From Anaerobutyricum hallii (GTDB lineage: Bacteria > Bacillota > Clostridia > Lachnospirales > Lachnospiraceae), in NCBI RefSeq assembly GCF_900209925.1, contig NZ_LT907978.1, positions 2,265,001 to 2,329,000 on the forward strand: 64,000 bases of DNA. The letters are read 5' to 3'. Positions within the stretch are counted from its first letter, which is position 1; each line of letters begins with the position of its first letter. The notes beneath the pieces were generated by a model. It worked only from the letters and a program-made list of their open reading frames with translations. It was not told where the DNA came from and ran no database searches. Of this stretch, positions 1-64,000 are shown piece after piece. The position numbers were made by a program, and so were the translations under genes.

Positions 1-2011
1 AAGCCAGATCATCCGATGCCCCTACTCTTGTAAAAATACGGTCTACCAGACCAATATTTGCAGACTTTGCCGGAACAAAAGAACCAATCTGTGCCATAAG
101 AACAATCAAGGCTGTCTGTCTCATATACGTAGACTTTCCTGCCATATTTGGACCGGTAATAATATCGACACGATTCTTTTTATGATCAAGCAATGTATCA
201 TTCGCAACAAAAAGTTCACCGGACATCATTTTTTCCACAACTGGATGACGTCCATCTTTAATATCAATGACACCTCTTTGGTTAAGGGTCGGTCGTACAT
301 ATTGATTTGCTTCCGCTACAAGTGCAAGAGAGGCAAAAACATCTGTCCATGCGATCACACTGGCTGTTTTCTGAATTCTCTCCATCTCAGATGCCAGTTT
401 TTCACGAATTGCCACATATGTTTCATACTCCAAAGCATAAAGTTTATCCTCTGCCCCAAGAATTGTTCTTGCCAGTTCAGACAGTTCTTCTGTCGTATAC
501 CGTTCGGCATTCGCAAGAGTCTGACGGCGGATATAATAATCCGGCACCAGGTCTTTATAAGAATTCGTTACTTCTATATAATAGCCAAAAACTTTATTAA
601 AACGCACTCGCAGATTTTTAATTCCTGTCTTTTCCCGCTCTCTCTCTTCTAATTCAGCAAGCCATGTCTTTCCATCCGTTTTCGCCTTCTTTAAATGGTC
701 GATTTCTTCATCAAAACCTTCTTTGATAATTCCACCTTCCTTGATCGGAATCGGTGGGTCCTCCTCAATAGAAGACTCTAATAATTCATGAAGATCTTCT
801 AATGTATCAAGGCTTTCTGCCATTTTTGCAAGAACACCTTTACTAAACTGCGCGAGAATATCTTTAATATATGGCAGATATTGAATAGAGGTCTTAAAAG
901 AAATCAAATCTCTTGGGTTTGCCGTACGGTAGCTTACCTTCATTGTAAGACGTTCCAGATCATAAATAGAATTCATATACTCACGAAGTTCTTCTCTTGC
1001 CATAAGGTTATCTTTTAGCATTTCTACCGCATCTAACCTGTCCTGAATCGCCCCTTTATGAATTAATGGCTGCTCGATCATCTTACGAAGTGTTCTGGCA
1101 CCCATCGCAGTCTTTGTTTTATCAAGCACCCATAAAAGACTTCCCTTTTTCCCTTTTTCTCTTAATGTCTCACACAGCTCTAAATTTCTTCTGGTAGAGC
1201 TGTCAATGACCATATAATTTTCTGTCGAATATACTTTTAATTCCATCAGATGAGCAAGAGAATTCTTCTGTGTTTCATGAAGATACTGTAATAATGCCCC
1301 ACTCGCAATCATGCCAAATGGATAATCTGAGAGTCCGATTCCCTCTAAATTCACAAGAGCATACTGTTCTTTAATCAGCTTCTCGCACCGATCATTTTCA
1401 AAGTAATCACTGGAAACCGGTGAAATCACTGCGCCAACCTTATCTCTGATATAATCAAAATCCATACCGCAAATACAAAAGGCATCGTTACAAATAATCT
1501 CAGACGGCTGAAACTTATTCATTTCATCAAAAAGTGCGTCCTGATGTTCAACCTGTGTTGTCCGAAATTCTCCGGTAGATAAATCACACACACCAATTCC
1601 GAACAGGTCATCTTCACAGAACACACTCATAATGAAATTATTCTTTGATTCATCAAGGCTCTGCGTCATAACATTCGTTCCCGGTGTAACAACGCGGATA
1701 ACATCTCTTTTTACGATTCCCTTCGCAGCCTTTGGATCTTCCACCTGCTCACAGATGGCAACACGAAATCCTTTCTCCACTAACTTGTTAATATAAGGCT
1801 CACAGGAATGGAAAGGCACCCCACACATAGGCGCCTTTTCTTCCTGACCACAGTTTTTCCCTGTCAGAGTAATCTCTAATTCTCTTGATGCAGTCAGTGC
1901 ATCATCATAAAACATCTCATAGAAATCTCCTAAACGGTAAAACAATATACAGTCTTTATATTTATTCTTTATCTGGAAATACTGTTCCATCATCGGAGTC
2001 AGTTTAGCCAT
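1..2011 (-). CDS. mutS: DNA mismatch repair protein MutS (3' end beyond window)
   Basis: This gene recognises base mismatches and starts methyl-independent mismatch repair. The reading frame starts at an ATG at 2011 and runs off the left edge, so about 670 of the usual 860-880 residues are visible. The N-terminus carries the GDFYEMF mismatch-recognition motif (Phe-x-Glu) near residue 30. The Walker A motif GPNMAGKST lies close to the window edge, followed by VGASDD. The start overlaps the end of miaB by 8 bp, so the two are cotranscribed and probably translationally coupled. No frameshift is visible. Confidence 0.96.
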   Translation of the reverse strand, partial: MAKLTPMMEQYFQIKNKYKDCILFYRLGDFYEMFYDDALTASRELEITLTGKNCGQEEKAPMCGVPFHSCEPYINKLVEKGFRVAICEQVEDPKAAKGIVKRDVIRVVTPGTNVMTQSLDESKNNFIMSVFCEDDLFGIGVCDLSTGEFRTTQVEHQDALFDEMNKFQPSEIICNDAFCICGMDFDYIRDKVGAVISPVSSDYFENDRCEKLIKEQYALVNLEGIGLSDYPFGMIASGALLQYLHETQKNSLAHLMELKVYSTENYMVIDSSTRRNLELCETLREKGKKGSLLWVLDKTKTAMGARTLRKMIEQPLIHKGAIQDRLDAVEMLKDNLMAREELREYMNSIYDLERLTMKVSYRTANPRDLISFKTSIQYLPYIKDILAQFSKGVLAKMAESLDTLEDLHELLESSIEEDPPIPIKEGGIIKEGFDEEIDHLKKAKTDGKTWLAELEEREREKTGIKNLRVRFNKVFGYYIEVTNSYKDLVPDYYIRRQTLANAERYTTEELSELARTILGAEDKLYALEYETYVAIREKLASEMERIQKTASVIAWTDVFASLALVAEANQYVRPTLNQRGVIDIKDGRHPVVEKMMSGELFVANDTLLDHKKNRVDIITGPNMAGKSTYMRQTALIVLMAQIGSFVPAKSANIGLVDRIFTRVGASDDLA

Positions 2012-3452
2012 GGATGCTCAACCTCCCCAGATAATAAAATCCTTTCGACTCTTCCAGCACAACAGGAACAATCTTACCAATTAAAGAAGCATCTCCTTTA
2101 AAATGTACAACACTATTATTTGATAATCGTCCTGTAACCATAGAAGCATCCTTCTCGTCAATCTCTTCTACTAAAACAAGTTCTGTATTCCCAGCAAGCT
2201 TGCCATTCTGCTCTCTTGCTGTTTCATTTACCACTTTTAATAAGCGGTCAAATCTCTCATGCACCACTTCTTCTGAAACCTGATCCGGCATTTTTGCTGC
2301 CGGTGTTCCCGAACGCTTAGAATAAATAAAAGTAAATGCGCTGTCATACTTTGCTTTTCTTACAACATCAAGCGTCTCCTGAAAATCTTCCTCTGTCTCT
2401 CCCGGAAAACCTACAATAATATCTGTTGTAATCGCAATATCCGGAACAGCAGTACGAATCTTATCTACTAATGTAAGATAATGTTCCTTTGTGTACTTTC
2501 TGTTCATTAATTTTAAAATGCGGCTACTTCCAGACTGCACCGGCAAATGAAGATGTTTACAAATCTTCTTAGAATGTGCCATCACTTCAATAAGCTCATC
2601 TGATAAATCCTTTGGATGAGAAGTCATAAAACGAATCCTTTCGATTCCTTCTACTTCTTCTACCATAGTAAGAAGCTTGGCAAAACTAATCGGATTCTCA
2701 AGATTCTTTCCGTAAGAATTTACATTCTGTCCAAGAAGCATCACCTCTACAACACCTTCTGATGCCAGCTTCTTTACTTCTGCTACGATATCCTCTGGCT
2801 TTCTGCTTCGCTCTCTTCCTCTTACATAAGGAACAATACAGTAGCTGCAAAAATTATTACAGCCAAACATAATATTAACTCCAGCCTTAAATCCAAACTT
2901 ACGGTCACTTGGCAGATCTTCGATAATCTGATCTGTTTTCTCCCAAACATCAAATACCCTCTTCCTTCCGGAAAGACATTCATATAAAAGTTCTGCAAGC
3001 TTAAAAATATTATGTGTCCCAAAAACAACATCAACAAACTTAAATGTTGTCTTCACCTTTTCCTGCTCCTCCGGTTCCTGCATCATGCATCCACACATGG
3101 CAATGACCATCTCCGGATTCTTCTTTTTATAATTTTTCAATGCTCCAAGTCTTCCATAAACACGTACATTCGCATTCTCACGCACAGTACATGTATTATA
3201 GTAAACAAAGTCCGCTTTTTCCGTATCCGCCTTCACGTAACCGATATCTTCAAGAATCCCGTTCAGCTTCTCCGAATCTTTAAAATTCATCTGGCATCCA
3301 AACGTCTGGTCATAAAATGTAAGCTTACGTCCAAGCTCCATTTCTTTTTCCTTTATGATTTCTCTACACTTTGCAATAAAATACCGCTGTCTCTCCGGTT
3401 CCTTTTCCGGTGCAGGCGCGGTTGTATCAATTAATTCATAGTTTATATTCAT
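2004..3452 (-). CDS. miaB: tRNA-2-methylthio-N6-dimethylallyladenosine synthase MiaB
   Basis: MiaB is a radical SAM enzyme that adds a methylthio group to i6A37 of tRNAs reading UNN codons. The protein has the N-terminal UPF0004 domain with cysteines in FGCQMN, NTCTVRE and MCGCMM, the radical-SAM cluster CNNFCSYC, and a C-terminal TRAM-like segment. At 482 aa it has normal length. An in-frame TTG lies 12 bases upstream, but GGAGG sits 6 bases before the ATG at 3452, so that start is preferred. It leads a miaB-mutS operon with a near-consensus promoter upstream. Confidence 0.96.
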   Translation of the reverse strand: MNINYELIDTTAPAPEKEPERQRYFIAKCREIIKEKEMELGRKLTFYDQTFGCQMNFKDSEKLNGILEDIGYVKADTEKADFVYYNTCTVRENANVRVYGRLGALKNYKKKNPEMVIAMCGCMMQEPEEQEKVKTTFKFVDVVFGTHNIFKLAELLYECLSGRKRVFDVWEKTDQIIEDLPSDRKFGFKAGVNIMFGCNNFCSYCIVPYVRGRERSRKPEDIVAEVKKLASEGVVEVMLLGQNVNSYGKNLENPISFAKLLTMVEEVEGIERIRFMTSHPKDLSDELIEVMAHSKKICKHLHLPVQSGSSRILKLMNRKYTKEHYLTLVDKIRTAVPDIAITTDIIVGFPGETEEDFQETLDVVRKAKYDSAFTFIYSKRSGTPAAKMPDQVSEEVVHERFDRLLKVVNETAREQNGKLAGNTELVLVEEIDEKDASMVTGRLSNNSVVHFKGDASLIGKIVPVVLEESKGFYYLGRLSIHG

Positions 3453-3498
3453 TATAACCTCCAAGGTGTGTAAAATTGATTTTTACGCAGATAAAATT

Positions 3499-3527
3499 AT
3501 TATAGGATAACTCTTTTTATTTTTCAA
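3499..3527 (-). promoter_or_regulatory. Promoter of miaB-mutS
   Basis: On the minus strand TTGAAA (3522-3527), a 17-base spacer and TATAAT (3499-3504) form a near-perfect sigma-A promoter about 50 bases upstream of the miaB start. It diverges from the tRNA promoter that begins at 3539. Confidence 0.8.
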
Positions 3528-3538
3528 GAAAAAAGTAC

Positions 3539-3567
3539 TTGATTTTTATTTTTGTCTGTGTTATATT
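3539..3567 (+). promoter_or_regulatory. Promoter of first tRNA-Glu
   Basis: TTGATT (3539-3544), 17 bases, TATATT (3562-3567). The transcript would start about 13 bases before the tRNA. The -35 side ACTTGATT and the downstream AGTCAAGT form an inverted repeat with one mismatch. Confidence 0.7.
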
Positions 3568-3586
3568 AGTCAAGTCGCAACGATAT

Positions 3587-3658
3587 GGTCGATTGGTCAA
3601 GCGGCTAAGACGTCGCCCTCTCACGGCGAAAACAGGGGTTCGATTCCCCTATCGACTA
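3587..3658 (+). tRNA. tRNA-Glu (anticodon CTC), copy 1
   Basis: A 72-base cloverleaf. The acceptor stem is GGTCGAT paired with ATCGACT, with discriminator A. The anticodon stem TCGCC/GGCGA holds the loop CTCTCAC with anticodon CTC. The T arm is GGGG-TTCGATT-CCCC. The G1-U72 pair is read as acceptable for tRNA-Glu in this group. CCA is not encoded. The tRNA body is identical to copy 2. Confidence 0.95.
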
Positions 3659-3685
3659 TTTATTAAAAATAAAATAAAAAAGCAC

Positions 3686-3714
3686 TTGATTTTCACTTTA
3701 GTATGTGATATACT
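3686..3714 (+). promoter_or_regulatory. Promoter of second tRNA-Glu
   Basis: TTGATT (3686-3691), 17 bases, TATACT (3709-3714). This is a duplicated version of the copy 1 promoter, so each tRNA has its own. Here ACTTGATT and AATCAAGT form a perfect 8-bp inverted repeat spanning the promoter. Confidence 0.7.
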
Positions 3715-3733
3715 AATCAAGTCGCAACGACAT

Positions 3734-3805
3734 GGTCGATTGGTCAAGCGGCTAAGACGTCGCCCTCTCACGGCGAAAACAGGGGTTCGATTCCCCTATC
3801 GACTA
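3734..3805 (+). tRNA. tRNA-Glu (anticodon CTC), copy 2
   Basis: Identical in sequence to the 72-base tRNA at 3587-3658, with the same anticodon loop CTCTCAC and T arm. Promoter and tRNA together form a tandem duplication with a unit of about 147 bp. The promoter spacers have diverged while the tRNA body has not. Confidence 0.95.
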
Positions 3806-3817
3806 TTTATTTTAGAA

Positions 3818-3850
3818 AGGTTTGTCTGTTTAGACAGACCTTTTTTGTTT
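3818..3850 (+). terminator. Intrinsic terminator after the tRNA pair
   Basis: A 10-bp stem (AGGTTTGTCT paired with AGACAGACCT, one G-U pair) with loop GTTT, followed by TTTTTTGTTT. Confidence 0.85.
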
Positions 3851-3953
3851 AATAAAAGAAAATGTCTACTTTTGTTGAATAGAATATTTTTCCTAGTTAT
3901 CTTATGATACAGATTTTTTCCTGTATTATTTCTCAGAAACTATTATTTTTATC

Positions 3954-4006
3954 TCAGTCGAGAAGACTCCCACCTTTTTCAAGTGGTGAGTGGCTGCTCG
4001 ACTTGA
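3954..4006 (+). promoter_or_regulatory. Structured leader upstream of the coiled-coil gene and dinB
   Basis: AGTCGAG (3956-3962) pairs with CTCGACT (3997-4003). Inside, ACTCCCAC can pair with GTGGTGAGT with one bulge. The hairpin ends about 12 bases before the ribosome binding site AAAGGAGGG of the next gene. No known riboswitch class was recognised. It could be an mRNA-stabilising or attenuating leader. Confidence 0.4.
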
Positions 4007-4030
4007 ATTTCATAAAGGAGGGACTCTTCT

Positions 4031-4303
4031 ATGGCTTTTTTCGACACCTTAAAACAAAATCTTATGACTACTGGCCAAACTACCGTAGACAAAGCAAAGA
4101 CAACTGTTGAAATTTTAAAATTAAAAGATCAGATTCGCCAGGATAAACGAGAAATCCGCTCTGCCACTTATAAAATCGGGGAGATTTACCGGGAGTTACA
4201 CTCGGAGGACTATGAAGAAGCTTATGAGGATTGTTTCCAAAAGATTGAGCGTTTAGAGCAGGCAATCGACTGGAAAGAGGATGCCCTAAAAAATCTAGAA
4301 TAA
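4031..4303 (+). CDS. Small coiled-coil protein, unknown function
   Basis: A 90-aa protein with a strong AAAGGAGGG site 11 bases before the ATG. Most of it is charged and helical: LKLKDQIRQDKREIRSATYKIGEIYREL near the middle, then ERLEQAIDWKEDALKNLE at the end. That pattern suggests one or two coiled-coil helices. There is no signal peptide or membrane segment. It lies 35 bases before dinB in the same direction, so it is likely cotranscribed. I do not recognise the family beyond a general likeness to short hypothetical proteins of Clostridia. Confidence 0.7.
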   Translation: MAFFDTLKQNLMTTGQTTVDKAKTTVEILKLKDQIRQDKREIRSATYKIGEIYRELHSEDYEEAYEDCFQKIERLEQAIDWKEDALKNLE

Positions 4304-4338
4304 TAGACGAAACTATTCTTTACAAAGGATTTTTATTT

Positions 4339-5535
4339 ATGAAAGAAAGACTGATTTTTCATGTTGACGTAAATAGTGCCTTTTTAAGCTGGGAAGCCGT
4401 TTACCAGCTTAAAAATGGTGCCAGTACAGACATACGAACAATCCCGGCAATCATTGGCGGAGATACTTCCCTACGAAAAGGTGTTGTCCTTGCCAAATCT
4501 CTTCCTGCCAAACATTTTGGCATCCACACAGGAGAACCGGTTACCGATGCATTAACAAAATGTCCTTCCTTGAAAAGCTTCCGTCCAAACTTTCCCCTCT
4601 ATCGTGAATACTCTAATGCATTTATTACTATTTTAAAAAAATACGCCCCTGTGGTAGAACAGGTTTCTATCGATGAAGCTTATCTTGACATGAGCGGACT
4701 ACATTACTTTTACTCTACCCCACTTGAAGCAGCCGCAAAAATCCAGACAGAAATCCGGGACACCCTGGGCTTTACTGTAAATATCGGCATTTCCTCCAAT
4801 AAGCTTCTGGCAAAAATGGCATCTGATTTTGAAAAACCCGATAAAATCCACACACTGTTTCCACAGGAGATGGCAGAAAAAATGTGGCATCTGCCCGTTC
4901 GCACTCTTTTCTTCACAGGAAGAGCTGCCGCAAAAAAATTAAACCAACTTGGCATTTATACAATCGGTGACCTTGCGGGAAGTGATCCGAATTTTCTTCA
5001 GGCACATTTAAATTCTCAAGGCATCACTTTATGGAACTATGCAAACGGCCACGACGATTCTCCTGTAAAAGAAACTCCCGATGCGCCAAAAGGCTATGGA
5101 AACTCTATGACTCTAAGCAAAGATCTGACCTCTTTTTCTGAAGCCAGACCTGTTCTTTTAGAACTTTGCGAAACGGTTACTAAACGCCTTAGAGCAGATC
5201 ACATTTATGCTCAGGTTATCGAAGTAGAGCTAAAAGACAAAAACTTCCGTCGAAAATCTCACCAGACCGTCCTTGACTATTCCACAAACACTACCGATGA
5301 TTTCTACCAAATCAGTATAAAACTTTTTCAGGAATTATGGGACGGAACACCTATCCGTCTTCTCGGAGTTCGCGGAGGAAAGCTGACCTCTGATAAAATC
5401 GAACAGATTCAGCTCTTTACCGAGACTGCTTCCAGACAAAAAAGTCGTGAAAAAATGGCAAAATTAGATGCCGCACTCGACTCCATTCAGAAAAAATATG
5501 GCAAAGACTCTGTGAAACGAGGAAGCAGATGCTGA
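4339..5535 (+). CDS. dinB: DNA polymerase IV (Y-family translesion polymerase)
   Basis: A Y-family polymerase that copies past lesions. The 398-aa protein starts with the palm motif FHVDVNSAFLSWE (first catalytic Asp) and has SIDEAYLDMS with the catalytic Asp-Glu pair near residue 115. Next come NIGISSNKLLAKMASDFEKP and a little-finger domain at the C-terminus. The ribosome binding site is AAAGGAT. No LexA-like box was seen directly upstream, so SOS control of this copy is not evident. A long hairpin element follows the stop. Confidence 0.93.
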   Translation: MKERLIFHVDVNSAFLSWEAVYQLKNGASTDIRTIPAIIGGDTSLRKGVVLAKSLPAKHFGIHTGEPVTDALTKCPSLKSFRPNFPLYREYSNAFITILKKYAPVVEQVSIDEAYLDMSGLHYFYSTPLEAAAKIQTEIRDTLGFTVNIGISSNKLLAKMASDFEKPDKIHTLFPQEMAEKMWHLPVRTLFFTGRAAAKKLNQLGIYTIGDLAGSDPNFLQAHLNSQGITLWNYANGHDDSPVKETPDAPKGYGNSMTLSKDLTSFSEARPVLLELCETVTKRLRADHIYAQVIEVELKDKNFRRKSHQTVLDYSTNTTDDFYQISIKLFQELWDGTPIRLLGVRGGKLTSDKIEQIQLFTETASRQKSREKMAKLDAALDSIQKKYGKDSVKRGSRC

Positions 5536-5537
5536 GT

Positions 5538-5745
5538 TGTAGATTTCGTGTAGACGAAAAAAGAAAAAATACTATATCCCATCTGCTCTGTAGTCGCTGT
5601 GCTTAAGATGCTCATCCGCATCTTAAACACGCTCCCAAGCCGCATCTGGGATATAGTATTTTTTCTTTTTTCTGACTATCTAAATCCACAGTTGGTAAGA
5701 GTGGGAATTCTCCAGAAGGTTATGGCTTTCCGCTAAATTAAATTA
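5538..5745 (+). repeat. Dispersed hairpin element, copy A
   Basis: A 26-bp perfect outer stem (5556-5581 with 5647-5672) encloses the conserved single-stranded word GTAGTCGCTG, an inner hairpin (TTAAGATGC/GCATCTTAA) and ACGCTCCCAAGCCGCATCTG. The outer arms are A-rich then T-rich, so it can act as a terminator in both directions. A conserved tail with CTCCAGAAGGTTATGGC follows (about 5711-5727). It sits between the convergent genes dinB and 5933-6391. Confidence 0.8.
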
Positions 5746-5840
5746 TCCCTTCTACTCTGTAGCCGCTGTATTTAAGATGTTTATCCGCTTCTTAAACACG
5801 CTCCCAAGCCGCATCTGGGATATATCATTTTTCTTTTTTC
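5741..5840 (+). repeat. Dispersed hairpin element, decayed copy B
   Basis: It shares CTCTGTAGCCGCTGT, the ATCCGC inner loop and ACGCTCCCAAGCCGCATCTG with copy A, directly downstream of it. Its 5' outer arm no longer pairs well with the 3' arm (only TATCCC/GGGATA remains), so this copy looks degenerate. Confidence 0.6.
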
Positions 5841-5932
5841 TGACTCTTCTCTACTATACCCAAAGTCCAGAAAGAACCGCATCTACTACTATAGATCCTT
5901 TATAATTGCTGTCTTTATCAAATCTTTTATCA

Positions 5933-6391
5933 TTATAAATTATTTTTTCTGTACTCTTCCAGCATTTCATTTAATTTTTGACGGAATACATTATCACTTT
6001 CTTCTTTTACCTGAATATCTTCCATCAAAACACCTATTGGTGTTGTTGTTATATTTAAACCTTTCAAAGTAAATAGATGACTTTTTTCCGTTTTTCTCAT
6101 TGTTTCGTATTTAAGTGATGACACACCATATGGTATCGTAAAATTTTCCGTTAATGTCTGGTTTCCATCGGCAAATGTCCAAAGACAAGCTAGCTTATGA
6201 GGCAACCCATTAACTTTTATATTCACCTTCTTTCCGCTATCTACTGATGCTATTTTTCGTCCATCAAGGACAATCTCACATCCAATTTTATTCAAACAAA
6301 ATTGCTTTATACGTGAAACCTCAATTGTTCTTGACATCATCTTAAGTTTACTTTCGACAAATTCTCTTTCTTTTTCTGTTATTTGACTCAT
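5933..6391 (-). CDS. Hypothetical protein, cotranscribed with a membrane protein
   Basis: A 152-aa soluble protein. The start at 6391 is chosen because GGGAGG lies 6 bases before ATG-AGT-CAA; a longer frame upstream lacks such a site. The N-terminus is charged and helical (EKEREFVESKLKMMSRTIEV), followed by beta-type segments such as CEIVLDGRKIASVDSGKKV. No catalytic motif was recognised. It follows the membrane protein gene by 23 bases and probably acts with it. Confidence 0.65.
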   Translation of the reverse strand: MSQITEKEREFVESKLKMMSRTIEVSRIKQFCLNKIGCEIVLDGRKIASVDSGKKVNIKVNGLPHKLACLWTFADGNQTLTENFTIPYGVSSLKYETMRKTEKSHLFTLKGLNITTTPIGVLMEDIQVKEESDNVFRQKLNEMLEEYRKNNL

Positions 6392-6414
6392 AAAATCCTC
6401 CCTTATAAAAATAA

Positions 6415-6879
6415 TCATATTATAAAATGACAAAACGCCACTAAACAGCCTGTCATAAATATGTTAATTAGGATAGAAGATTCTTTTTCTTGCTGTCCCA
6501 TTCCAAAAAGTAATCCGTTTGCTTCCCCAGCAAAAAAAATAATTCCACCTACCAATATTGAAATGATATATCCCAGCATCCAACCAAACATAGACAACCC
6601 AGTTGCCTTAGCAGTTCCCGCAGCAAAATGATGTATAAGTTTATAAAAAAAAGCTATTCTAACAACATCAAACACAAAAGATATAAGTACAATAACGGCA
6701 TTATTTTTATATTTATATAATGCGAAATATAAATCCTGAATTATATTCTTAATCAAAAATAAAATACAAGTCACTCCCAGAATAGCCAACACAAATTTTG
6801 TAGATGCGTTAATAAAAACAATAGAAACTAGCAATATAAATGCTAATACTAACCCTAAATTAAAAAATATTATAATCAT
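6415..6879 (-). CDS. Hypothetical multi-pass membrane protein
   Basis: A 154-aa protein with about five hydrophobic segments: two near residues 1-22 and 27-45, one near 60-78, one near 95-118 and one at the C-terminus. AGGAGG lies 6 bases before the start. It is the first gene of a two-gene unit read from a promoter overlapped by direct repeats. It diverges from the XRE regulator gene, which probably controls it. No family was recognised. Confidence 0.65.
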   Translation of the reverse strand: MIIIFFNLGLVLAFILLVSIVFINASTKFVLAILGVTCILFLIKNIIQDLYFALYKYKNNAVIVLISFVFDVVRIAFFYKLIHHFAAGTAKATGLSMFGWMLGYIISILVGGIIFFAGEANGLLFGMGQQEKESSILINIFMTGCLVAFCHFII

Positions 6880-6902
6880 ACTTCCTCCTTAAGTTTTCTT
6901 TA

Positions 6903-6940
6903 ATAATAGGTCAATTTCACCCTAAAGTCAATAGGTCAAT
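6903..6940 (-). promoter_or_regulatory. Promoter and direct-repeat operator between membrane gene and XRE gene
   Basis: On the minus strand TTGACT (rc of 6926-6931), 17 bases and TATTAT (rc of 6903-6908) form a good promoter for the membrane protein unit. The 11-base word AATAGGTCAAT occurs twice (6905-6915 and 6930-6940), overlapping both promoter boxes. It is the likely binding site of the adjacent XRE protein. Confidence 0.6.
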
Positions 6941-6970
6941 ATGCCATAATTCTTCAAAAAAGGAGTTCTT

Positions 6971-7195
6971 ATGTCTCGTTTAAAAGAATTAAGAAAAGAA
7001 AAGGGATACACTCAGGTAAAAATGCAGTTATTAACAGGAATCGATCAAAGTGACTATTCCAAAATAGAAAATGGAAAACGCTATTATACGTTTGAACAAT
7101 GCAGAAAAATTGCACTGGCATTAGAAACAAGCATGGATTATCTCGCTGAACTAACGGACGAGAAGAAACCTTACCCACGAATAGTAAAAAAATAA
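6971..7195 (+). CDS. XRE-family HTH transcriptional regulator (small)
   Basis: A 74-aa protein that is nearly all one helix-turn-helix domain: LKELRKEKGYTQVKMQLLTG, then SDYSKIENGKRYYTFEQCRKIALALETSMDYLAELT. AAAGGAG lies 6 bases before the ATG. It diverges from the membrane-protein gene and probably represses it and itself through the repeats at 6905-6940. Confidence 0.85.
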   Translation: MSRLKELRKEKGYTQVKMQLLTGIDQSDYSKIENGKRYYTFEQCRKIALALETSMDYLAELTDEKKPYPRIVKK

Positions 7196-7264
7196 TCCTA
7201 AATTCAGGTTAAAATAATTCCAGACAAAAAGCTATGATGATTAATTTTATAACGCTAAGAAAAA

Positions 7265-7300
7265 GGGCAGGATACTCTCTTCAGCTTATCCTGCCCTCAT
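7265..7300. terminator. Hairpin terminator after the XRE gene
   Basis: GGGCAGGATA (7265-7274) pairs perfectly with TATCCTGCCC (7287-7296). A short T-rich tail on the plus strand and an A-rich 5' side make it usable in either direction. Confidence 0.65.
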
Positions 7301-7434
7301 TCTTATCGTCTCACGCAATCCATTATAATCAAAGTCAACGTATAATTACTCGCTTTCCTCACTTTGGTTCCGTATAAAAGTTATAATTTGTCATACAGCT
7401 CCTTCTTCTCATCTGCCGAAGAGTCTCGCTTATT

Positions 7435-7618
7435 GATTGTCATAATCTTCTGGAGCTTCCCCCTGTCTTCTGCCTGGTTTGGAGTAGACAGAAAAATAAA
7501 AAGTATCTTATAGCAGATGTGACCTCGGAGCAAGGATTGAATGCGAGCCTTTATGCAAGCATTCAATGTGCAGCGACTACTGGCACAGATGCTATAAGAT
7601 ACTTTTTATTTTTCGTCC
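7435..7618 (-). repeat. Dispersed hairpin element, copy D (minus orientation)
   Basis: A 25-bp perfect outer stem (7491-7515 with 7590-7614). Read on the minus strand it keeps CATCTG, GTAGTCGCTG, GCTCC and CACATCTG in the same order as copies A and C. Its outer and inner stems have different sequences that still pair (inner stem ATTGAATGC/GCATTCAAT). The conserved tail CTCCAGAAGATTATGAC follows on the minus strand. The hairpin ends 5 bases from the stop of the PHP gene and probably ends its transcript. Apart from this, 7300-7490 shows nothing convincing. Confidence 0.75.
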
Positions 7619-7619
7619 G

Positions 7620-8474
7620 TTACTCCAAGTCATGAAATACCGGTTTCATCTTCTCAAATGTGCAAAATTGTGTATACCCCAGTTTACGAAGTTCCTCTTT
7701 CGCCCAGTCAATATACGCACCAAGATGTTCTTTTTTATGGCTGTCACTTCCGATCGTGATAATTGTGCCACCAAGTTCCCGGTAAAGTTTTAATATATCC
7801 CTTGATGGTGTCATATCTGCAATTCCGTAGCGGTGATTGGAAGTGTTTACTTCTATTCCTTTTCCATCTGCAATGACCGTTTTTAAAATTTCTGTGATAA
7901 TTGGTTTTACTTTTTCAAATGAATACGGTCCCTGCTCATCATAACGGACTATTAAATCCATATGTCCTAATACACTGTAATTGTGATAGTTTTGTACAAC
8001 GGAAAGTAATTCTTTATAATACCCTTCATTATATTCCTGCTGTGTTCGCGTACTCTGGTATTCGTTTGTCCAAAATTCTTCATCACCTACCTGATGGATG
8101 GACAAGATAATGAAATCAAATGGATAACTTGCAAATAACTTCTCATATTCTGGAATGGTATGTGTCTGCACCCCAAACTCCAACCCGGCTTTTATTGAAA
8201 TCTGCTTCTTATATTTTTCTTTCAGTTCTTCAATTAGTGAAAAATATTTTTTATATTCTACGTTAGTAAGCGCAACCCATTCCGGTTCGTCTTCCTCTCC
8301 CGCACGATATTCAATCCCTCTTGGGTCATCCCAGTCACGATACGGACCATAATCTACATGATCTGTAAAACAGATATCCTCTATTTCCAAAGAAATCGCA
8401 TCTTTAACAACATCTTCCATCAGATAAACAGAATCATTACTAAACGCTGTGTGTACATGGTAATCTGCTAACAT
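7620..8474 (-). CDS. PHP-domain phosphatase, histidinol-phosphatase-like
   Basis: The 284-aa protein starts at MLADYHVHTAFSND with AAAGGAG 6 bases upstream; the open frame extends further upstream only by overlapping trmK out of frame. Metal-binding motifs of the PHP fold are visible: DYHVHT at the N-terminus, CFTDHVDYG near residue 45, GLEFGVQ near 110, ILSIHQVGDEEFW, and TIGSDSHKKEHLG near the C-terminus. The family includes HisJ/HisK histidinol-phosphate phosphatase, but related PHP proteins have other substrates, and no his genes are nearby. Confidence 0.85.
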   Translation of the reverse strand: MLADYHVHTAFSNDSVYLMEDVVKDAISLEIEDICFTDHVDYGPYRDWDDPRGIEYRAGEEDEPEWVALTNVEYKKYFSLIEELKEKYKKQISIKAGLEFGVQTHTIPEYEKLFASYPFDFIILSIHQVGDEEFWTNEYQSTRTQQEYNEGYYKELLSVVQNYHNYSVLGHMDLIVRYDEQGPYSFEKVKPIITEILKTVIADGKGIEVNTSNHRYGIADMTPSRDILKLYRELGGTIITIGSDSHKKEHLGAYIDWAKEELRKLGYTQFCTFEKMKPVFHDLE

Positions 8475-8542
8475 TTTTTCTCCTTTATCCAAATATTTTC
8501 TATAATTTTTGAAATATTGCAACGGTCTTCGATAAGCATATT

Positions 8543-9373
8543 TTAAAAAATGGCCTTTCTCATATCCTCTATTTCTTTTTGTAATTCCTGATATCTTCGC
8601 TGTCTTTTTATAATATTTGCCCGGTCTTTTCCGGAAATTTCTTCGGATTCTTCTATATTTCCCATCTTCTTTATAGATTGTTTTAAGTCTGCTGCTATTT
8701 GTTCTTTTTTTGCAATTTCTTTCTCTAAATATTCTATTAAGACTGGATTTTTCGTTTCGATTAAGTATCTGCCATACCGTTCGTAAATCTCTTCCATTTC
8801 TGTCTTCGCAACGGTCTGATTCTCCGGCATATCTGCTATTTCTTTCATATATTCGTGAATAGAAGGCTGTTTGTGCTTCATTCGCTGTGGCTGCGTCCAT
8901 CCCGGTTCTGCCTTGATAATAACATAATATTTGCCATCTTCTTTTAAGAACCATTCCTTTTCGATCTGATAACGATATTCTTTTAAAATCTGGCGAACTT
9001 TAAACCATTCTGACTGGGGCTGTAAAATCAATTCCTTTCCTTCTATCAGAAATTCTGGTTTTGCTTTTAGTATTTTACATATTAAATCACCACCCATACC
9101 AGCAATAACTACCGTATCTGTTTCTCCTGGCTCTAGTGGAGCAAGTCCATTTCCAAGACGGGTTGCTATTTTACCGCTAAGCTTTTCTGCACGAATATGC
9201 TCCTTGGCTTTTTCAAGTGGTCCTTTATTCACATCCATGGCAATACCACCTGGTGACAAGTTATTCTTTACAAGATAAATCGGCACATAACCATGATCCG
9301 TTCCTATGTCTGCCACACGATTTCCTGGTGTTACCGCTTCTGCTACTGTTTTTAATCGTATTGAAAGTTCCAT
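8543..9373 (-). CDS. trmK: tRNA (adenine(22)-N1)-methyltransferase TrmK
   Basis: It makes m1A22 in bacterial tRNAs using SAM. The 276-aa protein has the SAM-binding motif VADIGTDHGYVPIYL near residue 20 and TVVIAGMGGDLICKIL near residue 85, both typical of TrmK. A C-terminal charged helical extension carries a coiled coil, also known in the Bacillus protein. Its place downstream of rpoD is the usual order in Clostridia and Bacilli. A terminator separates it from rpoD. The GGAGG site is 13 bases from the ATG, which is rather far. Confidence 0.92.
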   Translation of the reverse strand: MELSIRLKTVAEAVTPGNRVADIGTDHGYVPIYLVKNNLSPGGIAMDVNKGPLEKAKEHIRAEKLSGKIATRLGNGLAPLEPGETDTVVIAGMGGDLICKILKAKPEFLIEGKELILQPQSEWFKVRQILKEYRYQIEKEWFLKEDGKYYVIIKAEPGWTQPQRMKHKQPSIHEYMKEIADMPENQTVAKTEMEEIYERYGRYLIETKNPVLIEYLEKEIAKKEQIAADLKQSIKKMGNIEESEEISGKDRANIIKRQRRYQELQKEIEDMRKAIF

Positions 9374-9492
9374 TTTAAATTGTCTGCCTCCTAAATTATA
9401 TTCCTTAACCTATTTCTTGTTTCGTATGTATTACTTATCTATTTTCTCTGAATATTATACGGTATCTCTATCCCTTTTTTCAATGACAAAAG

Positions 9493-9534
9493 CAGGTATA
9501 TTTATAAGACTTAAAATCCATATAAATATACCTG
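9493..9534 (-). terminator. Terminator after rpoD
   Basis: A 14-bp perfect inverted repeat, CAGGTATATTTATA (9493-9506) with TATAAATATACCTG (9521-9534). On the minus strand it is followed by CTTTTGTC. It lies 25 bases beyond the rpoD stop. Confidence 0.75.
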
Positions 9535-9558
9535 TCCTTTATTCTCTATTTCTTTATT

Positions 9559-10104
9559 CTATTCTCCCAAAAAATCTCTAAGCTTTCTACTTCTCGTTGG
9601 ATGACGCAGCTTGCGCAGGGCCTTCGCCTCAATCTGGCGAATACGTTCTCTTGTCACTTGAAAGTCTCTTCCCACTTCTTCCAGGGTGTGTGGCTTTCCG
9701 TCTTCTAATCCAAAACGAAGTGCTAAAACCTTTTGCTCCCGATCAGACAAGGTATCCATAACTTCTTCAAGCTGTTCACGAAGTAATGTGTGGGCTGCTT
9801 CTTCTGACGGAACAGGCACATGTTCATCCTGAATAAAGTCTCCAAGGTGACTGTCTTCTTCCTCTCCAATTGGTGTTTCTAAAGAAACTGGTTCCTGTGA
9901 AATCTTAGAAACTTCAAGTATCCGCTCCACCGGAAGATTCATCGTAACCGCGATTTCTTCTGGGGTGGGTTCTCTTCCGTATTCCTGTAAAAGCCTCCTG
10001 CTCGTTCGATTAACCCGATTCATTGTCTCTACCATATGCACCGGAATCCGAATCGTCCTCGCCTGATCTGCAATCGCTCTCGTAATGGATTGCCTGATCC
10101 ACCA
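9559..10104 (-). pseudogene. rpoD: rpoD 3' half (sigma regions 2.4-4), cut off by the prophage
   Basis: This is the C-terminal part of the primary sigma factor. In frame from the core repeat it reads [20 protein letters not shown], region 3, then region 4 with [16 protein letters not shown] and the helix-turn-helix [18 protein letters not shown], ending RDFLGE. A TAA stop in phage DNA lies 12 bases before the first TGG. The first usable start is a GTG at 10041 with no good ribosome binding site, giving 160 aa. A phage-borne promoter at 10162-10190 points into it. The matching 5' half is at 49362-49973. Frame and residues are otherwise intact, so it is split rather than decayed. Confidence 0.95.
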
Positions 10105-10128
10105 GGTTAAGGTCAGTTACCGTATAAC
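10076..10128. other. Left attachment site of the prophage
   Basis: Host rpoD sequence runs to the 6-base core CCACCA (10099-10104). The phage arm GGTTAAGGTCAGTTAC followed by CGTATAAC (to 10128) is an imperfect reverse complement of the arm at the other end (18 of 24 positions). The core encodes Trp-Trp of sigma region 2.3 on the minus strand. Confidence 0.85.
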
Positions 10129-10161
10129 AAAATATGATAGAAATAAAGGAGAAGTAATTAT

Positions 10162-10190
10162 ATTATACAAGAAGAAAGAGGACGTTTCAA
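10162..10190 (-). promoter_or_regulatory. Outward promoter at the left phage end, facing the rpoD 3' half
   Basis: On the minus strand TTGAAA (10185-10190), exactly 17 bases and TATAAT (10162-10167). The predicted start is near 10155, about 115 bases before the GTG of the rpoD 3' half. The -35 box lies in the loop of the phage terminator, so the two signals overlap. Confidence 0.65.
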
Positions 10191-10198
10191 GCGCCCTC
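10170..10198 (-). terminator. Terminator of the left-end phage cassette
   Basis: On the minus strand GAGGGCG (10192-10198) pairs with CGTCCTC (10178-10184, one G-U pair) around loop CTTGAAA, followed by the weak T-rich tail TTTCTTCTT. The TGA stop of the last phage gene is inside the hairpin. Confidence 0.6.
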
Positions 10199-10504
10199 TT
10201 TTATTTTTCGCAAAACTGACCGATATTCTCGCGGATACATTGCTTCGATGGCTTTCATGTGTTCGTCAAGCACGCGTAATAAGTGCTCAAAGTCTGCGTT
10301 TCGGGCGATTTCTTTAAATTCAGAATCCGGCTCGGAACTGTAAGAGTAGTATGATGTGTTAGAAGATAGTTGGTTCGGTTGTTGATTGCTCATTAAATTA
10401 TTGCGTACATTGTATAAAATCGAAAGCCGTTCGCAAGTGGCGTAGGTTGTTTTTCCTGCCTCTAATGCCGCAATTTCGGCATTAATTTCGTCCATATTAA
10501 TCAT
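10187..10504 (-). CDS. Phage protein, left-end cassette gene 7
   Basis: A 105-aa protein with AAAGGAG 8 bases before the ATG. The N-terminal half is helical (MDEINAEIAALEAGKTTYATCERLSILY), the middle is Ser/Tyr/Asn/Gln rich and the C-terminus is charged and helical. It is the last gene of the left-end cassette. Function unknown; the spacing suggests it is read together with the 132-aa gene, which has a similarly helical N-terminus. Confidence 0.7.
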   Translation of the reverse strand: MINMDEINAEIAALEAGKTTYATCERLSILYNVRNNLMSNQQPNQLSSNTSYYSYSSEPDSEFKEIARNADFEHLLRVLDEHMKAIEAMYPREYRSVLRKIKEGA

Positions 10505-10521
10505 TGCGGCACTCCTTTCTC

Positions 10522-10920
10522 TTATCGGTCTAATTCTGCTAATGCTCTGCCTAGTGCTGCCTGATCTGTACTAGACAGATTACTGTCGTGCATCATGTCT
10601 TTGATAGTTTCTTTTACCTGCATTTTTGCATCGTTGTAAGAGTAATGCCCCCTCACATAGTGCTGACCTCTACGAGCGTTGCTATAGTCGTCGTAATCCA
10701 TGTCAGGATAACGCCCGCGACTGTATCTTCCTGACGTGTTCCAGTCGCCGCCACGGCTGTATTCGTTGCCACCTTCCAGATACATGATTTTGTCAATATT
10801 TTTAATTGTGTCTGTCAGTTTGTGGACTGCTTCTAAATCCCCGGCGCTCATATCGCCTTTGTTCGAAATCTCGTCCAGCTCTCTGCACATCATCTTTTTT
10901 AATTTGTGTAATGATTCCAT
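10522..10920 (-). CDS. Phage protein with Tyr/Arg/Asp-rich centre, left-end cassette gene 6
   Basis: A 132-aa protein. A helical N-terminus (HKLKKMMCRELDEIS and ELEAVHKL-type heptads) leads to a low-complexity centre with repeats such as YSRGRYPDMDYDDYSNARRG, then a helical C-terminus KETIKDMMHDSNLSSTDQAA. There is no signal peptide. From memory, similar small proteins recur in gut Lachnospiraceae prophages, but no function is known to me. Confidence 0.7.
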   Translation of the reverse strand: MESLHKLKKMMCRELDEISNKGDMSAGDLEAVHKLTDTIKNIDKIMYLEGGNEYSRGGDWNTSGRYSRGRYPDMDYDDYSNARRGQHYVRGHYSYNDAKMQVKETIKDMMHDSNLSSTDQAALGRALAELDR

Positions 10921-10933
10921 TTTTCGCCCTCCT

Positions 10934-11356
10934 TTACGCTACTCTCTCGGCGATTAAATTGCTATTGGCTATATTAATTGCCTGCGTAGATGTATTTTCG
11001 ACTGCGATCGTTATGCAACACCCGCGCGGAACGTCAATAAATGCCGCCGTAAATACATTAAAATATTCGTCTGCCGCCGCAGGTGTTACGATTGCTGTCG
11101 CACTATTTAATGGTTCTCCGGCGATTGCCAGGGCAATAGAAATAGGTGCCACAGTTCCACCGGCAGGTATGGCGATATTAGCCCCAAAGCTGACCTTATA
11201 GCGCGCCCTGCACTGGTTTGTAAGGCCTCTAAGGGTCACAATTCCTGCTCCCTCCCGGTGTGCAATACAGCTACCGCACTTTACGGCTGTCTCTGTGAGC
11301 GGTAAATTCTGCCCCGCTGCTACGGTTACGATATTGCTATTAGTAAATTCTGCCAC
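10934..11356 (-). CDS. Phage beta-rich protein, TNF/BclA-C-like, left-end cassette gene 5
   Basis: A 140-aa protein made of short hydrophobic beta-type segments rich in Ala, Ile and Val (ISIALAIAGEPLNSATAIVTP, CITIAVENTSTQAINIANSNL). This resembles the jelly-roll C-terminal domains of BclA or TNF-like proteins found on exosporium and phage surfaces. It contains Cys residues but no signal peptide. The fold is an inference from pattern only. It could be a virion decoration or surface-binding protein. Confidence 0.65.
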   Translation of the reverse strand: MAEFTNSNIVTVAAGQNLPLTETAVKCGSCIAHREGAGIVTLRGLTNQCRARYKVSFGANIAIPAGGTVAPISIALAIAGEPLNSATAIVTPAAADEYFNVFTAAFIDVPRGCCITIAVENTSTQAINIANSNLIAERVA

Positions 11357-11471
11357 GTTATCACTCCTTTTTTTAATAATAAACGGCGGAACGATTGCCC
11401 CGCCGCTATAAGCATCATCGGCACAAGCCGAACAATCCCGTCAACGCAGGAAGTTGCTAATTATAAAAATT

Positions 11472-12308
11472 TTAGCATCCGCAACCAGTATTGCATCCGC
11501 AATTACCGTACTGATATGGTGCGGAAACCGGAAAAGCTGGCACTGGTCTAGGGTTGTAGTAAGTAAACTGTCCCTGCATATACGCCTTTAAGGTTTCGTT
11601 CTGTGATGCCTGAGAAGCCGCTAACTGTGCCGCAAATAACTGCTGATTCTGCTCGGCAATCTTAGCGTCCTTAGCTTCGATTCTCTGCGCTGTGAGGGCA
11701 TCGAGAATAGCTCTAGCGTTGTTGTTCTGGTTGTCGATAATATCCCTTGTGTTGTTTGCGTTGTTAAAATTTGTCTGGCAGAAGCCGTTTGTAACTTCCT
11801 GCTGGATTGCATTGGTATTCATCGCCATGTTGTAGTTAACGCCTGCGATAGCCTGTTTGTTATCACAGCAGCACTGCGCTAACTGTGCCTGCAAAGCGTT
11901 GAAACTTTGCATATCTGCAATCTGCCCCTGCTGGATTGCATTCCGTGTATCATAGCCGTTCTGCTGAATTGTACTATTTGTTCCTGCAAATCCGTTGAGT
12001 AGAGAGGTGTTCATTGCATAAAATCCGTCACAAATACCGCTGTTGATAGCATCACCCTTGCGCTCAAGGGAGGAAATTCCGCTATCAATCTGGCGCTGTA
12101 AGGTTGCAAAGTCGGAAGCTAATACATAGTTATCTACCGCGCCTCCGCCGCCGTTATTCCATCCATTTCCGTTTCCCCATCCACAGAAGATGAAAAGGAA
12201 AAGAATGATAATCCACCAAGCACCGTTGTCCTCGCCAGATGCGCCATTATTGTTGCCTGTGACCGCCGCTAAATCCGCCGGACTCATTCCGTCTGTTGTT
12301 AATCCCAT
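11472..12308 (-). CDS. Phage protein with one membrane segment and long helical domain, left-end cassette gene 4
   Basis: A 278-aa protein with AAAGGAGTG before the ATG. The N-terminal 25 residues are polar. A membrane segment (AWWIIILFLFIFCGW) is followed by a Gly/Asn-rich linker (GNGNGWNNGGGG). A long Gln/Asn-rich helical domain with FNALQAQLAQCCCDNKQAIAG follows, then a Pro/Tyr tail ending in the Cys-rich NCGCNTGCGC. The topology suggests a membrane-anchored fibrous protein. From memory the pattern recurs in Faecalibacterium and Lachnospiraceae prophages; function unknown. Confidence 0.7.
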   Translation of the reverse strand: MGLTTDGMSPADLAAVTGNNNGASGEDNGAWWIIILFLFIFCGWGNGNGWNNGGGGAVDNYVLASDFATLQRQIDSGISSLERKGDAINSGICDGFYAMNTSLLNGFAGTNSTIQQNGYDTRNAIQQGQIADMQSFNALQAQLAQCCCDNKQAIAGVNYNMAMNTNAIQQEVTNGFCQTNFNNANNTRDIIDNQNNNARAILDALTAQRIEAKDAKIAEQNQQLFAAQLAASQASQNETLKAYMQGQFTYYNPRPVPAFPVSAPYQYGNCGCNTGCGC

Positions 12309-12326
12309 GAAATCACTCCTTTTTAT

Positions 12327-12506
12327 TTATTTAAAACCTTTTAAAAGGTTTTGGAACTGTGTTGCCATACCCTGCAACTGGTTATACTGTTGCTGGCTCA
12401 TTTGCCCGCTATTTAGCAGGTTTTGCACTTCCTGCTTCGGGTCCCCCTGAAACTGCTGTCTGAACTGTTGAAACTGCTGTATCATCTGCATTGGATTGAG
12501 ATTCAT
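12327..12506 (-). CDS. Small Gln-rich phage protein, left-end cassette gene 3
   Basis: A 59-aa protein starting MNLNPMQMIQQFQQF with GGAGGG 6 bases upstream. It is rich in Gln and amphipathic (QNLLNSGQMSQQQYNQLQG). It overlaps the preceding 168-aa gene by 98 bases in another frame. The good ribosome binding site and typical composition argue that it is real. Function unknown. Confidence 0.7.
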   Translation of the reverse strand: MNLNPMQMIQQFQQFRQQFQGDPKQEVQNLLNSGQMSQQQYNQLQGMATQFQNLLKGFK

Positions 12507-12915
12507 TTAATACCCTCCTTCTTAGCGTCTCCATTTGCCTTTCTAAGGCGTTTAAGCGTTCCTCATAATTGATTAGTTGGCTAGACTGTGAAAGCTCCAC
12601 TGTGGGCGAATCTGCGCCTTTGCGCTTGTATTCAAACACCTCTAAAAACGGCCTGCCTGTCTGGTCTGCTCTTTTTTCGTAAAAAACTGGCGCCTGACTG
12701 TCCCACAGGCGAACAAAAGAGTTTGGCGCTACTAAATACGCCTCCGCCGCGCCCTGTCCTTGCACCCAAATCCGCTCATCGGGATTGGATTGTTGTTGCA
12801 TTTGTTGGGGCGGTGTCTGCTGTTGTTTTAGTCGATTTAGTTGGTCAAGATAATCCGGTTGTGGATATTGCGGATACTGTGGATACTGTTGTGGATATTG
12901 TGGATAACCGAACAT
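12409..12915 (-). CDS. Phage protein with Pro-Gln-Tyr repeat N-terminus, left-end cassette gene 2
   Basis: A 168-aa protein. The N-terminus is a PQYPQ-type repeat followed by a Gln-rich stretch. A compact domain near residues 45-100 contains RIWVQGQGAAEAYLVAPNSF and PVFYEKRADQTG. A helical segment NYEERLNALERQMETLRRRV follows. The last 27 residues overlap the next gene in another frame. The start abuts the peptidase gene stop. Function unknown. Confidence 0.65.
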   Translation of the reverse strand: MFGYPQYPQQYPQYPQYPQPDYLDQLNRLKQQQTPPQQMQQQSNPDERIWVQGQGAAEAYLVAPNSFVRLWDSQAPVFYEKRADQTGRPFLEVFEYKRKGADSPTVELSQSSQLINYEERLNALERQMETLRRRVLNESQSNADDTAVSTVQTAVSGGPEAGSAKPAK

Positions 12916-13293
12916 TTATTTTCCTCCTTCCCTCCAATAGTAGATAGGTGTCATTGCTCCACTGTCCCACGTATCGTAGTAATTGCCGTCAATTACCGCT
13001 ATAACGTGCCCTGACAGTGCTAAAATATAAACCCCTTCTGGGTGGTTGTTTGCAAATTCTGAGACGGTACAGGTCATGTATTCGTCTGGGATTATATAAC
13101 GGCTAAATCCATTATCTTTGAGGTATGCGCCCCACACTGCATTAGCCGAGGGCATATCTGACAGTATCAATCCGTACAATGCAAGCTGTATGTATGTTTC
13201 TTCCCATGTCTGACCCATAGCCTTTGAGATAGCACGTACAGTACAATCTCCCACTTTTGCCGCTGCGGGGTTAGGATTCCAATATTGATACAT
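12916..13293 (-). CDS. Papain-like (C39-type) cysteine peptidase-like phage protein, left-end cassette gene 1
   Basis: A 125-aa protein. DCTVRAISKAMGQTWEETY near residue 16 offers the nucleophile Cys at a helix start. GHVIAVIDGNYYDTWDSG near residue 100 gives His and Asp/Asn in the order seen in papain-like and C39 peptidases. It lacks a signal peptide. It is the first gene after a strong terminator, so it begins a separate transcription unit. The peptidase call is inferred from motif order; an inactive binding domain is possible. AAGGAGG precedes the start. Confidence 0.65.
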   Translation of the reverse strand: MYQYWNPNPAAAKVGDCTVRAISKAMGQTWEETYIQLALYGLILSDMPSANAVWGAYLKDNGFSRYIIPDEYMTCTVSEFANNHPEGVYILALSGHVIAVIDGNYYDTWDSGAMTPIYYWREGGK

Positions 13294-13316
13294 TTTTTTG
13301 CCCTCCTTATAGTTTT

Positions 13317-13343
13317 ATTATCGCAAAAAAATAAGCGTGTCAC
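13317..13343 (-). promoter_or_regulatory. Possible promoter of the left-end cassette
   Basis: On the minus strand GTGACA (13338-13343), a short 15-base spacer and an extended -10 TGC-GATAAT (13317-13322), just after the late-operon terminator. The spacer is suboptimal. Confidence 0.35.
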
Positions 13344-13365
13344 CACGAAGGTAACGCGCTTATTT
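13325..13365 (-). terminator. Terminator of the late operon
   Basis: A 15-bp stem with one mismatch (13351-13365 with 13329-13343), followed on the minus strand by a run of T (13325-13331). It separates the structural/lysis genes from the left-end cassette. Confidence 0.85.
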
Positions 13366-13395
13366 CTCGCATGATTTTTAGTTATCTTTAGTTTC

Positions 13396-13647
13396 TTAAA
13401 GGCTATTTATGTACGGAATTGTGCCAGGAACTAACAAAATCTTTTCTACGGAACAACTCCACAGCCCCTGTAATCCTCTCGTGCTTATATCCATTTTCTC
13501 GGCGGCTTGCTCCTGCGTTAATCCGTCAAAAAGCAAGTACTGTACAGTTTCGCGCTCCCGCAAGGTTAAGCGGGCACACGACAAAGCGTAATCAATAAAT
13601 TGTTTATCGCCTAATTTCCAGAGTTTTTTAATCAAACTTCTGTTCAC
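13396..13647 (-). CDS. Small sigma-region-4-like HTH protein
   Basis: An 83-aa protein. LTLRERETVQYLLFDGLTQE followed by QAAEKMDISTRGLQGLWSCSVEKIL matches the helix-turn-helix pattern of sigma region 4 / LuxR-type proteins. It lacks region 2, so it cannot act alone as a sigma factor. It is the last gene of the late operon, after the holin. It may be a phage transcription regulator. Its interest rises because the phage disrupts the host primary sigma gene. Confidence 0.7.
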   Translation of the reverse strand: MNRSLIKKLWKLGDKQFIDYALSCARLTLRERETVQYLLFDGLTQEQAAEKMDISTRGLQGLWSCSVEKILLVPGTIPYINSL

Positions 13648-13681
13648 TGTATCACCTCAAACACGCAAAAATTACGTAAAT

Positions 13682-14023
13682 TTATTTCGTTTTATCCAGT
13701 CCCAGAATCGATCTAACCTTTTCTGGGAGCAAATCAGGGTTAATTTTACCGATGTTCTCCACAATAGAGCCAAGCTCCATCAAAATAATGTATACACAAA
13801 CTCCTGCGGCAATAGGCACCTGAAAGCCTAAGTCTACATATCTCTGCGCATAGTCGATAAGATACGCAAGCACCACGAGCATAATGGAGCCAAATTTATG
13901 ATACAATCCTTTCCTCATTTCTGAGGATTTCCACTCGTGGTTGGCACAGGCGGATACTCCGCCACTAGCCAAATCAAAAACTACAAAAATACAAGTTATT
14001 AAGGGTAACATAATATCTACCAT
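13682..14023 (-). CDS. Phage holin (toxin secretion/phage lysis holin type)
   Basis: A 113-aa membrane protein with about three hydrophobic segments: MLPLITCIFVVFDLASGG at the N-terminus, GSIMLVVLAYLIDYA in the middle and IAAGVCVYIILMELGS. It ends with a charged C-terminus LLPEKVRSILGLDKTK. This is typical of the PF05105 holin family, which forms lesions in the membrane at lysis. The second ATG (14023) is chosen because AGGAGG is 7 bases upstream; it is too close to the first. The lysins are about 15 kb away. Confidence 0.85.
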   Translation of the reverse strand: MVDIMLPLITCIFVVFDLASGGVSACANHEWKSSEMRKGLYHKFGSIMLVVLAYLIDYAQRYVDLGFQVPIAAGVCVYIILMELGSIVENIGKINPDLLPEKVRSILGLDKTK

Positions 14024-14086
14024 CTCCATTCCTCCTTAAAAATTATTTTTCTTTTGTTTTTATAAATTAATTAAAGCTTCCTTTAG

Positions 14087-14251
14087 TTAATTAGTTTCCG
14101 TTTTCGGTTCTTCTTCCTTATTAATATCCATCAGCTCATTGTACTGTTCCTCTGTAATCCTGCCCGTTGCGAAGAAAATATCAATCTTATTCTTTAAATC
14201 GTCTGTTAGACCGTTTCTCTCTTTAAGTTTCAGTAATGTTCTGTATAACAT
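14087..14251 (-). CDS. XkdX-like small phage protein
   Basis: A 54-aa protein, MLYRTLLKLKERNGL then DDLKNKIDIFFATGRITEEQYNELM, matching the short XkdX-type proteins found between tail fibre and holin genes. GGAGG lies 7 bases before the second ATG, which is taken as start. It overlaps the end of the tail fibre gene. Function in the virion or lysis module is not established. Confidence 0.75.
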   Translation of the reverse strand: MLYRTLLKLKERNGLTDDLKNKIDIFFATGRITEEQYNELMDINKEEEPKTETN

Positions 14252-14253
14252 AA

Positions 14254-16113
14254 TCATACCTCCAATTCTGTAAGTACTACTGCGTATTCGCTGTTAACAT
14301 AGGCTTCTGCCGCCTGTGTGTCGATGTCCTGCGTTTTTGTGTCCATATCATAGATATAATCACGATTGTCGTTTAACTGCTGTTTTACATAGTTCCATCC
14401 ATTAGCCATGCTTATTGGATAATTGAATACTGTCAGTCCGTCTAACTGGTCAGAAGATACTTCTATATTTGTTACTGGATAATTTGTGGCGAGGGATTTA
14501 AAAGCTTGTATCTGGTCTGATGTTAAGTCTATTTCTTGAGGTGTGGCAAGCTCCGCAAAAAATGTAGTATCTCCGAAAATGTCTGAACTTATATGTGCGT
14601 CTTTAGACCAATTTTCTAAACCAAAATTTGAATAGATATCATTGATTATTAAACCATCTACGTAAGATATGAGTGTTTTTGCTACATCCCACCCATTTTT
14701 TACAAAAATATAATTTTTACACAAAATAGCTTGTTTTTCATTCAAGTATCCAACAATATTTTTAGACCGAAATGACACGTATCCATTGCTTTCATTCAAT
14801 CTAGTTTGATATACTGTTACATTGGTCCAGTCTAATTCCTTTAACTTCTTTTGAATTATCATCCTCACCAATTTTTCCCGTTCCACATCCACATAATCCG
14901 CAACATACTGTTGTCCATTAATGGTGATGTTACCGTCTGAACTTACAGGGATAGCGTTCAATGTGTATGGGAGAGTGATGGCCTGTTCGTGGTAGGGTTG
15001 GAAATCTGTAGAAGCAGATCCTTCTTCAACTTGTGGGTATATCGTAAAATTATTTAATATGGCTCCACTTAATATTCTGCATATAAAGAAAGATATTGTT
15101 GTTTGGTTTTTAATCTGTCCGTCTTCGAGACTGACTATTGTCGTATATATATCTGGACTCCCTACATGAAACTGAATTTTGCTATTCCCACTTTTTTTGA
15201 CAACGTATGTTTTTTGGCTATCCAGGGAAACCTTATTTACAGTATTGTAAGCCCCAAAAATATAAAAATCCGTATCGACTGTTGACGCTCCGTTCAAAGT
15301 ATAAGTCCCATCGCCATTGTTTATACAGGTCACCCCATTCAGCGTAATAGTCTGTAATGTCGCATTTAGCAAATTCTTCCCACAAACCTTCACAGTCGGA
15401 TTCACAACGCTCTTAATCTCCTGCGGATAGTCAGGAGAGGGCGATGGTTGACCTCCGGTGTATGGTTCGTAGGCGGTGGCTTCGGTGCCGAGTTCGAGCA
15501 TAGGATAAATCGTGAAATTATACGATTTTCCTACTGTTAATCCCTCTAAAAATAAACTACAGTATTCATTACTTGCGCCTGTCTCAAATGTGCAACTTAA
15601 TTGATTTTGCATAATTCTATGTATTTGATAATTAGCATCGTCCAATTTAGTTCGCCCTAATTTTAAACCAATCACAACATCTGAGTTTTTGTCAACTGAA
15701 AAAGTATACGTTGCATTATCAGTATGGCATTCATTATTTGTTTTTGTAATATTTGACCATGTAGATGTTGAAGTACCCGTCACAGATATACTTCCATCCG
15801 CATTCATTGTGGACAAAAGACCATTTATATTTGTACCTTCGTGTACATTGGGTTCGGATAATTTCAGTAAATTCTTCCCCATGGTACTTTTCTGCTCGCT
15901 CTTTCCATACAGCATCATATCCATGATTTTGCCATTATCAGAATCGGTAAGATGGGTTTCGCCTTGATTTGAGGCATAGAACTTTGTAATTTTGTTGGAT
16001 AAATCTTCCTTTAGCAAACTAAGTTCTTTCTTTAGTGGGCCAAGGTCTCCTGATGTTCCCCTACGTTTCGAGAGTGCATACGCCTCATCTCCCGTTAAAC
16101 CGCTTTTTCTCAT
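14254..16113 (-). CDS. Tail fibre / receptor-binding type protein
   Basis: A 619-aa protein. The N-terminus is helical (coiled coil SLLKEDLSNKITKFYASNQG). Two similar beta-rich carbohydrate-binding-like modules follow, each ending in an acidic tract and a YEPY- or FQPYHEQ-type motif (for example AYEPYTGGQPSPSPDYPQEI). The C-terminus has a DLTSDQIQAFKSLATNYPVT segment common in Lachnospiraceae phage tail proteins. It is likely to contact the host surface. Its position between tail tip genes and the holin fits. Confidence 0.75.
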   Translation of the reverse strand: MRKSGLTGDEAYALSKRRGTSGDLGPLKKELSLLKEDLSNKITKFYASNQGETHLTDSDNGKIMDMMLYGKSEQKSTMGKNLLKLSEPNVHEGTNINGLLSTMNADGSISVTGTSTSTWSNITKTNNECHTDNATYTFSVDKNSDVVIGLKLGRTKLDDANYQIHRIMQNQLSCTFETGASNEYCSLFLEGLTVGKSYNFTIYPMLELGTEATAYEPYTGGQPSPSPDYPQEIKSVVNPTVKVCGKNLLNATLQTITLNGVTCINNGDGTYTLNGASTVDTDFYIFGAYNTVNKVSLDSQKTYVVKKSGNSKIQFHVGSPDIYTTIVSLEDGQIKNQTTISFFICRILSGAILNNFTIYPQVEEGSASTDFQPYHEQAITLPYTLNAIPVSSDGNITINGQQYVADYVDVEREKLVRMIIQKKLKELDWTNVTVYQTRLNESNGYVSFRSKNIVGYLNEKQAILCKNYIFVKNGWDVAKTLISYVDGLIINDIYSNFGLENWSKDAHISSDIFGDTTFFAELATPQEIDLTSDQIQAFKSLATNYPVTNIEVSSDQLDGLTVFNYPISMANGWNYVKQQLNDNRDYIYDMDTKTQDIDTQAAEAYVNSEYAVVLTELEV

Positions 16114-16126
16114 GCTCTACACCTCC

Positions 16127-16366
16127 CTAAAGTAAAAACCACTTGCTATCAGGGGCATAAAAGCCATATAATTCCCCTGTGTCTACACATAACGCCGTCG
16201 AACCGCTTGCAACATAATGAGGCAATTTATCTACTTCAGAAGACTTTCCCCAATAATATCGCTTACTTCCGTCCGTATCTATGCAATCCCATCCACCTAA
16301 ATCGTGTATAACATCTCCTTTGCGGTATGTCTGCCCGTCAATAATTATTGTCCCGCTAGCTATCAT
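16127..16366 (-). CDS. Small phage tail-region protein
   Basis: A 79-aa protein starting MIASGTIIIDGQTYRKGDVI. It is beta-rich, with YRKGDVIHDLGGWDCIDTDG and SGSTALCVDTGELYGFYAPD motifs that resemble short head or tail accessory proteins. The start overlaps the stop of the 95-aa gene. Role unknown. Confidence 0.65.
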   Translation of the reverse strand: MIASGTIIIDGQTYRKGDVIHDLGGWDCIDTDGSKRYYWGKSSEVDKLPHYVASGSTALCVDTGELYGFYAPDSKWFLL

Positions 16367-16650
16367 ACTTCCACCTCCTTATGTATAAATCTATCAGACA
16401 GCTCTAGCACGCAATCTGTGAGCATCTCATTTTGTTTTGTGAGCTCTTCTATTTTTTTGTTTAGTTCTGGTATGGACGGCGTGTTATCGTTAAATAGGTG
16501 TTCCGGTTCTTCTCGGTCAATGTTCTCAACGATTTCATACTTTCCTTCCTCATTTGCCTCGATATGACACGTACCATTTTCATTGCACCACTGTGCAGCT
16601 TTTGGTGGGTATAAACCATCAAACACGTATCCAATATAATATTCTTCCAT
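16363..16650 (-). CDS. Small phage tail-region protein with helical C-terminus
   Basis: A 95-aa protein, MEEYYIGYVFDGLYPPKAAQ at the N-terminus and a heptad-like helix ELNKKIEELTKQNEMLTDCV near residues 60-80. Acidic overall. It lies between the tail protein at 16653-17801 and the 79-aa gene with almost no gaps, so it belongs to the late operon. Function unknown; possibly a tail fibre assembly protein. Confidence 0.65.
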   Translation of the reverse strand: MEEYYIGYVFDGLYPPKAAQWCNENGTCHIEANEEGKYEIVENIDREEPEHLFNDNTPSIPELNKKIEELTKQNEMLTDCVLELSDRFIHKEVEV

Positions 16651-16652
16651 AA

Positions 16653-17801
16653 TTACACTCCTAACACATATCTTAGTACAAACCCTTGATTGTTAACGGC
16701 TATTCCGTTTTGTGCGTTATTAGATTTATTACCGTCAGTACCCTGTATAAATGTATCACCGATATATAGGTATTTATTTAATCCGTAATATGGATTGCTC
16801 ATTAACATACCATCTCCAGGTCGCCAGGCAACGTGCTGTTTAGGTACAAAAAACGTTGTCCACCACCAATTATCACAAGCTTCATTACTATAGTGGCTCC
16901 AGACAAATACGGCACCGGTCGGTTGCATTGATATTGGCTCATTTAGTGTAAATTTATGCTCTGCAAGCATCCAATATCCTATAGTGTTAGCATCCCACAG
17001 GATGTTATTTTTACCTAAGATGCACTCTACGTCATTAGATACAATTTGTATGTGGTTGTTATCGACATGTATTCCAGTTCCCATAGACTCATACAGATCG
17101 CTATACGTCGAGCCCTCTTTAACGGTTAACGAAAGTCCTGTGGTGTCCTTGGTTTTATCGTAATACAATTCCAGAGCCGCCTTGCCGCCGCCATGGATGT
17201 CGTCTGGGTTTGTCTGCTGGGTGGAAACAACAATGTTGCGGTCGGATTGCATCACGGAGCCGGAGCCCTCATAAGTTTTATCGCCGTCCGTGTTAGTGAT
17301 CACGATAGGTGCTGTACCAAACCGTACAATTTCGTTGCTACCGTTTCGCACCGCCATCCCGTTACTGTCTAATAATGTATTTTGTTTAAGGGTGTTCCCT
17401 CTCATGTCGCCAACTATCAGTCCAACACCATCTATATAATCAATAAAATTTGTTGCAGTTTTAGCTGCATTAATAATTTTTCCATTCTGTAACCCAAAAT
17501 TTTTAACGGTTCCTTTTTTAAATCTTTCATGCGATTGTTTTACTTTTTCTGCGGCTGTATCATCTGTTGGTGGAGATGTGAGATTTCCAGTGAGCCATGC
17601 TCTTCCACCAGAAACACGTATTTTTACGCTATCCCCTGCTTTACAATTAATAGCCATCTGTGCGGGGGTTTCGTCTGCTCCACCGTCAATGTGGACATAT
17701 GCTGTTTTTTCATCAACGCGAAGAACCTCGGCAACTGTGTCGTATGGCTTTGTTTTACTTTCTTTCATTGCTGAAGCAATCTCTTTTACAAATTCATTCA
17801 A
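16653..17801 (-). CDS. Phage tail tip protein
   Basis: A 382-aa protein if translation starts at the TTG (17801) that overlaps the stop of the preceding gene, with GGTGG upstream; the open frame extends 11 codons further. The N-terminal 75 residues look like an OB-type domain (TAYVHIDGGADETPAQMAIN, GDSVKIRVSGGRAWLTGN), as in baseplate hub proteins. The rest is beta-rich and fibre-like. It is probably a tail tip or baseplate component. Confidence 0.65.
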   Translation of the reverse strand: MNEFVKEIASAMKESKTKPYDTVAEVLRVDEKTAYVHIDGGADETPAQMAINCKAGDSVKIRVSGGRAWLTGNLTSPPTDDTAAEKVKQSHERFKKGTVKNFGLQNGKIINAAKTATNFIDYIDGVGLIVGDMRGNTLKQNTLLDSNGMAVRNGSNEIVRFGTAPIVITNTDGDKTYEGSGSVMQSDRNIVVSTQQTNPDDIHGGGKAALELYYDKTKDTTGLSLTVKEGSTYSDLYESMGTGIHVDNNHIQIVSNDVECILGKNNILWDANTIGYWMLAEHKFTLNEPISMQPTGAVFVWSHYSNEACDNWWWTTFFVPKQHVAWRPGDGMLMSNPYYGLNKYLYIGDTFIQGTDGNKSNNAQNGIAVNNQGFVLRYVLGV

Positions 17802-18807
17802 TGCTTTCCACCTCTTCCTTCGTGCGGCAACCATGTTCCAGAGACAGTGATTGCGATATTATTCTAAATTTTCCGGTAAGGTTATGCCGTGGATAGTTTA
17901 AAAAGACCACATCGCCCAGAAGTACATCCTCAAAAAACCGCCGGCTATACTGTATCGTTCTGGCAGGATTCTGCAATTCCTTTAGCTTTCTAACAGCGTA
18001 TGCTGCTATGTTTTCCCCAGAGGATAATTCAACGCCTGTTTCCGATTTCCACACCTCTCTTCCGCGGCTGACGGTCGATAAATAACTATCCGGACTGTCG
18101 TCCCTTGCGATGGCTGCGCCGTAATCGTCATGTATTGCCATAAAACAGTTTGGCGTGTCATACCAATTAAATGTGTCTGTTACATCGCACTCCACGATGT
18201 CGTTTGTGTTAATTCCTACTGTAAGACTGCCATTATTATCATTTGCGCAGATAACAATACTTCCATCGCCAAGTATTCGCATCCGCCAACCAATAGCATC
18301 TAAAATATGCAGTGCCATTGTGAGCCTTGTTTCCCCATCCTCCGCAACGATATTATCTGTAGTTATCGGCGATGTTCCCTCGACATACACGGGGGCAGGG
18401 ATACAATCATTAAGCAGATTTTTAATCTGTTTTGCTCCGCTACCGGCTGGTGCATAATAACCACGCGGCAGGATCACATCATCTGCCGGCTTGAGAACGG
18501 AATAACAGTCAATATTATAGGTTTCCCTCACGCCATCAAGTTTTCTTTCCGGGAAGGCGGTCAGGCCGGTAAACAGTGCTACTTTTGCCCCTGACCCTCC
18601 TTGTCTGGCTTGCAGGTAAATGCGAACCCAACACTCATTGTCTGTTATCTTTTCTGTCATTGTGACAGAGGCAGATTCCCTTAAATCTGACGTGCTGTCC
18701 CGGTCAATACTGCCCTCAGTAAATTCAAATTCTTTCTGGTCTGTCCACGTCTTGGGGTCAACTGTTGTCAAAATATATCTTGTTGAAAATCCTTTACTCC
18801 AATCCAT
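17794..18807 (-). CDS. Siphovirus tail/baseplate hub-like protein
   Basis: A 337-aa protein starting at the ATG of a TGATG overlap with the preceding gene. Beta segments dominate. VVFLNYPRHNLTGKFRIISQSLSLEHG at the C-terminus is typical of late-control D / hub-like tail proteins. It probably joins the tape measure end to the tip. The assignment to a named family is uncertain. Confidence 0.65.
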   Translation of the reverse strand: MDWSKGFSTRYILTTVDPKTWTDQKEFEFTEGSIDRDSTSDLRESASVTMTEKITDNECWVRIYLQARQGGSGAKVALFTGLTAFPERKLDGVRETYNIDCYSVLKPADDVILPRGYYAPAGSGAKQIKNLLNDCIPAPVYVEGTSPITTDNIVAEDGETRLTMALHILDAIGWRMRILGDGSIVICANDNNGSLTVGINTNDIVECDVTDTFNWYDTPNCFMAIHDDYGAAIARDDSPDSYLSTVSRGREVWKSETGVELSSGENIAAYAVRKLKELQNPARTIQYSRRFFEDVLLGDVVFLNYPRHNLTGKFRIISQSLSLEHGCRTKEEVESIE

Positions 18808-21800
18808 CACGTCACCTCGTTAGGATGTTCTGCGCTCCACTGCTCTTCCGTCACAGCGTCCAGTTCTTCCGAATCCACTTTTTTGATCGTTAGAGAAAAA
18901 TCTGTCCGCATTTTGTTATCGTGGTCTTTTTTCTCCGATACCTGTATATCGCAGGAAAAAGACGAGCCGTCCGGTGTTCTAACGTGGCATATTCCGGGAT
19001 ACGTTGCGAGCCGCCTCATTTGCTCAATCATTGTTGGTTCCGTTAGTGATATACTTACTGCATCAATTTTTAAATCGCGAGTGACTGCAGGGTTCCAGTC
19101 GCCTTGTACAGAGCCCCCAAGATATACTGTCCTTTCAAAATCTTTATCCCATGAATTGTCGCAATCAATGTTATATTGAATTTCGATAGATTCTCCGTCA
19201 AAATCAATGATTGCCTTTTTATATTCGATGGAAAAATCGCTATATAACCACGCAAACGAACTATCTGACGTTATATAGTCACCGTTGGCGGTTTTATTTA
19301 CAACCAGTATGCCGCCGTACTCATTTAACGCTGGGTATGGGTCAACATATTTCTGTCCATAAACTCCATTTTCCAGAATCAATTCCGCTCTGTCTACACT
19401 CATCCGGTACAGGTCAAATGTATCCCCATCAGCATATGTAGTTGGTTTAGCAACAACAACGCTCGCTGTTTTGTTGTCTTCGCTTGTGCTTACAGTGGCC
19501 GTTGGTACTTCCGGCTGGTGTTTCCACCGTACAACAAACGGTATCTTTTTTTCTGCCACATGGTCATAAATATCTGTAAATGCAATCTGTATGCTGTACC
19601 TTGCACCGTCATCCATCTGCCCGATCAGGTCACCCAAGGCAATACTGTAGTTATCTGTTTCACTACCGGTAAAACTGGCAATAATTTCGCCGGAAAAATG
19701 CTGTTCCTTTAATCCGTCCGGGCGCAGAATATAATAATCCTCGTCTCTGACAATCATTACTTTTGCTGTGCCGGAAGAATCCCCGAATGAAGGGGATATT
19801 GTTAGTGGTAGCTGTTCTAAATAATTTGTTGTGCCTTCCGATGATTCCGGTACTGTCTGGTCGGTTGCCTCCGTGGTAACATCGTCAGAATTATATGACG
19901 TTGCTTCTGAGACGAGATTCGTTGCAACGCTGTCTATTGTAGGTTTTGCAACGATTTCAACAGCCACAGAATCTGACCATGCCCCTTCCTTGCCTCCTTG
20001 TGCCGTAACCATTGCTTTTAAATAATGGATTTCCCCTACGTTCCATAGATCGCTTAAAAGACCGTTTGCAGTATAGATTTTATTAATATTTTCAATCGTT
20101 TCTGACAATGTCTCCATGCCGGAGGACATCATCAAAACAACAACATTTCCATCATTTCCTTTAACCGGTTCATCGTTAATCGCTTCCGCTATTTTTATGC
20201 TCGCTTTGCTGTTTCCGGTGTAGCCAACACTGCAAATAACTGTATCGTCCAAAGCAAGATAATTTTCTGTCGTTGCAAGCGTAGGAGTCGTTGGTGTCTC
20301 GCTCAGCGATACGGAAACCGTATCAGACCAAGGAGACAACACTTCCTCGTCTCCGGACGTATCACGCAATCTTACGCGGAAATAATATGTTTTTGCCGAT
20401 TCCAGAGAGCCGATATGCCACGTAGTTTCCCTGTCCTCTACATCATAAGTAGTTGGGGCATCCGTACTAATCCATGCGTCCTCATGGTCCGCCCACGCAA
20501 TGGTAGCTGCATCCGCATTTTTCCACGACCAATCCCATGTTAATTCTACGGTATCAGATGCTACCGCCATTGCAGTTATATTTTTCGGTGGGACTGCGAT
20601 TTTTCGTGTCTCTGAGTAAACCCACCCTGACTGCATGAGGGGGCCAAGTTTGTAGATGATGCCAGATGCTCCGTTTTGAGGTGTAGAAGTTCCGGTAAAA
20701 TTCTTGAGGGCAATCTGGTATTCAGTGCCGCTGGAAACATCCGGACACGTAACCGTGATCGTCCCCTCTTTGTCGGTGATTGCAATAATACCTTTTTCTT
20801 CATTGTCTATTTTCATCCAGACGGCTGTTTTAGCGTCAGGTACTTCCGTGTTGCGCTCAATGCTGTTAATTGTCAGTGTTGTTCCTGTCGCTGATACCGT
20901 ATCAAATGACGGGGATTTCAAAGCCCCTCGTGCCGCTACTCGTGGCTCAGAATATGCATATTTTTTATCGTGCGTACTTTGCACCCTTGTCCACATAATC
21001 TGGTCTTCCGCTATGCCGTCGTCCGTGTTGAAATCTGCTGACACCGTATAATCATGGTACGCAACAGTTACTCCTGTGCTCCACGATGTGCCAGTATATC
21101 TCTCTCCGCTTTCCGGCGTGTCTATAGCGTATTGTAACTCCATGGAATCCACAGGGCGGTCCTGCGGCGATGCCTGCACCCAGTTTGCCCATACATAGCG
21201 GCTAGATGAGCCTATCTCTTTGCTCCCTGTGCTCTGTATGTTTGGGCGCTCCGGGATGCTGTAATAATGGTATGCATAGCCCCAACCGGAATCTCCGGCG
21301 CACCCCCTTGATTTTACCCTTACAATACGGCAAAATGTCATACTCTGTGTCGGGGAACCATCCTCCGTTATCGCCCATGTTCCAGATGCTCCTGTATAGG
21401 ATGCATTGGCAAAGCGAGCGTTTGCAATGGCACCCTTATAGTTTGTCATTAATGCGGTCTGTACCTGTGTTCTTGCAAAATGCCTTGCATCATTCGCCTC
21501 GTATGAGGTACTCCAGGTAAACGTGCCTTTATTTGCGCCGGTATCATCAAGGGAATAAGAAACAGAAGGGGTATTTGGTGCATATATGGTAAATGTCTTT
21601 GTGGAATGCGCGGCTGTATAGGTATGCTTTTTATCACTTTTTGTTTTGCCCTTTACCTTAAACTCTATCGCATTTAATAATTTTGATGAGGCAGGATAAT
21701 AATTTTTTGCATCAAGCGCGACTGTTTTTTTAGTTGCTGATTTCCCCACATTTATTTCTTTCCATTTTGTCCAATCCCATTTGGAGGCACCAGCGTTTTT

Positions 21801-21938
21801 TGTATGTAGACGATACCATAGCCACTGCCCATCCTCATATTTTTTCACCGGTATCTTCCAAGATATTGTAAATTTCAGATTGTCTCTAGATATAGACAGA
21901 CCGCTGGGAGCAGCAGATTTTTTATTTTTCTTTGCCAT
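18807..21938 (-). CDS. Large tail protein with fibronectin type III-like repeats
   Basis: A 1043-aa protein. It starts with a basic tail (AKKNKKSAAPSGLSISRDNL) and holds several beta-sandwich modules with FN3-type signatures, for example PKNITAMAVASDTVELTWDW followed by AKTYYFRVRLRDTSG. The C-terminus resembles a tail tip connector segment. It follows the tape measure directly (TAATG overlap). Virion FN3 domains commonly aid weak binding to cell-surface sugars. Confidence 0.75.
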   Translation of the reverse strand: MAKKNKKSAAPSGLSISRDNLKFTISWKIPVKKYEDGQWLWYRLHTKNAGASKWDWTKWKEINVGKSATKKTVALDAKNYYPASSKLLNAIEFKVKGKTKSDKKHTYTAAHSTKTFTIYAPNTPSVSYSLDDTGANKGTFTWSTSYEANDARHFARTQVQTALMTNYKGAIANARFANASYTGASGTWAITEDGSPTQSMTFCRIVRVKSRGCAGDSGWGYAYHYYSIPERPNIQSTGSKEIGSSSRYVWANWVQASPQDRPVDSMELQYAIDTPESGERYTGTSWSTGVTVAYHDYTVSADFNTDDGIAEDQIMWTRVQSTHDKKYAYSEPRVAARGALKSPSFDTVSATGTTLTINSIERNTEVPDAKTAVWMKIDNEEKGIIAITDKEGTITVTCPDVSSGTEYQIALKNFTGTSTPQNGASGIIYKLGPLMQSGWVYSETRKIAVPPKNITAMAVASDTVELTWDWSWKNADAATIAWADHEDAWISTDAPTTYDVEDRETTWHIGSLESAKTYYFRVRLRDTSGDEEVLSPWSDTVSVSLSETPTTPTLATTENYLALDDTVICSVGYTGNSKASIKIAEAINDEPVKGNDGNVVVLMMSSGMETLSETIENINKIYTANGLLSDLWNVGEIHYLKAMVTAQGGKEGAWSDSVAVEIVAKPTIDSVATNLVSEATSYNSDDVTTEATDQTVPESSEGTTNYLEQLPLTISPSFGDSSGTAKVMIVRDEDYYILRPDGLKEQHFSGEIIASFTGSETDNYSIALGDLIGQMDDGARYSIQIAFTDIYDHVAEKKIPFVVRWKHQPEVPTATVSTSEDNKTASVVVAKPTTYADGDTFDLYRMSVDRAELILENGVYGQKYVDPYPALNEYGGILVVNKTANGDYITSDSSFAWLYSDFSIEYKKAIIDFDGESIEIQYNIDCDNSWDKDFERTVYLGGSVQGDWNPAVTRDLKIDAVSISLTEPTMIEQMRRLATYPGICHVRTPDGSSFSCDIQVSEKKDHDNKMRTDFSLTIKKVDSEELDAVTEEQWSAEHPNEVT

Positions 21939-24262
21939 TATGCCATTTTCACCTGCCTTCTAAGCTCACTTGCCATTCTTCTTCCCCATTCTTCTGGGTT
22001 ATCTGCACCGTTTACGGTTACGTTAATAGTTACATCGTTTTTTGTTCCCCGTGTCGCCTCTTTGATATCGCTCATTAATCTGCTACGACCGTACAGCATC
22101 TCATCTCCTGCTTCTCCTGCTCCAAACAAGGTGGCATCAGAAAATACATATGGGCTTTCCATGGCTTTTTTATACCAGCTAATGTGGAATGATGGCAGGG
22201 AGCCCTTTCCGCCAATACCGAACGGAGCCTTTCCGCCAGAAACACTTAAATGTGGTAGGTTTAGGTGTGGTAGAGACCAGCTAAATTTTAAAGCACTCTT
22301 GAACCGTCCAGGGAAACTTTTTACCAAGGATACCGCCTTAGTAAAGATACTTTTAACAGCTGATGGTATCTTAGTAAATGCTCCTTTTACAGCCGATAAA
22401 ATGCCGTTGCCCCTAAATGCCCCTTTAAATCCGTTTACAGCATTTTTGGCGGCAGTTTTTAAGAGTGATGGGAGATTTTTGACCCCTTTTATTATGCCGG
22501 TAACAATGTTTTTACCAAGCGAAAACCAGTTAAACGCTGTAAATATGCTCACAATGGCTGTGATAATTTTAGGCAAATTAGCAATTAATAACGGAATCGC
22601 ACGAACTAAGCCAATCGCTAAATTTGTTATGATTGTTACTCCTGTTGCAAGGATTTTTGGCGCATTATCGTTAATAATGCCAGCCAAATTCGTTATGATT
22701 GTAGGTACATATGCAATCAATACAGGAATAGAATTAATCAGCCCTTGAGCAATATTCTGGATAAGTGTCAGGCCTGCATTTATCAATTTGCCTGCGTTGC
22801 TCCTCAATGACTCTGTAAATTGTGTCAGCATCGGCAACGCCTGCCCCAAAAAGGTCGGGATGCCCTGAGTCATGCCGTTAGCGATAGTCGTCAGCAAATT
22901 AACTCCGACCGATGTAAATACATTTAGCCCTGTGGAAATCGTAGAGGCAAGATTATTTAACAGTTGGCTGACAGCAGTTGTAATACTGCCAGAATTTTGA
23001 GTAACGCTTGAAATTAAACCGTTTATGAGGTCGCCGCCGATTTTTGTCAGCCCCGGCAACTGGCCGCTAAAATTAATCGCATCTTGCGCCAGTTTGGAAA
23101 GGGCGCCGCTTATGCCGCCAGATTCCATCGCCTCAGCTAATCCACTAACCTCGCTTGTTATACCTTTGATGGCACCACGGATAGTACCCGAAAAGGTATT
23201 ATAAAAAGCAAGTTGCAGGCCTTCTGTGGCGCTAGATAGCAAGGTTATGTCGCCCTGCAAATTATCTAACTGCGTAGCCGCCTGTTGTGCTGCGGAGCCG
23301 GAAGAATCCTGTATTCCTTTCCAAAATTTTTGCACAGTCGCATCACTCGATGCGGTCATTTTATTAAACGCCTGTAATCCTTGCGTTGTAAAAATCGTTG
23401 CAAGAGCATTGTTTTTTTGTTCCGCTGTCATACCCTGCAAAGAGCCATTAAGCTCGTCTACGAGGTCGTTAAAATCTTTTGCCTCGCCGTTTGACTTATA
23501 GGCGGATACACCTAACTGATCTAAAGCTTTTGATGCATCATCAGTCGGAGTATATAAGTCCGCCATTGCCCTATTTAATGCCGTAGATGCCTCGGAGCCT
23601 GTCACGTTCTGCTCTGCCAAGCGAAGTAAGGAAAGCGTGACACTGTCCGCCGCTTGACCGTAGTTTTTCGCTGTGGCAGCAGAACCGGAAAAAGCCTCTC
23701 CAAGGCCTCTTACGTCCGTATTAGCAAGAGTAGCACCCTTTGCCATCAAATCGGCATAGTAAGATGCGTTACTCATCGAGTCACCAAAGCCTTTTACCGC
23801 ACCTGCGGTATACGATGCCGATTCTTCCAGACTCATAGCACCAGCAGAGGCAAGATTAAGTACTGTCCCGATGCCGCTAATCTGCTCATCCGCCGACAAG
23901 CCAGCCTGAGCAAGGATATTCATTCCTTCGGCCGCTTCCGTTGCGGTGTACTTTGTTGTGCGCCCCATTTCCTCGGCCTTGGCTTTGACGTTTCCTATTT
24001 TGTCTACGGTTGTTCCCATGGTAGCTGCTACCTGAGACATTGCAGTATCAAAATTAATTCCGGCATCTATTGATGTTTTTGTAAATGCAACGGCGGCAGC
24101 AGAGCCGGCCACCATAGCTGTTTTAGCTACTTTCCCGACCGCTTTAAATGCCCCGCCAATTTTTGATGTGGACGAGCTGGCGTTACCTTCTGCGTCTTTC
24201 AGCCCCTGCTTATATGCGGTGTCTTTGATTGCCAGAGTGACAAACAACTCCATTACATTCAA
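21938..24262 (-). CDS. Tail tape measure protein
   Basis: A 774-aa protein that sets tail length. The N-terminal TP901-type region has ATTAEGMNIL-like helices (EMGRTTKYTATEAAEGMNIL and SAATAKNYGQAADSVTLSLL). A hydrophobic stretch of repeats follows around residues 400-560 (LINGLISSVTQNSG, LIQNIAQGLINSIP). It starts with TTG overlapping the TGA of the frameshifted chaperone; an ATG 9 bases further in (24253) is an alternative start. Confidence 0.88.
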   Translation of the reverse strand: MNVMELFVTLAIKDTAYKQGLKDAEGNASSSTSKIGGAFKAVGKVAKTAMVAGSAAAVAFTKTSIDAGINFDTAMSQVAATMGTTVDKIGNVKAKAEEMGRTTKYTATEAAEGMNILAQAGLSADEQISGIGTVLNLASAGAMSLEESASYTAGAVKGFGDSMSNASYYADLMAKGATLANTDVRGLGEAFSGSAATAKNYGQAADSVTLSLLRLAEQNVTGSEASTALNRAMADLYTPTDDASKALDQLGVSAYKSNGEAKDFNDLVDELNGSLQGMTAEQKNNALATIFTTQGLQAFNKMTASSDATVQKFWKGIQDSSGSAAQQAATQLDNLQGDITLLSSATEGLQLAFYNTFSGTIRGAIKGITSEVSGLAEAMESGGISGALSKLAQDAINFSGQLPGLTKIGGDLINGLISSVTQNSGSITTAVSQLLNNLASTISTGLNVFTSVGVNLLTTIANGMTQGIPTFLGQALPMLTQFTESLRSNAGKLINAGLTLIQNIAQGLINSIPVLIAYVPTIITNLAGIINDNAPKILATGVTIITNLAIGLVRAIPLLIANLPKIITAIVSIFTAFNWFSLGKNIVTGIIKGVKNLPSLLKTAAKNAVNGFKGAFRGNGILSAVKGAFTKIPSAVKSIFTKAVSLVKSFPGRFKSALKFSWSLPHLNLPHLSVSGGKAPFGIGGKGSLPSFHISWYKKAMESPYVFSDATLFGAGEAGDEMLYGRSRLMSDIKEATRGTKNDVTINVTVNGADNPEEWGRRMASELRRQVKMA

Positions 24263-24905
24263 CTATCCATCACCACCAATCCGGCTCTTTTAATGACGTC
24301 CGCGGCTATTTCTTCACCAGTCTTTGTTACTGTTTGTTTTTTGTTGTTATTAATTAAATCAATAAACGATGCATAGAGATATTCCCCGCCAAACGCCTGC
24401 GAAATACTTTCGGTTACATATTTCAGCCCGTCAGCCATATATCGTTTGTAAATTAATTCTTCTGTGTCGTCTAAAATCTTGGCTTTGACATACAGCAGAA
24501 AGCCCTTTACGCTTCTTCCTCTGTATTCTCCTGCGCATCGCCAGAGGGTTCTTCTGCTGCGCTTGTTGGCGCTGAGAAAAAAAGCTGACGTACCTCCGGC
24601 TCATTGATGAGGTCAACCATGCCTTTGATAATGTCCATTAATTTATGCTTTTTCTTGTATTCCTCAACACTCTGCAATTCAAACGCTGCTAAGATTCCAA
24701 TTACATCATCTTTGTGTGTTTTTAACAGCCTAGGAGCTGTTTTAGCACCCCTAGCAAAGACTTTGATATATTTCTCCCCTTCCTGTGGTACAAGCTTCTG
24801 GCACAGGCTGAGCGCATCATCATCGTCTGCAATGTTACCGATATGTTCGAGGGAGTTCGCAATGGCTTCTAAACCCTGTTCTGCTGTTAATTCTGATAAT
24901 TTCAT
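24259..24905 (-). CDS. Tail assembly chaperone, -1 frameshift product
   Basis: The short chaperone reads through a slippery T-TTT-TTC (minus strand; 24576-24582 on the plus strand) in codons for Leu-Phe-Phe. A -1 shift there opens a frame without stops to the TGA at 24259-24261, adding KGFLLYVKAKILDD, ELIYKRYMADGLKYV and a C-terminal IKRAGLVV. This matches the G/GT arrangement of long-tailed phages. The full product is about 215 aa. The shift itself is inferred. Confidence 0.75.
24507..24905 (-). CDS. Tail assembly chaperone, short form
   Basis: A 132-aa protein that binds the tape measure during tail assembly. It is acidic and helical, with the C-terminal tail SGDAQENTEEEA. AGGAGG lies 7 bases before the start. 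It sits between the major tail protein and the tape measure, where such chaperones always lie. Most ribosomes would make this form; the extended form arises by frameshifting. Confidence 0.8.
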   Translation of the reverse strand: MKLSELTAEQGLEAIANSLEHIGNIADDDDALSLCQKLVPQEGEKYIKVFARGAKTAPRLLKTHKDDVIGILAAFELQSVEEYKKKHKLMDIIKGMVDLINEPEVRQLFFSAPTSAAEEPSGDAQENTEEEA

Positions 24906-24915
24906 GCTTTACCTC

Positions 24916-25491
24916 CTACGCCGCTTCGCCTGTTTTGATATAAACCTCGTAAGGTACTGTCTCTGCGTTCTTAATGCTGTAATGTCCTGTGTATTCGAAA
25001 TCAAAATTTCCTTTGGATTTATCATCTGATTTAATCTTAAATCCGCCCGTTGAGAGTGCATTCATAATTTTGATTGCGATAAATCCGGCGGAATCCCCGG
25101 AATTTTCGTCCGAATAGTCGCCGATCCACCAAATATCCTTAAAATCTTCTGCCTTTAAATCTGCCCTTGGTGTTACTTTGTTTCCCGCTACGTCTGCCGC
25201 CGCCATAAAACTTTTAGCCTGTGCGGTATCCATTGTAACGGCTGTGCCTGATAATTTTACTTCGATAGATTCGATTTCCTTGAGTTCCATCGTGTTTTTA
25301 GGCACATTATCAATGTCTTCCCCGAAATCCGTAAAGGATGGCTCCGCGCTAAAGCTACAACCGCCGCTGGTTGCCATGAGGATGTTAGCTGCTGTTATGG
25401 CACCCATTTCCGGCTCAAAAGCTGATACAATAATACCGGCGTTAATCTGTATTTTTTTGAAAAGGTCAGGAGGTACCTGCGTATACTTCAT
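24916..25491 (-). CDS. Major tail protein
   Basis: A 191-aa protein with typical tail-tube sequence: it starts with PDLFKKIQINAGIIVSAFEP, then the motif ATSGGCSFSAEPSFTDFGED, and ends in NAETVPYEVYIKTGEAA. GAGGTG precedes the ATG. Located between the tail completion gene and the chaperone, as expected. Confidence 0.82.
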   Translation of the reverse strand: MKYTQVPPDLFKKIQINAGIIVSAFEPEMGAITAANILMATSGGCSFSAEPSFTDFGEDIDNVPKNTMELKEIESIEVKLSGTAVTMDTAQAKSFMAAADVAGNKVTPRADLKAEDFKDIWWIGDYSDENSGDSAGFIAIKIMNALSTGGFKIKSDDKSKGNFDFEYTGHYSIKNAETVPYEVYIKTGEAA

Positions 25492-25503
25492 TTGCTCACC
25501 TCA

Positions 25504-25869
25504 TTAAATAGTTATAAATTGCATAGTTATTACTGTGTATCTGCGTACTATTGACGAGTCAGCTTCATCGACTAAAGGAGTCCAAGGCTGGTCTTGCGAC
25601 AGAAAAATGATTCCATCATCGCACTTGACCGTAGTACCCCCTTGCAACCTGCCGCTGATTTCTTTTGCCTTTTTGTTTGGAATTGCCTCTGATTCTGTGT
25701 GGTACCATACGTTTATAGTGCTGGCGGCGGCTGCGCCTGTCCACCAGTTTGCTATAATTGGCTCATATGTAATAAAAGGGAAAGCGGTATCCTCCGGCAC
25801 TCTGTTAGACGGATATGCAGTTATGCCAAAGGATGACCAGAATTGATATAGTGCCGCTGTTGGGGTCAT
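25504..25869 (-). CDS. Tail completion / tail terminator protein
   Basis: A 121-aa protein starting MTPTAALYQFWSSFGITAYP, with PEDTAFPFITYEPIIANWW, a pattern typical of minor capsid/tail completion proteins of siphoviruses. The ATG overlaps the preceding stop (ATGA). It caps or joins the tail tube. Confidence 0.75.
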   Translation of the reverse strand: MTPTAALYQFWSSFGITAYPSNRVPEDTAFPFITYEPIIANWWTGAAAASTINVWYHTESEAIPNKKAKEISGRLQGGTTVKCDDGIIFLSQDQPWTPLVDEADSSIVRRYTVITMQFITI

Positions 25870-26213
25870 GACGTTAACTCCCACTTCTCCGCCATGACCT
25901 GTGCTATGTCTAAATTAGACGACGCAGGGGTTTCTTTTTCTCCTGCATTTGATGTAACTCTAAAAATTTTCCCGTCTTTTGTTTTTAATACATCATGATA
26001 GCCTAGTTTTACTGTTTTAGCTGTAGTGATTGTATATGTTGCTGTTACACCCTCTTTTTCCGCCACTCTGGCAGACATAGAGGTATCTCGGACTATTGCC
26101 GCCTGTATTTTAGCGCCTTCCACCCACTCGGTGATAAATCCACCCTCGCCGTCAGAAGTGCGCTTTTTATCCATGAGTATGCAATCTTGTAAAAACTCGT
26201 TAATCAAACTCAT
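25866..26213 (-). CDS. Head-tail connector (head closure type)
   Basis: A 115-aa protein, MSLINEFLQDCILMDKKRTS then DGEGGFITEWVEGAKIQAAI, the typical pattern of phage head-tail joining proteins. The start at 26213 is chosen because it overlaps the previous stop (ATGA) and has GGAGG 8 bases upstream. Confidence 0.75.
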   Translation of the reverse strand: MSLINEFLQDCILMDKKRTSDGEGGFITEWVEGAKIQAAIVRDTSMSARVAEKEGVTATYTITTAKTVKLGYHDVLKTKDGKIFRVTSNAGEKETPASSNLDIAQVMAEKWELTS

Positions 26214-26689
26214 GCCATTTTCCTCCATGGATTCAGCCGCGCTCTAAACGCATCTTGCCACGTGTAGGCCTCACCCTTACTGTTTGTTGCCCTGCTATAC
26301 GAATAGCCGCCAAATGACTCTGATTGATACGCCCCCTGATTGCCGTTTTTTGCCTGCCACTCGCTGATTTCATCCACCAGTGACAAGAACGGTTTGGGGA
26401 TAGCCAGCGGAACCACCACGCCGTCAAACGTCTCCTCTTGTAACGGGGCAGTATCGCCTTTGCGATACTGGTAAACCCCGTCATTAAAAACAGAACCGCT
26501 GATTAAATAGTATTGCCCGTCCTGCAAAGGGAGACGAATCGCAGTGCCAGAATAACGTAGGTCTTTGGTGTCTGCTGTCGCATCTATATGCGTGTCAAAA
26601 ATCCACTCCCCGATTGTTATTTTGCCTGTGATTGCCGCCCCTTTGACTGGGAAAAAATTGTGAATGTGATTCATGATTTCGTAAAGCAC
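26210..26689 (-). CDS. Head-tail connector / adaptor-like protein
   Basis: A 159-aa protein using a GTG start with GGGGA 8 bases upstream. The N-terminus MLYEIMNHIHNFFPVKGAAI and the internal segment PLAIPKPFLSLVDEISEWQA are typical of phage proteins that sit between capsid and head closure protein. The C-terminal half has YSYSRATNSKGEAYTWQDAF, often seen in this position. Exact role inferred from gene order. Confidence 0.7.
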   Translation of the reverse strand: MLYEIMNHIHNFFPVKGAAITGKITIGEWIFDTHIDATADTKDLRYSGTAIRLPLQDGQYYLISGSVFNDGVYQYRKGDTAPLQEETFDGVVVPLAIPKPFLSLVDEISEWQAKNGNQGAYQSESFGGYSYSRATNSKGEAYTWQDAFRARLNPWRKMA

Positions 26690-26739
26690 TCAATCATCCC
26701 CTTTTATTTTACATTCGAACTTGTTTCCGAAACGGTGCT

Positions 26740-27660
26740 TCATACTGTCGGAATATTTTCTGTAGTTCCGACAGTAACTACGCAAACACCGTCAAGGTAT
26801 TCTGCCCACAGTTTCATCCCCATAATGGCGTATGTTTCGCCTGTGGCGTTTGTATAGTTGCCGCCTGCGTGGAATCCAATCAGATTTGTTTCGCCAGATG
26901 TTGTGTAGTCCAGACCAAGCTTTTTAAAATCACTATCACCGGGATCTATATAATATAAATCAATATTTTCCACAGGCGTTGCGATGACGGTTTTTGCCGG
27001 GATGTAGTCGTCAGGGAGGAGGAACAGTGTGGAGAAGCCAAAAAAGTCTTTGATATACTGCAAACCAAACATCGTCTGTACAGTAATCTCTTTATCACCT
27101 AACCAGTCATAAAAATCCATTACATTTGCAAATCCTACGACTTCGGTTACATTTCTGTTCATTCCTGCGAATTTATTGAGTACAGCCCCCTTTGCAATCG
27201 CCAGTGCTTTCTGCCATTTTTTCTGTGTTCCTTTTAATGTTCCTGTTTTTAAAAATGTGTAAAAATCTTTTAAAACCTTGTTCTGCAGTTCAACCATAAA
27301 GGCATCATCTGTCTTTTCGATCGCGACCGCTGCGCCCCATTTTGACACAGACTCAAGAGTTAAAGATTTAGCGTATTTTTCTACGACAATATCTTCTCTT
27401 TTGCTTTCTACGACCTTAAACTGTGTAAAAGGGATTGCTTCTCCCTCACCCACACTTGCGCCGCCCTGTAAGGCTTCGTCTTTCATCTGCGCCTCGTAGG
27501 TTACTAAGCTGGTGCCCGGCTCTTTTCTAATAGGTCTAAAGATTCCCAAGATGGTTCTTAATGCATCCCAATTTTTGTCAAACCTTGTTACAAAATCAAT
27601 TTCTCTCGCTTTGAGAGCGCTATCTGTATTTAATACAGTACTAGTGGTTATTCCTGGCAT
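26740..27660 (-). CDS. Major capsid protein
   Basis: A 306-aa protein with AAAGGAG before the start. It follows the scaffold gene and precedes the connectors. The text FVTRFDKNWDALRTILGIFR, ALQGGASVGEGEAIPFTQFK and VAIEKTDDAFMVELQNKVLK is typical of HK97-fold capsid proteins with separate scaffold in Clostridia phages. No protease gene is present, in line with a separate GP20-type scaffold. Confidence 0.85.
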   Translation of the reverse strand: MPGITTSTVLNTDSALKAREIDFVTRFDKNWDALRTILGIFRPIRKEPGTSLVTYEAQMKDEALQGGASVGEGEAIPFTQFKVVESKREDIVVEKYAKSLTLESVSKWGAAVAIEKTDDAFMVELQNKVLKDFYTFLKTGTLKGTQKKWQKALAIAKGAVLNKFAGMNRNVTEVVGFANVMDFYDWLGDKEITVQTMFGLQYIKDFFGFSTLFLLPDDYIPAKTVIATPVENIDLYYIDPGDSDFKKLGLDYTTSGETNLIGFHAGGNYTNATGETYAIMGMKLWAEYLDGVCVVTVGTTENIPTV

Positions 27661-27672
27661 TGTCTACTCCTT

Positions 27673-28257
27673 TCAAAATCCAAAAAGTTCGTGATTTTCC
27701 GCAATCGCTTTCTGACGTTCGCCCGCATCCTTAATTTCCATGATTTCTTTCTTGGTCATTTTCCCCGGTTCTCCTCCCGGTGGGTTCGATACGTTAGCGC
27801 CATGAGTCGTTTCGGTTGTAATATAGTCGGCATACGCTTCTTTGATGCCTTTTTCTACCTCTGTTGCATTCTCAAGTTTGCCGTCAGTTCCGATTTTTAA
27901 ATTATCAATAGTCTCTTTTGATGCTTTTAATGCAAGGTTAATTACTTTACTGGACACGCCGGAATCTTCAAGCATCTTTTTGTATGCGGCTTCTTTCGCA
28001 TTGTACGATGCCTTCTTGTCCTGTTCGGCCTTGTAGCCTTCAAAATCTGCGTGTTCCTTCTCGTACTTGCCTTTCCAATCATCCTTTTCGTAGTCCTCCA
28101 ATTTTTTCTGGAGGTCTGGAACTTTCTCTGCGTCCTCTTTGTATTTAGTGATCTCGCCTTTTAAACCTGTAACGGTTGCAGAGTGTTCTTCGATGATCGC
28201 GGAAATCTGTTCATCTGTAAGTGTCATGCTCTTTAAAAAAGCTCTTGTTAATGCCAT
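27673..28257 (-). CDS. Capsid scaffolding protein (GP20 type)
   Basis: A 194-aa protein. The N-terminus has LTDEQISAIIEEHSATVTGL followed by a long charged coiled coil up to about residue 85. The C-terminus has SNPPGGEPGKMTKKEIMEIK and KAIAENHELFG, the hallmark of Phage_GP20 scaffolds that guide capsid assembly. AAGGAG precedes the ATG. Confidence 0.85.
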   Translation of the reverse strand: MALTRAFLKSMTLTDEQISAIIEEHSATVTGLKGEITKYKEDAEKVPDLQKKLEDYEKDDWKGKYEKEHADFEGYKAEQDKKASYNAKEAAYKKMLEDSGVSSKVINLALKASKETIDNLKIGTDGKLENATEVEKGIKEAYADYITTETTHGANVSNPPGGEPGKMTKKEIMEIKDAGERQKAIAENHELFGF

Positions 28258-28328
28258 TTGATTACTCCTTTTCTTCGAGGGATTTCTTTCCCTAAATGAC
28301 TTTATATGTAAATCGCAGTACTTCGCGA

Positions 28329-29270
28329 TTACTTTCTAAATGTTTTTGCGGCTTTAAGGGATTTTGCCCCAAATTTGCCGTCAATTTTTAATTTACATTT
28401 CGACTGGAAAATGCTAACCGCATCTTCTGTCTTTTCGCCGTATTTGCCGTCAGTATCTAATTTCGAGCCGATAGCCCAGTTTAAAAACTTCTGCAATTTT
28501 TCAATTTCCCATCCTGCACTTTTTAGCACTGTAATGCCGTCTAAAAATGTGTAATAGCCTCTTGGCGGCAATTTAGGGAATTTCCCGGTGTATTTACCTT
28601 TTTTTGCTGTTTCTTCCTTCTGTGCCGTCACCGAGAAGTCATGATACAAAATATTTAAATCAAAATTTCCGCCGTTGCCGGTTGAAACCTTGGTCGGGAA
28701 TACGCCAGAGCTGGTATACTGCCATGCCATAAGGTCAGGCACGTTTGTAGGCTTATAAGATTTGTTTGGTGTCGCTTTAAACGCCATGCGGTTATAGCCT
28801 TTGTAATAACGTGCAATCCACCAGTTTTTACAGTTAACTTTGTTTTTATCAATATGCTCCGAAAAATACGACATCCCGGTGTAAACACCAAATTTATAGC
28901 CCCTTGACTCAACGACAGTCTGTGCCGCATTGATAATCTCAGCAATCTTTGCTTTGCTTAGCCTTGCCTGCACTTTGTCCTCGATGTCAAACCAAACGCC
29001 GTATTTAAAATGTTTCTTGCTAACTTTATCGAGGATGTCACAAACAAGCTTCATATCGGATTTGGCTTTCGCCGTTGTGGTTGCGTATGTGTAGTTATAC
29101 GCGCCCCATGGGATACCTAATTTCTCACACTTTTTATAGTTCTCCTCAAACTTTTTATCCTTGCCTAAATCTTTGCGGATAATCTTAATGATTGCACCAT
29201 CACAACCGTATTTCTTTACTTTTTTCCAGTCGATTGTGCCGTTGTATACCGATACATCAATAATTTTCAT
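28329..29270 (-). CDS. Endolysin, GH25 lysozyme with C-terminal peptidoglycan-binding domain
   Basis: A 313-aa protein cleaving the glycan strands of peptidoglycan. MKIIDVSVYNGTIDWKKVKK is the GH25 start. WFDIEDK near residue 93 holds the acidic active residues, and MAWQYTSSGVFP ends the domain near residue 190. Residues about 235-313 look like a PG_binding_1 repeat (FLNWAIGSKLDTDGKYGEKT). No signal peptide, so a holin is needed. It sits inside the head gene cluster, which is unusual. Confidence 0.9.
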   Translation of the reverse strand: MKIIDVSVYNGTIDWKKVKKYGCDGAIIKIIRKDLGKDKKFEENYKKCEKLGIPWGAYNYTYATTTAKAKSDMKLVCDILDKVSKKHFKYGVWFDIEDKVQARLSKAKIAEIINAAQTVVESRGYKFGVYTGMSYFSEHIDKNKVNCKNWWIARYYKGYNRMAFKATPNKSYKPTNVPDLMAWQYTSSGVFPTKVSTGNGGNFDLNILYHDFSVTAQKEETAKKGKYTGKFPKLPPRGYYTFLDGITVLKSAGWEIEKLQKFLNWAIGSKLDTDGKYGEKTEDAVSIFQSKCKLKIDGKFGAKSLKAAKTFRK

Positions 29271-29279
29271 CTCAGCCTC

Positions 29280-29672
29280 CTATTTCTTGTTTGTAATTGT
29301 AAACGGTACAATAGATTCTGGAATATAATTTACTTCGTACTTATATTTGTTTACCTTTGCGCCGCCTAAATCTTCAATCACATACATAGAGTCCCTGTTT
29401 AAACCAATGATCTGTTTCTTGTAAGTCCCGTCTTCCATTTCGCAGATTAAGCTAATTTTCTTGCTATCGGAGGCATCTAAAGAAAAGGCTCCTACTACTT
29501 CGAACTCTACTTTGTCCGTTCTTGTGTTGATAACTGCAAATCTTCTTAAGACATTAAAGTTATCCGCTTCTTGTGAGACATTATTGGATACCTGACTTGC
29601 TTCTGTACACCCCACTAATGCTCCTGTGGCTAACATTACTGCTGTTGCTACTACTAAAATCTTCTTTTTCAT
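29280..29672 (-). CDS. Phage-encoded lipoprotein
   Basis: A 130-aa protein with a lipoprotein signal: MKKKILVVATAVMLATGALV, then GC at residues 21-22. The mature part has EADNFNVLRRFAVINTRTDK and SMYVIEDLGGAKVNKYKYEV, beta-rich. Related phage lipoproteins are often placed near lysins and are suspected in superinfection exclusion or surface modification. That role is inference here. It lies between the two lysin genes. Confidence 0.75.
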   Translation of the reverse strand: MKKKILVVATAVMLATGALVGCTEASQVSNNVSQEADNFNVLRRFAVINTRTDKVEFEVVGAFSLDASDSKKISLICEMEDGTYKKQIIGLNRDSMYVIEDLGGAKVNKYKYEVNYIPESIVPFTITNKK

Positions 29673-29676
29673 TCCG

Positions 29677-30177
29677 TCACCCTTTCCATCTCAACACGTA
29701 TAAAAGCTTCTGATTTTCATTGATAACTCTGTGTATTTTTTTATATGTTCCGCCTGCTTTTTTAGTATTTGTGCTAGCCTTTCCGGCGTCCCACCACACC
29801 ATTTTATTGCTCTCGTTTATTCCTGCGAAAATATTGGTGTGCAGGCGGTAAAAGCAAATGTCTCCCGGTTTTAATTTGTTTTTATAATCCCGTGGTAATT
29901 TATTTACTTTTATCAATCTATATCGTTTTGATATAGCTGCTTTTGTTCCTGCGCCCTTATAGACAACTCTTCCGTTCCTGTTGCAATAAAACAGTTGTCC
30001 CGGTTTGAGGATGCCTAATTGCTGTAGGCAATAGCATACATACGATGCACAATTACTTACCTTTTTCTTCTTTGCACCCGCCCAGCTATTCGCCACGCCT
30101 TGAGAGTATTTAAATTTTTTATCAACAAAATACTCTGCTGTTTCTTTTGCTTTGACGAGTAAAGACAATCTGTCCAT
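29677..30177 (-). CDS. NlpC/P60-like (C40) cysteine peptidase, putative lysin
   Basis: A 166-aa protein starting at MDRLSLLVKAKETAEYFVDK, in a TAATG overlap with the previous gene. SNCASYVCYCLQQLG near residue 58 gives the nucleophile Cys, LKPGDICFYRLHTNIFAGIN near residue 105 the His, and WWDAGKAS the third polar residue. This order fits C40 peptidases that cut peptide stems. No secretion signal. It probably works with the GH25 lysin. Confidence 0.78.
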   Translation of the reverse strand: MDRLSLLVKAKETAEYFVDKKFKYSQGVANSWAGAKKKKVSNCASYVCYCLQQLGILKPGQLFYCNRNGRVVYKGAGTKAAISKRYRLIKVNKLPRDYKNKLKPGDICFYRLHTNIFAGINESNKMVWWDAGKASTNTKKAGGTYKKIHRVINENQKLLYVLRWKG

Positions 30178-30584
30178 TATCCCATCGCTCCTTTTAATTC
30201 GTCCGCAATAATTGCTGTGTATTCTTTTGCGTAATTTGCCGCCGCCGGTTTTAAATACGGCTGTGCCCTCTGACCGTTTGTGATGTGCCATTGTCCCTTA
30301 TCATCCTGATAAGTCCATGGGGTCTTTCGTCCTCCCTTGTAATACACGCCAGTTCCCAGTTCCACATAGGCGGCATATTCTTCGTTACTTCCTATTATCT
30401 CTGTGAGATTTTCCAAGTCAGTCCGATGCGTAATACTGTTTCTCAACGCGCCCGTATCGACCGGACAAAGGTCTTTTGCGTGCCCCTCTGCGGCGGCTCC
30501 TGCTTGCTCTAATGCTCTTGCGAGTGCCATGGTGGTCTTGAGTATTACTTCGTCCACATGGCTCACAACATCAATATCCGCCAT
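30177..30584 (-). CDS. HK97 gp10-like tail/head-joining protein
   Basis: A 135-aa protein starting at the ATG in a TAATG overlap (30584). CPVDTGALRNSITHRTDL near residue 40 and EYAAYVELGTGVYYKGGRKT are the signature of the HK97 gp10 family. It lies right after the Mu F-like gene, earlier than usual in the cluster. Confidence 0.85.
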   Translation of the reverse strand: MADIDVVSHVDEVILKTTMALARALEQAGAAAEGHAKDLCPVDTGALRNSITHRTDLENLTEIIGSNEEYAAYVELGTGVYYKGGRKTPWTYQDDKGQWHITNGQRAQPYLKPAAANYAKEYTAIIADELKGAMG

Positions 30585-31576
30585 TATATTCGCCCCCTTT
30601 GCGTTGCTAACCATTCGTAGTAGGTCATGTCCTCTACGACTTCGCTCCTGCCTGTCTTTGGGTTTCTGACGCGTATCATTCGCGGTTGTTCCAGTTCGGC
30701 GGGTAGTGCAGTCCGTTGCGTACAGCGGCAGTTATAAACTTCTGCCGGGATTCCGCTTGGGTCTCCCGGATACATGAGACCGTTGGAGTAAGCCATGTTA
30801 AACGGCACTTCCTCACCGTCTAGTGCCCTGTGACTGTCTCGTGTCCTCAAGTCTTTTGTCGCTGTCCAATGCTTAACTACATCAATCCCCATCTGGTAGG
30901 CTTCCTCGTATGCCGCCTGCCTGCCTCCATTCTGCGCCCCTGTGAACGCTGTGCGGGCGTTTCGGATTGCGGCAGTATGATTCATACCTGTAACGTCCTG
31001 AAATCGCCCTGCGAGCTTTTTTATGCTGTCACCCTGTAATATTCCTTGCAGTAGTGCATTTTGCAATTTCTTCTTGTTCCAGTGCACATCCTTGCTTTTC
31101 AGTACCCTACGCGGTGGAAGAATCTTCTGCTTTTTGACCGTCAGCCGTTTAACTGTGTGCTCGTCAACCAAATTAAACGCAATATCTCCAATCTCTTTTA
31201 TCTGTCTATCAGGCACAAGAGATTTAATCATATATGCCTCAAAGTTATGATTAATGGCAATCACAAGAGGGGTCTTCTCATTGATGTATGCCGCGGCAAT
31301 CTCATTTGACTCTGTCAGGCGCCGCGCCATGTCATCACGGAGTGCTTCCCACCTCTGCCCTCTGCCATACTGATTCATTAGCCATGCTTCAAATTCTTTC
31401 TTGGTGTACTTCCCTGCCTGGTATGCCGCATATTCTTTAGCGTATCGCCTGGAGAATTGTTTAAAATAGTTTCTCGCTTTGCCGTCAAGCTCTTTTTCAG
31501 CCTGCTTATATACGTCTGCTAACCGTTTTTCTAGCTTTTGTAGCTCCTGTTCTGTCCACTTGTCGGATGGATACAT
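30584..31576 (-). CDS. Minor head protein (phage Mu F / SPP1 gp7-like)
   Basis: A 330-aa protein. The N-terminus is helical and basic. The C-terminal Mu F domain has VVKHWTATKDLRTRDSHRAL, PGDPSGIPAEVYNCRCTQRT, including the conserved His-Arg-x-Leu-Asp-Gly and the NCRC motif. It acts in head morphogenesis, ejected or bound near the portal. It follows the portal gene directly. Confidence 0.88.
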   Translation of the reverse strand: MYPSDKWTEQELQKLEKRLADVYKQAEKELDGKARNYFKQFSRRYAKEYAAYQAGKYTKKEFEAWLMNQYGRGQRWEALRDDMARRLTESNEIAAAYINEKTPLVIAINHNFEAYMIKSLVPDRQIKEIGDIAFNLVDEHTVKRLTVKKQKILPPRRVLKSKDVHWNKKKLQNALLQGILQGDSIKKLAGRFQDVTGMNHTAAIRNARTAFTGAQNGGRQAAYEEAYQMGIDVVKHWTATKDLRTRDSHRALDGEEVPFNMAYSNGLMYPGDPSGIPAEVYNCRCTQRTALPAELEQPRMIRVRNPKTGRSEVVEDMTYYEWLATQRGRI

Positions 31577-31578
31577 AG

Positions 31579-32937
31579 TTATTCATCCCCTTCCGGGTTA
31601 TCTTCCGGCGTATCGGGTTCAATCGGCTCCGTGTAGCGGTTATATGATTCTTCGTCCAGCTTTGCCAAAATGTCCGGCACTTCCTCCGGTGCGACAAACG
31701 GTAATTTTTTCAGAATGGTTTCTTCGTCCAGATAATTAGCCGCCTCAAGAATCATATCTGTACGCTCTTTCTCGTTGCTGATTCTGTTCCGCTTAAATTG
31801 TGGTTCGTCATCAATCCCCGCAAGCTCCAGAATCTTCTCAATCGCATCGCCCACAAAGTACTCAAAATCATCTGCATTATCATCTAGTGGCTGGTATGCG
31901 GCGTCGATATGATCATTTGTTGCTCCGGCGGCTATGGTGTGTACATCCAGCGCCCCGAAGTCCTCATAAATTTCTGACCGCATCTGCGTGAGAAACTCTT
32001 TTCTGGCCGCATATGGCGGTTCTTGCGTGTATGCCTGTACCTGCCCTTCCTCAGCCTTTGCGATGTGCTGAAACTTGAGCCGGTCCCTGAATTCCGCCAG
32101 TTCGTCGTCTGTCATACCGTCAGCGTTAGAAATGAGCCAATACATCTGCGCGCAGTCGTCTAGATCATTAGCAAAACCACTTTGTACCGCATCGTAAGCA
32201 TCAATCTTTGACTGCATCCCCCTTAGCGTGCTTATATGCCTTTTATTGCCAAACATCGGTACAATAGGGAGACTGCTATAATTTTCTTCTCCGATAATTT
32301 CGGGTTCCAAATTGTTTGCAGTCTCAATTATCTGTCTGTATGCCCGTTTGGGAGCGGTCTCTTTTAATTCCCCAAATTTGCTTTCTGCGCTGTAGGTTGT
32401 ATATCCATCTACTTCGTACAGCACAACCTTAAATGGTTTTTGTTCGTCCAACTGCCAGAATCGTATGCCCGCCATCAACGCCCCTGTGTCCTCGTCCCAC
32501 ATTGGGGCGAACTGCGTAAAAGGAAATTCGTGCACGTGGTCCACATTCCAGAAGAGGAAGGACTGGCCATGAATTAATGCATTGTACGCTGCCTCTTTGA
32601 TTCTTCTGTCAAACTGTTTGCCCAGTTTGTCTTTGACACTCATGTCATTAAAAAAGACGCCATTTCCCAGACTGTACGAACAGCGCTGTGTATTTAATTT
32701 GTGGAAGAAATTAGAGCAGATCTGTGCGTTTGAGGAGAAATTATCTATCTTTTTTTGACCTAGCAGAGTGTAATAAACGCGTTGAAATTGCAAGATAGTC
32801 TCATTTTCCTGTGCGTCATACTTGTCCGCCCTTAATGCCTCTTTGTATGCTCCTGTACTCTCGTGGAATTTTATAAACTGATTTATAAATTGCCCTTTGT
32901 CTTTTGCGGCAATGAAATCTTGATATGATAAATACAT
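31579..32937 (-). CDS. Portal protein (SPP1 Gp6-like)
   Basis: A 452-aa protein forming the DNA entry ring. Typical features include GKQFDRRIKEAAYNALIHGQ, FLFWNVDHVHEFPFTQFAPM and SLPIVPMFGNKRHISTLRGM, then SGFANDLDDCAQMYWLISNA. The C-terminus is acidic (EPIEPDTPEDNPEGDE). It lies between the large terminase and the Mu F-like gene. Confidence 0.9.
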   Translation of the reverse strand: MYLSYQDFIAAKDKGQFINQFIKFHESTGAYKEALRADKYDAQENETILQFQRVYYTLLGQKKIDNFSSNAQICSNFFHKLNTQRCSYSLGNGVFFNDMSVKDKLGKQFDRRIKEAAYNALIHGQSFLFWNVDHVHEFPFTQFAPMWDEDTGALMAGIRFWQLDEQKPFKVVLYEVDGYTTYSAESKFGELKETAPKRAYRQIIETANNLEPEIIGEENYSSLPIVPMFGNKRHISTLRGMQSKIDAYDAVQSGFANDLDDCAQMYWLISNADGMTDDELAEFRDRLKFQHIAKAEEGQVQAYTQEPPYAARKEFLTQMRSEIYEDFGALDVHTIAAGATNDHIDAAYQPLDDNADDFEYFVGDAIEKILELAGIDDEPQFKRNRISNEKERTDMILEAANYLDEETILKKLPFVAPEEVPDILAKLDEESYNRYTEPIEPDTPEDNPEGDE

Positions 32938-32942
32938 TGTTA

Positions 32943-34148
32943 TTACCCTAAAATTGATTTGTATTGTCTTGTTCGGCTGCGCTTGACGAGTTTTAATGTT
33001 TTTACAAAATACCTGATAGCATCCATCGCGTGATCTGACTGTTTTATAACTGCGTCCCTTCCCTTGTCAGCCGCTGTTGGGTCCCATGCATAGATACCAA
33101 ACTCCTCAATCGTGTGTGTGCAAGACGGGTCAAACGATAATTTGTCTTGTGTCAACATCGTCTCAACGTCTGCTATCCCATCGTTAACAGTGTTATCTGC
33201 TTTTTTGACTTTATGCCCTTTGCTACGTAACTCCACGATGAGAGCGGTAGCGGATGGGTCAACGATCACTAAATCATCTTTCTGCCCGCTTAGCGTGTCC
33301 TCTAGTCCTTTTACTAGCGCACTGACTGTCTTCATGCGGTTGTTCTCCCTGCCTGAATAGTAGTACTCTTTTATGCAGTGCCAGTTGCCGGTATCTACTC
33401 TTTTCTGCCAGATGAGAAAGACGGTAGGGTTCTGCATACCAAAATCACTGCTCACAATTATCTCTCCGCTGGTCTTTGCTTTGCAGACGTGCCTTTCCTC
33501 TGAAAACATATCGTACACAGGCCCTTCTGCCACTGCCCATTTGCCCAGTATGTAGCGTTGATACCTGTGTGTCCCTGAGTACTCCTTTATTAACTCGTCC
33601 ACTACCGCCGGAGGCAGGCAGCCATCGTGTATGTTGTACGCCTGTTGGAATATATCTGCATCGGAATCCAGAAAGCCCTTAAACCAATGTTTCGGCCCCG
33701 CCGGGTTGCACGTCCCGTCAAAATGACTGTGCGACGTCCTGAGACGAGATTTTAACATCTCGAAAACTTCTTGATTCCACGTTGTCAGCTCATCGCCGTA
33801 AGCATACTCAATCGTTGCCCCCTGTATTCTTGCAACGTGCTTTTTGTTATCAGCGCCTATCGCATATACCTTTTTGCCAAATAGCTGTACTGTGTTGTCG
33901 CTCCGTATCTCGCCAACTAACTCCTCGCCCCATATCTCTCGCATGGGGTCAAGTATGTTACGTTGTAGTGTGCCTCTGGTGTTTCCCAACATCACAGCCA
34001 ACCCTAATCCTTTTAGATGTGTCAGGCGTTGAGGAATTACGACCGCGTAGTCAACAAAGGATTTCCCGGAGCCTGTCGCCCCGGTCTTTACATTCCAACG
34101 ATGGTTGCAGCCTTGCAGGTATTCTGCCTGCTTGCTAGTCAATGGCAC
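32943..34148 (-). CDS. Terminase large subunit
   Basis: The packaging ATPase/nuclease. From the GTG at 34148 (GGGGGTG six bases upstream) it is 401 aa. Walker A is TGATGSGKS near residue 33, the acidic Walker B region is EYAYGDEL near residue 120, and the nuclease domain has SSDFGMQNPTVFLIW and VIVDPSATALI. It overlaps the small subunit gene by 14 bases. It resembles the PBSX/Terminase_3 group. Confidence 0.93.
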   Translation of the reverse strand: MPLTSKQAEYLQGCNHRWNVKTGATGSGKSFVDYAVVIPQRLTHLKGLGLAVMLGNTRGTLQRNILDPMREIWGEELVGEIRSDNTVQLFGKKVYAIGADNKKHVARIQGATIEYAYGDELTTWNQEVFEMLKSRLRTSHSHFDGTCNPAGPKHWFKGFLDSDADIFQQAYNIHDGCLPPAVVDELIKEYSGTHRYQRYILGKWAVAEGPVYDMFSEERHVCKAKTSGEIIVSSDFGMQNPTVFLIWQKRVDTGNWHCIKEYYYSGRENNRMKTVSALVKGLEDTLSGQKDDLVIVDPSATALIVELRSKGHKVKKADNTVNDGIADVETMLTQDKLSFDPSCTHTIEEFGIYAWDPTAADKGRDAVIKQSDHAMDAIRYFVKTLKLVKRSRTRQYKSILG

Positions 34149-34545
34149 TATCGACACCCCCAAGGATTTCAATAGCTTTTGCTAGTACTTTATCGCTTGC
34201 GCTCTCTGACTGTGGCTTATCACGCCACTGTTCTGGCTTCCTGTTCTTTAGCCAAAATATTTGCGCTGTTGTATCTGGTGGAATGTGCTTCTTTGTTACT
34301 TTTCGCTCCGTCATTACTCCGCCTTCGTACTTTTCGCTCGTCTCTTTGTAGCTGTACCCTAGTGCCCGTTGTAACAGGCTTTTTTCCACCTGCCTGTCTA
34401 CAACATCTTTCCCCTTTTTTAAGGTGTCGGCTAAAATTGGAAATTTTTTCTTCCATGTATACAAGGTATCTGGGTTAATACCGATGTTTGCCGCGATCTC
34501 TTTGTCTGTGCATCCATCCCGCGCCCATCCCTCTATTTTTAGCAA
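34135..34545 (-). CDS. Terminase small subunit
   Basis: The DNA-recognition subunit. ARDGCTDKEIAANIGINPDT then LYTWKKKFP is its N-terminal helix-turn-helix, and IPPDTTAQIFWLKNRKPEQW is the typical C-terminal motif. The open frame begins with TTG at 34545, but conserved coding (SKYQEWLTKEG) continues 36 bases upstream without a start codon. A perfect AGGAGG site precedes an ATG that is one base out of frame and stops after two codons. A one-base deletion or sequence error at the 5' end is likely. Confidence 0.82.
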   Translation of the reverse strand: MLKIEGWARDGCTDKEIAANIGINPDTLYTWKKKFPILADTLKKGKDVVDRQVEKSLLQRALGYSYKETSEKYEGGVMTERKVTKKHIPPDTTAQIFWLKNRKPEQWRDKPQSESASDKVLAKAIEILGGVDSAID

Positions 34546-34985
34546 CCCTTCTTTGGTCAGCCACTCTTGATATTTACTTATCCCATTTTGGGGTCACCTC
34601 CTAAATACAACCATAACCCCGTAATGAATTGTTTACGGGGTTATATGAAAGAAAAGAAAATATGAAAAAAAACGTTTGCACCAGTTGCATAATGCAACCA
34701 AACACAAGTATAAGGAATTGCACCTTAACAGCCGCCGGGGTCTAATAAGCGACTGGTCCCTAAACACTTGTAAATCCCGCAACCCGTATGGGACGCAAGG
34801 CACCGTGGGATAGGCGTCTTGCGTACTCTCTTTTACGCGGGTGAGAGTTTACACTTTTACCACAAGATAGAGGAGGCTATGTCTCACAAAAAGTTACCAG
34901 ACTCGTCCGTACAAGTGTATTGTACGGCATTTTTTAAGCCACGTTAGACAAACATAAAAAAAGAGAGGGAGATAATTTCCCCTCT
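34546..34985. other. Structured non-coding region upstream of terS (candidate packaging site)
   Basis: No gene is evident. There is a perfect 12-bp inverted repeat (34613-34624 with 34633-34644), the 15-base palindrome GTTGCATAATGCAAC (34684-34698), and several GC-rich hairpins between 34730 and 34930: ACGCAAG/CTTGCGT, ACTCTC/GAGAGT and CCGTACA/TGTACGG. Phage cos or pac sites usually lie just before terS, so this is the likely packaging initiation region. Part could also be a late leader RNA. Confidence 0.5.
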
Positions 34986-35288
34986 CTAATATCCCGCATA
35001 TTCACCAGCCAAATTGGCGAAAGCACTGAGCCATCTGCGTATAGTCATTTCTGCATATCCAAGCTTATCCGCCGCCCCTGCTATCGTGTATCTATCTTCA
35101 AAATATACCAGCTGTACGGCTTTCATTCTGTCCTCACCGTTGTCCATCCCCTCTGTCTGCTTTATCGCCTTGTTAATAGCGTACATCCACAAGGCCGACT
35201 GAGCTGTGTTTTCTGCAATCAGTTTGTCTGGGTATTTTTTTACCTGCTTTACTGCGTGTCCGTACCAATCGTGTTTGGGGTTACTCAT
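34986..35288 (-). CDS. ArpU/RinA-like phage transcriptional regulator
   Basis: A 100-aa protein. AVQLVYFEDRYTIAGAADKL then GYAEMTIRRWLSAFANLAGE forms a C-terminal helix-turn-helix like the ArpU/RinA group of late-gene regulators. It lies directly upstream of the packaging region and overlaps the methyltransferase stop by 8 bases. It probably turns on the late operon. Confidence 0.72.
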   Translation of the reverse strand: MSNPKHDWYGHAVKQVKKYPDKLIAENTAQSALWMYAINKAIKQTEGMDNGEDRMKAVQLVYFEDRYTIAGAADKLGYAEMTIRRWLSAFANLAGEYAGY

Positions 35289-36690
35289 TTTTTATCCTTT
35301 CTGCAATAGCTCTTATTACATTTACAGTTACGCCGTTTCCTGCTTGTTTGTATAATTGACTATCTGAATTTACAAACTCGGCCTTTTTAAAATAATCATC
35401 GGTCCACCCTTGTAGTCTAAAACATTCTAACGGCGTTAGTCTTCTGATTGCTATGTAACATTGATATTTTTCATACCAGACCGCATACGCAACTAGTTCT
35501 TCCGATACCTGAATGAAGATTCCCTGATTACAACTCGTGTCGAGTGTGTTGGCGATTTCTTGTCCGACTCTTCCTCTTCTTGTTTTACTTCCTGGAACTG
35601 ATAAATTCACGCTATCAATGCCTACTCTACACTCGGAATAGCCTTGCTTTGTTGCTTTGGCTACTTTTATGCCCTGCGAATCAATAACTCCAATCGGTTC
35701 AATCGCCACTCCGTGTCTATCCTGTCCAGTAAGTGTAAACATCGGCTCACCATCTTCTTTGAATCTCCGTCCATTCTGACGCTTTTCTGCTCGGTCTGGT
35801 GTTAATACCGGAATTGCAATACCACTATTTTGCGCTTTATACGTTCCATATCCTTTTTGGTATCTCGCTTGCAAGCATCTAGCAACGCTAGTTGTTTCTG
35901 TTCCACTATTGCACAAATCTATAAAACACGGCAATGCTACATGATGCCCTCTCCCACCACCTTGACCAGTATCAAGAGCTTCTGTAATTCCATCAGGTGC
36001 AAATACCTGCGTATTTCTTCTGTAACCGTCCCTGTGGCCTATTATTTGAATACTATTTTCTCCGTCTGCTCTTTCGACAGGAAATACTTTTGCGGTACTT
36101 CTCCCTCTAAGATGCCCGATAATGAAGCACCTTTCTCGGTTCTGTGGCACTCCAAAATCTCTGGAGTTGAGCACTTGCCATTCTGCATCATACCCCCCCT
36201 GTTCCATTTCAATGAGCAATCGGGCGAAATCCCATCCCCCATTAACACTAAGCAAATTTTTAACGTTCTCAATGAAAAGGTAAGCGGGTTTATCTTCTTC
36301 TTTGAGCTGTCCGATAAGGTACATAACTCTGAAAAACAAGCTTGAACGGTTTCCTTGAAATCCAAGTTGTTTTCCTGCAACTGAGATGTCTTGACATGGG
36401 AATCCAAAACACCAGCAATCTGCTTTTGGAATGTCTCCGGCATATACTCTTCTAATGTCATTTGCGTACCATTCTCCATTCCTGTATTCCTCCTTCAATA
36501 TTTCTTTTCTCCGTTGCTTTAAAGGCATTTCATTTAAATATTCTCTTTGTTCTGGCGTAAGCAGGTGCATTGATGTGTAACTTGCGGTTGCAAATTTATC
36601 GAATTCGCAAAACCCGACGCATTCATGCCCCACTAATTCCATGCCTCTGCGGAATCCTCCGATTCCGGCAAAAAAATCAATAAACTTCAT
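35281..36690 (-). CDS. DNA (cytosine-5)-methyltransferase
   Basis: A 469-aa C5 methyltransferase. Motif I is FFAGIGGFRRGMELVG, motif IV GFPCQDISVAGKQLG with the catalytic Cys, motif VI FIENVKNL, motif VIII NRERCFIIGHLRG, and motif X QAGNGVTVNVIRAIAERI. No restriction endonuclease gene accompanies it, so it may protect phage DNA from host restriction. The target sequence cannot be read from this. Confidence 0.92.
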   Translation of the reverse strand: MKFIDFFAGIGGFRRGMELVGHECVGFCEFDKFATASYTSMHLLTPEQREYLNEMPLKQRRKEILKEEYRNGEWYANDIRRVYAGDIPKADCWCFGFPCQDISVAGKQLGFQGNRSSLFFRVMYLIGQLKEEDKPAYLFIENVKNLLSVNGGWDFARLLIEMEQGGYDAEWQVLNSRDFGVPQNRERCFIIGHLRGRSTAKVFPVERADGENSIQIIGHRDGYRRNTQVFAPDGITEALDTGQGGGRGHHVALPCFIDLCNSGTETTSVARCLQARYQKGYGTYKAQNSGIAIPVLTPDRAEKRQNGRRFKEDGEPMFTLTGQDRHGVAIEPIGVIDSQGIKVAKATKQGYSECRVGIDSVNLSVPGSKTRRGRVGQEIANTLDTSCNQGIFIQVSEELVAYAVWYEKYQCYIAIRRLTPLECFRLQGWTDDYFKKAEFVNSDSQLYKQAGNGVTVNVIRAIAERIKNE

Positions 36691-36698
36691 TTTCTCTC

Positions 36699-36860
36699 CT
36701 AAATATGCTCATGTGGTTCGACCGGTTCCCAGTGTTTTTCAGCTTCCTGCTCAACCAATCGGTTATACCGCTCCACAAATTCGTCCTCGCTTATATTACC
36801 TTGCATGAATTTTTCTGATATGCTCATGTAGGTGTCTGGTTTTGTTGTGCCATCGTTCAT
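36699..36860 (-). CDS. Small phage protein
   Basis: A 53-aa acidic protein (MNDGTTKPDTYMSISEKFMQ, EDEFVERYNRLVEQEAEKHW). Its ATG overlaps the preceding stop (ATGA), and it lies 9 bases before the methyltransferase start. Coupling and composition suggest it is real. Function unknown. Confidence 0.6.
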   Translation of the reverse strand: MNDGTTKPDTYMSISEKFMQGNISEDEFVERYNRLVEQEAEKHWEPVEPHEHI

Positions 36861-37165
36861 TTATGCCTCCTTATTCTTTCGCACGCTTTCGTCCATTCCC
36901 TCGCAAATCTCTTTTCCGCCAAGTCGCTTGGGAAAAACTTTGTTTTTTTGTTTTTGTTTCCTCTGTTTCTCAACTCCCTTTCTACGGCTTCAATTTTCCC
37001 CTTTGATTTGGGTATTTTGCGTAGTTCGGTCATTGCTTCCCTTAGTTCCTGTTCTGTGCATTCCACCAAGAATGCGGCTCGTTCAAGGCTTGGTATTTCA
37101 TATAGTTTTTTCGCTACTTTGTTTTGTATTTTATCAAAATCTTCATCTTTCAGACCGTATGGCAT
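36857..37165 (-). CDS. Hypothetical phage protein, helical and basic
   Basis: A 102-aa protein. The start at 37165 is chosen because GGAGGGGAAAGG lies just upstream; an upstream GTG has no such site. Helical throughout (DEDFDKIQNKVAKKLYEIP, ERAAFLVECTEQELREAMTE) with a basic C-terminus (FAREWTKACERIRRHK). It could bind nucleic acid. No family recognised. Confidence 0.6.
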   Translation of the reverse strand: MPYGLKDEDFDKIQNKVAKKLYEIPSLERAAFLVECTEQELREAMTELRKIPKSKGKIEAVERELRNRGNKNKKTKFFPSDLAEKRFAREWTKACERIRRHK

Positions 37166-37262
37166 TTTCTTCCCTTTCCCCTCCGGAATAAATCCGGAGG
37201 AATCAATGGCATATAGCTCCACATGGAACCGTTAACGTGTTGCGTGTAATATGTATCTATCC

Positions 37263-37427
37263 TTAACCCTTGGAGGGTGTCCAGCTTTTCCATCTGCATG
37301 GTACAATGTTTAGCAAACTGCATACATATTCTTCTGCAAAAATACAGTTTTCGCAATATTCATGCTGGTTGCAATATTTTTTGAGCGTTTCCGCCGCTTT
37401 TCTTGCTTCTGAATCCGTTTTTTCCAT
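37263..37427 (-). CDS. Small Cys-rich phage protein
   Basis: A 54-aa protein starting MEKTDSEARKAAETLKKYCN. Five Cys residues (YCNQHEYCENCIFAEEYVC and one later) suggest a small zinc-binding knuckle. The ATG overlaps the preceding stop (ATGA). Function unknown. Confidence 0.62.
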   Translation of the reverse strand: MEKTDSEARKAAETLKKYCNQHEYCENCIFAEEYVCSLLNIVPCRWKSWTPSKG

Positions 37428-37768
37428 CACTCCACCTCTTTGATCGTGATACCGTACCTCTCAAGCATCAGCTTTCTCTTGATGATATATTCCGGATTTT
37501 TTCTTGTGCGTGGGGATTTTACGTCCTCGACAACAATCTTGCCCTCTTTGTCTGTGTAGCGGAAATCTGCTGTATATGATACAGGGCGTTCTGTAGTGCC
37601 ATCCTCTCGTTTCTGGCTACCTACAAGGATGTATCTCGGCTGTCGCTCTAATCCTGTAATTTCTCCCGCTTCTTGCATCGCCGCCAGCTCTAAATAGCGA
37701 TGCATTTCTCTCTTGCTGTCAAACTTTCCGGCTGTCGTAAAAATCTTTTTATTTCTGAACTTATTCAC
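37427..37768 (-). CDS. DUF1064 phage endonuclease-like protein
   Basis: A 113-aa protein. It starts with GTG (GTGA overlap with the previous stop, GGGAGG upstream) as MNKFRNKKIFTTAGKFDSKR. Typical DUF1064 motifs include FDSKREMHRYLEL, SYTADFRYTDKEGKIVVEDV and KSPRTRKNPEYIIKRKLM, which resemble a restriction-like nuclease fold (Glu, Asp, Glu-x-Lys analogues). It likely resolves or nicks DNA in phage replication/recombination. Confidence 0.8.
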   Translation of the reverse strand: MNKFRNKKIFTTAGKFDSKREMHRYLELAAMQEAGEITGLERQPRYILVGSQKREDGTTERPVSYTADFRYTDKEGKIVVEDVKSPRTRKNPEYIIKRKLMLERYGITIKEVE

Positions 37769-38052
37769 AGATAATTCCTCCCAAATGTTTTGATAAATTC
37801 TTCCCTCGTTCCGTTGTTCTCCTCCCAATACTTCTGCGCCAGCTCTTTGAGATACCTGTCTAGCGGTCCGTTGGGATTGCGATGTATCGCCTCGCCGCCG
37901 TTGGTATGATGATTCAAACACAAATAAACTGTGAAGCCATACTTTTCGGCTTGTTTTCTGTTGCTACTGCCATATAAGACGTGATGTCTATGCAGATTTC
38001 TAGTCGTTTTGCAGAAAAAACACTCTTTTTTCGTTTGTAGTACGCTATTCAT
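37765..38052 (-). CDS. HNH-like phage protein
   Basis: A 95-aa protein. CFFCKTTRNLHRHHVLYGSS then YLCLNHHTNGGEAIHRNP has paired CxxC/His residues and the HH-N-H pattern of HNH-type recombination nucleases. The start at 38052 overlaps the previous stop by 8 bases. It is short for an HNH enzyme but complete for this phage group. Confidence 0.72.
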   Translation of the reverse strand: MNSVLQTKKECFFCKTTRNLHRHHVLYGSSNRKQAEKYGFTVYLCLNHHTNGGEAIHRNPNGPLDRYLKELAQKYWEENNGTREEFIKTFGRNYL

Positions 38053-38749
38053 CGCCAGAATCCTCGCTTGCAAAATGATATTCCATTAAATCGGCAATCA
38101 TTAGGTATTCTTTTGCTATTTTTCCGCTTCGTGTTTCTTTTACCTGTTTTCTAAATCCTTCTAAATCTCCATGGAAGCACCCACAATTAACCATTATTTT
38201 TTTATTTTTGCTCCTGTAAAAAGTTGTGCAGCGGAATTTTGTCCCGAATCCCTGTACTAATGTATAATCTGCATTGTCACGCACCTCTGCATCTCCGGAC
38301 ACCTTTGCATTGTCGGAAACCCACGCATCGCCGCGCACCCATGCATTGCCGGAAACCCACGCATCGCCGCGCACCCATGCATTGTCGGAAACCCACGCAT
38401 TGTCACGCACCTCTGCATCTCCGGAAACCTCTGCATTGCCGCGCACCCATGCATTGTCGGAAACCCACGCATCGCCGCGCACCCATGCATTGCCGGAAAC
38501 CTTTGCATTGTCACGCACCTTTGCATTGTCGGAAACCCACGCATTGTCACGCACCTCTGCATCTCCGGAAACCTCTGCATTGCCGGAAACCCACGCATCG
38601 CCGTCTTGCGATACATTTTCTTCTTTCTCTACGTATCCGCCAAGCTCTCCGGCTTTCACGTCTCCAAAATCAATTAATGCCTTAATTCTAAATAATTTTT
38701 TTCCATCTACGTTTGTAATAGTTTCTGTTGTTAATTCAAATTTTTTCAT
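38045..38749 (-). CDS. Left-handed beta-helix type protein with about 19 hexapeptide repeats
   Basis: A 234-aa protein. The N-terminus (ITNVDGKKLFRIKALIDFGD, AGELGGYVEKEENVSQ) leads into about 19 hexads of type (N/D)A-x-V-(S/R)-(G/D) between residues 55 and 170. These should fold as a left-handed beta helix. The C-terminus is helical. It starts in an ATGA overlap. The DNA repeat unit is 18 bp. From memory, proteins of this design are common in phage early operons, but their role is unknown to me. Confidence 0.75.
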   Translation of the reverse strand: MKKFELTTETITNVDGKKLFRIKALIDFGDVKAGELGGYVEKEENVSQDGDAWVSGNAEVSGDAEVRDNAWVSDNAKVRDNAKVSGNAWVRGDAWVSDNAWVRGNAEVSGDAEVRDNAWVSDNAWVRGDAWVSGNAWVRGDAWVSDNAKVSGDAEVRDNADYTLVQGFGTKFRCTTFYRSKNKKIMVNCGCFHGDLEGFRKQVKETRSGKIAKEYLMIADLMEYHFASEDSGDE

Positions 38750-39312
38750 TTCTCTTCTTCCTTTCTTGGCTTCCATTTTCCTATTATTTGTTCCAGCTCT
38801 CTTGGTGTTAGCGTTTCAATTCCTAAGTCTCCCGCTTCTTGCATCGTGCCTTTGATTAGCTCGCTCATTTCCCGGCTGTCGTAGGTATGTGAGCCTCTCA
38901 TGAGCCTGTAAAACACTACCTCTTTGCCTTTTTCTAGCCGCCGTCCGATCGCAACTGTGTGAACGTCCTCTTTTTTGTACATGATGTCGGTTGGGACGTT
39001 AGTTTTTAAAACTGCTATGTCTCCTTTTATCAACTCCGGCTGTCCGTATCTGCCTATCATCAAATTTTTAGCTTCTGCCTTGCTCGTTCCGGCTTTCTCC
39101 GCTATTTTGGTGACCAGGACGTGGAAATAGGCGTTTGCCGACAGGCTTCTTTTCTTGCGGAACGGTTTAATTATTATGGACAATTTTTCCAACTTTTTCA
39201 GTTCGTCCACGCCCTTTATAAACCGCTCCGCCTCGTTGATTTCCAGGGTAACTGTTATCTTTTTGCTAAAATAATCCACCGCTAAGTTTTTTATTTTTCC
39301 AGTTAGATCCAT
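38746..39312 (-). CDS. NinB-like phage recombination protein
   Basis: A 188-aa protein. RKKRSLSANAYFHVLVTKIA followed by EKAGTSKAEAKNLMIGRYGQ resembles the NinB/YbcN group that binds single-stranded DNA in recombination, as does the C-terminal helix SELIKGTMQEAGDLGIETLT. It follows the ERF gene, which also fits a recombination role. Family assignment moderate. Confidence 0.62.
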   Translation of the reverse strand: MDLTGKIKNLAVDYFSKKITVTLEINEAERFIKGVDELKKLEKLSIIIKPFRKKRSLSANAYFHVLVTKIAEKAGTSKAEAKNLMIGRYGQPELIKGDIAVLKTNVPTDIMYKKEDVHTVAIGRRLEKGKEVVFYRLMRGSHTYDSREMSELIKGTMQEAGDLGIETLTPRELEQIIGKWKPRKEEEK

Positions 39313-39313
39313 G

Positions 39314-39883
39314 CTATTCCAATCCCAGTACTTTCAAGGTTTCAACATACTGTCTGCGTGTAATTTCATAAAATGATTTCAGTCCCATGTTATTCCCCCA
39401 TTCTGTGATTTCCTGTTCTGTCATGCCTTTCTTTCGCATCAGGCTGCATAATTTTTTTGCCTCCTGTTCTGATACGGTCTCATTTCCTTTGTATTCGTCT
39501 GTATCTGCATCTTTGCTGTCGTCTAGAAGAAACAAACTGCTTAATGCGTATTTCCTAGCGTAGCTTGACGTTGCTCCCGTAATTTGTGAGGAATCCATCC
39601 CCTTTCTGTTTTCTTCTTCTCTGGCGTATGCAGTGGTACTAATCGCTCCTCCATCTTCTACATCTTGTAAAATTGCTGTTGCTTTGACATAGATTCTGCC
39701 GCCTATTATGACAATTTTATCTTCCAGAATCAAAAGCAATCCTTGTTCGTCTAGTAACGGCTTTGCCGCTTCGTAAATATCTTCTAGGCTACGGTACCAG
39801 TATTTCCCGAATTTGCTCCATCGAGACTTAGGTGTTTTGAGGCGGCACTGAATTTTTTGCAACTTTTTGTGAATATCTCCCAT
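39314..39883 (-). CDS. ERF-family single-strand annealing protein
   Basis: A 189-aa protein. SKFGKYWYRSLEDIYEAAKP at the N-terminus and GMDSSQITGATSSYARKYAL with SSLFLLDDSKDADTD are the ERF hallmark. It promotes strand annealing during phage recombination. The C-terminus (EQEAKKLCSLMRKKGMTEQE) is helical. GAGGTAAG precedes the ATG. Confidence 0.85.
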   Translation of the reverse strand: MGDIHKKLQKIQCRLKTPKSRWSKFGKYWYRSLEDIYEAAKPLLDEQGLLLILEDKIVIIGGRIYVKATAILQDVEDGGAISTTAYAREEENRKGMDSSQITGATSSYARKYALSSLFLLDDSKDADTDEYKGNETVSEQEAKKLCSLMRKKGMTEQEITEWGNNMGLKSFYEITRRQYVETLKVLGLE

Positions 39884-39888
39884 CTTTC

Positions 39889-40350
39889 TTACCTCACAAT
39901 CACGCTTTTTGATGTCTCAATGTGCGCTCCTGCGACCTCTTTCCCGGCTTTAATCGCCTTTTTAATTGCTGCCTTGTCCGCCTGCGGCTCTGGAATCCTG
40001 ATGTATTCCTCTGTCAGGCTGCCTAAGTCGTCAATGGTTACAGACTCGCTATTTCTGTATGACACGCTGACTCTTGCCGTCTTGAGCTTTTCACCATCAA
40101 GAGCATGGGACAGATAGTCTTTGCACCTCTGTGCGGCGTTCTCGCAACTTCTACGGCGTTTCGCAAGCTTTTCTTCCTCCTCTTTGATTGCCTTTGCTTC
40201 TGCGGCATAATTTTTCACCGCCAGTGCGATTCCCTCCACCTTTTTGTCTCTCTCGATGTTGAGAGCCTCAAGTTTTTCAAGGTCGATAATTTCTCCTGTC
40301 TCCTCGTCTACGCAGTCCATAATTGCACTGTCAATCTCATATAGTGTCAT
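39889..40350 (-). CDS. Siphovirus Gp157-like protein
   Basis: A 153-aa protein. MTLYEIDSAIMDCVDEETGE then a long helix (ERDKKVEGIALAVKNYAAEA, KLAKRRRSCENAAQRCKDYL) and a C-terminal beta/helical part are typical of the Gp157 family. It was linked in Streptococcus phages to phage resistance, but its normal role is likely in replication/recombination. The ATG overlaps the preceding stop. Confidence 0.82.
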   Translation of the reverse strand: MTLYEIDSAIMDCVDEETGEIIDLEKLEALNIERDKKVEGIALAVKNYAAEAKAIKEEEEKLAKRRRSCENAAQRCKDYLSHALDGEKLKTARVSVSYRNSESVTIDDLGSLTEEYIRIPEPQADKAAIKKAIKAGKEVAGAHIETSKSVIVR

Positions 40351-40496
40351 TGCTCTAATTCCTCCTCGTATCTCTCATATTCGTTGTAACTTTCCGCACC
40401 TCGTTTGATTGCTTTGTGTGCTGTTCTGCACTCATATTCTGCCTCAAGGTGCTGTGTTTTTAAGTACTCTCTAGCCGGGTCAAATCCTCGTTCCAT
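40347..40496 (-). CDS. Small phage protein, charged
   Basis: A 49-aa protein, MERGFDPAREYLKTQHLEAE then AIKRGAESYNEYERYEEELE. Helical and highly charged. The stop overlaps the Gp157 start (ATGA) and the start overlaps the upstream gene. Function unknown. Confidence 0.6.
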   Translation of the reverse strand: MERGFDPAREYLKTQHLEAEYECRTAHKAIKRGAESYNEYERYEEELEQ

Positions 40497-40737
40497 TTCC
40501 TGTCTCCCATGCCTCTTTAATAGCCTTGCTCAGTTCGTTGTAGCCTCTGGCGTATGCCTCTATCTTTTTCATATCGTTGCTTCTTTCAACGCCCAGCCTA
40601 AACAGCTCAAGCAGTCCCTGCGCTACCTCTTTGTCTTTGATATCGACCCTGACTTCCGCCGGAATCACTACTTTCCCTGTCACTTCGTTGTCGTATTTCT
40701 TCGCCTGAAATCCGGTTGCATTAATCATTACATCCAT
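40480..40737 (-). CDS. Small phage protein in replication operon
   Basis: An 85-aa protein. A beta-type N-terminus (TGKVVIPAEVRVDIKDKEVA) is followed by helix (QGLLELFRLGVERSNDMKKI). It overlaps the loader gene by 17 bases. No family recognised. Confidence 0.62.
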   Translation of the reverse strand: MDVMINATGFQAKKYDNEVTGKVVIPAEVRVDIKDKEVAQGLLELFRLGVERSNDMKKIEAYARGYNELSKAIKEAWETGNGTRI

Positions 40738-41389
40738 AACCTAGCCTCTCTTTCTTTCCTGCTATCCAATCCCCTAACGCTCCTTCACATTGTTCCGGGG
40801 TATAATTTTTATTATCCTGCTCTAACCGCCCAACTATTTCTCCCAGTGTGGGTAGTTCTGGTACTGTTTCTTTTCGCTCTATCGTCCCCGCCGCTCTTAT
40901 CATTTCTTGCAGTTTTGGTGGGTACTTGTCTATCTCCTTTTGTGCTTCTAACGCCGCTCTGTAGCTTCTGAGGAAGTTTGACTGTATGACCGTCTGAAAG
41001 TCCGCTGAATCTACTACCGCCCAGTCATGGAGCGTCTGTGGCGTTCCTACTGCCTTTTGCAACGTAGGAGGCAGTTTGTCAAACTCCTCTCTGTAACCGT
41101 AAATCCCATTACTGCACGCCTTTGCCACTGTTGCCCATGCTTCCTGCTCGCTCAGGTAGCTGCTTTCTGCCTTGAGTTTGCTGGCACACTCCAAAATGTC
41201 TGCCGGTGTAGGCGGGAACTTGCCTGTTGTCATGTACATCTGTGCCGCTACGCTTATTGTCTGGTAGTCGTTATTTTTGCCTACCAGGCGGTACCACATG
41301 TCTAATGCCTGTTCGTTGGGAACAAATCCCGGAGCCGTGTAGACGGTTTTTAGTGCGGCCACGATTTTAGAAAACTCCGAAATCGTCAT
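40721..41389 (-). CDS. Replicative helicase loader (G39P-like)
   Basis: A 222-aa protein. The N-terminus (FSKIVAALKTVYTAPGFVPN, ALDMWYRLVGKNNDYQTISV, MTTGKFPPTPADILECAS) matches SPP1 G39P-type loaders that deliver the replicative helicase. No helicase gene was seen in the phage, so it may recruit the host helicase. It overlaps the initiator gene by 23 bases. Confidence 0.75.
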   Translation of the reverse strand: MTISEFSKIVAALKTVYTAPGFVPNEQALDMWYRLVGKNNDYQTISVAAQMYMTTGKFPPTPADILECASKLKAESSYLSEQEAWATVAKACSNGIYGYREEFDKLPPTLQKAVGTPQTLHDWAVVDSADFQTVIQSNFLRSYRAALEAQKEIDKYPPKLQEMIRAAGTIERKETVPELPTLGEIVGRLEQDNKNYTPEQCEGALGDWIAGKKERLGYGCND

Positions 41390-42146
41390 ACATTCCGCCT
41401 CCCTCCTGTTCTTTCTGTGCTGCCCAGTGCTGTATGTCTCCGTATAGTCGGTCGTTAATGTTCTTCGTGTTGTCGTTACCTGTCTTCAGCTCGAAAAGCC
41501 CTAGCCACTCTTTATCCAATGACTGGTCTATAATCTGTTTCATCAGTCCAACATCACCGCCAGATAATTCATGTAACTTTTTAAGTAATGCTTTCAAGGC
41601 TCTATCTGTTCGGACTGGTTTTCTAATCTTCTTCCGCATGGAAAGAAATTCCATAAACTTATTGTTTAGCTCCTCGTCGTCAAAGTATCTCGCGGGCGTA
41701 TCTTTATCTTTAGTATTATTACTAGTATTATTATTAGCATTATATATATTAGTATTATTGGTGGTCATTTTGACTATACCCCCATGGTCATTTTGACTAT
41801 ACCCCATGGTCATTTTGACTATACCCCCATGGTCATTTTGACTATACCCCATGGTCATTTTGTCTATAGGGGTGTCAGCTTCTTTATGGGCCATATAGCG
41901 GTTAAATTTCACGCCGCTAATCTCCTCTACTCTCTTTTCAACTATTCCTCGGTCTACAAGATTTTCAATGCTTCTTTGTGCAGTTCTTTTTGACACGCCA
42001 AGAAATTCGGAAATATATTTCAATGACCCCTTAAATTCTGATTCGCCATCCTGCGAAAAGCCGTAAATAAGGGCATATGTGAGGAGTTCATTCCCCTTTA
42101 ACTGTAAATCTGATATCATCCAATCTTGAATAACGATATATGCCAT
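41367..42146 (-). CDS. Replication initiator (winged-helix type), carries internal iterons
   Basis: A 259-aa protein. N-terminal winged helix (LQLKGNELLTYALIYGFSQD, LGVSKRTAQRSIENLVDRGI), then a linker holding two copies of MTMGYSQNDHGGIVK and an Asn/Thr-rich run, and a C-terminal helical domain (VGLMKQIIDQSLDKEWLGLF). The DNA of the linker is a run of 22/23-bp repeats, as in initiator genes that contain their own origin. AGGAGG precedes the ATG. Confidence 0.82.
   Translation of the reverse strand: MAYIVIQDWMISDLQLKGNELLTYALIYGFSQDGESEFKGSLKYISEFLGVSKRTAQRSIENLVDRGIVEKRVEEISGVKFNRYMAHKEADTPIDKMTMGYSQNDHGGIVKMTMGYSQNDHGGIVKMTTNNTNIYNANNNTSNNTKDKDTPARYFDDEELNNKFMEFLSMRKKIRKPVRTDRALKALLKKLHELSGGDVGLMKQIIDQSLDKEWLGLFELKTGNDNTKNINDRLYGDIQHWAAQKEQEGGGMYDDFGVF
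41763..41872. repeat. Five iteron-like repeats, candidate phage replication origin
   Basis: GGTCATTTTGACTATACCCC starts at 41763, 41786, 41808, 41831 and 41853 (spacing 23, 22, 23, 22). The fifth copy is diverged (TGTCTATAGGGG end). They sit in the linker of the initiator gene next to a very AT-rich tract (41700-41760), which could be the unwinding region. Confidence 0.7.
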
Positions 42147-42215
42147 GTCTACCTCCTATCTTGACAAATTGCCAAGTCTTTTGTAAAATCTAGTTATGTT
42201 TTATTTGGCGAGAGC

Positions 42216-42362
42216 TTAATGGTAGGGCTCTTCCTTTTTTACTTCGTGTTCTACGCCGTCCTTATCAGTGTAAAACACTTTGTCATACTCTACGCCCTGC
42301 TGTCGTCCTAAAAGGGTGTAGAGTAATCTAATAACATACTCTTTTCTTGGAGGCTCATTCAT
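42216..42362 (-). CDS. Small phage protein
   Basis: A 48-aa charged protein (MNEPPRKEYVIRLLYTLLGR, then EVKKEEPYH at the end), with GGGGGTG 8 bases before the ATG. It lies between the antirepressor and the initiator. Function unknown. Confidence 0.6.
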   Translation of the reverse strand: MNEPPRKEYVIRLLYTLLGRQQGVEYDKVFYTDKDGVEHEVKKEEPYH

Positions 42363-42428
42363 TTTTTTATTCACCCCCTAACATCACGAAAAAATTATAA
42401 TTGCTATAATCTTTTCCGGCGGTATGTG

Positions 42429-42509
42429 TTACCACACAACCCAACTGGACAAGATCCAGATAACCAACGCTACTGACATGATGGTCAGTAAAATGTACAT
42501 AACCTTCAT
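42429..42509 (-). CDS. 26-residue single-membrane-segment peptide
   Basis: MKVMYILLTIMSVALVIWIL and six more residues form one hydrophobic helix. The start has a strong site AGGAGG 6 bases upstream. It lies between the antirepressor and the 48-aa gene. Such mini-proteins are easy to overlook; it may regulate a membrane process or be toxic. Translation is inferred. Confidence 0.5.
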   Translation of the reverse strand: MKVMYILLTIMSVALVIWILSSWVVW

Positions 42510-42519
42510 TTTTTACCTC

Positions 42520-43218
42520 CTACACCTCAAATCTCTGTTGACGGTTATACTCGTCAATTCTCAACTTTGTATTTGTTTTCGGTTCCCAGTTGTCTACATA
42601 GTCAATAGCCTCCTCATATCGTTTACGAGGGATGTTGTTCCGGCTGTTAACTTTAAATCTGTCTTGCAAATCTCTGTTACACTCTGCGAATACAACTTTA
42701 CTGATATATGCATATGCTTCTGTATCTTTTCCGCCTAGTGCGTTCAGGACTGCCTTATTGACGTGCTGTCGCAAGGTTTGCTGTTGACCGTAGTCAATCA
42801 CCATGTTGCTCTCAAGGCTCTTAATACGGTCTTCGTGGTCGTCTATCATGCCCAACTGAATACGCATCATTTCTTGAGGAGATAACTGTTTCTGGTAGCT
42901 CCCTGTCTTTCTGATGGATGGGAGAACCTCTCCGGCTACCCAGTCGGTAAAGCGTTCTGCACTTTCTTTGCGGCTCTGGAAGATTACTTTGTAAAGATTA
43001 AGTTCGTTCACAAAGTTTGCATTTTGTTTTCTTCCTACACTGTCGATGACCATACCAGTAGTAACCCCATCGGGTTTTAACCTTGATTTGACTCTGCTAG
43101 GTTGTTCAAGGCCCAATGCGTGGCAAACATCCGCTAAGCAGAAGTACGGTTCGTCATTAATTATCTGAGTCCGAATTGAACCGAACTCATTGTTTTCGAA
43201 GATTTGAATATTTTTCAT
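42520..43218 (-). CDS. Phage antirepressor (BRO-N / ORF6C type)
   Basis: A 232-aa protein. The BRO-N domain has FGSIRTQIINDEPYFCLADV then VNELNLYKVIFQSRKESAER, and the C-terminal ORF6C-like domain has GGKDTEAYAYISKVVFAECN with KRYEEAIDYVDNWEPKTNTK. Such proteins counter CI-like repressors. A perfect palindromic operator (43237-43253) lies directly upstream, so the repressor or Cro probably controls it. Confidence 0.88.
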   Translation of the reverse strand: MKNIQIFENNEFGSIRTQIINDEPYFCLADVCHALGLEQPSRVKSRLKPDGVTTGMVIDSVGRKQNANFVNELNLYKVIFQSRKESAERFTDWVAGEVLPSIRKTGSYQKQLSPQEMMRIQLGMIDDHEDRIKSLESNMVIDYGQQQTLRQHVNKAVLNALGGKDTEAYAYISKVVFAECNRDLQDRFKVNSRNNIPRKRYEEAIDYVDNWEPKTNTKLRIDEYNRQQRFEV

Positions 43219-43235
43219 CTATTCGCCTTCTTTCT

Positions 43236-43254
43236 TGTTGAATTAAATTCAACA
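43236..43254. promoter_or_regulatory. Palindromic operator before the antirepressor gene
   Basis: GTTGAATTAAATTCAAC is a perfect 17-base palindrome (8 bp each side of one base) between the Cro-like stop and the antirepressor start. The same motif recurs imperfectly at 43520-43536. Confidence 0.65.
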
Positions 43255-43256
43255 TT

Positions 43257-43457
43257 TTAGTTAAAAAAAATATCGTCCCTTTCTTTCTTAGTCAACCTAA
43301 GAATATTTGTTAATGCTACAATTTCCGAAGCTCTAAAATCAGGTTTATTCATTCTGTTATAGAAAGACTCTCTAGTCATGCCCATTTTTCTAGCTACGAA
43401 AGAAATACTCATTCCAGAATCTTCTATCTTTTTTCTAAGTGCCTTAACGTCTGCCAA
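43257..43457 (-). CDS. Cro-like HTH regulator
   Basis: A 66-aa protein with TTG start and AAAGGGG upstream. One helix-turn-helix domain: SGMSISFVARKMGMTRESFY followed by NRMNKPDFRASEIVALTNIL. It diverges from the repressor gene across the switch region and is the first gene of the early operon, as expected for Cro. Confidence 0.82.
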   Translation of the reverse strand: MADVKALRKKIEDSGMSISFVARKMGMTRESFYNRMNKPDFRASEIVALTNILRLTKKERDDIFFN

Positions 43458-43491
43458 GGTATCACCCCTTTCTTTTTTTGTTTGCGTGATT

Positions 43492-43590
43492 TCCTTTCAC
43501 GCTCTTACTATACCACGTTGTTGAATTTGTGTCAACACTTTTAAATAAAAATGTTGATTTATTTTCACACCTATGCTATATTGATAATCG
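43492..43590. promoter_or_regulatory. Divergent switch promoters and operators
   Basis: Minus strand: TTGACA (43530-43535), 17 bases, TATAGT, for cro and the early operon. Plus strand: TTGATT (43554-43559), 17 bases, TATATT, for the repressor. The imperfect palindrome GTTGAATTTGTGTCAAC (43520-43536) overlaps the minus -35 box, and a half-like site TGTTGATTT overlaps the plus -35 box. Confidence 0.72.
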
Positions 43591-43605
43591 TAGAAAGGAG
43601 GAAAA

Positions 43606-43953
43606 ATGATACAATTATACAAGAACATCAAGGAACGTCGTGTACAAATCGGAATGTCTCAAGATGAACTAGCAAAGAAAACAGGGTACACGAGCCGCTC
43701 ATCTATTGCCAAAATCGAAAAAGGAGAAGTTGATTTGCAACAATCAAAAATTGAGCTGTTTGCGAAAGCTTTAGGTGTTAGTCAGCCAGAGTTAATGGGT
43801 TGGGAAGAAAACGCAACAGTAGAAAACGCCGAATTACTTGCCGAGATAGCAATGGACTTTGAGTTATTAGGATACGCAGAAAAAATACTACGTATGGAAT
43901 GTAGCCGCAAATATAAAGTTTACGGCTACATTGACAGAATAACAGAGGAATAA
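43606..43953 (+). CDS. CI-like phage repressor (XRE family, short)
   Basis: A 115-aa protein. N-terminal helix-turn-helix (KERRVQIGMSQDELAKKTGY, SSIAKIEKGEVDLQQSKIEL), then a short acidic tail. It lacks the C-terminal peptidase domain of LexA/CI-type repressors, so RecA-dependent self-cleavage is not expected. Relief must come from another route, such as the antirepressor or the small gene at 43968-44075. AAAGGAGG precedes the ATG. Confidence 0.85.
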   Translation: MIQLYKNIKERRVQIGMSQDELAKKTGYTSRSSIAKIEKGEVDLQQSKIELFAKALGVSQPELMGWEENATVENAELLAEIAMDFELLGYAEKILRMECSRKYKVYGYIDRITEE

Positions 43954-43958
43954 CTAAG

Positions 43959-43991
43959 GTGTGGGGACTAGCACCCCCACTCCTTTTTTAA
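43959..43991 (+). terminator. Terminator of the repressor gene
   Basis: GTGGGG (43961-43966) pairs with CCCCAC (43975-43980), followed by TCCTTTTTTAATTT. It overlaps the 3' end of the convergent 35-aa gene. Confidence 0.65.
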
Positions 43992-44075
43992 TTTGTTTGC
44001 AAACGCAAAAACAAATTTACAAAAATGTTCGTCGTTACAATTTTCAATCAGTTCAATTAATTTGTCTTTATACAT
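43968..44075 (-). CDS. 35-aa protein, probably SOS-controlled, convergent to the repressor
   Basis: MYKDKLIELIENCNDEHFCK then FVFAFANKLKKEWGC. Helical and amphipathic, with GAGGATG upstream of the ATG. It is read toward the repressor gene from a promoter whose spacer is filled by a LexA-like box (44105-44116). Its transcript or protein could relieve repression after DNA damage, since the repressor itself lacks a cleavage domain. Function is inference. Confidence 0.55.
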   Translation of the reverse strand: MYKDKLIELIENCNDEHFCKFVFAFANKLKKEWGC

Positions 44076-44098
44076 CGCTTCACATCCTCTCACGCTTA

Positions 44099-44127
44099 AT
44101 TATAGAACATTCGTTCTGACTTATCAA
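44099..44127 (-). promoter_or_regulatory. Promoter with LexA-like box in the spacer
   Basis: On the minus strand TTGATA (44122-44127), 17 bases and TATAAT (44099-44104). The spacer holds GAACATTCGTTC (44105-44116), a GAAC-N4-GTTC palindrome as in Firmicutes LexA boxes. Confidence 0.65.
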
Positions 44128-44286
44128 GAGTTTTTGTTATAATATTTTTATGTTTTTGTTAAAGAAAATATGCAGATTTATTCAGTTTTATAATGACAAA
44201 TCATTTTATTTATTGTATAATTTATTTACAACAAACCATTTTGCTAATATTTGCACTATGGTAATAATAAAAAAGGAGCAGAAAAT

Positions 44287-44928
44287 ATGAGCAAGGAAAA
44301 AACTAAAGTTTGTAAGCATTGCAAAGAAGAAATTGACGCAAAAGCTAAAGTGTGTCCTCATTGCCGGAAGAAACAGGGCGGCAAGCTGAAATGGGTAGTT
44401 ATCATTATCATCGTTCTGGCTGTTTTAGGCATGGCAATGGGTAGTGGTGACGATAGCAGTTCTTCCACTGATCCTCAGACAAAGAGTACTACAGCAACAA
44501 CAGCGGCTAAGAAAGAAACTGCTAAAAAGGAAGAAGCAAAAGAGAAAGACAGCGTAAAGGTTGGTGAATCTTTTGAGAATGACGGTTTAAAAGTAACTGC
44601 TAAAAAGGCTGAATTTGGATATGATGCAGGAGAATACTTTACTCCGAAAGATGGATGCGAATATGTAGCTGTAGACTTTACTTGCGAAAATGTTGCAGAA
44701 AAAGGTGACAAATATGTGTCTGTATCTGATTGCGAATGCTATGCGGACAATTCAGCTTGCGAACAGCAATACATAGGAAACAGTGATTTTGTTAACACTA
44801 ATTTGTCTCCGGGAAAGAACGTAAGCTTTACAGCATACTACGAAATGCCAAAAGATGCAAAGAAAGTAATTTTAGAATATAGTGCTTCGTTCTGGACAGA
44901 TAAGAAGATAACTATTAATTTAAAATAA
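44287..44928 (+). CDS. Zinc-ribbon membrane protein with DUF4352-type domain
   Basis: A 213-aa protein. An N-terminal zinc ribbon (VCKHCKEEIDAKAKVCPHCR) is followed by a membrane helix (WVVIIIIVLAVLGMAMG), a Thr/Lys/Glu linker, and an external beta domain (VKVGESFENDGLKVTAKKAE, GCEYVAVDFTCENVAEKG) like DUF4352. The start at 44287 has AAAGGAG 9 bases upstream. Placed next to the repressor, it is probably expressed in the lysogen and may alter the cell surface or block superinfection. Confidence 0.78.
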   Translation: MSKEKTKVCKHCKEEIDAKAKVCPHCRKKQGGKLKWVVIIIIVLAVLGMAMGSGDDSSSSTDPQTKSTTATTAAKKETAKKEEAKEKDSVKVGESFENDGLKVTAKKAEFGYDAGEYFTPKDGCEYVAVDFTCENVAEKGDKYVSVSDCECYADNSACEQQYIGNSDFVNTNLSPGKNVSFTAYYEMPKDAKKVILEYSASFWTDKKITINLK

Positions 44929-45001
44929 TTAGTCCACTGATAGGACAACCAACAAGAGGGGAGAGCCAATTCTTCTCTCTTTTCTTTTTCCTCAAAATAA
45001 T

Positions 45002-45028
45002 AAAAAGCACCTGTCGAAACAAGTGCTT
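45002..45028 (-). terminator. Hairpin terminator next to the left inverted repeat
   Basis: An 11-bp stem with one mismatch (AAAGCACCTGT with ACAAGTGCTTT). On the minus strand it is followed by TTTTTATTATTTT. Confidence 0.55.
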
Positions 45029-45033
45029 TCGTT

Positions 45034-45054
45034 CTTCCTGCCTTCGTACCTCCG
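45034..45054. repeat. Left 21-bp inverted repeat of the right-end segment
   Basis: Begins CTTCCTGCCTTCG. It is a perfect reverse complement of 47989-48009. With one mismatch allowed the match extends three more bases. Confidence 0.85.
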
Positions 45055-45068
45055 CGGCAAGTATTTAT

Positions 45069-45191
45069 TTGACTTTGTGATAATATTTTGCTATAATATA
45101 GTTGTCCGCATATTGTATATGCGTGTGAGTAGAAACTATTTTATTAACTATTAAGTTAATGGAGAAGGAGGCTGTTTTCAGCCTCTTTTTT
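45069..45191 (+). ncRNA. Candidate small phage RNA of about 85 nt
   Basis: Promoter TTGACT (45069-45074), 17 bases, TATAAT (45092-45097). An intrinsic terminator lies only about 70 bases on: GAGGCTG-TTTT-CAGCCTC and TTTTTT (45168-45191). The predicted RNA (about 45104-45191) has a short hairpin GCATATTGTATATGC. It carries no well-placed ribosome binding site and start. The terminator also overlaps the 3' end of the convergent 160-aa gene. Confidence 0.6.
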
Positions 45192-45660
45192 CTGTGTCTA
45201 ATAGCATCTGCAAATAATCTTCTCCCACATCCTCATGCGGCATTTCCCACAATTTTTCTGCCGTGTATCCTAGTTTGTGTAATTCATGCACTCTTTGTTT
45301 ATTTTCTGTTTCCTCGTCATTGCAGGCGTACAAAAAATCATACAAATCAGGGAATCGTTCTCTTAAGGCGGCATGAGTGTTCTTTTCCACTATGTCCGTT
45401 ATCTTTCTCACTTCGGTTTTTCTGTCAGAGACTAATGCTTCGTGAATTTTTGACAGTGCCCACGAATCTACTTCGTCATGTCTTCCTTGCTTCCAAAGTT
45501 TAGCACGTCTTTCTCGCAGATCTAGCGCGAGTGATACAAAGAAAGCTTGTTCTGTTTTCTCTTTGAGTTCGTAAAAGTCCTCTTTTGCAGTTCCTGTAGA
45601 TTCATTTTTCTTCAAAAAATCCAACATTTCTTTTTTTACTCTTTCTGCTCCTTCTATCAT
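45178..45660 (-). CDS. Hypothetical phage protein, charged and helical
   Basis: A 160-aa protein (EGAERVKKEMLDFLKKNEST, EKTEQAFFVSLALDLRERRA, PDLYDFLYACNDEETENKQR). No membrane segment and no known motif. It follows the 140-aa paralog gene by 15 bases in the same direction. Its stop lies inside the shared terminator at 45168-45191. Confidence 0.65.
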   Translation of the reverse strand: MIEGAERVKKEMLDFLKKNESTGTAKEDFYELKEKTEQAFFVSLALDLRERRAKLWKQGRHDEVDSWALSKIHEALVSDRKTEVRKITDIVEKNTHAALRERFPDLYDFLYACNDEETENKQRVHELHKLGYTAEKLWEMPHEDVGEDYLQMLLDTEKRG

Positions 45661-45675
45661 TTTTTCTCCTCCTTA

Positions 45676-46098
45676 TTAAAAAGTTTCCATTAATTTAGAA
45701 CTTACAAGACTAGCATAATCTTCGGCTAATTCTTCTTTTGTCATATAGTTTCCAAAACAAATTTCAGCCTTGTAATTTTCTTTAGCAGTTAAGAAAAGAT
45801 TAATAAACCATTTAGCCTCGTTTACTTTTTCGATGTCAACCAGATTTTTTTCTCTGATTGAAACTAAGTAATTGTTTTCACTTTCTTTGTTGAGCTTCAG
45901 ACTGAGATTTAATGCTTTGATTACGCCGTCTTTAATGTCCTGTGCCCATGCGATCTGTTTTACGGAACCTTTTGTGATTTCTCCCATATGTTTTGCTTCC
46001 TTCCATGCTTTTTTTAATCCTTCGGAGATGCAAAGACCTGCCTTTTTAACTAACTCCCATGCTCTTTTCATAATGTTTGATAAATTGTATTTTTTCAT
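45676..46098 (-). CDS. Paralog 1 of a divergent pair around an HTH regulator
   Basis: A 140-aa protein whose start, MKKYNLSNIMKRAWELVKKA then LKKAWKEAK, matches that of the divergent gene at 46579. The rest differs (SLKLNKESENNYLVSIREKN). The same SNIMK-AW motif is seen in small proteins of clostridial mobile elements (memory); function unknown. Promoter and leader are an inverted copy of those of paralog 2, so both should respond to the same regulator. Confidence 0.68.
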   Translation of the reverse strand: MKKYNLSNIMKRAWELVKKAGLCISEGLKKAWKEAKHMGEITKGSVKQIAWAQDIKDGVIKALNLSLKLNKESENNYLVSIREKNLVDIEKVNEAKWFINLFLTAKENYKAEICFGNYMTKEELAEDYASLVSSKLMETF

Positions 46099-46129
46099 TT
46101 CTTTGTATCTCCTCTCTTGATTTACTCAC

Positions 46130-46173
46130 ATTATACACGATAGTGACTATTATGTCAAGAGAAAAATACACGA
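46130..46173 (-). promoter_or_regulatory. Promoter and operators of paralog 1
   Basis: On the minus strand TTGACA (46153-46158), 17 bases, TATAAT (46130-46135). The word TCGTGTA (minus strand) occurs over the -10 box (46134-46140) and before the -35 box (46167-46173). Confidence 0.7.
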
Positions 46174-46191
46174 AAATATATTATTTTTTTC

Positions 46192-46220
46192 TTGATATTT
46201 ATTTCAAAATAATGTACTAT
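46192..46220 (+). promoter_or_regulatory. Promoter of the central HTH gene
   Basis: TTGATA (46192-46197), 17 bases, TACTAT (46215-46220), about 30 bases before the ATG, with AAAGGAGG between. Confidence 0.6.
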
Positions 46221-46250
46221 ATATTTATAACGATTAAAGGAGGTTTCAAA

Positions 46251-46496
46251 ATGGAAACACGATCAAGAAAAAGAAGTAACATATATAAAGGTAGTATCTC
46301 ATATAGTAATTTATGGGACACGCTAGAACGCAGAGGGTTAAAGCGTTCTAACCTATTAGATAAGGAAAGTTTTAATCTTTCCCCGGCACTGGTCAACAAG
46401 CTGCGGCACGACAGAAACGTGAATATAGATACAATTATGTATTTGTGTGAGAAATTAGACTGTCAGGTGTGCGATATCGTGGAATATAAAAAATAA
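46251..46496 (+). CDS. Cro/C1-type HTH regulator between two divergent paralogs
   Basis: An 81-aa protein. A basic N-terminus (METRSRKRSNIYKGSISYSN) leads to LWDTLERRGLKRSNLLDKES, SPALVNKLRHDRNVNIDTIM and CEKLDCQVCDIVEYKK, the pattern of small Cro/C1 regulators. It lies between two genes with matching promoters and TCGTGTA operators, so it probably represses both flanking genes. Confidence 0.78.
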   Translation: METRSRKRSNIYKGSISYSNLWDTLERRGLKRSNLLDKESFNLSPALVNKLRHDRNVNIDTIMYLCEKLDCQVCDIVEYKK

Positions 46497-46503
46497 TACA
46501 TTT

Positions 46504-46547
46504 TCGTGTATTTTTCTCTTGACATAATAGACATTATCGTGTACAAT
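46504..46547 (+). promoter_or_regulatory. Promoter and operators of paralog 2
   Basis: TTGACA (46519-46524), 17 bases, TACAAT (46542-46547). TCGTGTA occurs at 46504-46510 and 46537-46543, mirror-image to the paralog 1 promoter. The following leader (TCAAGAGAGGAGATACAAAG) is the same on both sides. Confidence 0.7.
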
Positions 46548-46578
46548 AAGATTAAATCAAGAGAGGAGATACAAAGAA

Positions 46579-46926
46579 ATGAAAAAAACAGTTAAAAGAT
46601 ACAACTTATCAAACATTATGAAAAACGCATGGGAAACAAAGAAAAGATATCCTAGAATGAGTTTCAGTGCTTGCTTAAGAGATGCATGGAGAGAAGCGAA
46701 ACAGGCAGTATTGGCTAAGGAAATGCCAGAAGTAGTTAACGTTATGTTTAGCGGTCGCGACTTAACAATCAATCTTGAGAACGGAGAAATATCTGGAGAA
46801 ACTTTCGAAGTAAAAAAACACATCAAATACATTTTTGATGCAAAATGGAATCCAGCTAAGAAAGTATGGGTATCTCAGCTTAAAAATCTTAGAGCAGTTG
46901 TAGCTAAAGAGTGTGTAGTTTACTAA
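46579..46926 (+). CDS. Paralog 2 of the divergent pair
   Basis: A 115-aa protein. KRYNLSNIMKNAWETKKRYP then ACLRDAWREAKQA matches paralog 1. The C-terminal half has beta-type segments (VNVMFSGRDLTINLENGEIS, WVSQLKNLRAVVAKECVVY). Same leader as paralog 1. It starts a plus-strand series reaching the integrase. Function unknown. Confidence 0.68.
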   Translation: MKKTVKRYNLSNIMKNAWETKKRYPRMSFSACLRDAWREAKQAVLAKEMPEVVNVMFSGRDLTINLENGEISGETFEVKKHIKYIFDAKWNPAKKVWVSQLKNLRAVVAKECVVY

Positions 46927-46941
46927 AAAGGAGGAAGAAAA

Positions 46942-47319
46942 ATGAAAGTTTTAGAAGCGATCAAAAATAGCAGCTATGATAGTTTTGGAATTAGAAGAAC
47001 CTGTGCCGATGAAGATTATAAAGTCGGCGACATCGCCCGCAACTCCTTTTACTGGGACGTTGAGAACGATTTATCAACATATCAGACAGAGCCAGAGGAG
47101 GCGGAAGGAACGTCCGCAAGAGCCATCCTTTTTGACGACATGGACAGCGATGAGGGAAATCTTGAGGTCATCAAGAAGACCATTGAAAGATTTAAAAAAG
47201 AATATCCTTGCTGCCTTCCAGAGGAGAAATTTGTTGTTCTTGGCTCAGATCGCGTAGAATATGACATCAACGATGGTGACATCATCATGGAGGATGCAGA
47301 AGTTTTATATATCTTTTAG
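46942..47319 (+). CDS. Hypothetical phage protein, acidic
   Basis: A 125-aa protein starting MKVLEAIKNSSYDSFGIRRT with AAAGGAGG before the ATG. Acidic (SYWDVENDL-like, FDDMDSDEGNLEVIKKTIER) and probably mixed alpha/beta, ending in VEYDINDGDIIMEDAEVLYI. No family recognised. It follows paralog 2 by 15 bases and is probably cotranscribed. Confidence 0.65.
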   Translation: MKVLEAIKNSSYDSFGIRRTCADEDYKVGDIARNSFYWDVENDLSTYQTEPEEAEGTSARAILFDDMDSDEGNLEVIKKTIERFKKEYPCCLPEEKFVVLGSDRVEYDINDGDIIMEDAEVLYIF

Positions 47320-47330
47320 GAGGAAATAAC

Positions 47331-47957
47331 ATGTCAAGGAGATCGTTGGTAGGGGTAACCCGCGGTGATATGCAAGCTGTCGAATACCTCGGGAACAAAA
47401 TATATCGGTGTAAATGCATTCGATGCGGGTGCGAGCAGATACTGAGTAGCTCACACTTAAAAGACACTACCAGGTGTCAAGTGTGCGGGCAAAAATTCAA
47501 AAAAGACATTCGCGGGAAAAGATTCGGCTCGCTGACTGTTATTGATTATGATAAGGACGGAAAATGGCTTTGTAGATGTGATTGTGGGAATACCGTCAGC
47601 GTAAAATCTAATAATTTGAAGAGTGGAAATACTCGCTCTTGCAGAAAGTGCCATAAAGGTTTTTTTGACAACCCCTATTTGGTGGAGGGCACGTTAGTGA
47701 CCGATCTCACACAAGGAGTCAGAAAAAATAATACGTCCGGAACTACTGGGGTATACTACAATAAGCGAAAGCAAAAATGGTATGCAGCAATGATGTTTCA
47801 AGGGCAAAATTATTTTTTTGGTTATTATAGTAATAAAAAAGACGCCATTGCTGCAAGAAAAGAGGCGGAAGAAAAAATGCATGGTCCATTTTTGGAATGG
47901 TACGCAGAACATTATCCCAAACAATGGGAAACCAAGAAGAAAAAAGCTAATAGATAG
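47331..47957 (+). CDS. Zinc-finger / AP2-domain DNA-binding protein
   Basis: A 208-aa protein. Cys pairs near residues 28-58 (YRCKCIRCGCEQ, TRCQVCGQ), then GKRFGSLTVIDYDKDGKWLC and RCDCGNTVSVKSNNLKSGNT with RSCRKC, as in proteins linked to homing endonucleases. The C-terminus TGVYYNKRKQKWYAAMMFQG then NYFFGYYSNKKDAIAARKEA is an AP2 domain. No nuclease motif was seen. It may bind the flanking repeats. Confidence 0.75.
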   Translation: MSRRSLVGVTRGDMQAVEYLGNKIYRCKCIRCGCEQILSSSHLKDTTRCQVCGQKFKKDIRGKRFGSLTVIDYDKDGKWLCRCDCGNTVSVKSNNLKSGNTRSCRKCHKGFFDNPYLVEGTLVTDLTQGVRKNNTSGTTGVYYNKRKQKWYAAMMFQGQNYFFGYYSNKKDAIAARKEAEEKMHGPFLEWYAEHYPKQWETKKKKANR

Positions 47958-47988
47958 ACTTAGCAGCTATAATTGGCAGCACCCGCCC

Positions 47989-48009
47989 CGGAGGTACGAA
48001 GGCAGGAAG
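47989..48009. repeat. Right 21-bp inverted repeat, abutting the integrase start
   Basis: Perfect reverse complement of 45034-45054. It ends 8 bases before the integrase ATG and includes part of its ribosome binding site region (GGAAGGGG). Confidence 0.85.
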
Positions 48010-48017
48010 GGGAATAA

Positions 48018-49355
48018 ATGAAAAGAGCCGCTTTATACGTGCGAGTAAGCACGCAAGAGCAGAAAAACAGCGGATTGTCCGTTGATTCACAGATAGATGC
48101 ACTTGAAAAATATTGTGATGAGCAAGGTTATACGGTTGCTGGCGTTTATAACGATGCCGGCATATCTGCACGTAAAAAATACACAAAACGCCCTGCCCTC
48201 TTACAGTTACTTGAGGATTGCAAGAAACATGAAATTGATATAATACTCTTTACACGCCTTGACAGGTGGTTTAGAGCCGTTGCGGGGTACTACGAGGTAC
48301 AAAGTGTCCTTGATGCGTGTAAAGTGCCTTGGCGGGCTATCTGGGAGGATTACGAGACAGAAACAAGTCAGGGAATTTTTAAAGTTAACATCATGTTATC
48401 TGTAGCGCAGGCAGAGGCTGACAGGGATAGCGAAAAAATACGGTCTGTTATGGAGTTTAAACGCCAGAACAAAGAGTATATAGGTGGAAAAGTGCCGGTA
48501 GGTTATCGCGTAGAAGGGAAAAAGATTGTAAAAGACGAAAAGACGTGTGGAATGATCGAGGATATGTTTGAGCATTATTTCCAGACGTTTTCCAAATGGG
48601 GTACCGCCGACTATATTTTGAGCAAATACCCTGATTTTATAAGGACTAGAAATAGGATAGTAAAAATTATGTCCAGCCCGGCGTACCATGGGGAAATGTA
48701 CGGTGTAAAGAACTACTGCGAGCCATACATAACAGAGGAACAGGCGCAAAGAATTAAAGAGGTATCCAGCCAAAAAAGTTGGGTAGATTGCAAAAGGCGG
48801 ATTTATATTTTCTCTGGGCTGATACGTTGCCCGATTTGCGGTTATAAATTTTCTGGGCGCACGATGGCCAAGAAAGAAAAGAGGTATAAAGTGTATCAAT
48901 GCCCTCGATCTGCCGCGAAAAAGCATAAAACATACACGCGATCTGAACCAAAATTAGAAACATATATGCTTAACCACATCGAAGAAAAAATACAGTCAGA
49001 CGTATTAAGGGCAGAAGGTCGTGTGAAGGCAGCCGGAAACGATGTGGAAAAAAGAAAGAAAAAATTATCCAGTGAGTTGGGAAGAATCAACAAGATGTTT
49101 GAAAAAGGCAGGATAACAGAAGAATACTATGACGAAAGATATGAGGCTATATCAAATGAATTAAAAGAACTATCCCAGACCGCCGCAACGGAAGAACTAG
49201 AAACTAAGAAAAAAATACAAAGCAGATTTCCTGACGGTTGGAAAGATATGTATATGCAGTTAGACGAACAAGGTAAGCAGGTGTTTTGGAAAAGCATTGT
49301 AAAAGAAATAAAAATATCCCCCAACGAATTTGTGGAGGATATTATATTTTTTTAG
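48018..49355 (+). CDS. Large serine recombinase (phage integrase)
   Basis: A 445-aa enzyme that inserts and excises the phage. The catalytic domain begins MKRAALYVRVSTQEQ with the nucleophile Ser11, followed by ARKKYTKRPALLQLLEDCKK and FTRLDRWFRAV. The recombinase domain follows, with a zinc ribbon (LIRCPICGYKFSGRT) and a C-terminal coiled coil (EKRKKKLSSELGRINKMFEK). It lies next to the right attachment site, converging on the rpoD 5' half with 6 bases between. Confidence 0.93.
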   Translation: MKRAALYVRVSTQEQKNSGLSVDSQIDALEKYCDEQGYTVAGVYNDAGISARKKYTKRPALLQLLEDCKKHEIDIILFTRLDRWFRAVAGYYEVQSVLDACKVPWRAIWEDYETETSQGIFKVNIMLSVAQAEADRDSEKIRSVMEFKRQNKEYIGGKVPVGYRVEGKKIVKDEKTCGMIEDMFEHYFQTFSKWGTADYILSKYPDFIRTRNRIVKIMSSPAYHGEMYGVKNYCEPYITEEQAQRIKEVSSQKSWVDCKRRIYIFSGLIRCPICGYKFSGRTMAKKEKRYKVYQCPRSAAKKHKTYTRSEPKLETYMLNHIEEKIQSDVLRAEGRVKAAGNDVEKRKKKLSSELGRINKMFEKGRITEEYYDERYEAISNELKELSQTAATEELETKKKIQSRFPDGWKDMYMQLDEQGKQVFWKSIVKEIKISPNEFVEDIIFF

Positions 49356-49360
49356 TTTTT

Positions 49361-49412
49361 GTTATGCAGTAACTAGTCGTAACCACCATGTAGCATATGT
49401 CGAAAATTTATA
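49361..49412. other. Right attachment site of the prophage
   Basis: The phage arm GTTATGCAGTAACTAGTCGT runs into AA and the core CCACCA (49383-49388), followed by host rpoD sequence. Joined to the left phage arm it makes an attP of about 50 bp with imperfect dyad symmetry centred on a CC dinucleotide. Confidence 0.85.
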
Positions 49413-49973
49413 TCCTTTACGATAATCAAACTTCTCTACGGCTTTAATTAGACCAAGATTTCCTTCCTGTATCAAATCAAGGAACTGCATTCCTCTTCCG
49501 GAATAGCGTTTGGCAATGCTTACGGTGAGGCGAAGATTCGCTTCAGACAATTTCTTTTTTGCTTCCTCGTCTCCCATTTCCATACGCTTGGCAAGCTCAA
49601 TTTCCTCTTCAGAACTTAGCAAAGGAATTCTTCCGATTTCTTTTAAATACATGCGAACCGGATCTTCTGCACTTCCTCTTTCAGAGTGTAAAATCTCCGA
49701 TTCATCCTCTCTTTTTGCTTCGTATTCCTTCTCCACTTCTTCTGGAAACACATCACTTTGTTCTATCTCATCAGAATCTATTTCAGACATGGTCAGTACA
49801 TCGATTTTTCTTTCTTCAAGATAAGAAACAATCCCTTCTAACTGTGCCGGTGTCAGTGAACCCTTCTGAAAAACTTCTTTTATCTCCTGAAGTTCCACTA
49901 CATTTTTCTGCTTCTTTGCTCTCTCAAGCAGACAATTCATCTGGCTGCCAAAAATCTGTTCTTTCCTGCCCAA
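49362..49973 (-). pseudogene. rpoD: rpoD 5' half (sigma regions 1.2-2.3), cut off by the prophage
   Basis: The N-terminal part of the primary sigma factor. It has region 1.2 ([20 protein letters not shown]), region 2.1-2.2 ([20 protein letters not shown] then [20 protein letters not shown]) and region 2.3 ([13 protein letters not shown]). Phage DNA then adds LRLVTA and a stop. The 203-aa product lacks the region 2.4 helix and regions 3-4. The sequence is intact up to the insertion. The other half is at 9559-10104. The fragment could still bind core polymerase through region 2. Confidence 0.95.
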
Positions 49974-50096
49974 AATAAACCCTCCAAATCATTATATATG
50001 TGCCCTCGGAATCTTCTTATAAAAGCAAGTGCATAAAATCAAGCGCAATGAATACTCCGCGAATACATTATACCTGTACTCTTAGTATAACCCGGT

Positions 50097-51872
50097 TTAT
50101 GACCGGCTTATACTAAATTTCTGCATTTTATTTTTAAGTGATAAAAGTTCCTGCCAGCGCACAATATCACTGGTATGAACCATTTCATCCTCTATGCTTG
50201 CAAGCTTCACTTTACGCACCACATCTGAGAGCGCTTTATCTTCATCTTCGGAGGAAAGTCCGTATTTTAAATGTGTATTAAAAATTGCTGCGATTTCTTT
50301 TTGTTCTTCTGCGTCCGTAAAACGACTTAAGATTGCCGCAGGATTTATTTTCTCTTCGTTGTCTAACTGTTCAAACAACATAATTGCTACTGAATGATAT
50401 AATGGCTCGATAAAATCATCGGCTCCGATATAAGCCCGGATATACTGATACATTTCCGGATGTTCTACAAGCCAGGTAAGCAGAAGTCTTTGCGGCTGGT
50501 TTTTATTACTTTTCTTTTTTTCCTGCCGCCGTTCTTCCGTTTCCGGCGGAGTCTTATACTGCTCATTTACCTTTTCATACTGATAGCCAAGCCCATAACG
50601 GTTGACCAGATTTTCAAGATCATTCTTTCTTATCATAAAACGATTCGCTGCGGATGCCAGATATGTCTGTCTCTCTAACGGCTCTTCAATCTGCGCCAGT
50701 TTCTTTGCTATTTCATGAATAAACTCTGTCCGGCTTTCCGGATCCTGCTGATTGTACTGTCCATATAAGACAAGCAACTCAAACATCCGGCCTGACTCAG
50801 CTTCCTCTATTCTTTTCTGATAACCTTCCTGTCCTTCTGCCTTAATCAATTCATCCGGATCTTTATACGGCTTCATTGACAACACCCGGCCACGAAGACC
50901 ATTTTCCCGCAAAATCGGTAATGCCCTGAGTGCCGCTTTCACTCCAGCTCCATCACTGTCAAAGGATAAAATAACCTCATTGGTATACCTTTTTAAAAGC
51001 ATTGCCTGATTCGGTGTAAATGCTGTTCCAAGAGGTGCGACCGCATTTGTAAATCCTGCCTGATGAAGGGAAATGACATCCATATATCCTTCACACAAAA
51101 TAAGTGACTTACTTCTTGAACGTTTCGCATAATTTAACCCATATAAGTTCCTTCCTTTATCAAACAAAATAGTTTCTCTGGAATTTAGATACTTTGGTTC
51201 CCCCTCTCCCATCACACGACCACCAAATCCAATCACTCTTTGGTTAATGTCCATTATCGGAAAAATGACCCTGTTAAAAAACTTATCATAGTTCCCTTTG
51301 ACCGTATCAATATTAACAAGAGAAGATTCCTTCATCTGATAATCCGAAAATCCCTTTGCTTTCAAATACTGATACAGATCATCTCGGTAAATATCTGCAT
51401 AACCAAGGCCAAATTGATTGATCATCTCATCACTCAAGCCTCGATCCTTCAGATAAACAAGCGCCTGTGTTCCTCTCTTACTTTTTAAAAGATAATGAAA
51501 ATAGACCGCCGCTTCTTTATTCATATCCCGTAGCGTTAACCTGGCATCTGCCTGCTGTTTTTCCTCTGCTGTCTGTTCCCTTTCCGGAAGTTCTACTCCT
51601 GCTCTTTTTGCCAGTTCCTGCAACGCCTCCACAAAGGAAAGACGGTTATATTCCATAAGAAATGTATAGACATTCCCACCCTGTCCACAGCCAAAACAAT
51701 AATACATCTGCTTGTCCCTGCTAACAGAGAAGGATGGGGTCTTTTCATTATGGAAGGGGCAAAGTCCTACATAGTTTGAACCTCGCTTTTTTAATGAAAC
51801 GTAAGAGGAAATCACATCGACTATATCATTTTTCTCTCTGACCTCATCAATCAGTTCTTCTTCATATCTCAT
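50097..51872 (-). CDS. dnaG: DNA primase
   Basis: DnaG makes primers for replication. From the ATG at 51872 (AGAGGAAAAAAG upstream) it is 591 aa. The zinc-binding domain is CPFHNEKTPSFSVSRDKQMY with CFGCGQGG, the catalytic TOPRIM part has LCEGYMDVISLHQAGF and VILSFDSDGAGVKAALRA. The C-terminal helicase-binding domain follows. It lies directly before rpoD, the classic macromolecular-synthesis order. Confidence 0.95.
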   Translation of the reverse strand: MRYEEELIDEVREKNDIVDVISSYVSLKKRGSNYVGLCPFHNEKTPSFSVSRDKQMYYCFGCGQGGNVYTFLMEYNRLSFVEALQELAKRAGVELPEREQTAEEKQQADARLTLRDMNKEAAVYFHYLLKSKRGTQALVYLKDRGLSDEMINQFGLGYADIYRDDLYQYLKAKGFSDYQMKESSLVNIDTVKGNYDKFFNRVIFPIMDINQRVIGFGGRVMGEGEPKYLNSRETILFDKGRNLYGLNYAKRSRSKSLILCEGYMDVISLHQAGFTNAVAPLGTAFTPNQAMLLKRYTNEVILSFDSDGAGVKAALRALPILRENGLRGRVLSMKPYKDPDELIKAEGQEGYQKRIEEAESGRMFELLVLYGQYNQQDPESRTEFIHEIAKKLAQIEEPLERQTYLASAANRFMIRKNDLENLVNRYGLGYQYEKVNEQYKTPPETEERRQEKKKSNKNQPQRLLLTWLVEHPEMYQYIRAYIGADDFIEPLYHSVAIMLFEQLDNEEKINPAAILSRFTDAEEQKEIAAIFNTHLKYGLSSEDEDKALSDVVRKVKLASIEDEMVHTSDIVRWQELLSLKNKMQKFSISRS

Positions 51873-51997
51873 CTTTTTTCCTCTTTTTATTATAAATATT
51901 ATAATACCCACTTATCGCATATGTGGTACAATTCCTGAGATTTATCTATCTCCGGATAGTTACATTATATGTTGAGAATCCTAAATTATTATATTAT

Positions 51998-52765
51998 TTA
52001 TTTCGATTGATCTAATACTGCGATCGCATCTAACGATACTTTCATCAGTTCTCGCACTTCCTCTTCAGTAATTCCCATTCTTTCTGCAATTTCTGACGGT
52101 TTTGCTTCTCTTTCATATTCTCTGGCAAATGCTGTCGCAATATCATTCATCTCATTAACGCGGTTTGCCATCTTCACTGCTGAACGGGTGGACGCATTAT
52201 ATTCTTCTAATGTTTCTTCTAAATGCTTACGAATCATTTTCTCACAAAACATTTGAAAATCTCTGTCTATATCCGGTTCAAATTCATTCACCGCTACCAT
52301 CAATCCAATATTACTTTCCTGAATCAGATCACTTAAAAGAAGACCTCTTCCTTCATATTCTTTCGCAATCTGTACTGCCTTGGAAAGATTCGCTTCTATA
52401 AGAAGATTTCTCGCATTATCATCTCCGCTTACAAGCTTTCTTGCAATAACCATTTCCTGCTCTCCGGATAATTGTTTTGCCTTTTCCATCTCTTTTAAAT
52501 AAAAAGCAACAATCTCCGCATCCATCGGATCTTCTTTATTCGGAAGTTCTTCATCTCCGATTTCTTCTTCCTGTCTCTCAATACGATTTGTAATATAAAT
52601 CTGATGAGATTCAAAATAATTACAGATAAAATCAAGCTGTTTCTCTTCCAACTTCATATCAGAAAAATACGCATTGATCTCCTCCATTGACAATTGATTT
52701 CCATTCGTTTCTCCAAGACGCTCTAATTCCTGGATTGCCTGTAAAAATTCTGTCTGACCTGCCAT
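51998..52765 (-). CDS. Sigma-70-like protein without region 4
   Basis: A 255-aa protein. [20 protein letters not shown] resembles region 1.2, and [20 protein letters not shown] then [20 protein letters not shown] resembles region 2.1-2.2. The region 2.3 equivalent ([20 protein letters not shown]) has no Trp-Trp pair, and region 3-like helices ([20 protein letters not shown]) end the protein. No region 4. It cannot act as an ordinary sigma factor; it may bind core polymerase as a regulator. It is in the dnaG-rpoD operon. Confidence 0.82.
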
Positions 52766-52801
52766 GACTTTTCTCCTTCTCTTTTGCGGTCTTTTTTATA
52801 T

Positions 52802-54514
52802 TTATTTTTTCTTTTCCTTCGGTTTCTTATCCGCCGGAAATACTATATGCAGTTGTTTTCTTGCCTCATCTAAAACCTTCATGGTCTCCAAAGTAATCTC
52901 TTTTGACTTCTTCCATCCCATACCTGTTTTTATCATCTTAATAAATTCCTGTGTCTCATAATTCAATATATTATCCGACTGTTCAAAATGTATCGATTGC
53001 ACTACGCCTTTTCTTACAATGCGTAAATCCTTTACATTTTCAATTTCCTGTACGAGCATAGAAGCATCTTCACCCTGAATCTGACTTGGCATTGCTGAGT
53101 CTGTAATCTTAGAATAAATCGCCTCTCCAATCATATCCGGATATTCCATGAGTATTGTTCCTGCCCCATCTACACCATTATGCAACTTAATCCCAGAAGC
53201 TTTGATTGCCTTAGGCGCTCCAAAAAGACGAATCATGCAAGATACAACGTAAACACCAATATCCATCAATGCCCCATTCGATAATTCTGGCTTAAATGCA
53301 TTCTCCACAATTCCTCTTTTGTAATTATCATATCTTGAAGAATACTGACAGTACTGCAGCGTAGCCCTTCGAATCGTCCCAAGTGTCTCCATATACGGAA
53401 TCATCTTCTGAAAAGACGGGGCATAAATAGAACGCATTCCCTCTAAAAGAATCAGGTTCTGCTTCTCCGCTTCTGCAAACATTTCCTGTGCTTCTTTTAA
53501 ATTAGATGCCATTGGCTTTTCACAAAGTACATGCTTACCTGCTTTTAACAAAGTCATAACCTGCTCATAATGACAACCGTTCGGACTCGCCACATAAACT
53601 GCATCAATACAGTCACTGTTTGCAAAAGCCTCTAAATCATCAAAATATTGCAGCTGCCCCTTCTGAAAACCAAACTGTTTTGCTCTTTCCAATGTTCTTG
53701 AATATACCGCAGTCAGTTCAAAATCTTTTCCATAACGGTTTGCCTGCCAGAACTTCTCTGCAATCTTCCCCGTTCCAATCATTCCAAATCGAATCATATC
53801 TGTTTCCTTTCCTTCTTCCGTCCGTCCTTTTAAACGGTCATACCATGTCAGTTTCGCTGGATTCTCTCCCTGATTTCTAAGATAATCCTCTAACTCTGCC
53901 ACCGTCCTTATTATATGATCTGCTCCGGCTTCTGTTAATTCCTGCTCTGTTCCATAACCATAAAGCACTCCGACAGATTCTAATCCACAAGCTTTCCCGC
54001 CCTCTATATCATGCCTTCTGTCACCAATCATGATGGCTTCTTTCGCTCTGATTTCACAGGTTTTTAGTATGTAAGAAATAACTTCTGCCTTTTTTGTACG
54101 TGAACCATCCAATTCACTTCCTCCTACAAAAGAAAAATAATCCTCCATACCAAAATGCTTCAGAACTTTCCTTGCAAAAACAGTTGGTTTTGATGTCGCT
54201 ACAAGGAGAGTAAACCCTGCTTCTGTTAAATGCGCAAGCATCTCCGGAATACCCTCATAAACTTCATTTTCAAATATTCCCTTCGGCGCATAATATTCTC
54301 TGTAATATTGTATTGCCCTCTCCGCATCCTCTTTCGAAAACCCATAAAATTTCTGAAATGATTCTGCAAGCGGCGGTCCAATAAACGGAATCAGCTCTTT
54401 CAGATACCGTACATGAATCCCAAACTTCTCTAATGCATATTGAACAGAGGAGGTAATTCCCACCATCGGATCTGTCAGCGTTCCGTCCAGATCAAATAAA
54501 AGATATTGCTTCAA
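52802..54514 (-). CDS. HAD phosphatase / Gfo-Idh-MocA oxidoreductase fusion
   Basis: A 570-aa single frame. Residues 1-215 are a HAD hydrolase of the phosphoglycolate phosphatase type (LLFDLDGTLTDP, ATSKPTVFARKVL, MIGDRRHDIEGGKACG). Residues about 240-560 are a Gfo/Idh/MocA oxidoreductase: Rossmann motif FGMIGTGKIAEKF, then VLCEKPMASNLKEAQEMF with the Glu-Lys-Pro motif. The junction has an internal ATG (53797) preceded by AAAGGAAACA, which looks like an old start site. Substrates unknown. Upstream of the sigma-like gene in the same direction. Confidence 0.85.
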   Translation of the reverse strand: MKQYLLFDLDGTLTDPMVGITSSVQYALEKFGIHVRYLKELIPFIGPPLAESFQKFYGFSKEDAERAIQYYREYYAPKGIFENEVYEGIPEMLAHLTEAGFTLLVATSKPTVFARKVLKHFGMEDYFSFVGGSELDGSRTKKAEVISYILKTCEIRAKEAIMIGDRRHDIEGGKACGLESVGVLYGYGTEQELTEAGADHIIRTVAELEDYLRNQGENPAKLTWYDRLKGRTEEGKETDMIRFGMIGTGKIAEKFWQANRYGKDFELTAVYSRTLERAKQFGFQKGQLQYFDDLEAFANSDCIDAVYVASPNGCHYEQVMTLLKAGKHVLCEKPMASNLKEAQEMFAEAEKQNLILLEGMRSIYAPSFQKMIPYMETLGTIRRATLQYCQYSSRYDNYKRGIVENAFKPELSNGALMDIGVYVVSCMIRLFGAPKAIKASGIKLHNGVDGAGTILMEYPDMIGEAIYSKITDSAMPSQIQGEDASMLVQEIENVKDLRIVRKGVVQSIHFEQSDNILNYETQEFIKMIKTGMGWKKSKEITLETMKVLDEARKQLHIVFPADKKPKEKKK

Positions 54515-54655
54515 TACGTTCCCTCTCCCTTCTTCATTATCACCTGTTTTTAATTATAAAAGAAAAATGGATAAAACACAATATTTATTGAGCTAACTTA
54601 ACGAAAACGACAAGCAAGAAGTCGTTAAAAGAGGGGGATTATTTTTACACCACGA

Positions 54656-54684
54656 TTGACAATACAACCTTTATAAAATATAAT
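54656..54684 (+). promoter_or_regulatory. Consensus promoter of the CNNM-family gene
   Basis: TTGACA (54656-54661), exactly 17 bases, TATAAT (54679-54684); both boxes are perfect. The rest of 54515-54655 shows only a 7-bp inverted repeat (TTAACGA/TCGTTAA) around 54600-54627. Confidence 0.85.
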
Positions 54685-54717
54685 AATACAAATATATTTT
54701 TTAAAGGAGATGATGTC

Positions 54718-56034
54718 TTGGACCCCAGTTCCATACGCCAGATTATTATTCTGTTAATACTATTACTGCTTTCTGCTTTTTTTTCTTCTGCAGAAACAGC
54801 CCTTACTACGGTAAACAAACACCGGATGCGAGCGCTTGCCAATCAGGGCAACAAAAAAGCTGCCAGAGTGCTTTCTATGATAGAGAAACCAGAGAAGATG
54901 TTAAGTGCCATTTTAATTGGTAATAATATTGTAAACCTTACTGCTTCTTCTCTGACCACTACGCTGGCAATGAGTCTTGCCACACAGGCAGGTCTTGGAA
55001 AGAGCAGCAGCACTTTCGTTGGTATCGCAACAGGAATTCTTACCTTTCTTATTTTAATTTTCGGTGAGATTACTCCAAAAACAATCGCGACTATGAAGAA
55101 TGAAAGCATGGCCCTTGTTTATTCCGGAATTATTTATACGATTACAACAATCCTTACTCCGGTAATCTATGTGGTTAATCTTTTCAGTGGGCTTTTATGC
55201 AGATTATTTGGAATTAAGCCCGGAAGTGGACAGACCATGACCGAGTTAGAACTCCGGACAATCGTGGATGTCAGTCAGGAAAGTGGCGTAATTGAAAAAG
55301 AAGAAAAAGAACTTATTAATAATGTATTCGATTTTGGTGATTCTGTAGCGAAGGATATCATGCTTCCGCGTATTGATGTTGCCTTTGCTTCTGTTGATAT
55401 GTCCTATGATGAACTGGTTGAAATCTTTTTAGCAGAACAGTATTCCAGACTCCCAGTTTATGAAGAAAGCAAGGATAATGTTATTGGTATCCTTAATTTA
55501 AAGGATTTATTTTTTTACAGGGAAACTCACCGAAATGAAGTATTTGACATATATAAGGTGTTGAGAGAACCATTCTTTACTTATGAATATCAAAAGACTT
55601 CTACCTTAATGGAAGAGATGCGTAATAACTCTATCAGTTTTGCCATTGTTCTTGATGAATATGGCTCTACTGCCGGGCTCGTCACCTTAGAAGACCTTAT
55701 CGAAGAGATCGTAGGTGATATTAAGGATGAATTTGATGATGCAGAAACAGATGCTATCCGCTGTATCGGTACCGATGAATACGAAATCGAAGGAAGTACT
55801 AAGCTTGACGATTTAAATGATGTTCTCGGTACAGAGATTGAATCGGACGATTACGATTCCATTGGAGGTCATATGATCGAACTTCTTGATCATCTTCCAA
55901 AAGAGGGGGAAACGGTTAAAGAGGGAAACTATCTCTATTCAATCAAAAAAATGGATAAAAACCGGGTGGAAATTGTTTATTTAAAGATTGAACGGCACAC
56001 TTCTGAAAGCGAAGAAACGTCTTCTGAAGTGTAA
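54718..56034 (+). CDS. CNNM/CorC-type membrane protein with CBS domains (hemolysin-C family)
   Basis: A 438-aa protein using a TTG start with AAAGGAG upstream. The DUF21 membrane domain has several hydrophobic helices up to about residue 165 (IIILLILLLLSAFFSSAE, LTASSLTTTLAMSLA, FLILIFGEITPKTIA). A CBS pair follows (VAKDIMLPRIDVAFASVDMS, DEYGSTAGLVTLEDLIEEIV). A C-terminal CorC_HlyC domain completes it. The family is linked to magnesium or cobalt transport. Confidence 0.88.
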   Translation: MDPSSIRQIIILLILLLLSAFFSSAETALTTVNKHRMRALANQGNKKAARVLSMIEKPEKMLSAILIGNNIVNLTASSLTTTLAMSLATQAGLGKSSSTFVGIATGILTFLILIFGEITPKTIATMKNESMALVYSGIIYTITTILTPVIYVVNLFSGLLCRLFGIKPGSGQTMTELELRTIVDVSQESGVIEKEEKELINNVFDFGDSVAKDIMLPRIDVAFASVDMSYDELVEIFLAEQYSRLPVYEESKDNVIGILNLKDLFFYRETHRNEVFDIYKVLREPFFTYEYQKTSTLMEEMRNNSISFAIVLDEYGSTAGLVTLEDLIEEIVGDIKDEFDDAETDAIRCIGTDEYEIEGSTKLDDLNDVLGTEIESDDYDSIGGHMIELLDHLPKEGETVKEGNYLYSIKKMDKNRVEIVYLKIERHTSESEETSSEV

Positions 56035-56133
56035 GCAGTATTTACCACCCTGACATCCGGATAATCTCCACAAGGAATATTATCCGGATTTTCTTTATAA
56101 TTTTTAGTTTTTCTATCAGAAAGGACAACAGCT

Positions 56134-59112
56134 ATGATTACGGACAAACAACGACAGCGTGATTATGAGTACGAAGCAGATTATCAGTCCAAAAGCCGCT
56201 ATACAACTGAACAATGGACAAATATTTTAAATTCAGGACAGCTTGATGAGAACAATATCTCTCTGCTCAAACAGATTTACTCTTCTTTTAATCATGCCGC
56301 AACACTTCTTCAGCTTTCTTTTGAAAGTAACCGCACTCAGGAAGATCTTCTTTCACAGCTTAATGCTGCCGGACAGCTTCTTGGTGAGGCAAACAGTATG
56401 AATCCTGAAGTCGATTATGAAGGGAATGAATATTGGTGGTATCTCTTTTTCTGGGGTAAAAATACGGATGCTAAAACTTTAGAGCTGAAAATGCATCCGG
56501 AATTAACAGAAGCCATCGGAGCATTATACCCAGAACTAGAAGAGGCATACTATGCCTTTATGAACGATGTGGAACGAAGCTTACAGATACGTTACAGTCA
56601 GGAAGATGCTGTATGGATTGCTGCTGCCGTTCTTCTTTACGAAAAGTATTACTGCAATCCCGGCATCAGTTCTGATGACATCCTACTGATGCAATACGAA
56701 GTACAGACCCGTTCTCAGAAAGTATATGGACAGGATGTCAATGCGAACACCATCACTCAGATTTGTAACGCCGATGAACGTGGACATCGCTTTAATTATT
56801 TGAGAGATATTTATAAATATTATCGTGTATCTTTTCCTGGAGAGTTTGAAGGAGAGAGGGAACGTCCTGACCCTGAAGAAGTGGATTATAATGCATACAT
56901 CTACTCCATTCTTGGCTATATGAAGCTCACAAAGTTAACTGACTTTATCGAGCATGAATATGCACATCTTGTCGATGAATCTTATGTTGAACTGACCAAC
57001 GCAAATGGGTTTGTTCGTATGGCTGCCTATTTGTCAAGACAAGGAGGAACTGTATTTTCTCCGGATGATACTTCTGACAAAGCGATTTCTCTTCGTGCAG
57101 ATGGTGAAGATGCCGCTGAAACATTTCACAAAATAAGTGAAGCTATTTTAAAAGAATATCCAAATTTTATTTATGCGTCAAAAGCTGACTGGTATCTTCC
57201 GCAATCCAGTGTAATTGCTGGCATACTTCAGGATTCTTTATATATTCCATCCTATGCCGGGCACAATGCTTTTATCGGCATTCGTACTGTATTAGATGAG
57301 GATAAACTGAATATTGAAGTTTCCCTGAATCTTCCTTGTGTTTCTGATGAAGAAGTTATGCTTGATATCCATGATAAATGCAATATGCTTACTCTCATGA
57401 CTGCGGCACCGTTTCAGGTAACACTTGTTCCGGCAGAAGCCTCGGATCTTGCTCCTTTCGGGGACAAGATAAAGGCATCTGTTCTCTATCATTATGATGA
57501 CTTTAAAACCAGGTCTGAGGAAGATATCGTAGGACTCTTTTCTACTTCCTTAGAGATTTTTGCTTCCTACTATACCGATATCTGCCAGAACTACTACCCT
57601 GCCATCGAAAACAGTGAGGATATCACAGCTTCCGCTTCCTCAGAAGATCCTCTTGCTGCCGCACTTGGTTCAAAGCTAACCTATCGTCCTGCCTCCGATG
57701 TTCCAGGACCACAAGTTATTTATAAAGAGGGCGGAACACCTGCCTCCACCGATTTTATCACCAAAGCAATACAGGGTTACGGAACAACCTCTTCTTCCGA
57801 TGAGAGAACTTACGAGAACGAATCCACTCAGGGTATTTCTTCTGACATTAGCTCTGATCACGAAGATGAAGTTTCTTCTTTCGTAAATAAGGCCGCTTTG
57901 GAAGCGGACGATGATGAAGTTCCTGCAAGAAAAACCGGCAATTACTCTACTGGCACTGCCTCTGTTACAGGCGCCGGAACCAACCGAATAACTGACAATA
58001 GAAACAGTAATGCCTCTGCATCTTCTACGTCTTCTGGAAGTTCTACGGGTGCCGGAATTCCCATCGCTGCATCTGTTTCTATCACTCCTGAGTCTGTCTG
58101 GCCTTATCCGGACAACGCGATTGCTTCCACACATCCGGACCGAAAAGATCAAAGCTTCCGCCTTTATCCAAAAAACACCTTAATTAAGGGGCCTGTAAAA
58201 ACAGGAAAGTTCCATCAGGCAATTATGACTGCTGTAGGTATCATTGAGGGAAAAGATTCTAATATGATGAATATTGAGCCTGTTCCTGACGTACTCGAAC
58301 ATTATCAGCAATATGTTGATGAAGGCCGCATTTTACATATTTCTTATCCAGATATCAACAGTGATGGCTATGATGGCTTCATTGAACGAAAATGTGGTCC
58401 ATTTACAGAAGACGGTATCTTCAAAAAATTTGCTAACCAATGTGCTGACGGACGATATGTTATTATGATGGAAGAAGTGGACTTAAACTGGATGCATCTT
58501 TTCAGAGAAACTGCCGTTCTCTTACGCGAAAACCGCCGGGAGGGAACCAGTAGTGAAACAGCTGTAACTTTGCCTCTTTCCAAAGAAAAGTTTCGTCTTC
58601 CTTCTAACCTTTACATTGTAGCCACCTGTGACTCTATTGTATGTGAAGATACAATTACCGGCGCAATTGATCACGACTTCTTTATCCGTCCTGTATCACC
58701 AGAACCGGAAATTCTTCATGGTATGCGTATTGAAGGAATATCCCTTCAGCGCCTTATGACAACACTTAATATGCGTCTTTCCTACTTTTTAGGCGCAGAC
58801 TACCAATTAGGAGAAGGCTTTTTCCTTCAATCTCCGGATAAAGACTCCTTTATCTCTCTTTGCCGGATATTTAGAGAACAGCTTGTTCCTCTTTTAGAAA
58901 AATGGTTTGATGGCGATATCGAACGCATTCGTTATGTCTTAGGCGATAACGGCAAATCCCGCCCGGACACTATATTCTTTCAGGAAATTCCTTTCCGGGA
59001 TGGTTTATTCAAAGGAGATATTCCTGATTCCTTTGATAAGGAGCGGCGGATTTATCGATGTAATGAAGAGGCTTTTTACAATCCAAAAAGTTACATAGAT
59101 ATTTACGAATAA
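56134..59112 (+). CDS. Divergent McrB-like AAA+ protein with degenerate motifs
   Basis: A 992-aa protein. The N-terminal 500 residues are helical and unrecognised. A long Ser/Thr/Ala/Gly linker spans about 520-660. The AAA+ domain follows: LIKGPVKTGKFHQAI near residue 685 replaces a classic Walker A (GPxGTGKT). YVIMMEEVDL near 775 replaces IDEIN, and LYIVATCDSIV near 826 replaces the TMNT sensor motif. KFRLPSNLYI is kept, a McrB hallmark. ATP hydrolysis is doubtful. It precedes telA-xpaC, though on the other strand. Confidence 0.7.
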   Translation: MITDKQRQRDYEYEADYQSKSRYTTEQWTNILNSGQLDENNISLLKQIYSSFNHAATLLQLSFESNRTQEDLLSQLNAAGQLLGEANSMNPEVDYEGNEYWWYLFFWGKNTDAKTLELKMHPELTEAIGALYPELEEAYYAFMNDVERSLQIRYSQEDAVWIAAAVLLYEKYYCNPGISSDDILLMQYEVQTRSQKVYGQDVNANTITQICNADERGHRFNYLRDIYKYYRVSFPGEFEGERERPDPEEVDYNAYIYSILGYMKLTKLTDFIEHEYAHLVDESYVELTNANGFVRMAAYLSRQGGTVFSPDDTSDKAISLRADGEDAAETFHKISEAILKEYPNFIYASKADWYLPQSSVIAGILQDSLYIPSYAGHNAFIGIRTVLDEDKLNIEVSLNLPCVSDEEVMLDIHDKCNMLTLMTAAPFQVTLVPAEASDLAPFGDKIKASVLYHYDDFKTRSEEDIVGLFSTSLEIFASYYTDICQNYYPAIENSEDITASASSEDPLAAALGSKLTYRPASDVPGPQVIYKEGGTPASTDFITKAIQGYGTTSSSDERTYENESTQGISSDISSDHEDEVSSFVNKAALEADDDEVPARKTGNYSTGTASVTGAGTNRITDNRNSNASASSTSSGSSTGAGIPIAASVSITPESVWPYPDNAIASTHPDRKDQSFRLYPKNTLIKGPVKTGKFHQAIMTAVGIIEGKDSNMMNIEPVPDVLEHYQQYVDEGRILHISYPDINSDGYDGFIERKCGPFTEDGIFKKFANQCADGRYVIMMEEVDLNWMHLFRETAVLLRENRREGTSSETAVTLPLSKEKFRLPSNLYIVATCDSIVCEDTITGAIDHDFFIRPVSPEPEILHGMRIEGISLQRLMTTLNMRLSYFLGADYQLGEGFFLQSPDKDSFISLCRIFREQLVPLLEKWFDGDIERIRYVLGDNGKSRPDTIFFQEIPFRDGLFKGDIPDSFDKERRIYRCNEEAFYNPKSYIDIYE

Positions 59113-59607
59113 ATTTTATGATGTACAAAGGGGCTGTCGCACCAAAAACAGCCCTACCCTATGGCAGGGATTCATGCATTGCATGGAATCGCTGCCATAT
59201 TTTTATGAACAAGCGTGGGACCTATGGCATAATCGCAGACGACTTGCGTTTTGATACTCAACTTTCGAACGTTTATGGAAACGCCATTCGCGCTAAACTC
59301 GCTGCCGCTCAGACAACGCGCTCGGTGGCGGGTTCGTTCTCAAGTTTCGTGACACAAAACCTGCAAAGCATCTGCTCTTTATACCATAGGCATCCACGCT
59401 TTTTTCATAAATCTTCGGAATCCGATTCCATTGCAAATACAAGAATCCCCGCCATTCGCCACGCCCGATGCCAAAAGCTGTTTTTGTTTCCCCTGTCTGT
59501 GGCAAAGCAAGCAGATTCTGCTGAAAATGCGCAAAAAAAGTCCGTCGCAGTTACGGTCGTTAGACCGTTACTGCGACGGAACCTTTTAATCATTTTATGT
59601 ATGAAGA
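59113..59607. other. Intergenic region, probable dispersed repeat, no credible gene
   Basis: It opens with a hairpin (GGGCTGT...ACAGCCC) and holds inverted words but no ribosome binding site with a believable frame. A 172-codon open frame exists, but its composition (many Arg, Ser, Cys and no domain) looks non-coding. From memory, similar conceptual translations are often misannotated in Lachnospiraceae, so this may be a dispersed repeat. Confidence 0.45.
59533..59580 (-). terminator. Strong intrinsic terminator of the NlpC/P60 gene
   Basis: An 18-bp stem with one mismatch (59541-59558 with 59563-59580), loop of 4 bases, and a run of seven T on the minus strand (59533-59539). Confidence 0.85.
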
Positions 59608-60285
59608 TTAAAATACTCTTCGAATTGTTACGATAGAACGGTAAGCTGCACCTTTTGTAATCTTGATACCATCTCTTGGATTACTTGCATGGACAACTTT
59701 ATTATTACCCATGTAGATTGCTACATGACCACTGTAGCAAATGATATCTCCCGGTTTTGCTTTACTTAAACTTCCTACTCTTCTTCCTACACGTCTCTGT
59801 GCATAAGAAGAATGTGGAAGAGACTTTCCAAAATGTCTGTAAACACTCATAACGAATCCAGAGCAGTCAGCACCACGAGTAAGACTTGTTCCACCCCATC
59901 TGTATGGATTACCAACAAACTTCAGTGCATAATTAACAACACTCTCTCCCTTAGTTACTGTAGTATCTGAGGCAGTTCCACCATTCTTTACAGAAATGTA
60001 TCTTCCCTGTGTATAACCAACCATACCATTCACTTCTACTGCAACCCACTTGGAATTGTTAGAAAGAAGCTTTACTCTGTCTCCTTTATGTAAAACAGTA
60101 ATTCGTTTTGACTTCATGCTCTTCTTTACACGAATATTTAACTTTTTAGTATTTACCTTTCCCTTTTTCACAAGGCTTGCCGCCTCAACCTGTGTCACAT
60201 TATTCACTCCCGGTACAGCAGATATATTTAAAAGAAAAACAGCAGTAAGTAAACCAGCTGCGACACGTTTCATCTTGTTCAGCAT
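59608..60285 (-). CDS. Secreted SH3 - NlpC/P60 peptidoglycan endopeptidase
   Basis: A 225-aa protein. Start at 60285 with GGAGG 7 bases upstream. Signal peptide MLNKMKRVAAGLLTAVFLLN, ending near the Ala-Ala of VEAAS. An SH3b-like domain follows (LNIRVKKSMKSKRITVLHKG). The C-terminal NlpC/P60 domain has RGADCSGFVMSVYRHFGKSL (Cys), KPGDIICYSGHVAIYMGN (His) and HASNPRDGIKI. It cleaves cell-wall stem peptides outside the cell. Confidence 0.92.
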   Translation of the reverse strand: MLNKMKRVAAGLLTAVFLLNISAVPGVNNVTQVEAASLVKKGKVNTKKLNIRVKKSMKSKRITVLHKGDRVKLLSNNSKWVAVEVNGMVGYTQGRYISVKNGGTASDTTVTKGESVVNYALKFVGNPYRWGGTSLTRGADCSGFVMSVYRHFGKSLPHSSYAQRRVGRRVGSLSKAKPGDIICYSGHVAIYMGNNKVVHASNPRDGIKITKGAAYRSIVTIRRVF

Positions 60286-60490
60286 GTTTTGACCTCCATA
60301 TTTATAATCACGCATTACTTTAACTGAGGCTCATTATAAACGCTGAATGTGTCTAAAATGTGACTTTTGCAATATTTTTTAATAAAACCGTAATATACAA
60401 CAAGAAAAGAATATATTTATTATTAAAATATTCGCATTTTACTGTACGTCAAAAAATAAATCATGACCTTTTGGACATAATCCAAACAAA

Positions 60491-61639
60491 TTACCCTCTC
60501 GGATTAAGCATTTTATTTTTCAATTCATCCTCAAGCTGCATAAGTTTACTTTCTGCCTCTCTTCTTTTTTGGCGTCCCTCCTGCTGGATATGCATTACCT
60601 CGTCAATCGTACTCATAAGGCTTTCATTCGTTGCCACGAGTGTTTCCATATCAACGATACCTCTCTCACTTTCTTTAGCCGTCTCAACAGTAGCTACTTT
60701 CAGCTTCTCTGCATTCTTCTTCAAAAGGTCATTCGTAAGATCAGATACTTTACGCTGTGCTTCTGCTGCCGCTCTGGAATGTTCTACTCCAAGAGCGATA
60801 ATCATCTGACTCTTCCAGAGAGGAATCGTATTCACCAAAGTAGACTGTATCTTTTCTGACATTTCCACATCACTTGACTGTACCATACGAATCTGTGGTG
60901 CCATCTGTAAAGATACCATTCTTGTAAGCTCCAGATCATGAATCTTTTTGTCAAAACGGTTGCACAATGCTTCGCGGTCATTAACCTCCTGTGCATCTTC
61001 CTGCCTTCCACTTAACTCTGCTTTTTTTCTTAATGCAGGAATGACCTCATTCTCTTCCTCTTCAAGTTTCTTCTTTCCTGCAAGAATATACATTGTCAGT
61101 TCACGAAAATATACTTTATTTAATTCATATAACTGATCAAGCATTGCACTGTCTTTTAAAAGCTGTACCTGATGCCCTTCCAGCTTCTCACAGATCTCAT
61201 CGATATTGCCTTCTATCTTACTGTAACGAAGTTTCAATGTCTGAGCCTTGGAAATCTTTTTCTTAAAAAATCCCTTAATTCCCTTTTCTTCTTCTTCATC
61301 AAAACCTTTAAGCTCTACAACTACGCCGTTTAACAGTTCTCCAACTTCTCCAAGATCTTTAGAACGAACTTTTTCAAGCGTTCCTTCTGAAAATGCTGAC
61401 ATTTTTTTCTGTGTACCTGAGCCATACTGTAAAATAGCATTCGAATCATCTAATCGAATCTGCTTTACAAAAGACTCTACCTGTTTTTTCTCGTCATCAG
61501 TAAGATACTGTTCCTCCTCATACACCTTAGGAATCGGTTTTGCCTCCTCCACCGGAAGTTCTGGTGCTGTCTCCGGCTCTAATGTAAGAGTAGCTCCTTC
61601 TTTTAACATTTCTTCAATACTGCTCATCTCCATGCCCAT
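60491..61639 (-). CDS. telA: TelA-like toxic anion resistance family protein
   Basis: A 382-aa protein, mostly helical. QVESFVKQIRLDDSNAILQY, FFKKKISKAQTLKLRYSKIE and TNDLLKKNAEKLKVATVETA with SERGIVDMETLVATNESLMS are typical of the TelA family. Members occur with XpaC and tellurite/stress genes and were linked to resistance to toxic anions and antimicrobials. It follows xpaC by about 50 bases in the same direction, so the pair is an operon. Confidence 0.9.
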   Translation of the reverse strand: MGMEMSSIEEMLKEGATLTLEPETAPELPVEEAKPIPKVYEEEQYLTDDEKKQVESFVKQIRLDDSNAILQYGSGTQKKMSAFSEGTLEKVRSKDLGEVGELLNGVVVELKGFDEEEEKGIKGFFKKKISKAQTLKLRYSKIEGNIDEICEKLEGHQVQLLKDSAMLDQLYELNKVYFRELTMYILAGKKKLEEEENEVIPALRKKAELSGRQEDAQEVNDREALCNRFDKKIHDLELTRMVSLQMAPQIRMVQSSDVEMSEKIQSTLVNTIPLWKSQMIIALGVEHSRAAAEAQRKVSDLTNDLLKKNAEKLKVATVETAKESERGIVDMETLVATNESLMSTIDEVMHIQQEGRQKRREAESKLMQLEDELKNKMLNPRG

Positions 61640-61691
61640 ATCCTGCTCCTCCTGCCGCTAAACATAAACGGCTTTTCCTTTCTGAAAATTT

Positions 61692-63011
61692 TTAAAACTT
61701 TAACATCGGTTCTGTCTTATCTGCATGCAGTTCATCTTCAGTTAATCCATCCTGCTTAAGCATTACTTCCAAAACCTGGATATCTGACGAAATATCCATT
61801 GCTACATTTTGAAACATTTCGTCAAATAACTTTTCCAAAGCCTGATTTATCGTATCTAAAGATTCTTCTATCTCTCTTTTTGATTTCTGAATATTCTCTC
61901 CCTGAATCGGCTGTTTTTCCATATCTTCATACACATTAAGAAGCTTCATCACCGATGGAAAATAATATTTAAACAACTTATCTGTCCGCGAAATGCTTTC
62001 CGGATGTTCAGAAGCACAGACAAAAATCCTTGCCGCAAGAACTTCCATATGCGAAATCTTTACTACTACATCCAGAGATTTTATTTGCGCTTTGATATCT
62101 GCCAATTGCTTTAAATAATCCTGCCCCTCTTTCTTTATTCTATAAATCTCTTTTTGCTCAAAAGAAGCATTCTCCATAGCCTCTTCTAACGCTCTTTTTC
62201 TTTCCTCTTCCTCTTCTCTGACTCTCTTCGCATTCATGGCATTCTCGTATTGGCTTTTCGATTCATCCGTAAGCAGCAAACAAGTTTCCCCTTCATCTAA
62301 CTGCGCCCCGATAATCAGATCTTTCTTTGTCAGATAATGAAGATCCTTCATTATCTTCTTTCTGTTCCAGCGTACTTTACTCTCAATATCATCAATCATA
62401 ACATACTGCTTTCCCATCCAGATTTGAGAATACTGTTTCACTCTTCTGGCTCTGCTGCTGCTAAAGATACCTTTTCCAAACAGTACCGCACTTATTACCG
62501 CAAATGGAACAAAAATCGCCGCCGAAGCAATCGCCAGATTCGTCGCCATCGCACCTACGAGGGTCGTAACTCCCAGCCCAATACCGGCTCCTCCAAAACC
62601 TGCAAGCCCTGCCACTCCTATCGCAATCTCTGCTGGTCCACTATACAGTCCCGGATTCTTCCTGAGCTTTCCTGATATGACTCTTCTTCCATGCCCCACA
62701 TCTACATATGCCTGTTCATTCTGACCTCCATAAAATCTGTCAAACTGTCTTGCTGCACCCTCTTTTGCTTTATCAAACTGTCTTGTTGCACTTTCTCTGG
62801 CTTTATCCATCTGTCTGGATGCCTCTTCCTTTGCCTTGTCCATCTGCCTGGATGCTTCTTCCTTTGCCTTATCTACCTGCTTTAAAGCCTCCTCCTTTAC
62901 ATTACCTGCCTGTTTTAAAACTTCTGCAGTTGCCGTATCAATTGTTTTTTGAATCTTACTTCCCAGATCTTCAAAATCCGAAAAATCAAATTTATCTTCC
63001 TGATTACTCAT
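61692..63011 (-). CDS. xpaC: XpaC-like protein with amphipathic repeats
   Basis: A 439-aa protein. The N-terminal third has 11-residue repeats of type QMDKAKEEASR (residues about 35-90). Two hydrophobic segments follow near 130-180 (AEIAIGVAGLAGFGGAGIGL, AIFVPFAVISAVLFGKGIF). The C-terminal half is the XpaC domain (WMGKQYVMIDDIESKVRWNR, FKYYFPSVMKLLNVYEDMEK). XpaC proteins are partners of TelA; the old name refers to a phosphatase assay in Bacillus. Membrane association is likely. Confidence 0.88.
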   Translation of the reverse strand: MSNQEDKFDFSDFEDLGSKIQKTIDTATAEVLKQAGNVKEEALKQVDKAKEEASRQMDKAKEEASRQMDKARESATRQFDKAKEGAARQFDRFYGGQNEQAYVDVGHGRRVISGKLRKNPGLYSGPAEIAIGVAGLAGFGGAGIGLGVTTLVGAMATNLAIASAAIFVPFAVISAVLFGKGIFSSSRARRVKQYSQIWMGKQYVMIDDIESKVRWNRKKIMKDLHYLTKKDLIIGAQLDEGETCLLLTDESKSQYENAMNAKRVREEEEERKRALEEAMENASFEQKEIYRIKKEGQDYLKQLADIKAQIKSLDVVVKISHMEVLAARIFVCASEHPESISRTDKLFKYYFPSVMKLLNVYEDMEKQPIQGENIQKSKREIEESLDTINQALEKLFDEMFQNVAMDISSDIQVLEVMLKQDGLTEDELHADKTEPMLKF

Positions 63012-63141
63012 AATATAATACTCCTACTTTGTATTTCCCTTACTATACCATAAATCCCTTCTTTTTTATAGCTCAGAATTTCTTACAGAGGAATTTTTCA
63101 GCTTACTCAGGAATATATTAAAAGAAAAATGGAGAAATCAT

Positions 63142-63726
63142 TTGGCAATCAAAATTTATATCGATCAAGGACATAATCCGGAGGGAATCAATGCAGGTGC
63201 AGAAGGTTTTGGAATACGAGAACAGGATATCACCTACCAGGTGGGGCACTTTCTCTTTGATATTTTATCAGAAGACTATCGTTTTACGGCCCGCCTTTCC
63301 CGTCCAACACCACAAACCACCTTAGGTTACAGCAATACAAGCAGCTTAAAAGAACGGGTGACACAGGCAAACACCTGGAAAGCAGATTACTTTATCAGTA
63401 TTCATGCAAATGCCAGCGAAAACCCAGATATTAACGGCACCGAAGCTTACGTTTCTTCTGCTAATTCTGCCGCATGGTACCTCGCCCAAAACATTGTATC
63501 CGAAATTGTGCGGAGAACAAGCACCAAATATAATGGTGTGTTCACCAGACCTTCTCTCTATGTCTTAAAAAATACAAAAATGCCGGCAGTTCTTGTGGAA
63601 CTCGGATACATAACTAACTACGAAGATAATCAGCGAATGATTGATAACCCATATCAATTTGCATATGGAATCTATGTAGGAATACTCAATTACCTGGAAC
63701 TCCCACAAAAAAATACTGATTTGTAG
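63142..63726 (+). CDS. N-acetylmuramoyl-L-alanine amidase (Amidase_3)
   Basis: A 194-aa zinc amidase. It uses a TTG start with GGAGAAATCAT upstream. IYIDQGHNPEGINAGAEGFG gives the first His, GIREQDITYQVG the Glu, DYFISIHANASENPDINGTE the second His, and AVLVELGYITNYEDNQRM the catalytic Glu. No signal peptide is visible, unlike CwlD-type homologs. Its transcript probably ends at the hairpin element just downstream. Confidence 0.88.
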   Translation: MAIKIYIDQGHNPEGINAGAEGFGIREQDITYQVGHFLFDILSEDYRFTARLSRPTPQTTLGYSNTSSLKERVTQANTWKADYFISIHANASENPDINGTEAYVSSANSAAWYLAQNIVSEIVRRTSTKYNGVFTRPSLYVLKNTKMPAVLVELGYITNYEDNQRMIDNPYQFAYGIYVGILNYLELPQKNTDL

Positions 63727-63930
63727 ATTTGGTAGTAGACGAAAAAAGAAAAAAATAAGATATCCCATCTGCTCTGTAGTCGCTGTGTTTAAGATGCTCG
63801 TCCGCATCTTAAACACGCTCCCAAGCCGCATCTGGAATATCTTATTTTTTTCTTTTTTCTGGCTATCTAAATCTACAGTCTGGCGAGAATGGAGTTCTCC
63901 AGAAGGTTATGACTTTCCGGAGAATTAAAG
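63722..63930 (+). repeat. Dispersed hairpin element, copy C
   Basis: A 27-bp outer stem (63741-63767 with 63833-63859, one mismatch) with a further 9-bp outer pair TGTAGATTT/AAATCTACA (63722-63730 and 63869-63877). It keeps GTAGTCGCTG, the inner stem TTAAGATGC/GCATCTTAA and ACGCTCCCAAGCCGCATCTG. Two base pairs of the outer stem differ from copy A in a compensating way. The conserved tail CTCCAGAAGGTTATGAC follows (about 63897-63913). Nothing else is seen up to 64000. Confidence 0.8.
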
Positions 63931-64000
63931 CCTAAGGGATTGACGCATTCTTCTGGGAAAACCCCTTTTTTCCCACCCAAAATCCTAATTTCATCTGGCG

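Follow-up and report, generated by a model that had tools for sequence, protein, structure and literature searches.

In ordinary intragenic prophages a dispensable host gene is lost in the lysogen and restored by excision, and in SigO-RsoA the functions of a sigma factor are divided between two polypeptides from separate, dedicated genes. Phages inserted in the staphylococcal gene hlb are an example of the former (PMC13123087). In Bacillus subtilis, precise excision of SP-beta, an active prophage with a recombinase, rebuilds spsM (PMC4191935). In Clostridioides difficile, the skin element splits sigK, and its recombinase resembles the large serine recombinases (PMC5025042). In the window, by which we mean the whole 64,000-nucleotide stretch of DNA analysed here, an rpoD-type gene (RpoD2) is interrupted at its region 2.3 Trp-Trp codons by a 39,284-bp prophage. 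In narrow term searches of the open-licence literature, no account of a prophage residing within rpoD came up. We also see no other split rpoD among 71 judged IMG/VR phage contigs, taken from 80 of the 134 that have an RpoD relative; these 71 have Trp-Trp in an open frame running 133–185 residues beyond it, and the nine contigs lacking the motif in the plus frames were excluded from judgement.

The split gene and its prophage

The initial annotation had proposed that rpoD is cut by a prophage exactly at its Trp-Trp codons, that the 5′ half reads ...FSTYATWW before six phage-encoded residues and a stop, and that the flanks joined at CCACCA give an uninterrupted gene. All of this was borne out, in the two halves, the core sites, the added residues and the in-frame join.

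49362..49973, minus strand: RpoD2 5′ part, 203 aa from a TTG, with regions 1.1, 1.2 and 2.1–2.3 up to Trp-Trp, then phage-encoded LRLVTA and a stop
9559..10098, minus strand: RpoD2 3′ part, starting IRQSITRA, with regions 2.4, 3 and 4 to the natural stop; its front lacks a common start codon
49383..49388: CCACCA core where the prophage's right end meets the rpoD2 5′ part
10099..10104: CCACCA core where the prophage's left end meets the rpoD2 3′ part
10162..10190, minus strand: promoter-like site TTGAAA-17-TATAAT (11/12) in the phage end, directed into the rpoD2 3′ part and overlapping a terminator-like stem
50097..51911, minus strand: upstream neighbour of rpoD2, which we take from sequence and position to be dnaG (primase); synteny computed
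8543..9373, minus strand: downstream neighbour of rpoD2, presumably trmK-like; synteny computed

Joining the flanks in silico at the core produces a single 381-codon stop-to-stop frame that encodes, over 376 aa from the TTG, a complete RpoD with the RpoD-type regions 1.2, 2, 3 and 4 of a Group-1 (primary) sigma factor. Pfam profiles for regions 1.1, 1.2 and 2 match the 5′ part, which contains positions 3–58 of the 71 in the region 2 profile, and those for regions 3 and 4 match the 3′ part. Similarly, the family model NF006666 (length 370) is covered at positions 13–195 by the 5′ part and 193–369 by the 3′ part, and each part scanned separately falls under the whole-protein cut-off. The 5′ part keeps its native start and an undisturbed upstream dnaG context. 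In the 3′ frame, no ATG, GTG or TTG lies between the phage stop and the GTG at 10041, by which point region 2.4 has already been passed; rarer starts (CTG, ATT) are present.

Neither half contains a stop or frameshift, and the joined RpoD2 compared with that of the relative G017 gives a dN/dS of 0.035, so the split looks recent. RpoD2 is under purifying selection between relatives, with dS high or saturated and giving no ratio in several comparisons. As this selection is accompanied by retention of every RpoD region, RpoD2 is not junk, and its loss may carry a cost.

The prophage encodes packaging, head, tail, lysis and replication functions.

10105..49388: prophage, 39,284 bp (the difference of two core positions), a complete-looking tailed-phage gene set
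48018..49355, plus strand: large serine integrase, 445 aa, adjoining the right end; Resolvase PF00239 and Zn_ribbon_recom PF13408; phrog_95 integrase
47331..47957, plus strand: HNH endonuclease-like
41367..42146, minus strand: replication initiation-like
39314..39883, minus strand: Erf-like ssDNA annealing protein
32943..34172, minus strand: terminase large subunit
31579..32937, minus strand: portal protein
28329..29270, minus strand: endolysin
26740..27660, minus strand: major head protein
21938..24262, minus strand: tape measure protein
13682..14029, minus strand: holin-like (phrog_199, 42.7 bits)

The element thus has every property tested for a site-specific temperate prophage with a large serine integrase: the domains, a length above 400 aa, an att core with attP, and structural genes. 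Its integrase gene is without visible damage. The 6-nt core CCACCA is common to attL and attR, and attP can be recovered from them. The joined attP is present in another phage contig, MT837225.1, obtained from faeces, whose integrase is 90.6% identical to that of the prophage; this contig represents a relative, and its GenBank record is flagged UNVERIFIED. Since a related phage carries the joined site, site-specific integration is real. In the joined phage ends, inverted arms of 15 nt flank the core, pairing at 14/15 positions in MT837225.1 (as good in 0 of 2000 base shuffles) and at 13/15 in the window phage (as good in 12 of 2000). The 23-nt empty site, searched with up to three mismatches, matches the right junction itself and nothing else in the genome, so the assembly holds no empty attB copy.

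An IMG/VR contig is identical across 43018–49355 of the window, at the integrase end; it perhaps comes from the same strain and is not independent; an exact scan of IMG/VR with one phage att arm gave no matches. The integrase was found in one of 24 genus genomes, and an order-wide search at E 1e-90 returned two of 392 genomes, of which one is the genome of the window and the other has a match at 38% identity. No rpoD was detected near integrase relatives (34–46% identical) in the examined stretch of 11 loci (L042, L043, L045–L053; tblastn, E 1e-3). Passages of PMC8361208, on the virome of children in Mexico, mention no accession of the MT83/MT84 series, and any tie between that study and MT837225.1 is putative.

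Two rpoD copies across the genus

The split gene had tacitly been taken to be the housekeeping rpoD, which made its interruption appear paradoxical for an essential gene, and a second primary sigma gene elsewhere had been offered as one way out. A genome search found exactly that: an intact rpoD (RpoD1, 367 aa) lies approximately 175 kb from the split gene in the same one-contig genome, and its residues 3–367 match the solved SigA chain 7ckq_F with 474 bits. As this other, better conserved rpoD is intact, the cell can probably tolerate the insertion.

RpoD1 is present in all 24 genus genomes examined. Compared with the window genome's protein, identity is 92–98% in 18 of the 23 others, 86–87% in four (G014, G015, G019 and G023), and 76% over a partial gene in one (G021); a single TAG was seen in the RpoD1 frame of G013. 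For three relatives measured alike, identity is 97.8, 96.2 and 95.4% for RpoD1 vs 89.1, 78.1 and 80.5% for RpoD2. Judged by these identities, RpoD2 is the faster evolving of the two in the genus.

At the dnaG–trmK locus of the same 24 genomes, rpoD2 is intact in 12, split in one (the window), absent from 10, where at most 286 nt separate the aligned dnaG and trmK ends, and obscured by a contig end in one (G013). The comparison with related genomes that had been suggested yields 12 unbroken copies, and with all 10 genomes lacking rpoD2 at this locus possessing RpoD1, the essential-gene paradox falls away. The pattern of 10 absences and one split argues against RpoD2 being essential. In the DnaG tree, G011, which lacks the gene, groups with G004, which holds it (100/99), apart from G003, G010, G012 and G016, which lack it and group together (100/99). 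Because the tree separates these, there have been at least two independent losses.

An rpoD linked to dnaG is the usual arrangement in the family: of 10 genera with two copies that were checked, every one keeps a copy at that locus. RpoD2 is not joined by the tree with other dnaG-linked copies, and the link is one of synteny. We also considered that RpoD1 might be a recent copy of RpoD2, and rejected this: the two fall in separate clades, with RpoD1 grouping with the non-dnaG-linked copies of other genera, in trees that have midpoint roots, with long branches meeting in one and long rows in both. From conservation and losses we infer which copy is primary in the window strain. In this genus RpoD1 seems to have taken the place of the dnaG-linked rpoD as conserved primary sigma, after which the dnaG-linked copy apparently disappeared on more than one occasion and, in the window, came to serve as a phage attachment site. 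Whether a duplicate can take over from a housekeeping sigma, and what role is left for the old copy, thereby becomes testable.

Readings of the split gene

We consider it highly probable that the phage resides in an accessory RpoD2 and that the lysogen is an RpoD2 knock-out living on RpoD1. The phage, which is temperate and tailed and encodes a large serine integrase, has integrated at attB within RpoD2, in the dnaG–rpoD–trmK locus. Housekeeping transcription in the genus would be carried by the paralogue RpoD1, encoded elsewhere, with RpoD2 as an accessory second primary-type sigma that several sister species lack. RpoD2 would be inactive in lysogens: translation of the 5′ part may yield a 203-aa fragment that stops short of regions 2.4–4, and the 3′ part is probably untranslated. 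Precise excision would rebuild RpoD2, and presumably occurs in the window strain. On the genomic evidence, the phage very probably struck a dispensable second sigma gene after a paralogue had taken over housekeeping.

A more far-reaching proposal, which we hold to be doubtful, is that the prophage reversibly switches a second primary sigma off and on: RpoD2 is lost on lysogeny, with a 203-aa core-binding fragment perhaps gained, and comes back on excision, while the genus would be a case of natural displacement of the ancestral housekeeping sigma. If so, one phage toggles the cell between one and two primary sigmas, and displacement of the ancestral sigma by its paralogue left its former locus free to house a phage. 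That excision would be regulated, rebuilding RpoD2 under some condition such as sporulation, induction or stationary phase, seems unlikely. The precise in-frame join, the undamaged-looking integrase and att arms, the undecayed halves of RpoD2 and the joined attP of the relative phage are all consistent with it, but the same features are expected of any recent inducible intragenic prophage. The host does have two Spo0A-type genes above the family cut-off and an uninterrupted SigK-like gene, although the latter scores below its family's cut-off. Against regulation, no directionality factor was recognised in the prophage annotation, rpoD2 is missing from the locus in the 10 genomes noted above, and the arrangement is not conserved, with rpoD2 split in one of the 13 genomes that carry it there. 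Excision in silico leaves an intact host frame as in skin, and the arrangement is not kept among relatives.

We think it very improbable that the 203-aa product acts in a dominant-negative manner, competing with RpoD1 for RNA polymerase and tuning transcription in the lysogen. The fragment has regions 1.1, 1.2 and most of region 2, behind its native start and dnaG context, but truncated sigma fragments are often unstable.

The idea that both fragments are made and cooperate like SigO-RsoA, also raised at the outset, scarcely survives: barring initiation at a rare start codon, both fragments would lack region 2.4. A Shine-Dalgarno-like GGAGGG (by eye) precedes the TTG of the 5′ frame, a separate, conserved gene next to dnaG encodes an RpoD-like protein that lacks a full region 4, and the promoter-like site points into the 3′ part, but such sites number three vs 2.1 expected and may be chance. 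An assembly chimera is hardly credible given the att architecture with its common core and in-frame reconstitution, the predicted attP in a separate phage contig, and a genome in one contig.

Comparison with known systems

The nearest parallel is skin, in sigK of Bacillus subtilis and Clostridioides difficile, which is likewise a recombinase-bearing, phage-type element in a sigma gene. Skin is prophage-like, interrupts a sporulation sigma, and its regulated excision has been shown, whereas here a complete-looking phage sits in one of two primary-type sigmas and regulated excision is a candidate only. SP-beta is similarly a prophage whose precise excision restores a host gene, as seen here in silico; its target is a polysaccharide synthesis gene and its excision during sporulation has been shown, whereas the present target is a sigma factor. 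SigO and RsoA come from dedicated genes, whereas the RpoD2 3′ fragment offers no common start codon ahead of region 2.4. With prophages of the hlb type the locus shares insertion in a coding sequence and loss of the host gene in the lysogen, but the target here is the conserved Trp-Trp codons of an RpoD-type sigma, and survival would depend on a paralogue.

An interrupted rpoD gene and its integration site

The initial annotation described an rpoD gene broken by a prophage, and our analysis confirmed both reading frames of this gene (hereafter rpoD2) and a CCACCA core at each prophage end.

49973-49362, minus strand: 5′ part of rpoD2, a 203-aa frame with C-terminal end [19 protein letters not shown]; regions 1.1, 1.2 and 2 (Pfam)
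49383-49388: CCACCA core, right junction
10099-10104: CCACCA core, left junction
Frame ending at 9559, minus strand: 3′ part of rpoD2, resuming as [12 protein letters not shown]; regions 3 and 4 (Pfam)

The two parts are separated by 39,284 bp, and joining the flanks in silico at CCACCA restored a single open frame for a whole RpoD, as had been proposed. A serine integrase gene adjoins the right prophage end; other prophage genes are of terminase, portal, head, tape-measure, endolysin, holin-like, annealing and replication types. A separate phage contig from human faeces in Mexico (MT837225.1; record UNVERIFIED, unannotated) encodes an integrase 90.6% identical to that of the window prophage, and here the integrase continues directly across CCACCA into the window prophage's opposite end. 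We interpret this joint as the attP (joined phage site) expected of a related phage's excised circle. Inverted 15-nt arms flank the core in the joined ends, with 14/15 positions matching in the relative phage (equalled by 0/2000 base shuffles) and 13/15 in the window phage (12/2000). A genome scan for the empty site, taken as 23 nt and allowing up to 3 mismatches, matched only the right junction. The insertion arose by real site-specific recombination.

Three further prophage features were recorded.

13399-13647, minus strand: 83-aa protein weakly matching sigma region 4 (PF04545, 21.1 bits, below the 24.1 cut-off; phrog_3512, E 4.5e-4), perhaps a late-gene activator
35281-36690, minus strand: C-5 cytosine DNA methylase gene; C. 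difficile phage methylase genes share 77.5% identity with a 363-nt part of it
46055-46189 and 46488-46634: inverted repeat (100 nt at 93% plus 50 nt at 84%) surrounding two divergent genes whose products have similar N-termini (20/38 residues); the segment's orientation is unchanged in the relative phage

A second rpoD and the history of both genes

The second full rpoD sought elsewhere in the genome (3,515,670 bp, single contig) is present: the best of 15 Sigma70_r2 matches is an intact 367-aa RpoD1 (C1:2489875-2490975), approximately 175 kb from the rpoD2 5′ part and adjoining a nadE-like gene. Residues 3-367 align with a solved SigA chain (474 bits), and the DNA around its target codons matches the rpoD2 attB (empty bacterial site) at 35/50 positions, CCACCA among them.

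Across 24 genomes of the genus, RpoD1 was found in all 23 relatives, at 92-98% identity to the RpoD1 of the window's genome in 18, 86-87% in four (G014, G015, G019, G023) and 76% in G021, where the gene is partial; the G013 frame contains one TAG. At the dnaG locus, rpoD2 is split in the window's genome and unbroken between dnaG and trmK in 12 relatives; in G006 trmK lies 1.8 kb further away. Ten genomes have no rpoD at the dnaG locus (G003, G010, G011, G012, G014, G015, G016, G019, G021, G023), with dnaG-trmK aligned ends at most 286 nt apart, and the G013 contig stops 153 nt past dnaG. Additional rpoD genes elsewhere in G012 and G016 fall in the RpoD1 clade, and G015 has a distant third rpoD (38%) that is in neither tree. 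In the DnaG tree, rpoD2-less G011 sits with the rpoD2 holder G004 (100/99) and rpoD2-less G003/G010/G012/G016 form their own group (100/99); because these stand apart, rpoD2 would have been lost at least twice, provided that DnaG tracks species.

Identities to three relatives were 97.8/96.2/95.4% for RpoD1 versus 89.1/78.1/80.5% for RpoD2: RpoD1 evolves slowly and RpoD2 faster. Against G017, dN/dS was 0.019 for RpoD1, 0.035 for RpoD2 and 0.071 for the RpoD2 5′ half; dS was saturated for the 3′ half and the remaining RpoD2 pairs, so these gave no ratio. Purifying selection acts on both proteins.

In a family sample of 60 genomes, one per genus, at least two RpoD-type matches (E 1e-70) were found in 27, counting the window's genome, whose second match is the 3′ fragment. 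Both copies were inspected in 10 of the other 26 multi-copy genera, and in all 10 one copy lies beside dnaG and trmK and one does not. The family tree takes in 16/20 of these copies, with seven genus rows left out; the four missing copies are the non-dnaG ones of G385, G432, G441 and G452, which did not match the motif used for picking frames. The genus RpoD1 joins non-dnaG-linked copies of G137, G431 and G436 (100/99), and RpoD2 makes up a clade of its own (100/100) that the other dnaG-linked copies do not join. Synteny is the basis for regarding RpoD2 as the ancestral dnaG-locus gene; the paralogue appears to have become, as we infer for this last step, the genus's conserved sigma factor.

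Two other features of the window were noted.

51998-52765, minus strand, directly upstream of dnaG: 255-aa RpoD-like protein with regions 1.1, 2 and 3, lacking Trp-Trp and a full region 4 (19.4 bits, below cut-off)
3586-3659 and 3733-3806, plus strand: two neighbouring tRNA-Glu(CTC) genes

The 255-aa gene adjoins dnaG in 22/23 other genus genomes (exception G014), and none was detected at E 1e-6 within 1-3 kb upstream of dnaG in 10 other genera. Its product is a conserved sigma relative.

Consequences of the insertion

Narrow searches of open-licence literature found no paper on a prophage in rpoD. From IMG/VR, 80 of 134 loci with RpoD relatives were taken and 71 of the 80 judged, none of which held a split rpoD.

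The plain reading is of a recent lysogen within a dispensable gene. Excision tied to sporulation, as described for skin (PMC5025042) and SP-beta (PMC4191935), is also conceivable, because the window's genome has two tandem Spo0A-type genes (G000:C1:1173424-1175085, both above the family cut-off) and an unsplit SigK-like gene (below its family's cut-off); however, the integrase was found in only 1/24 genus genomes, and rpoD2 is split in 1/13 of those with the gene at the dnaG locus. The fragments are not likely to act together as a two-part sigma. By eye, the 5′ part retains its TTG start behind GGAGGG and could yield a core-binding fragment, but the 3′ part has no ATG, GTG or TTG between the upstream phage-frame stop and GTG 10041, past region 2.4, and although the phage end holds a promoter-like site directed into it (11/12 matches), that scan found three such sites versus 2.1 by chance.
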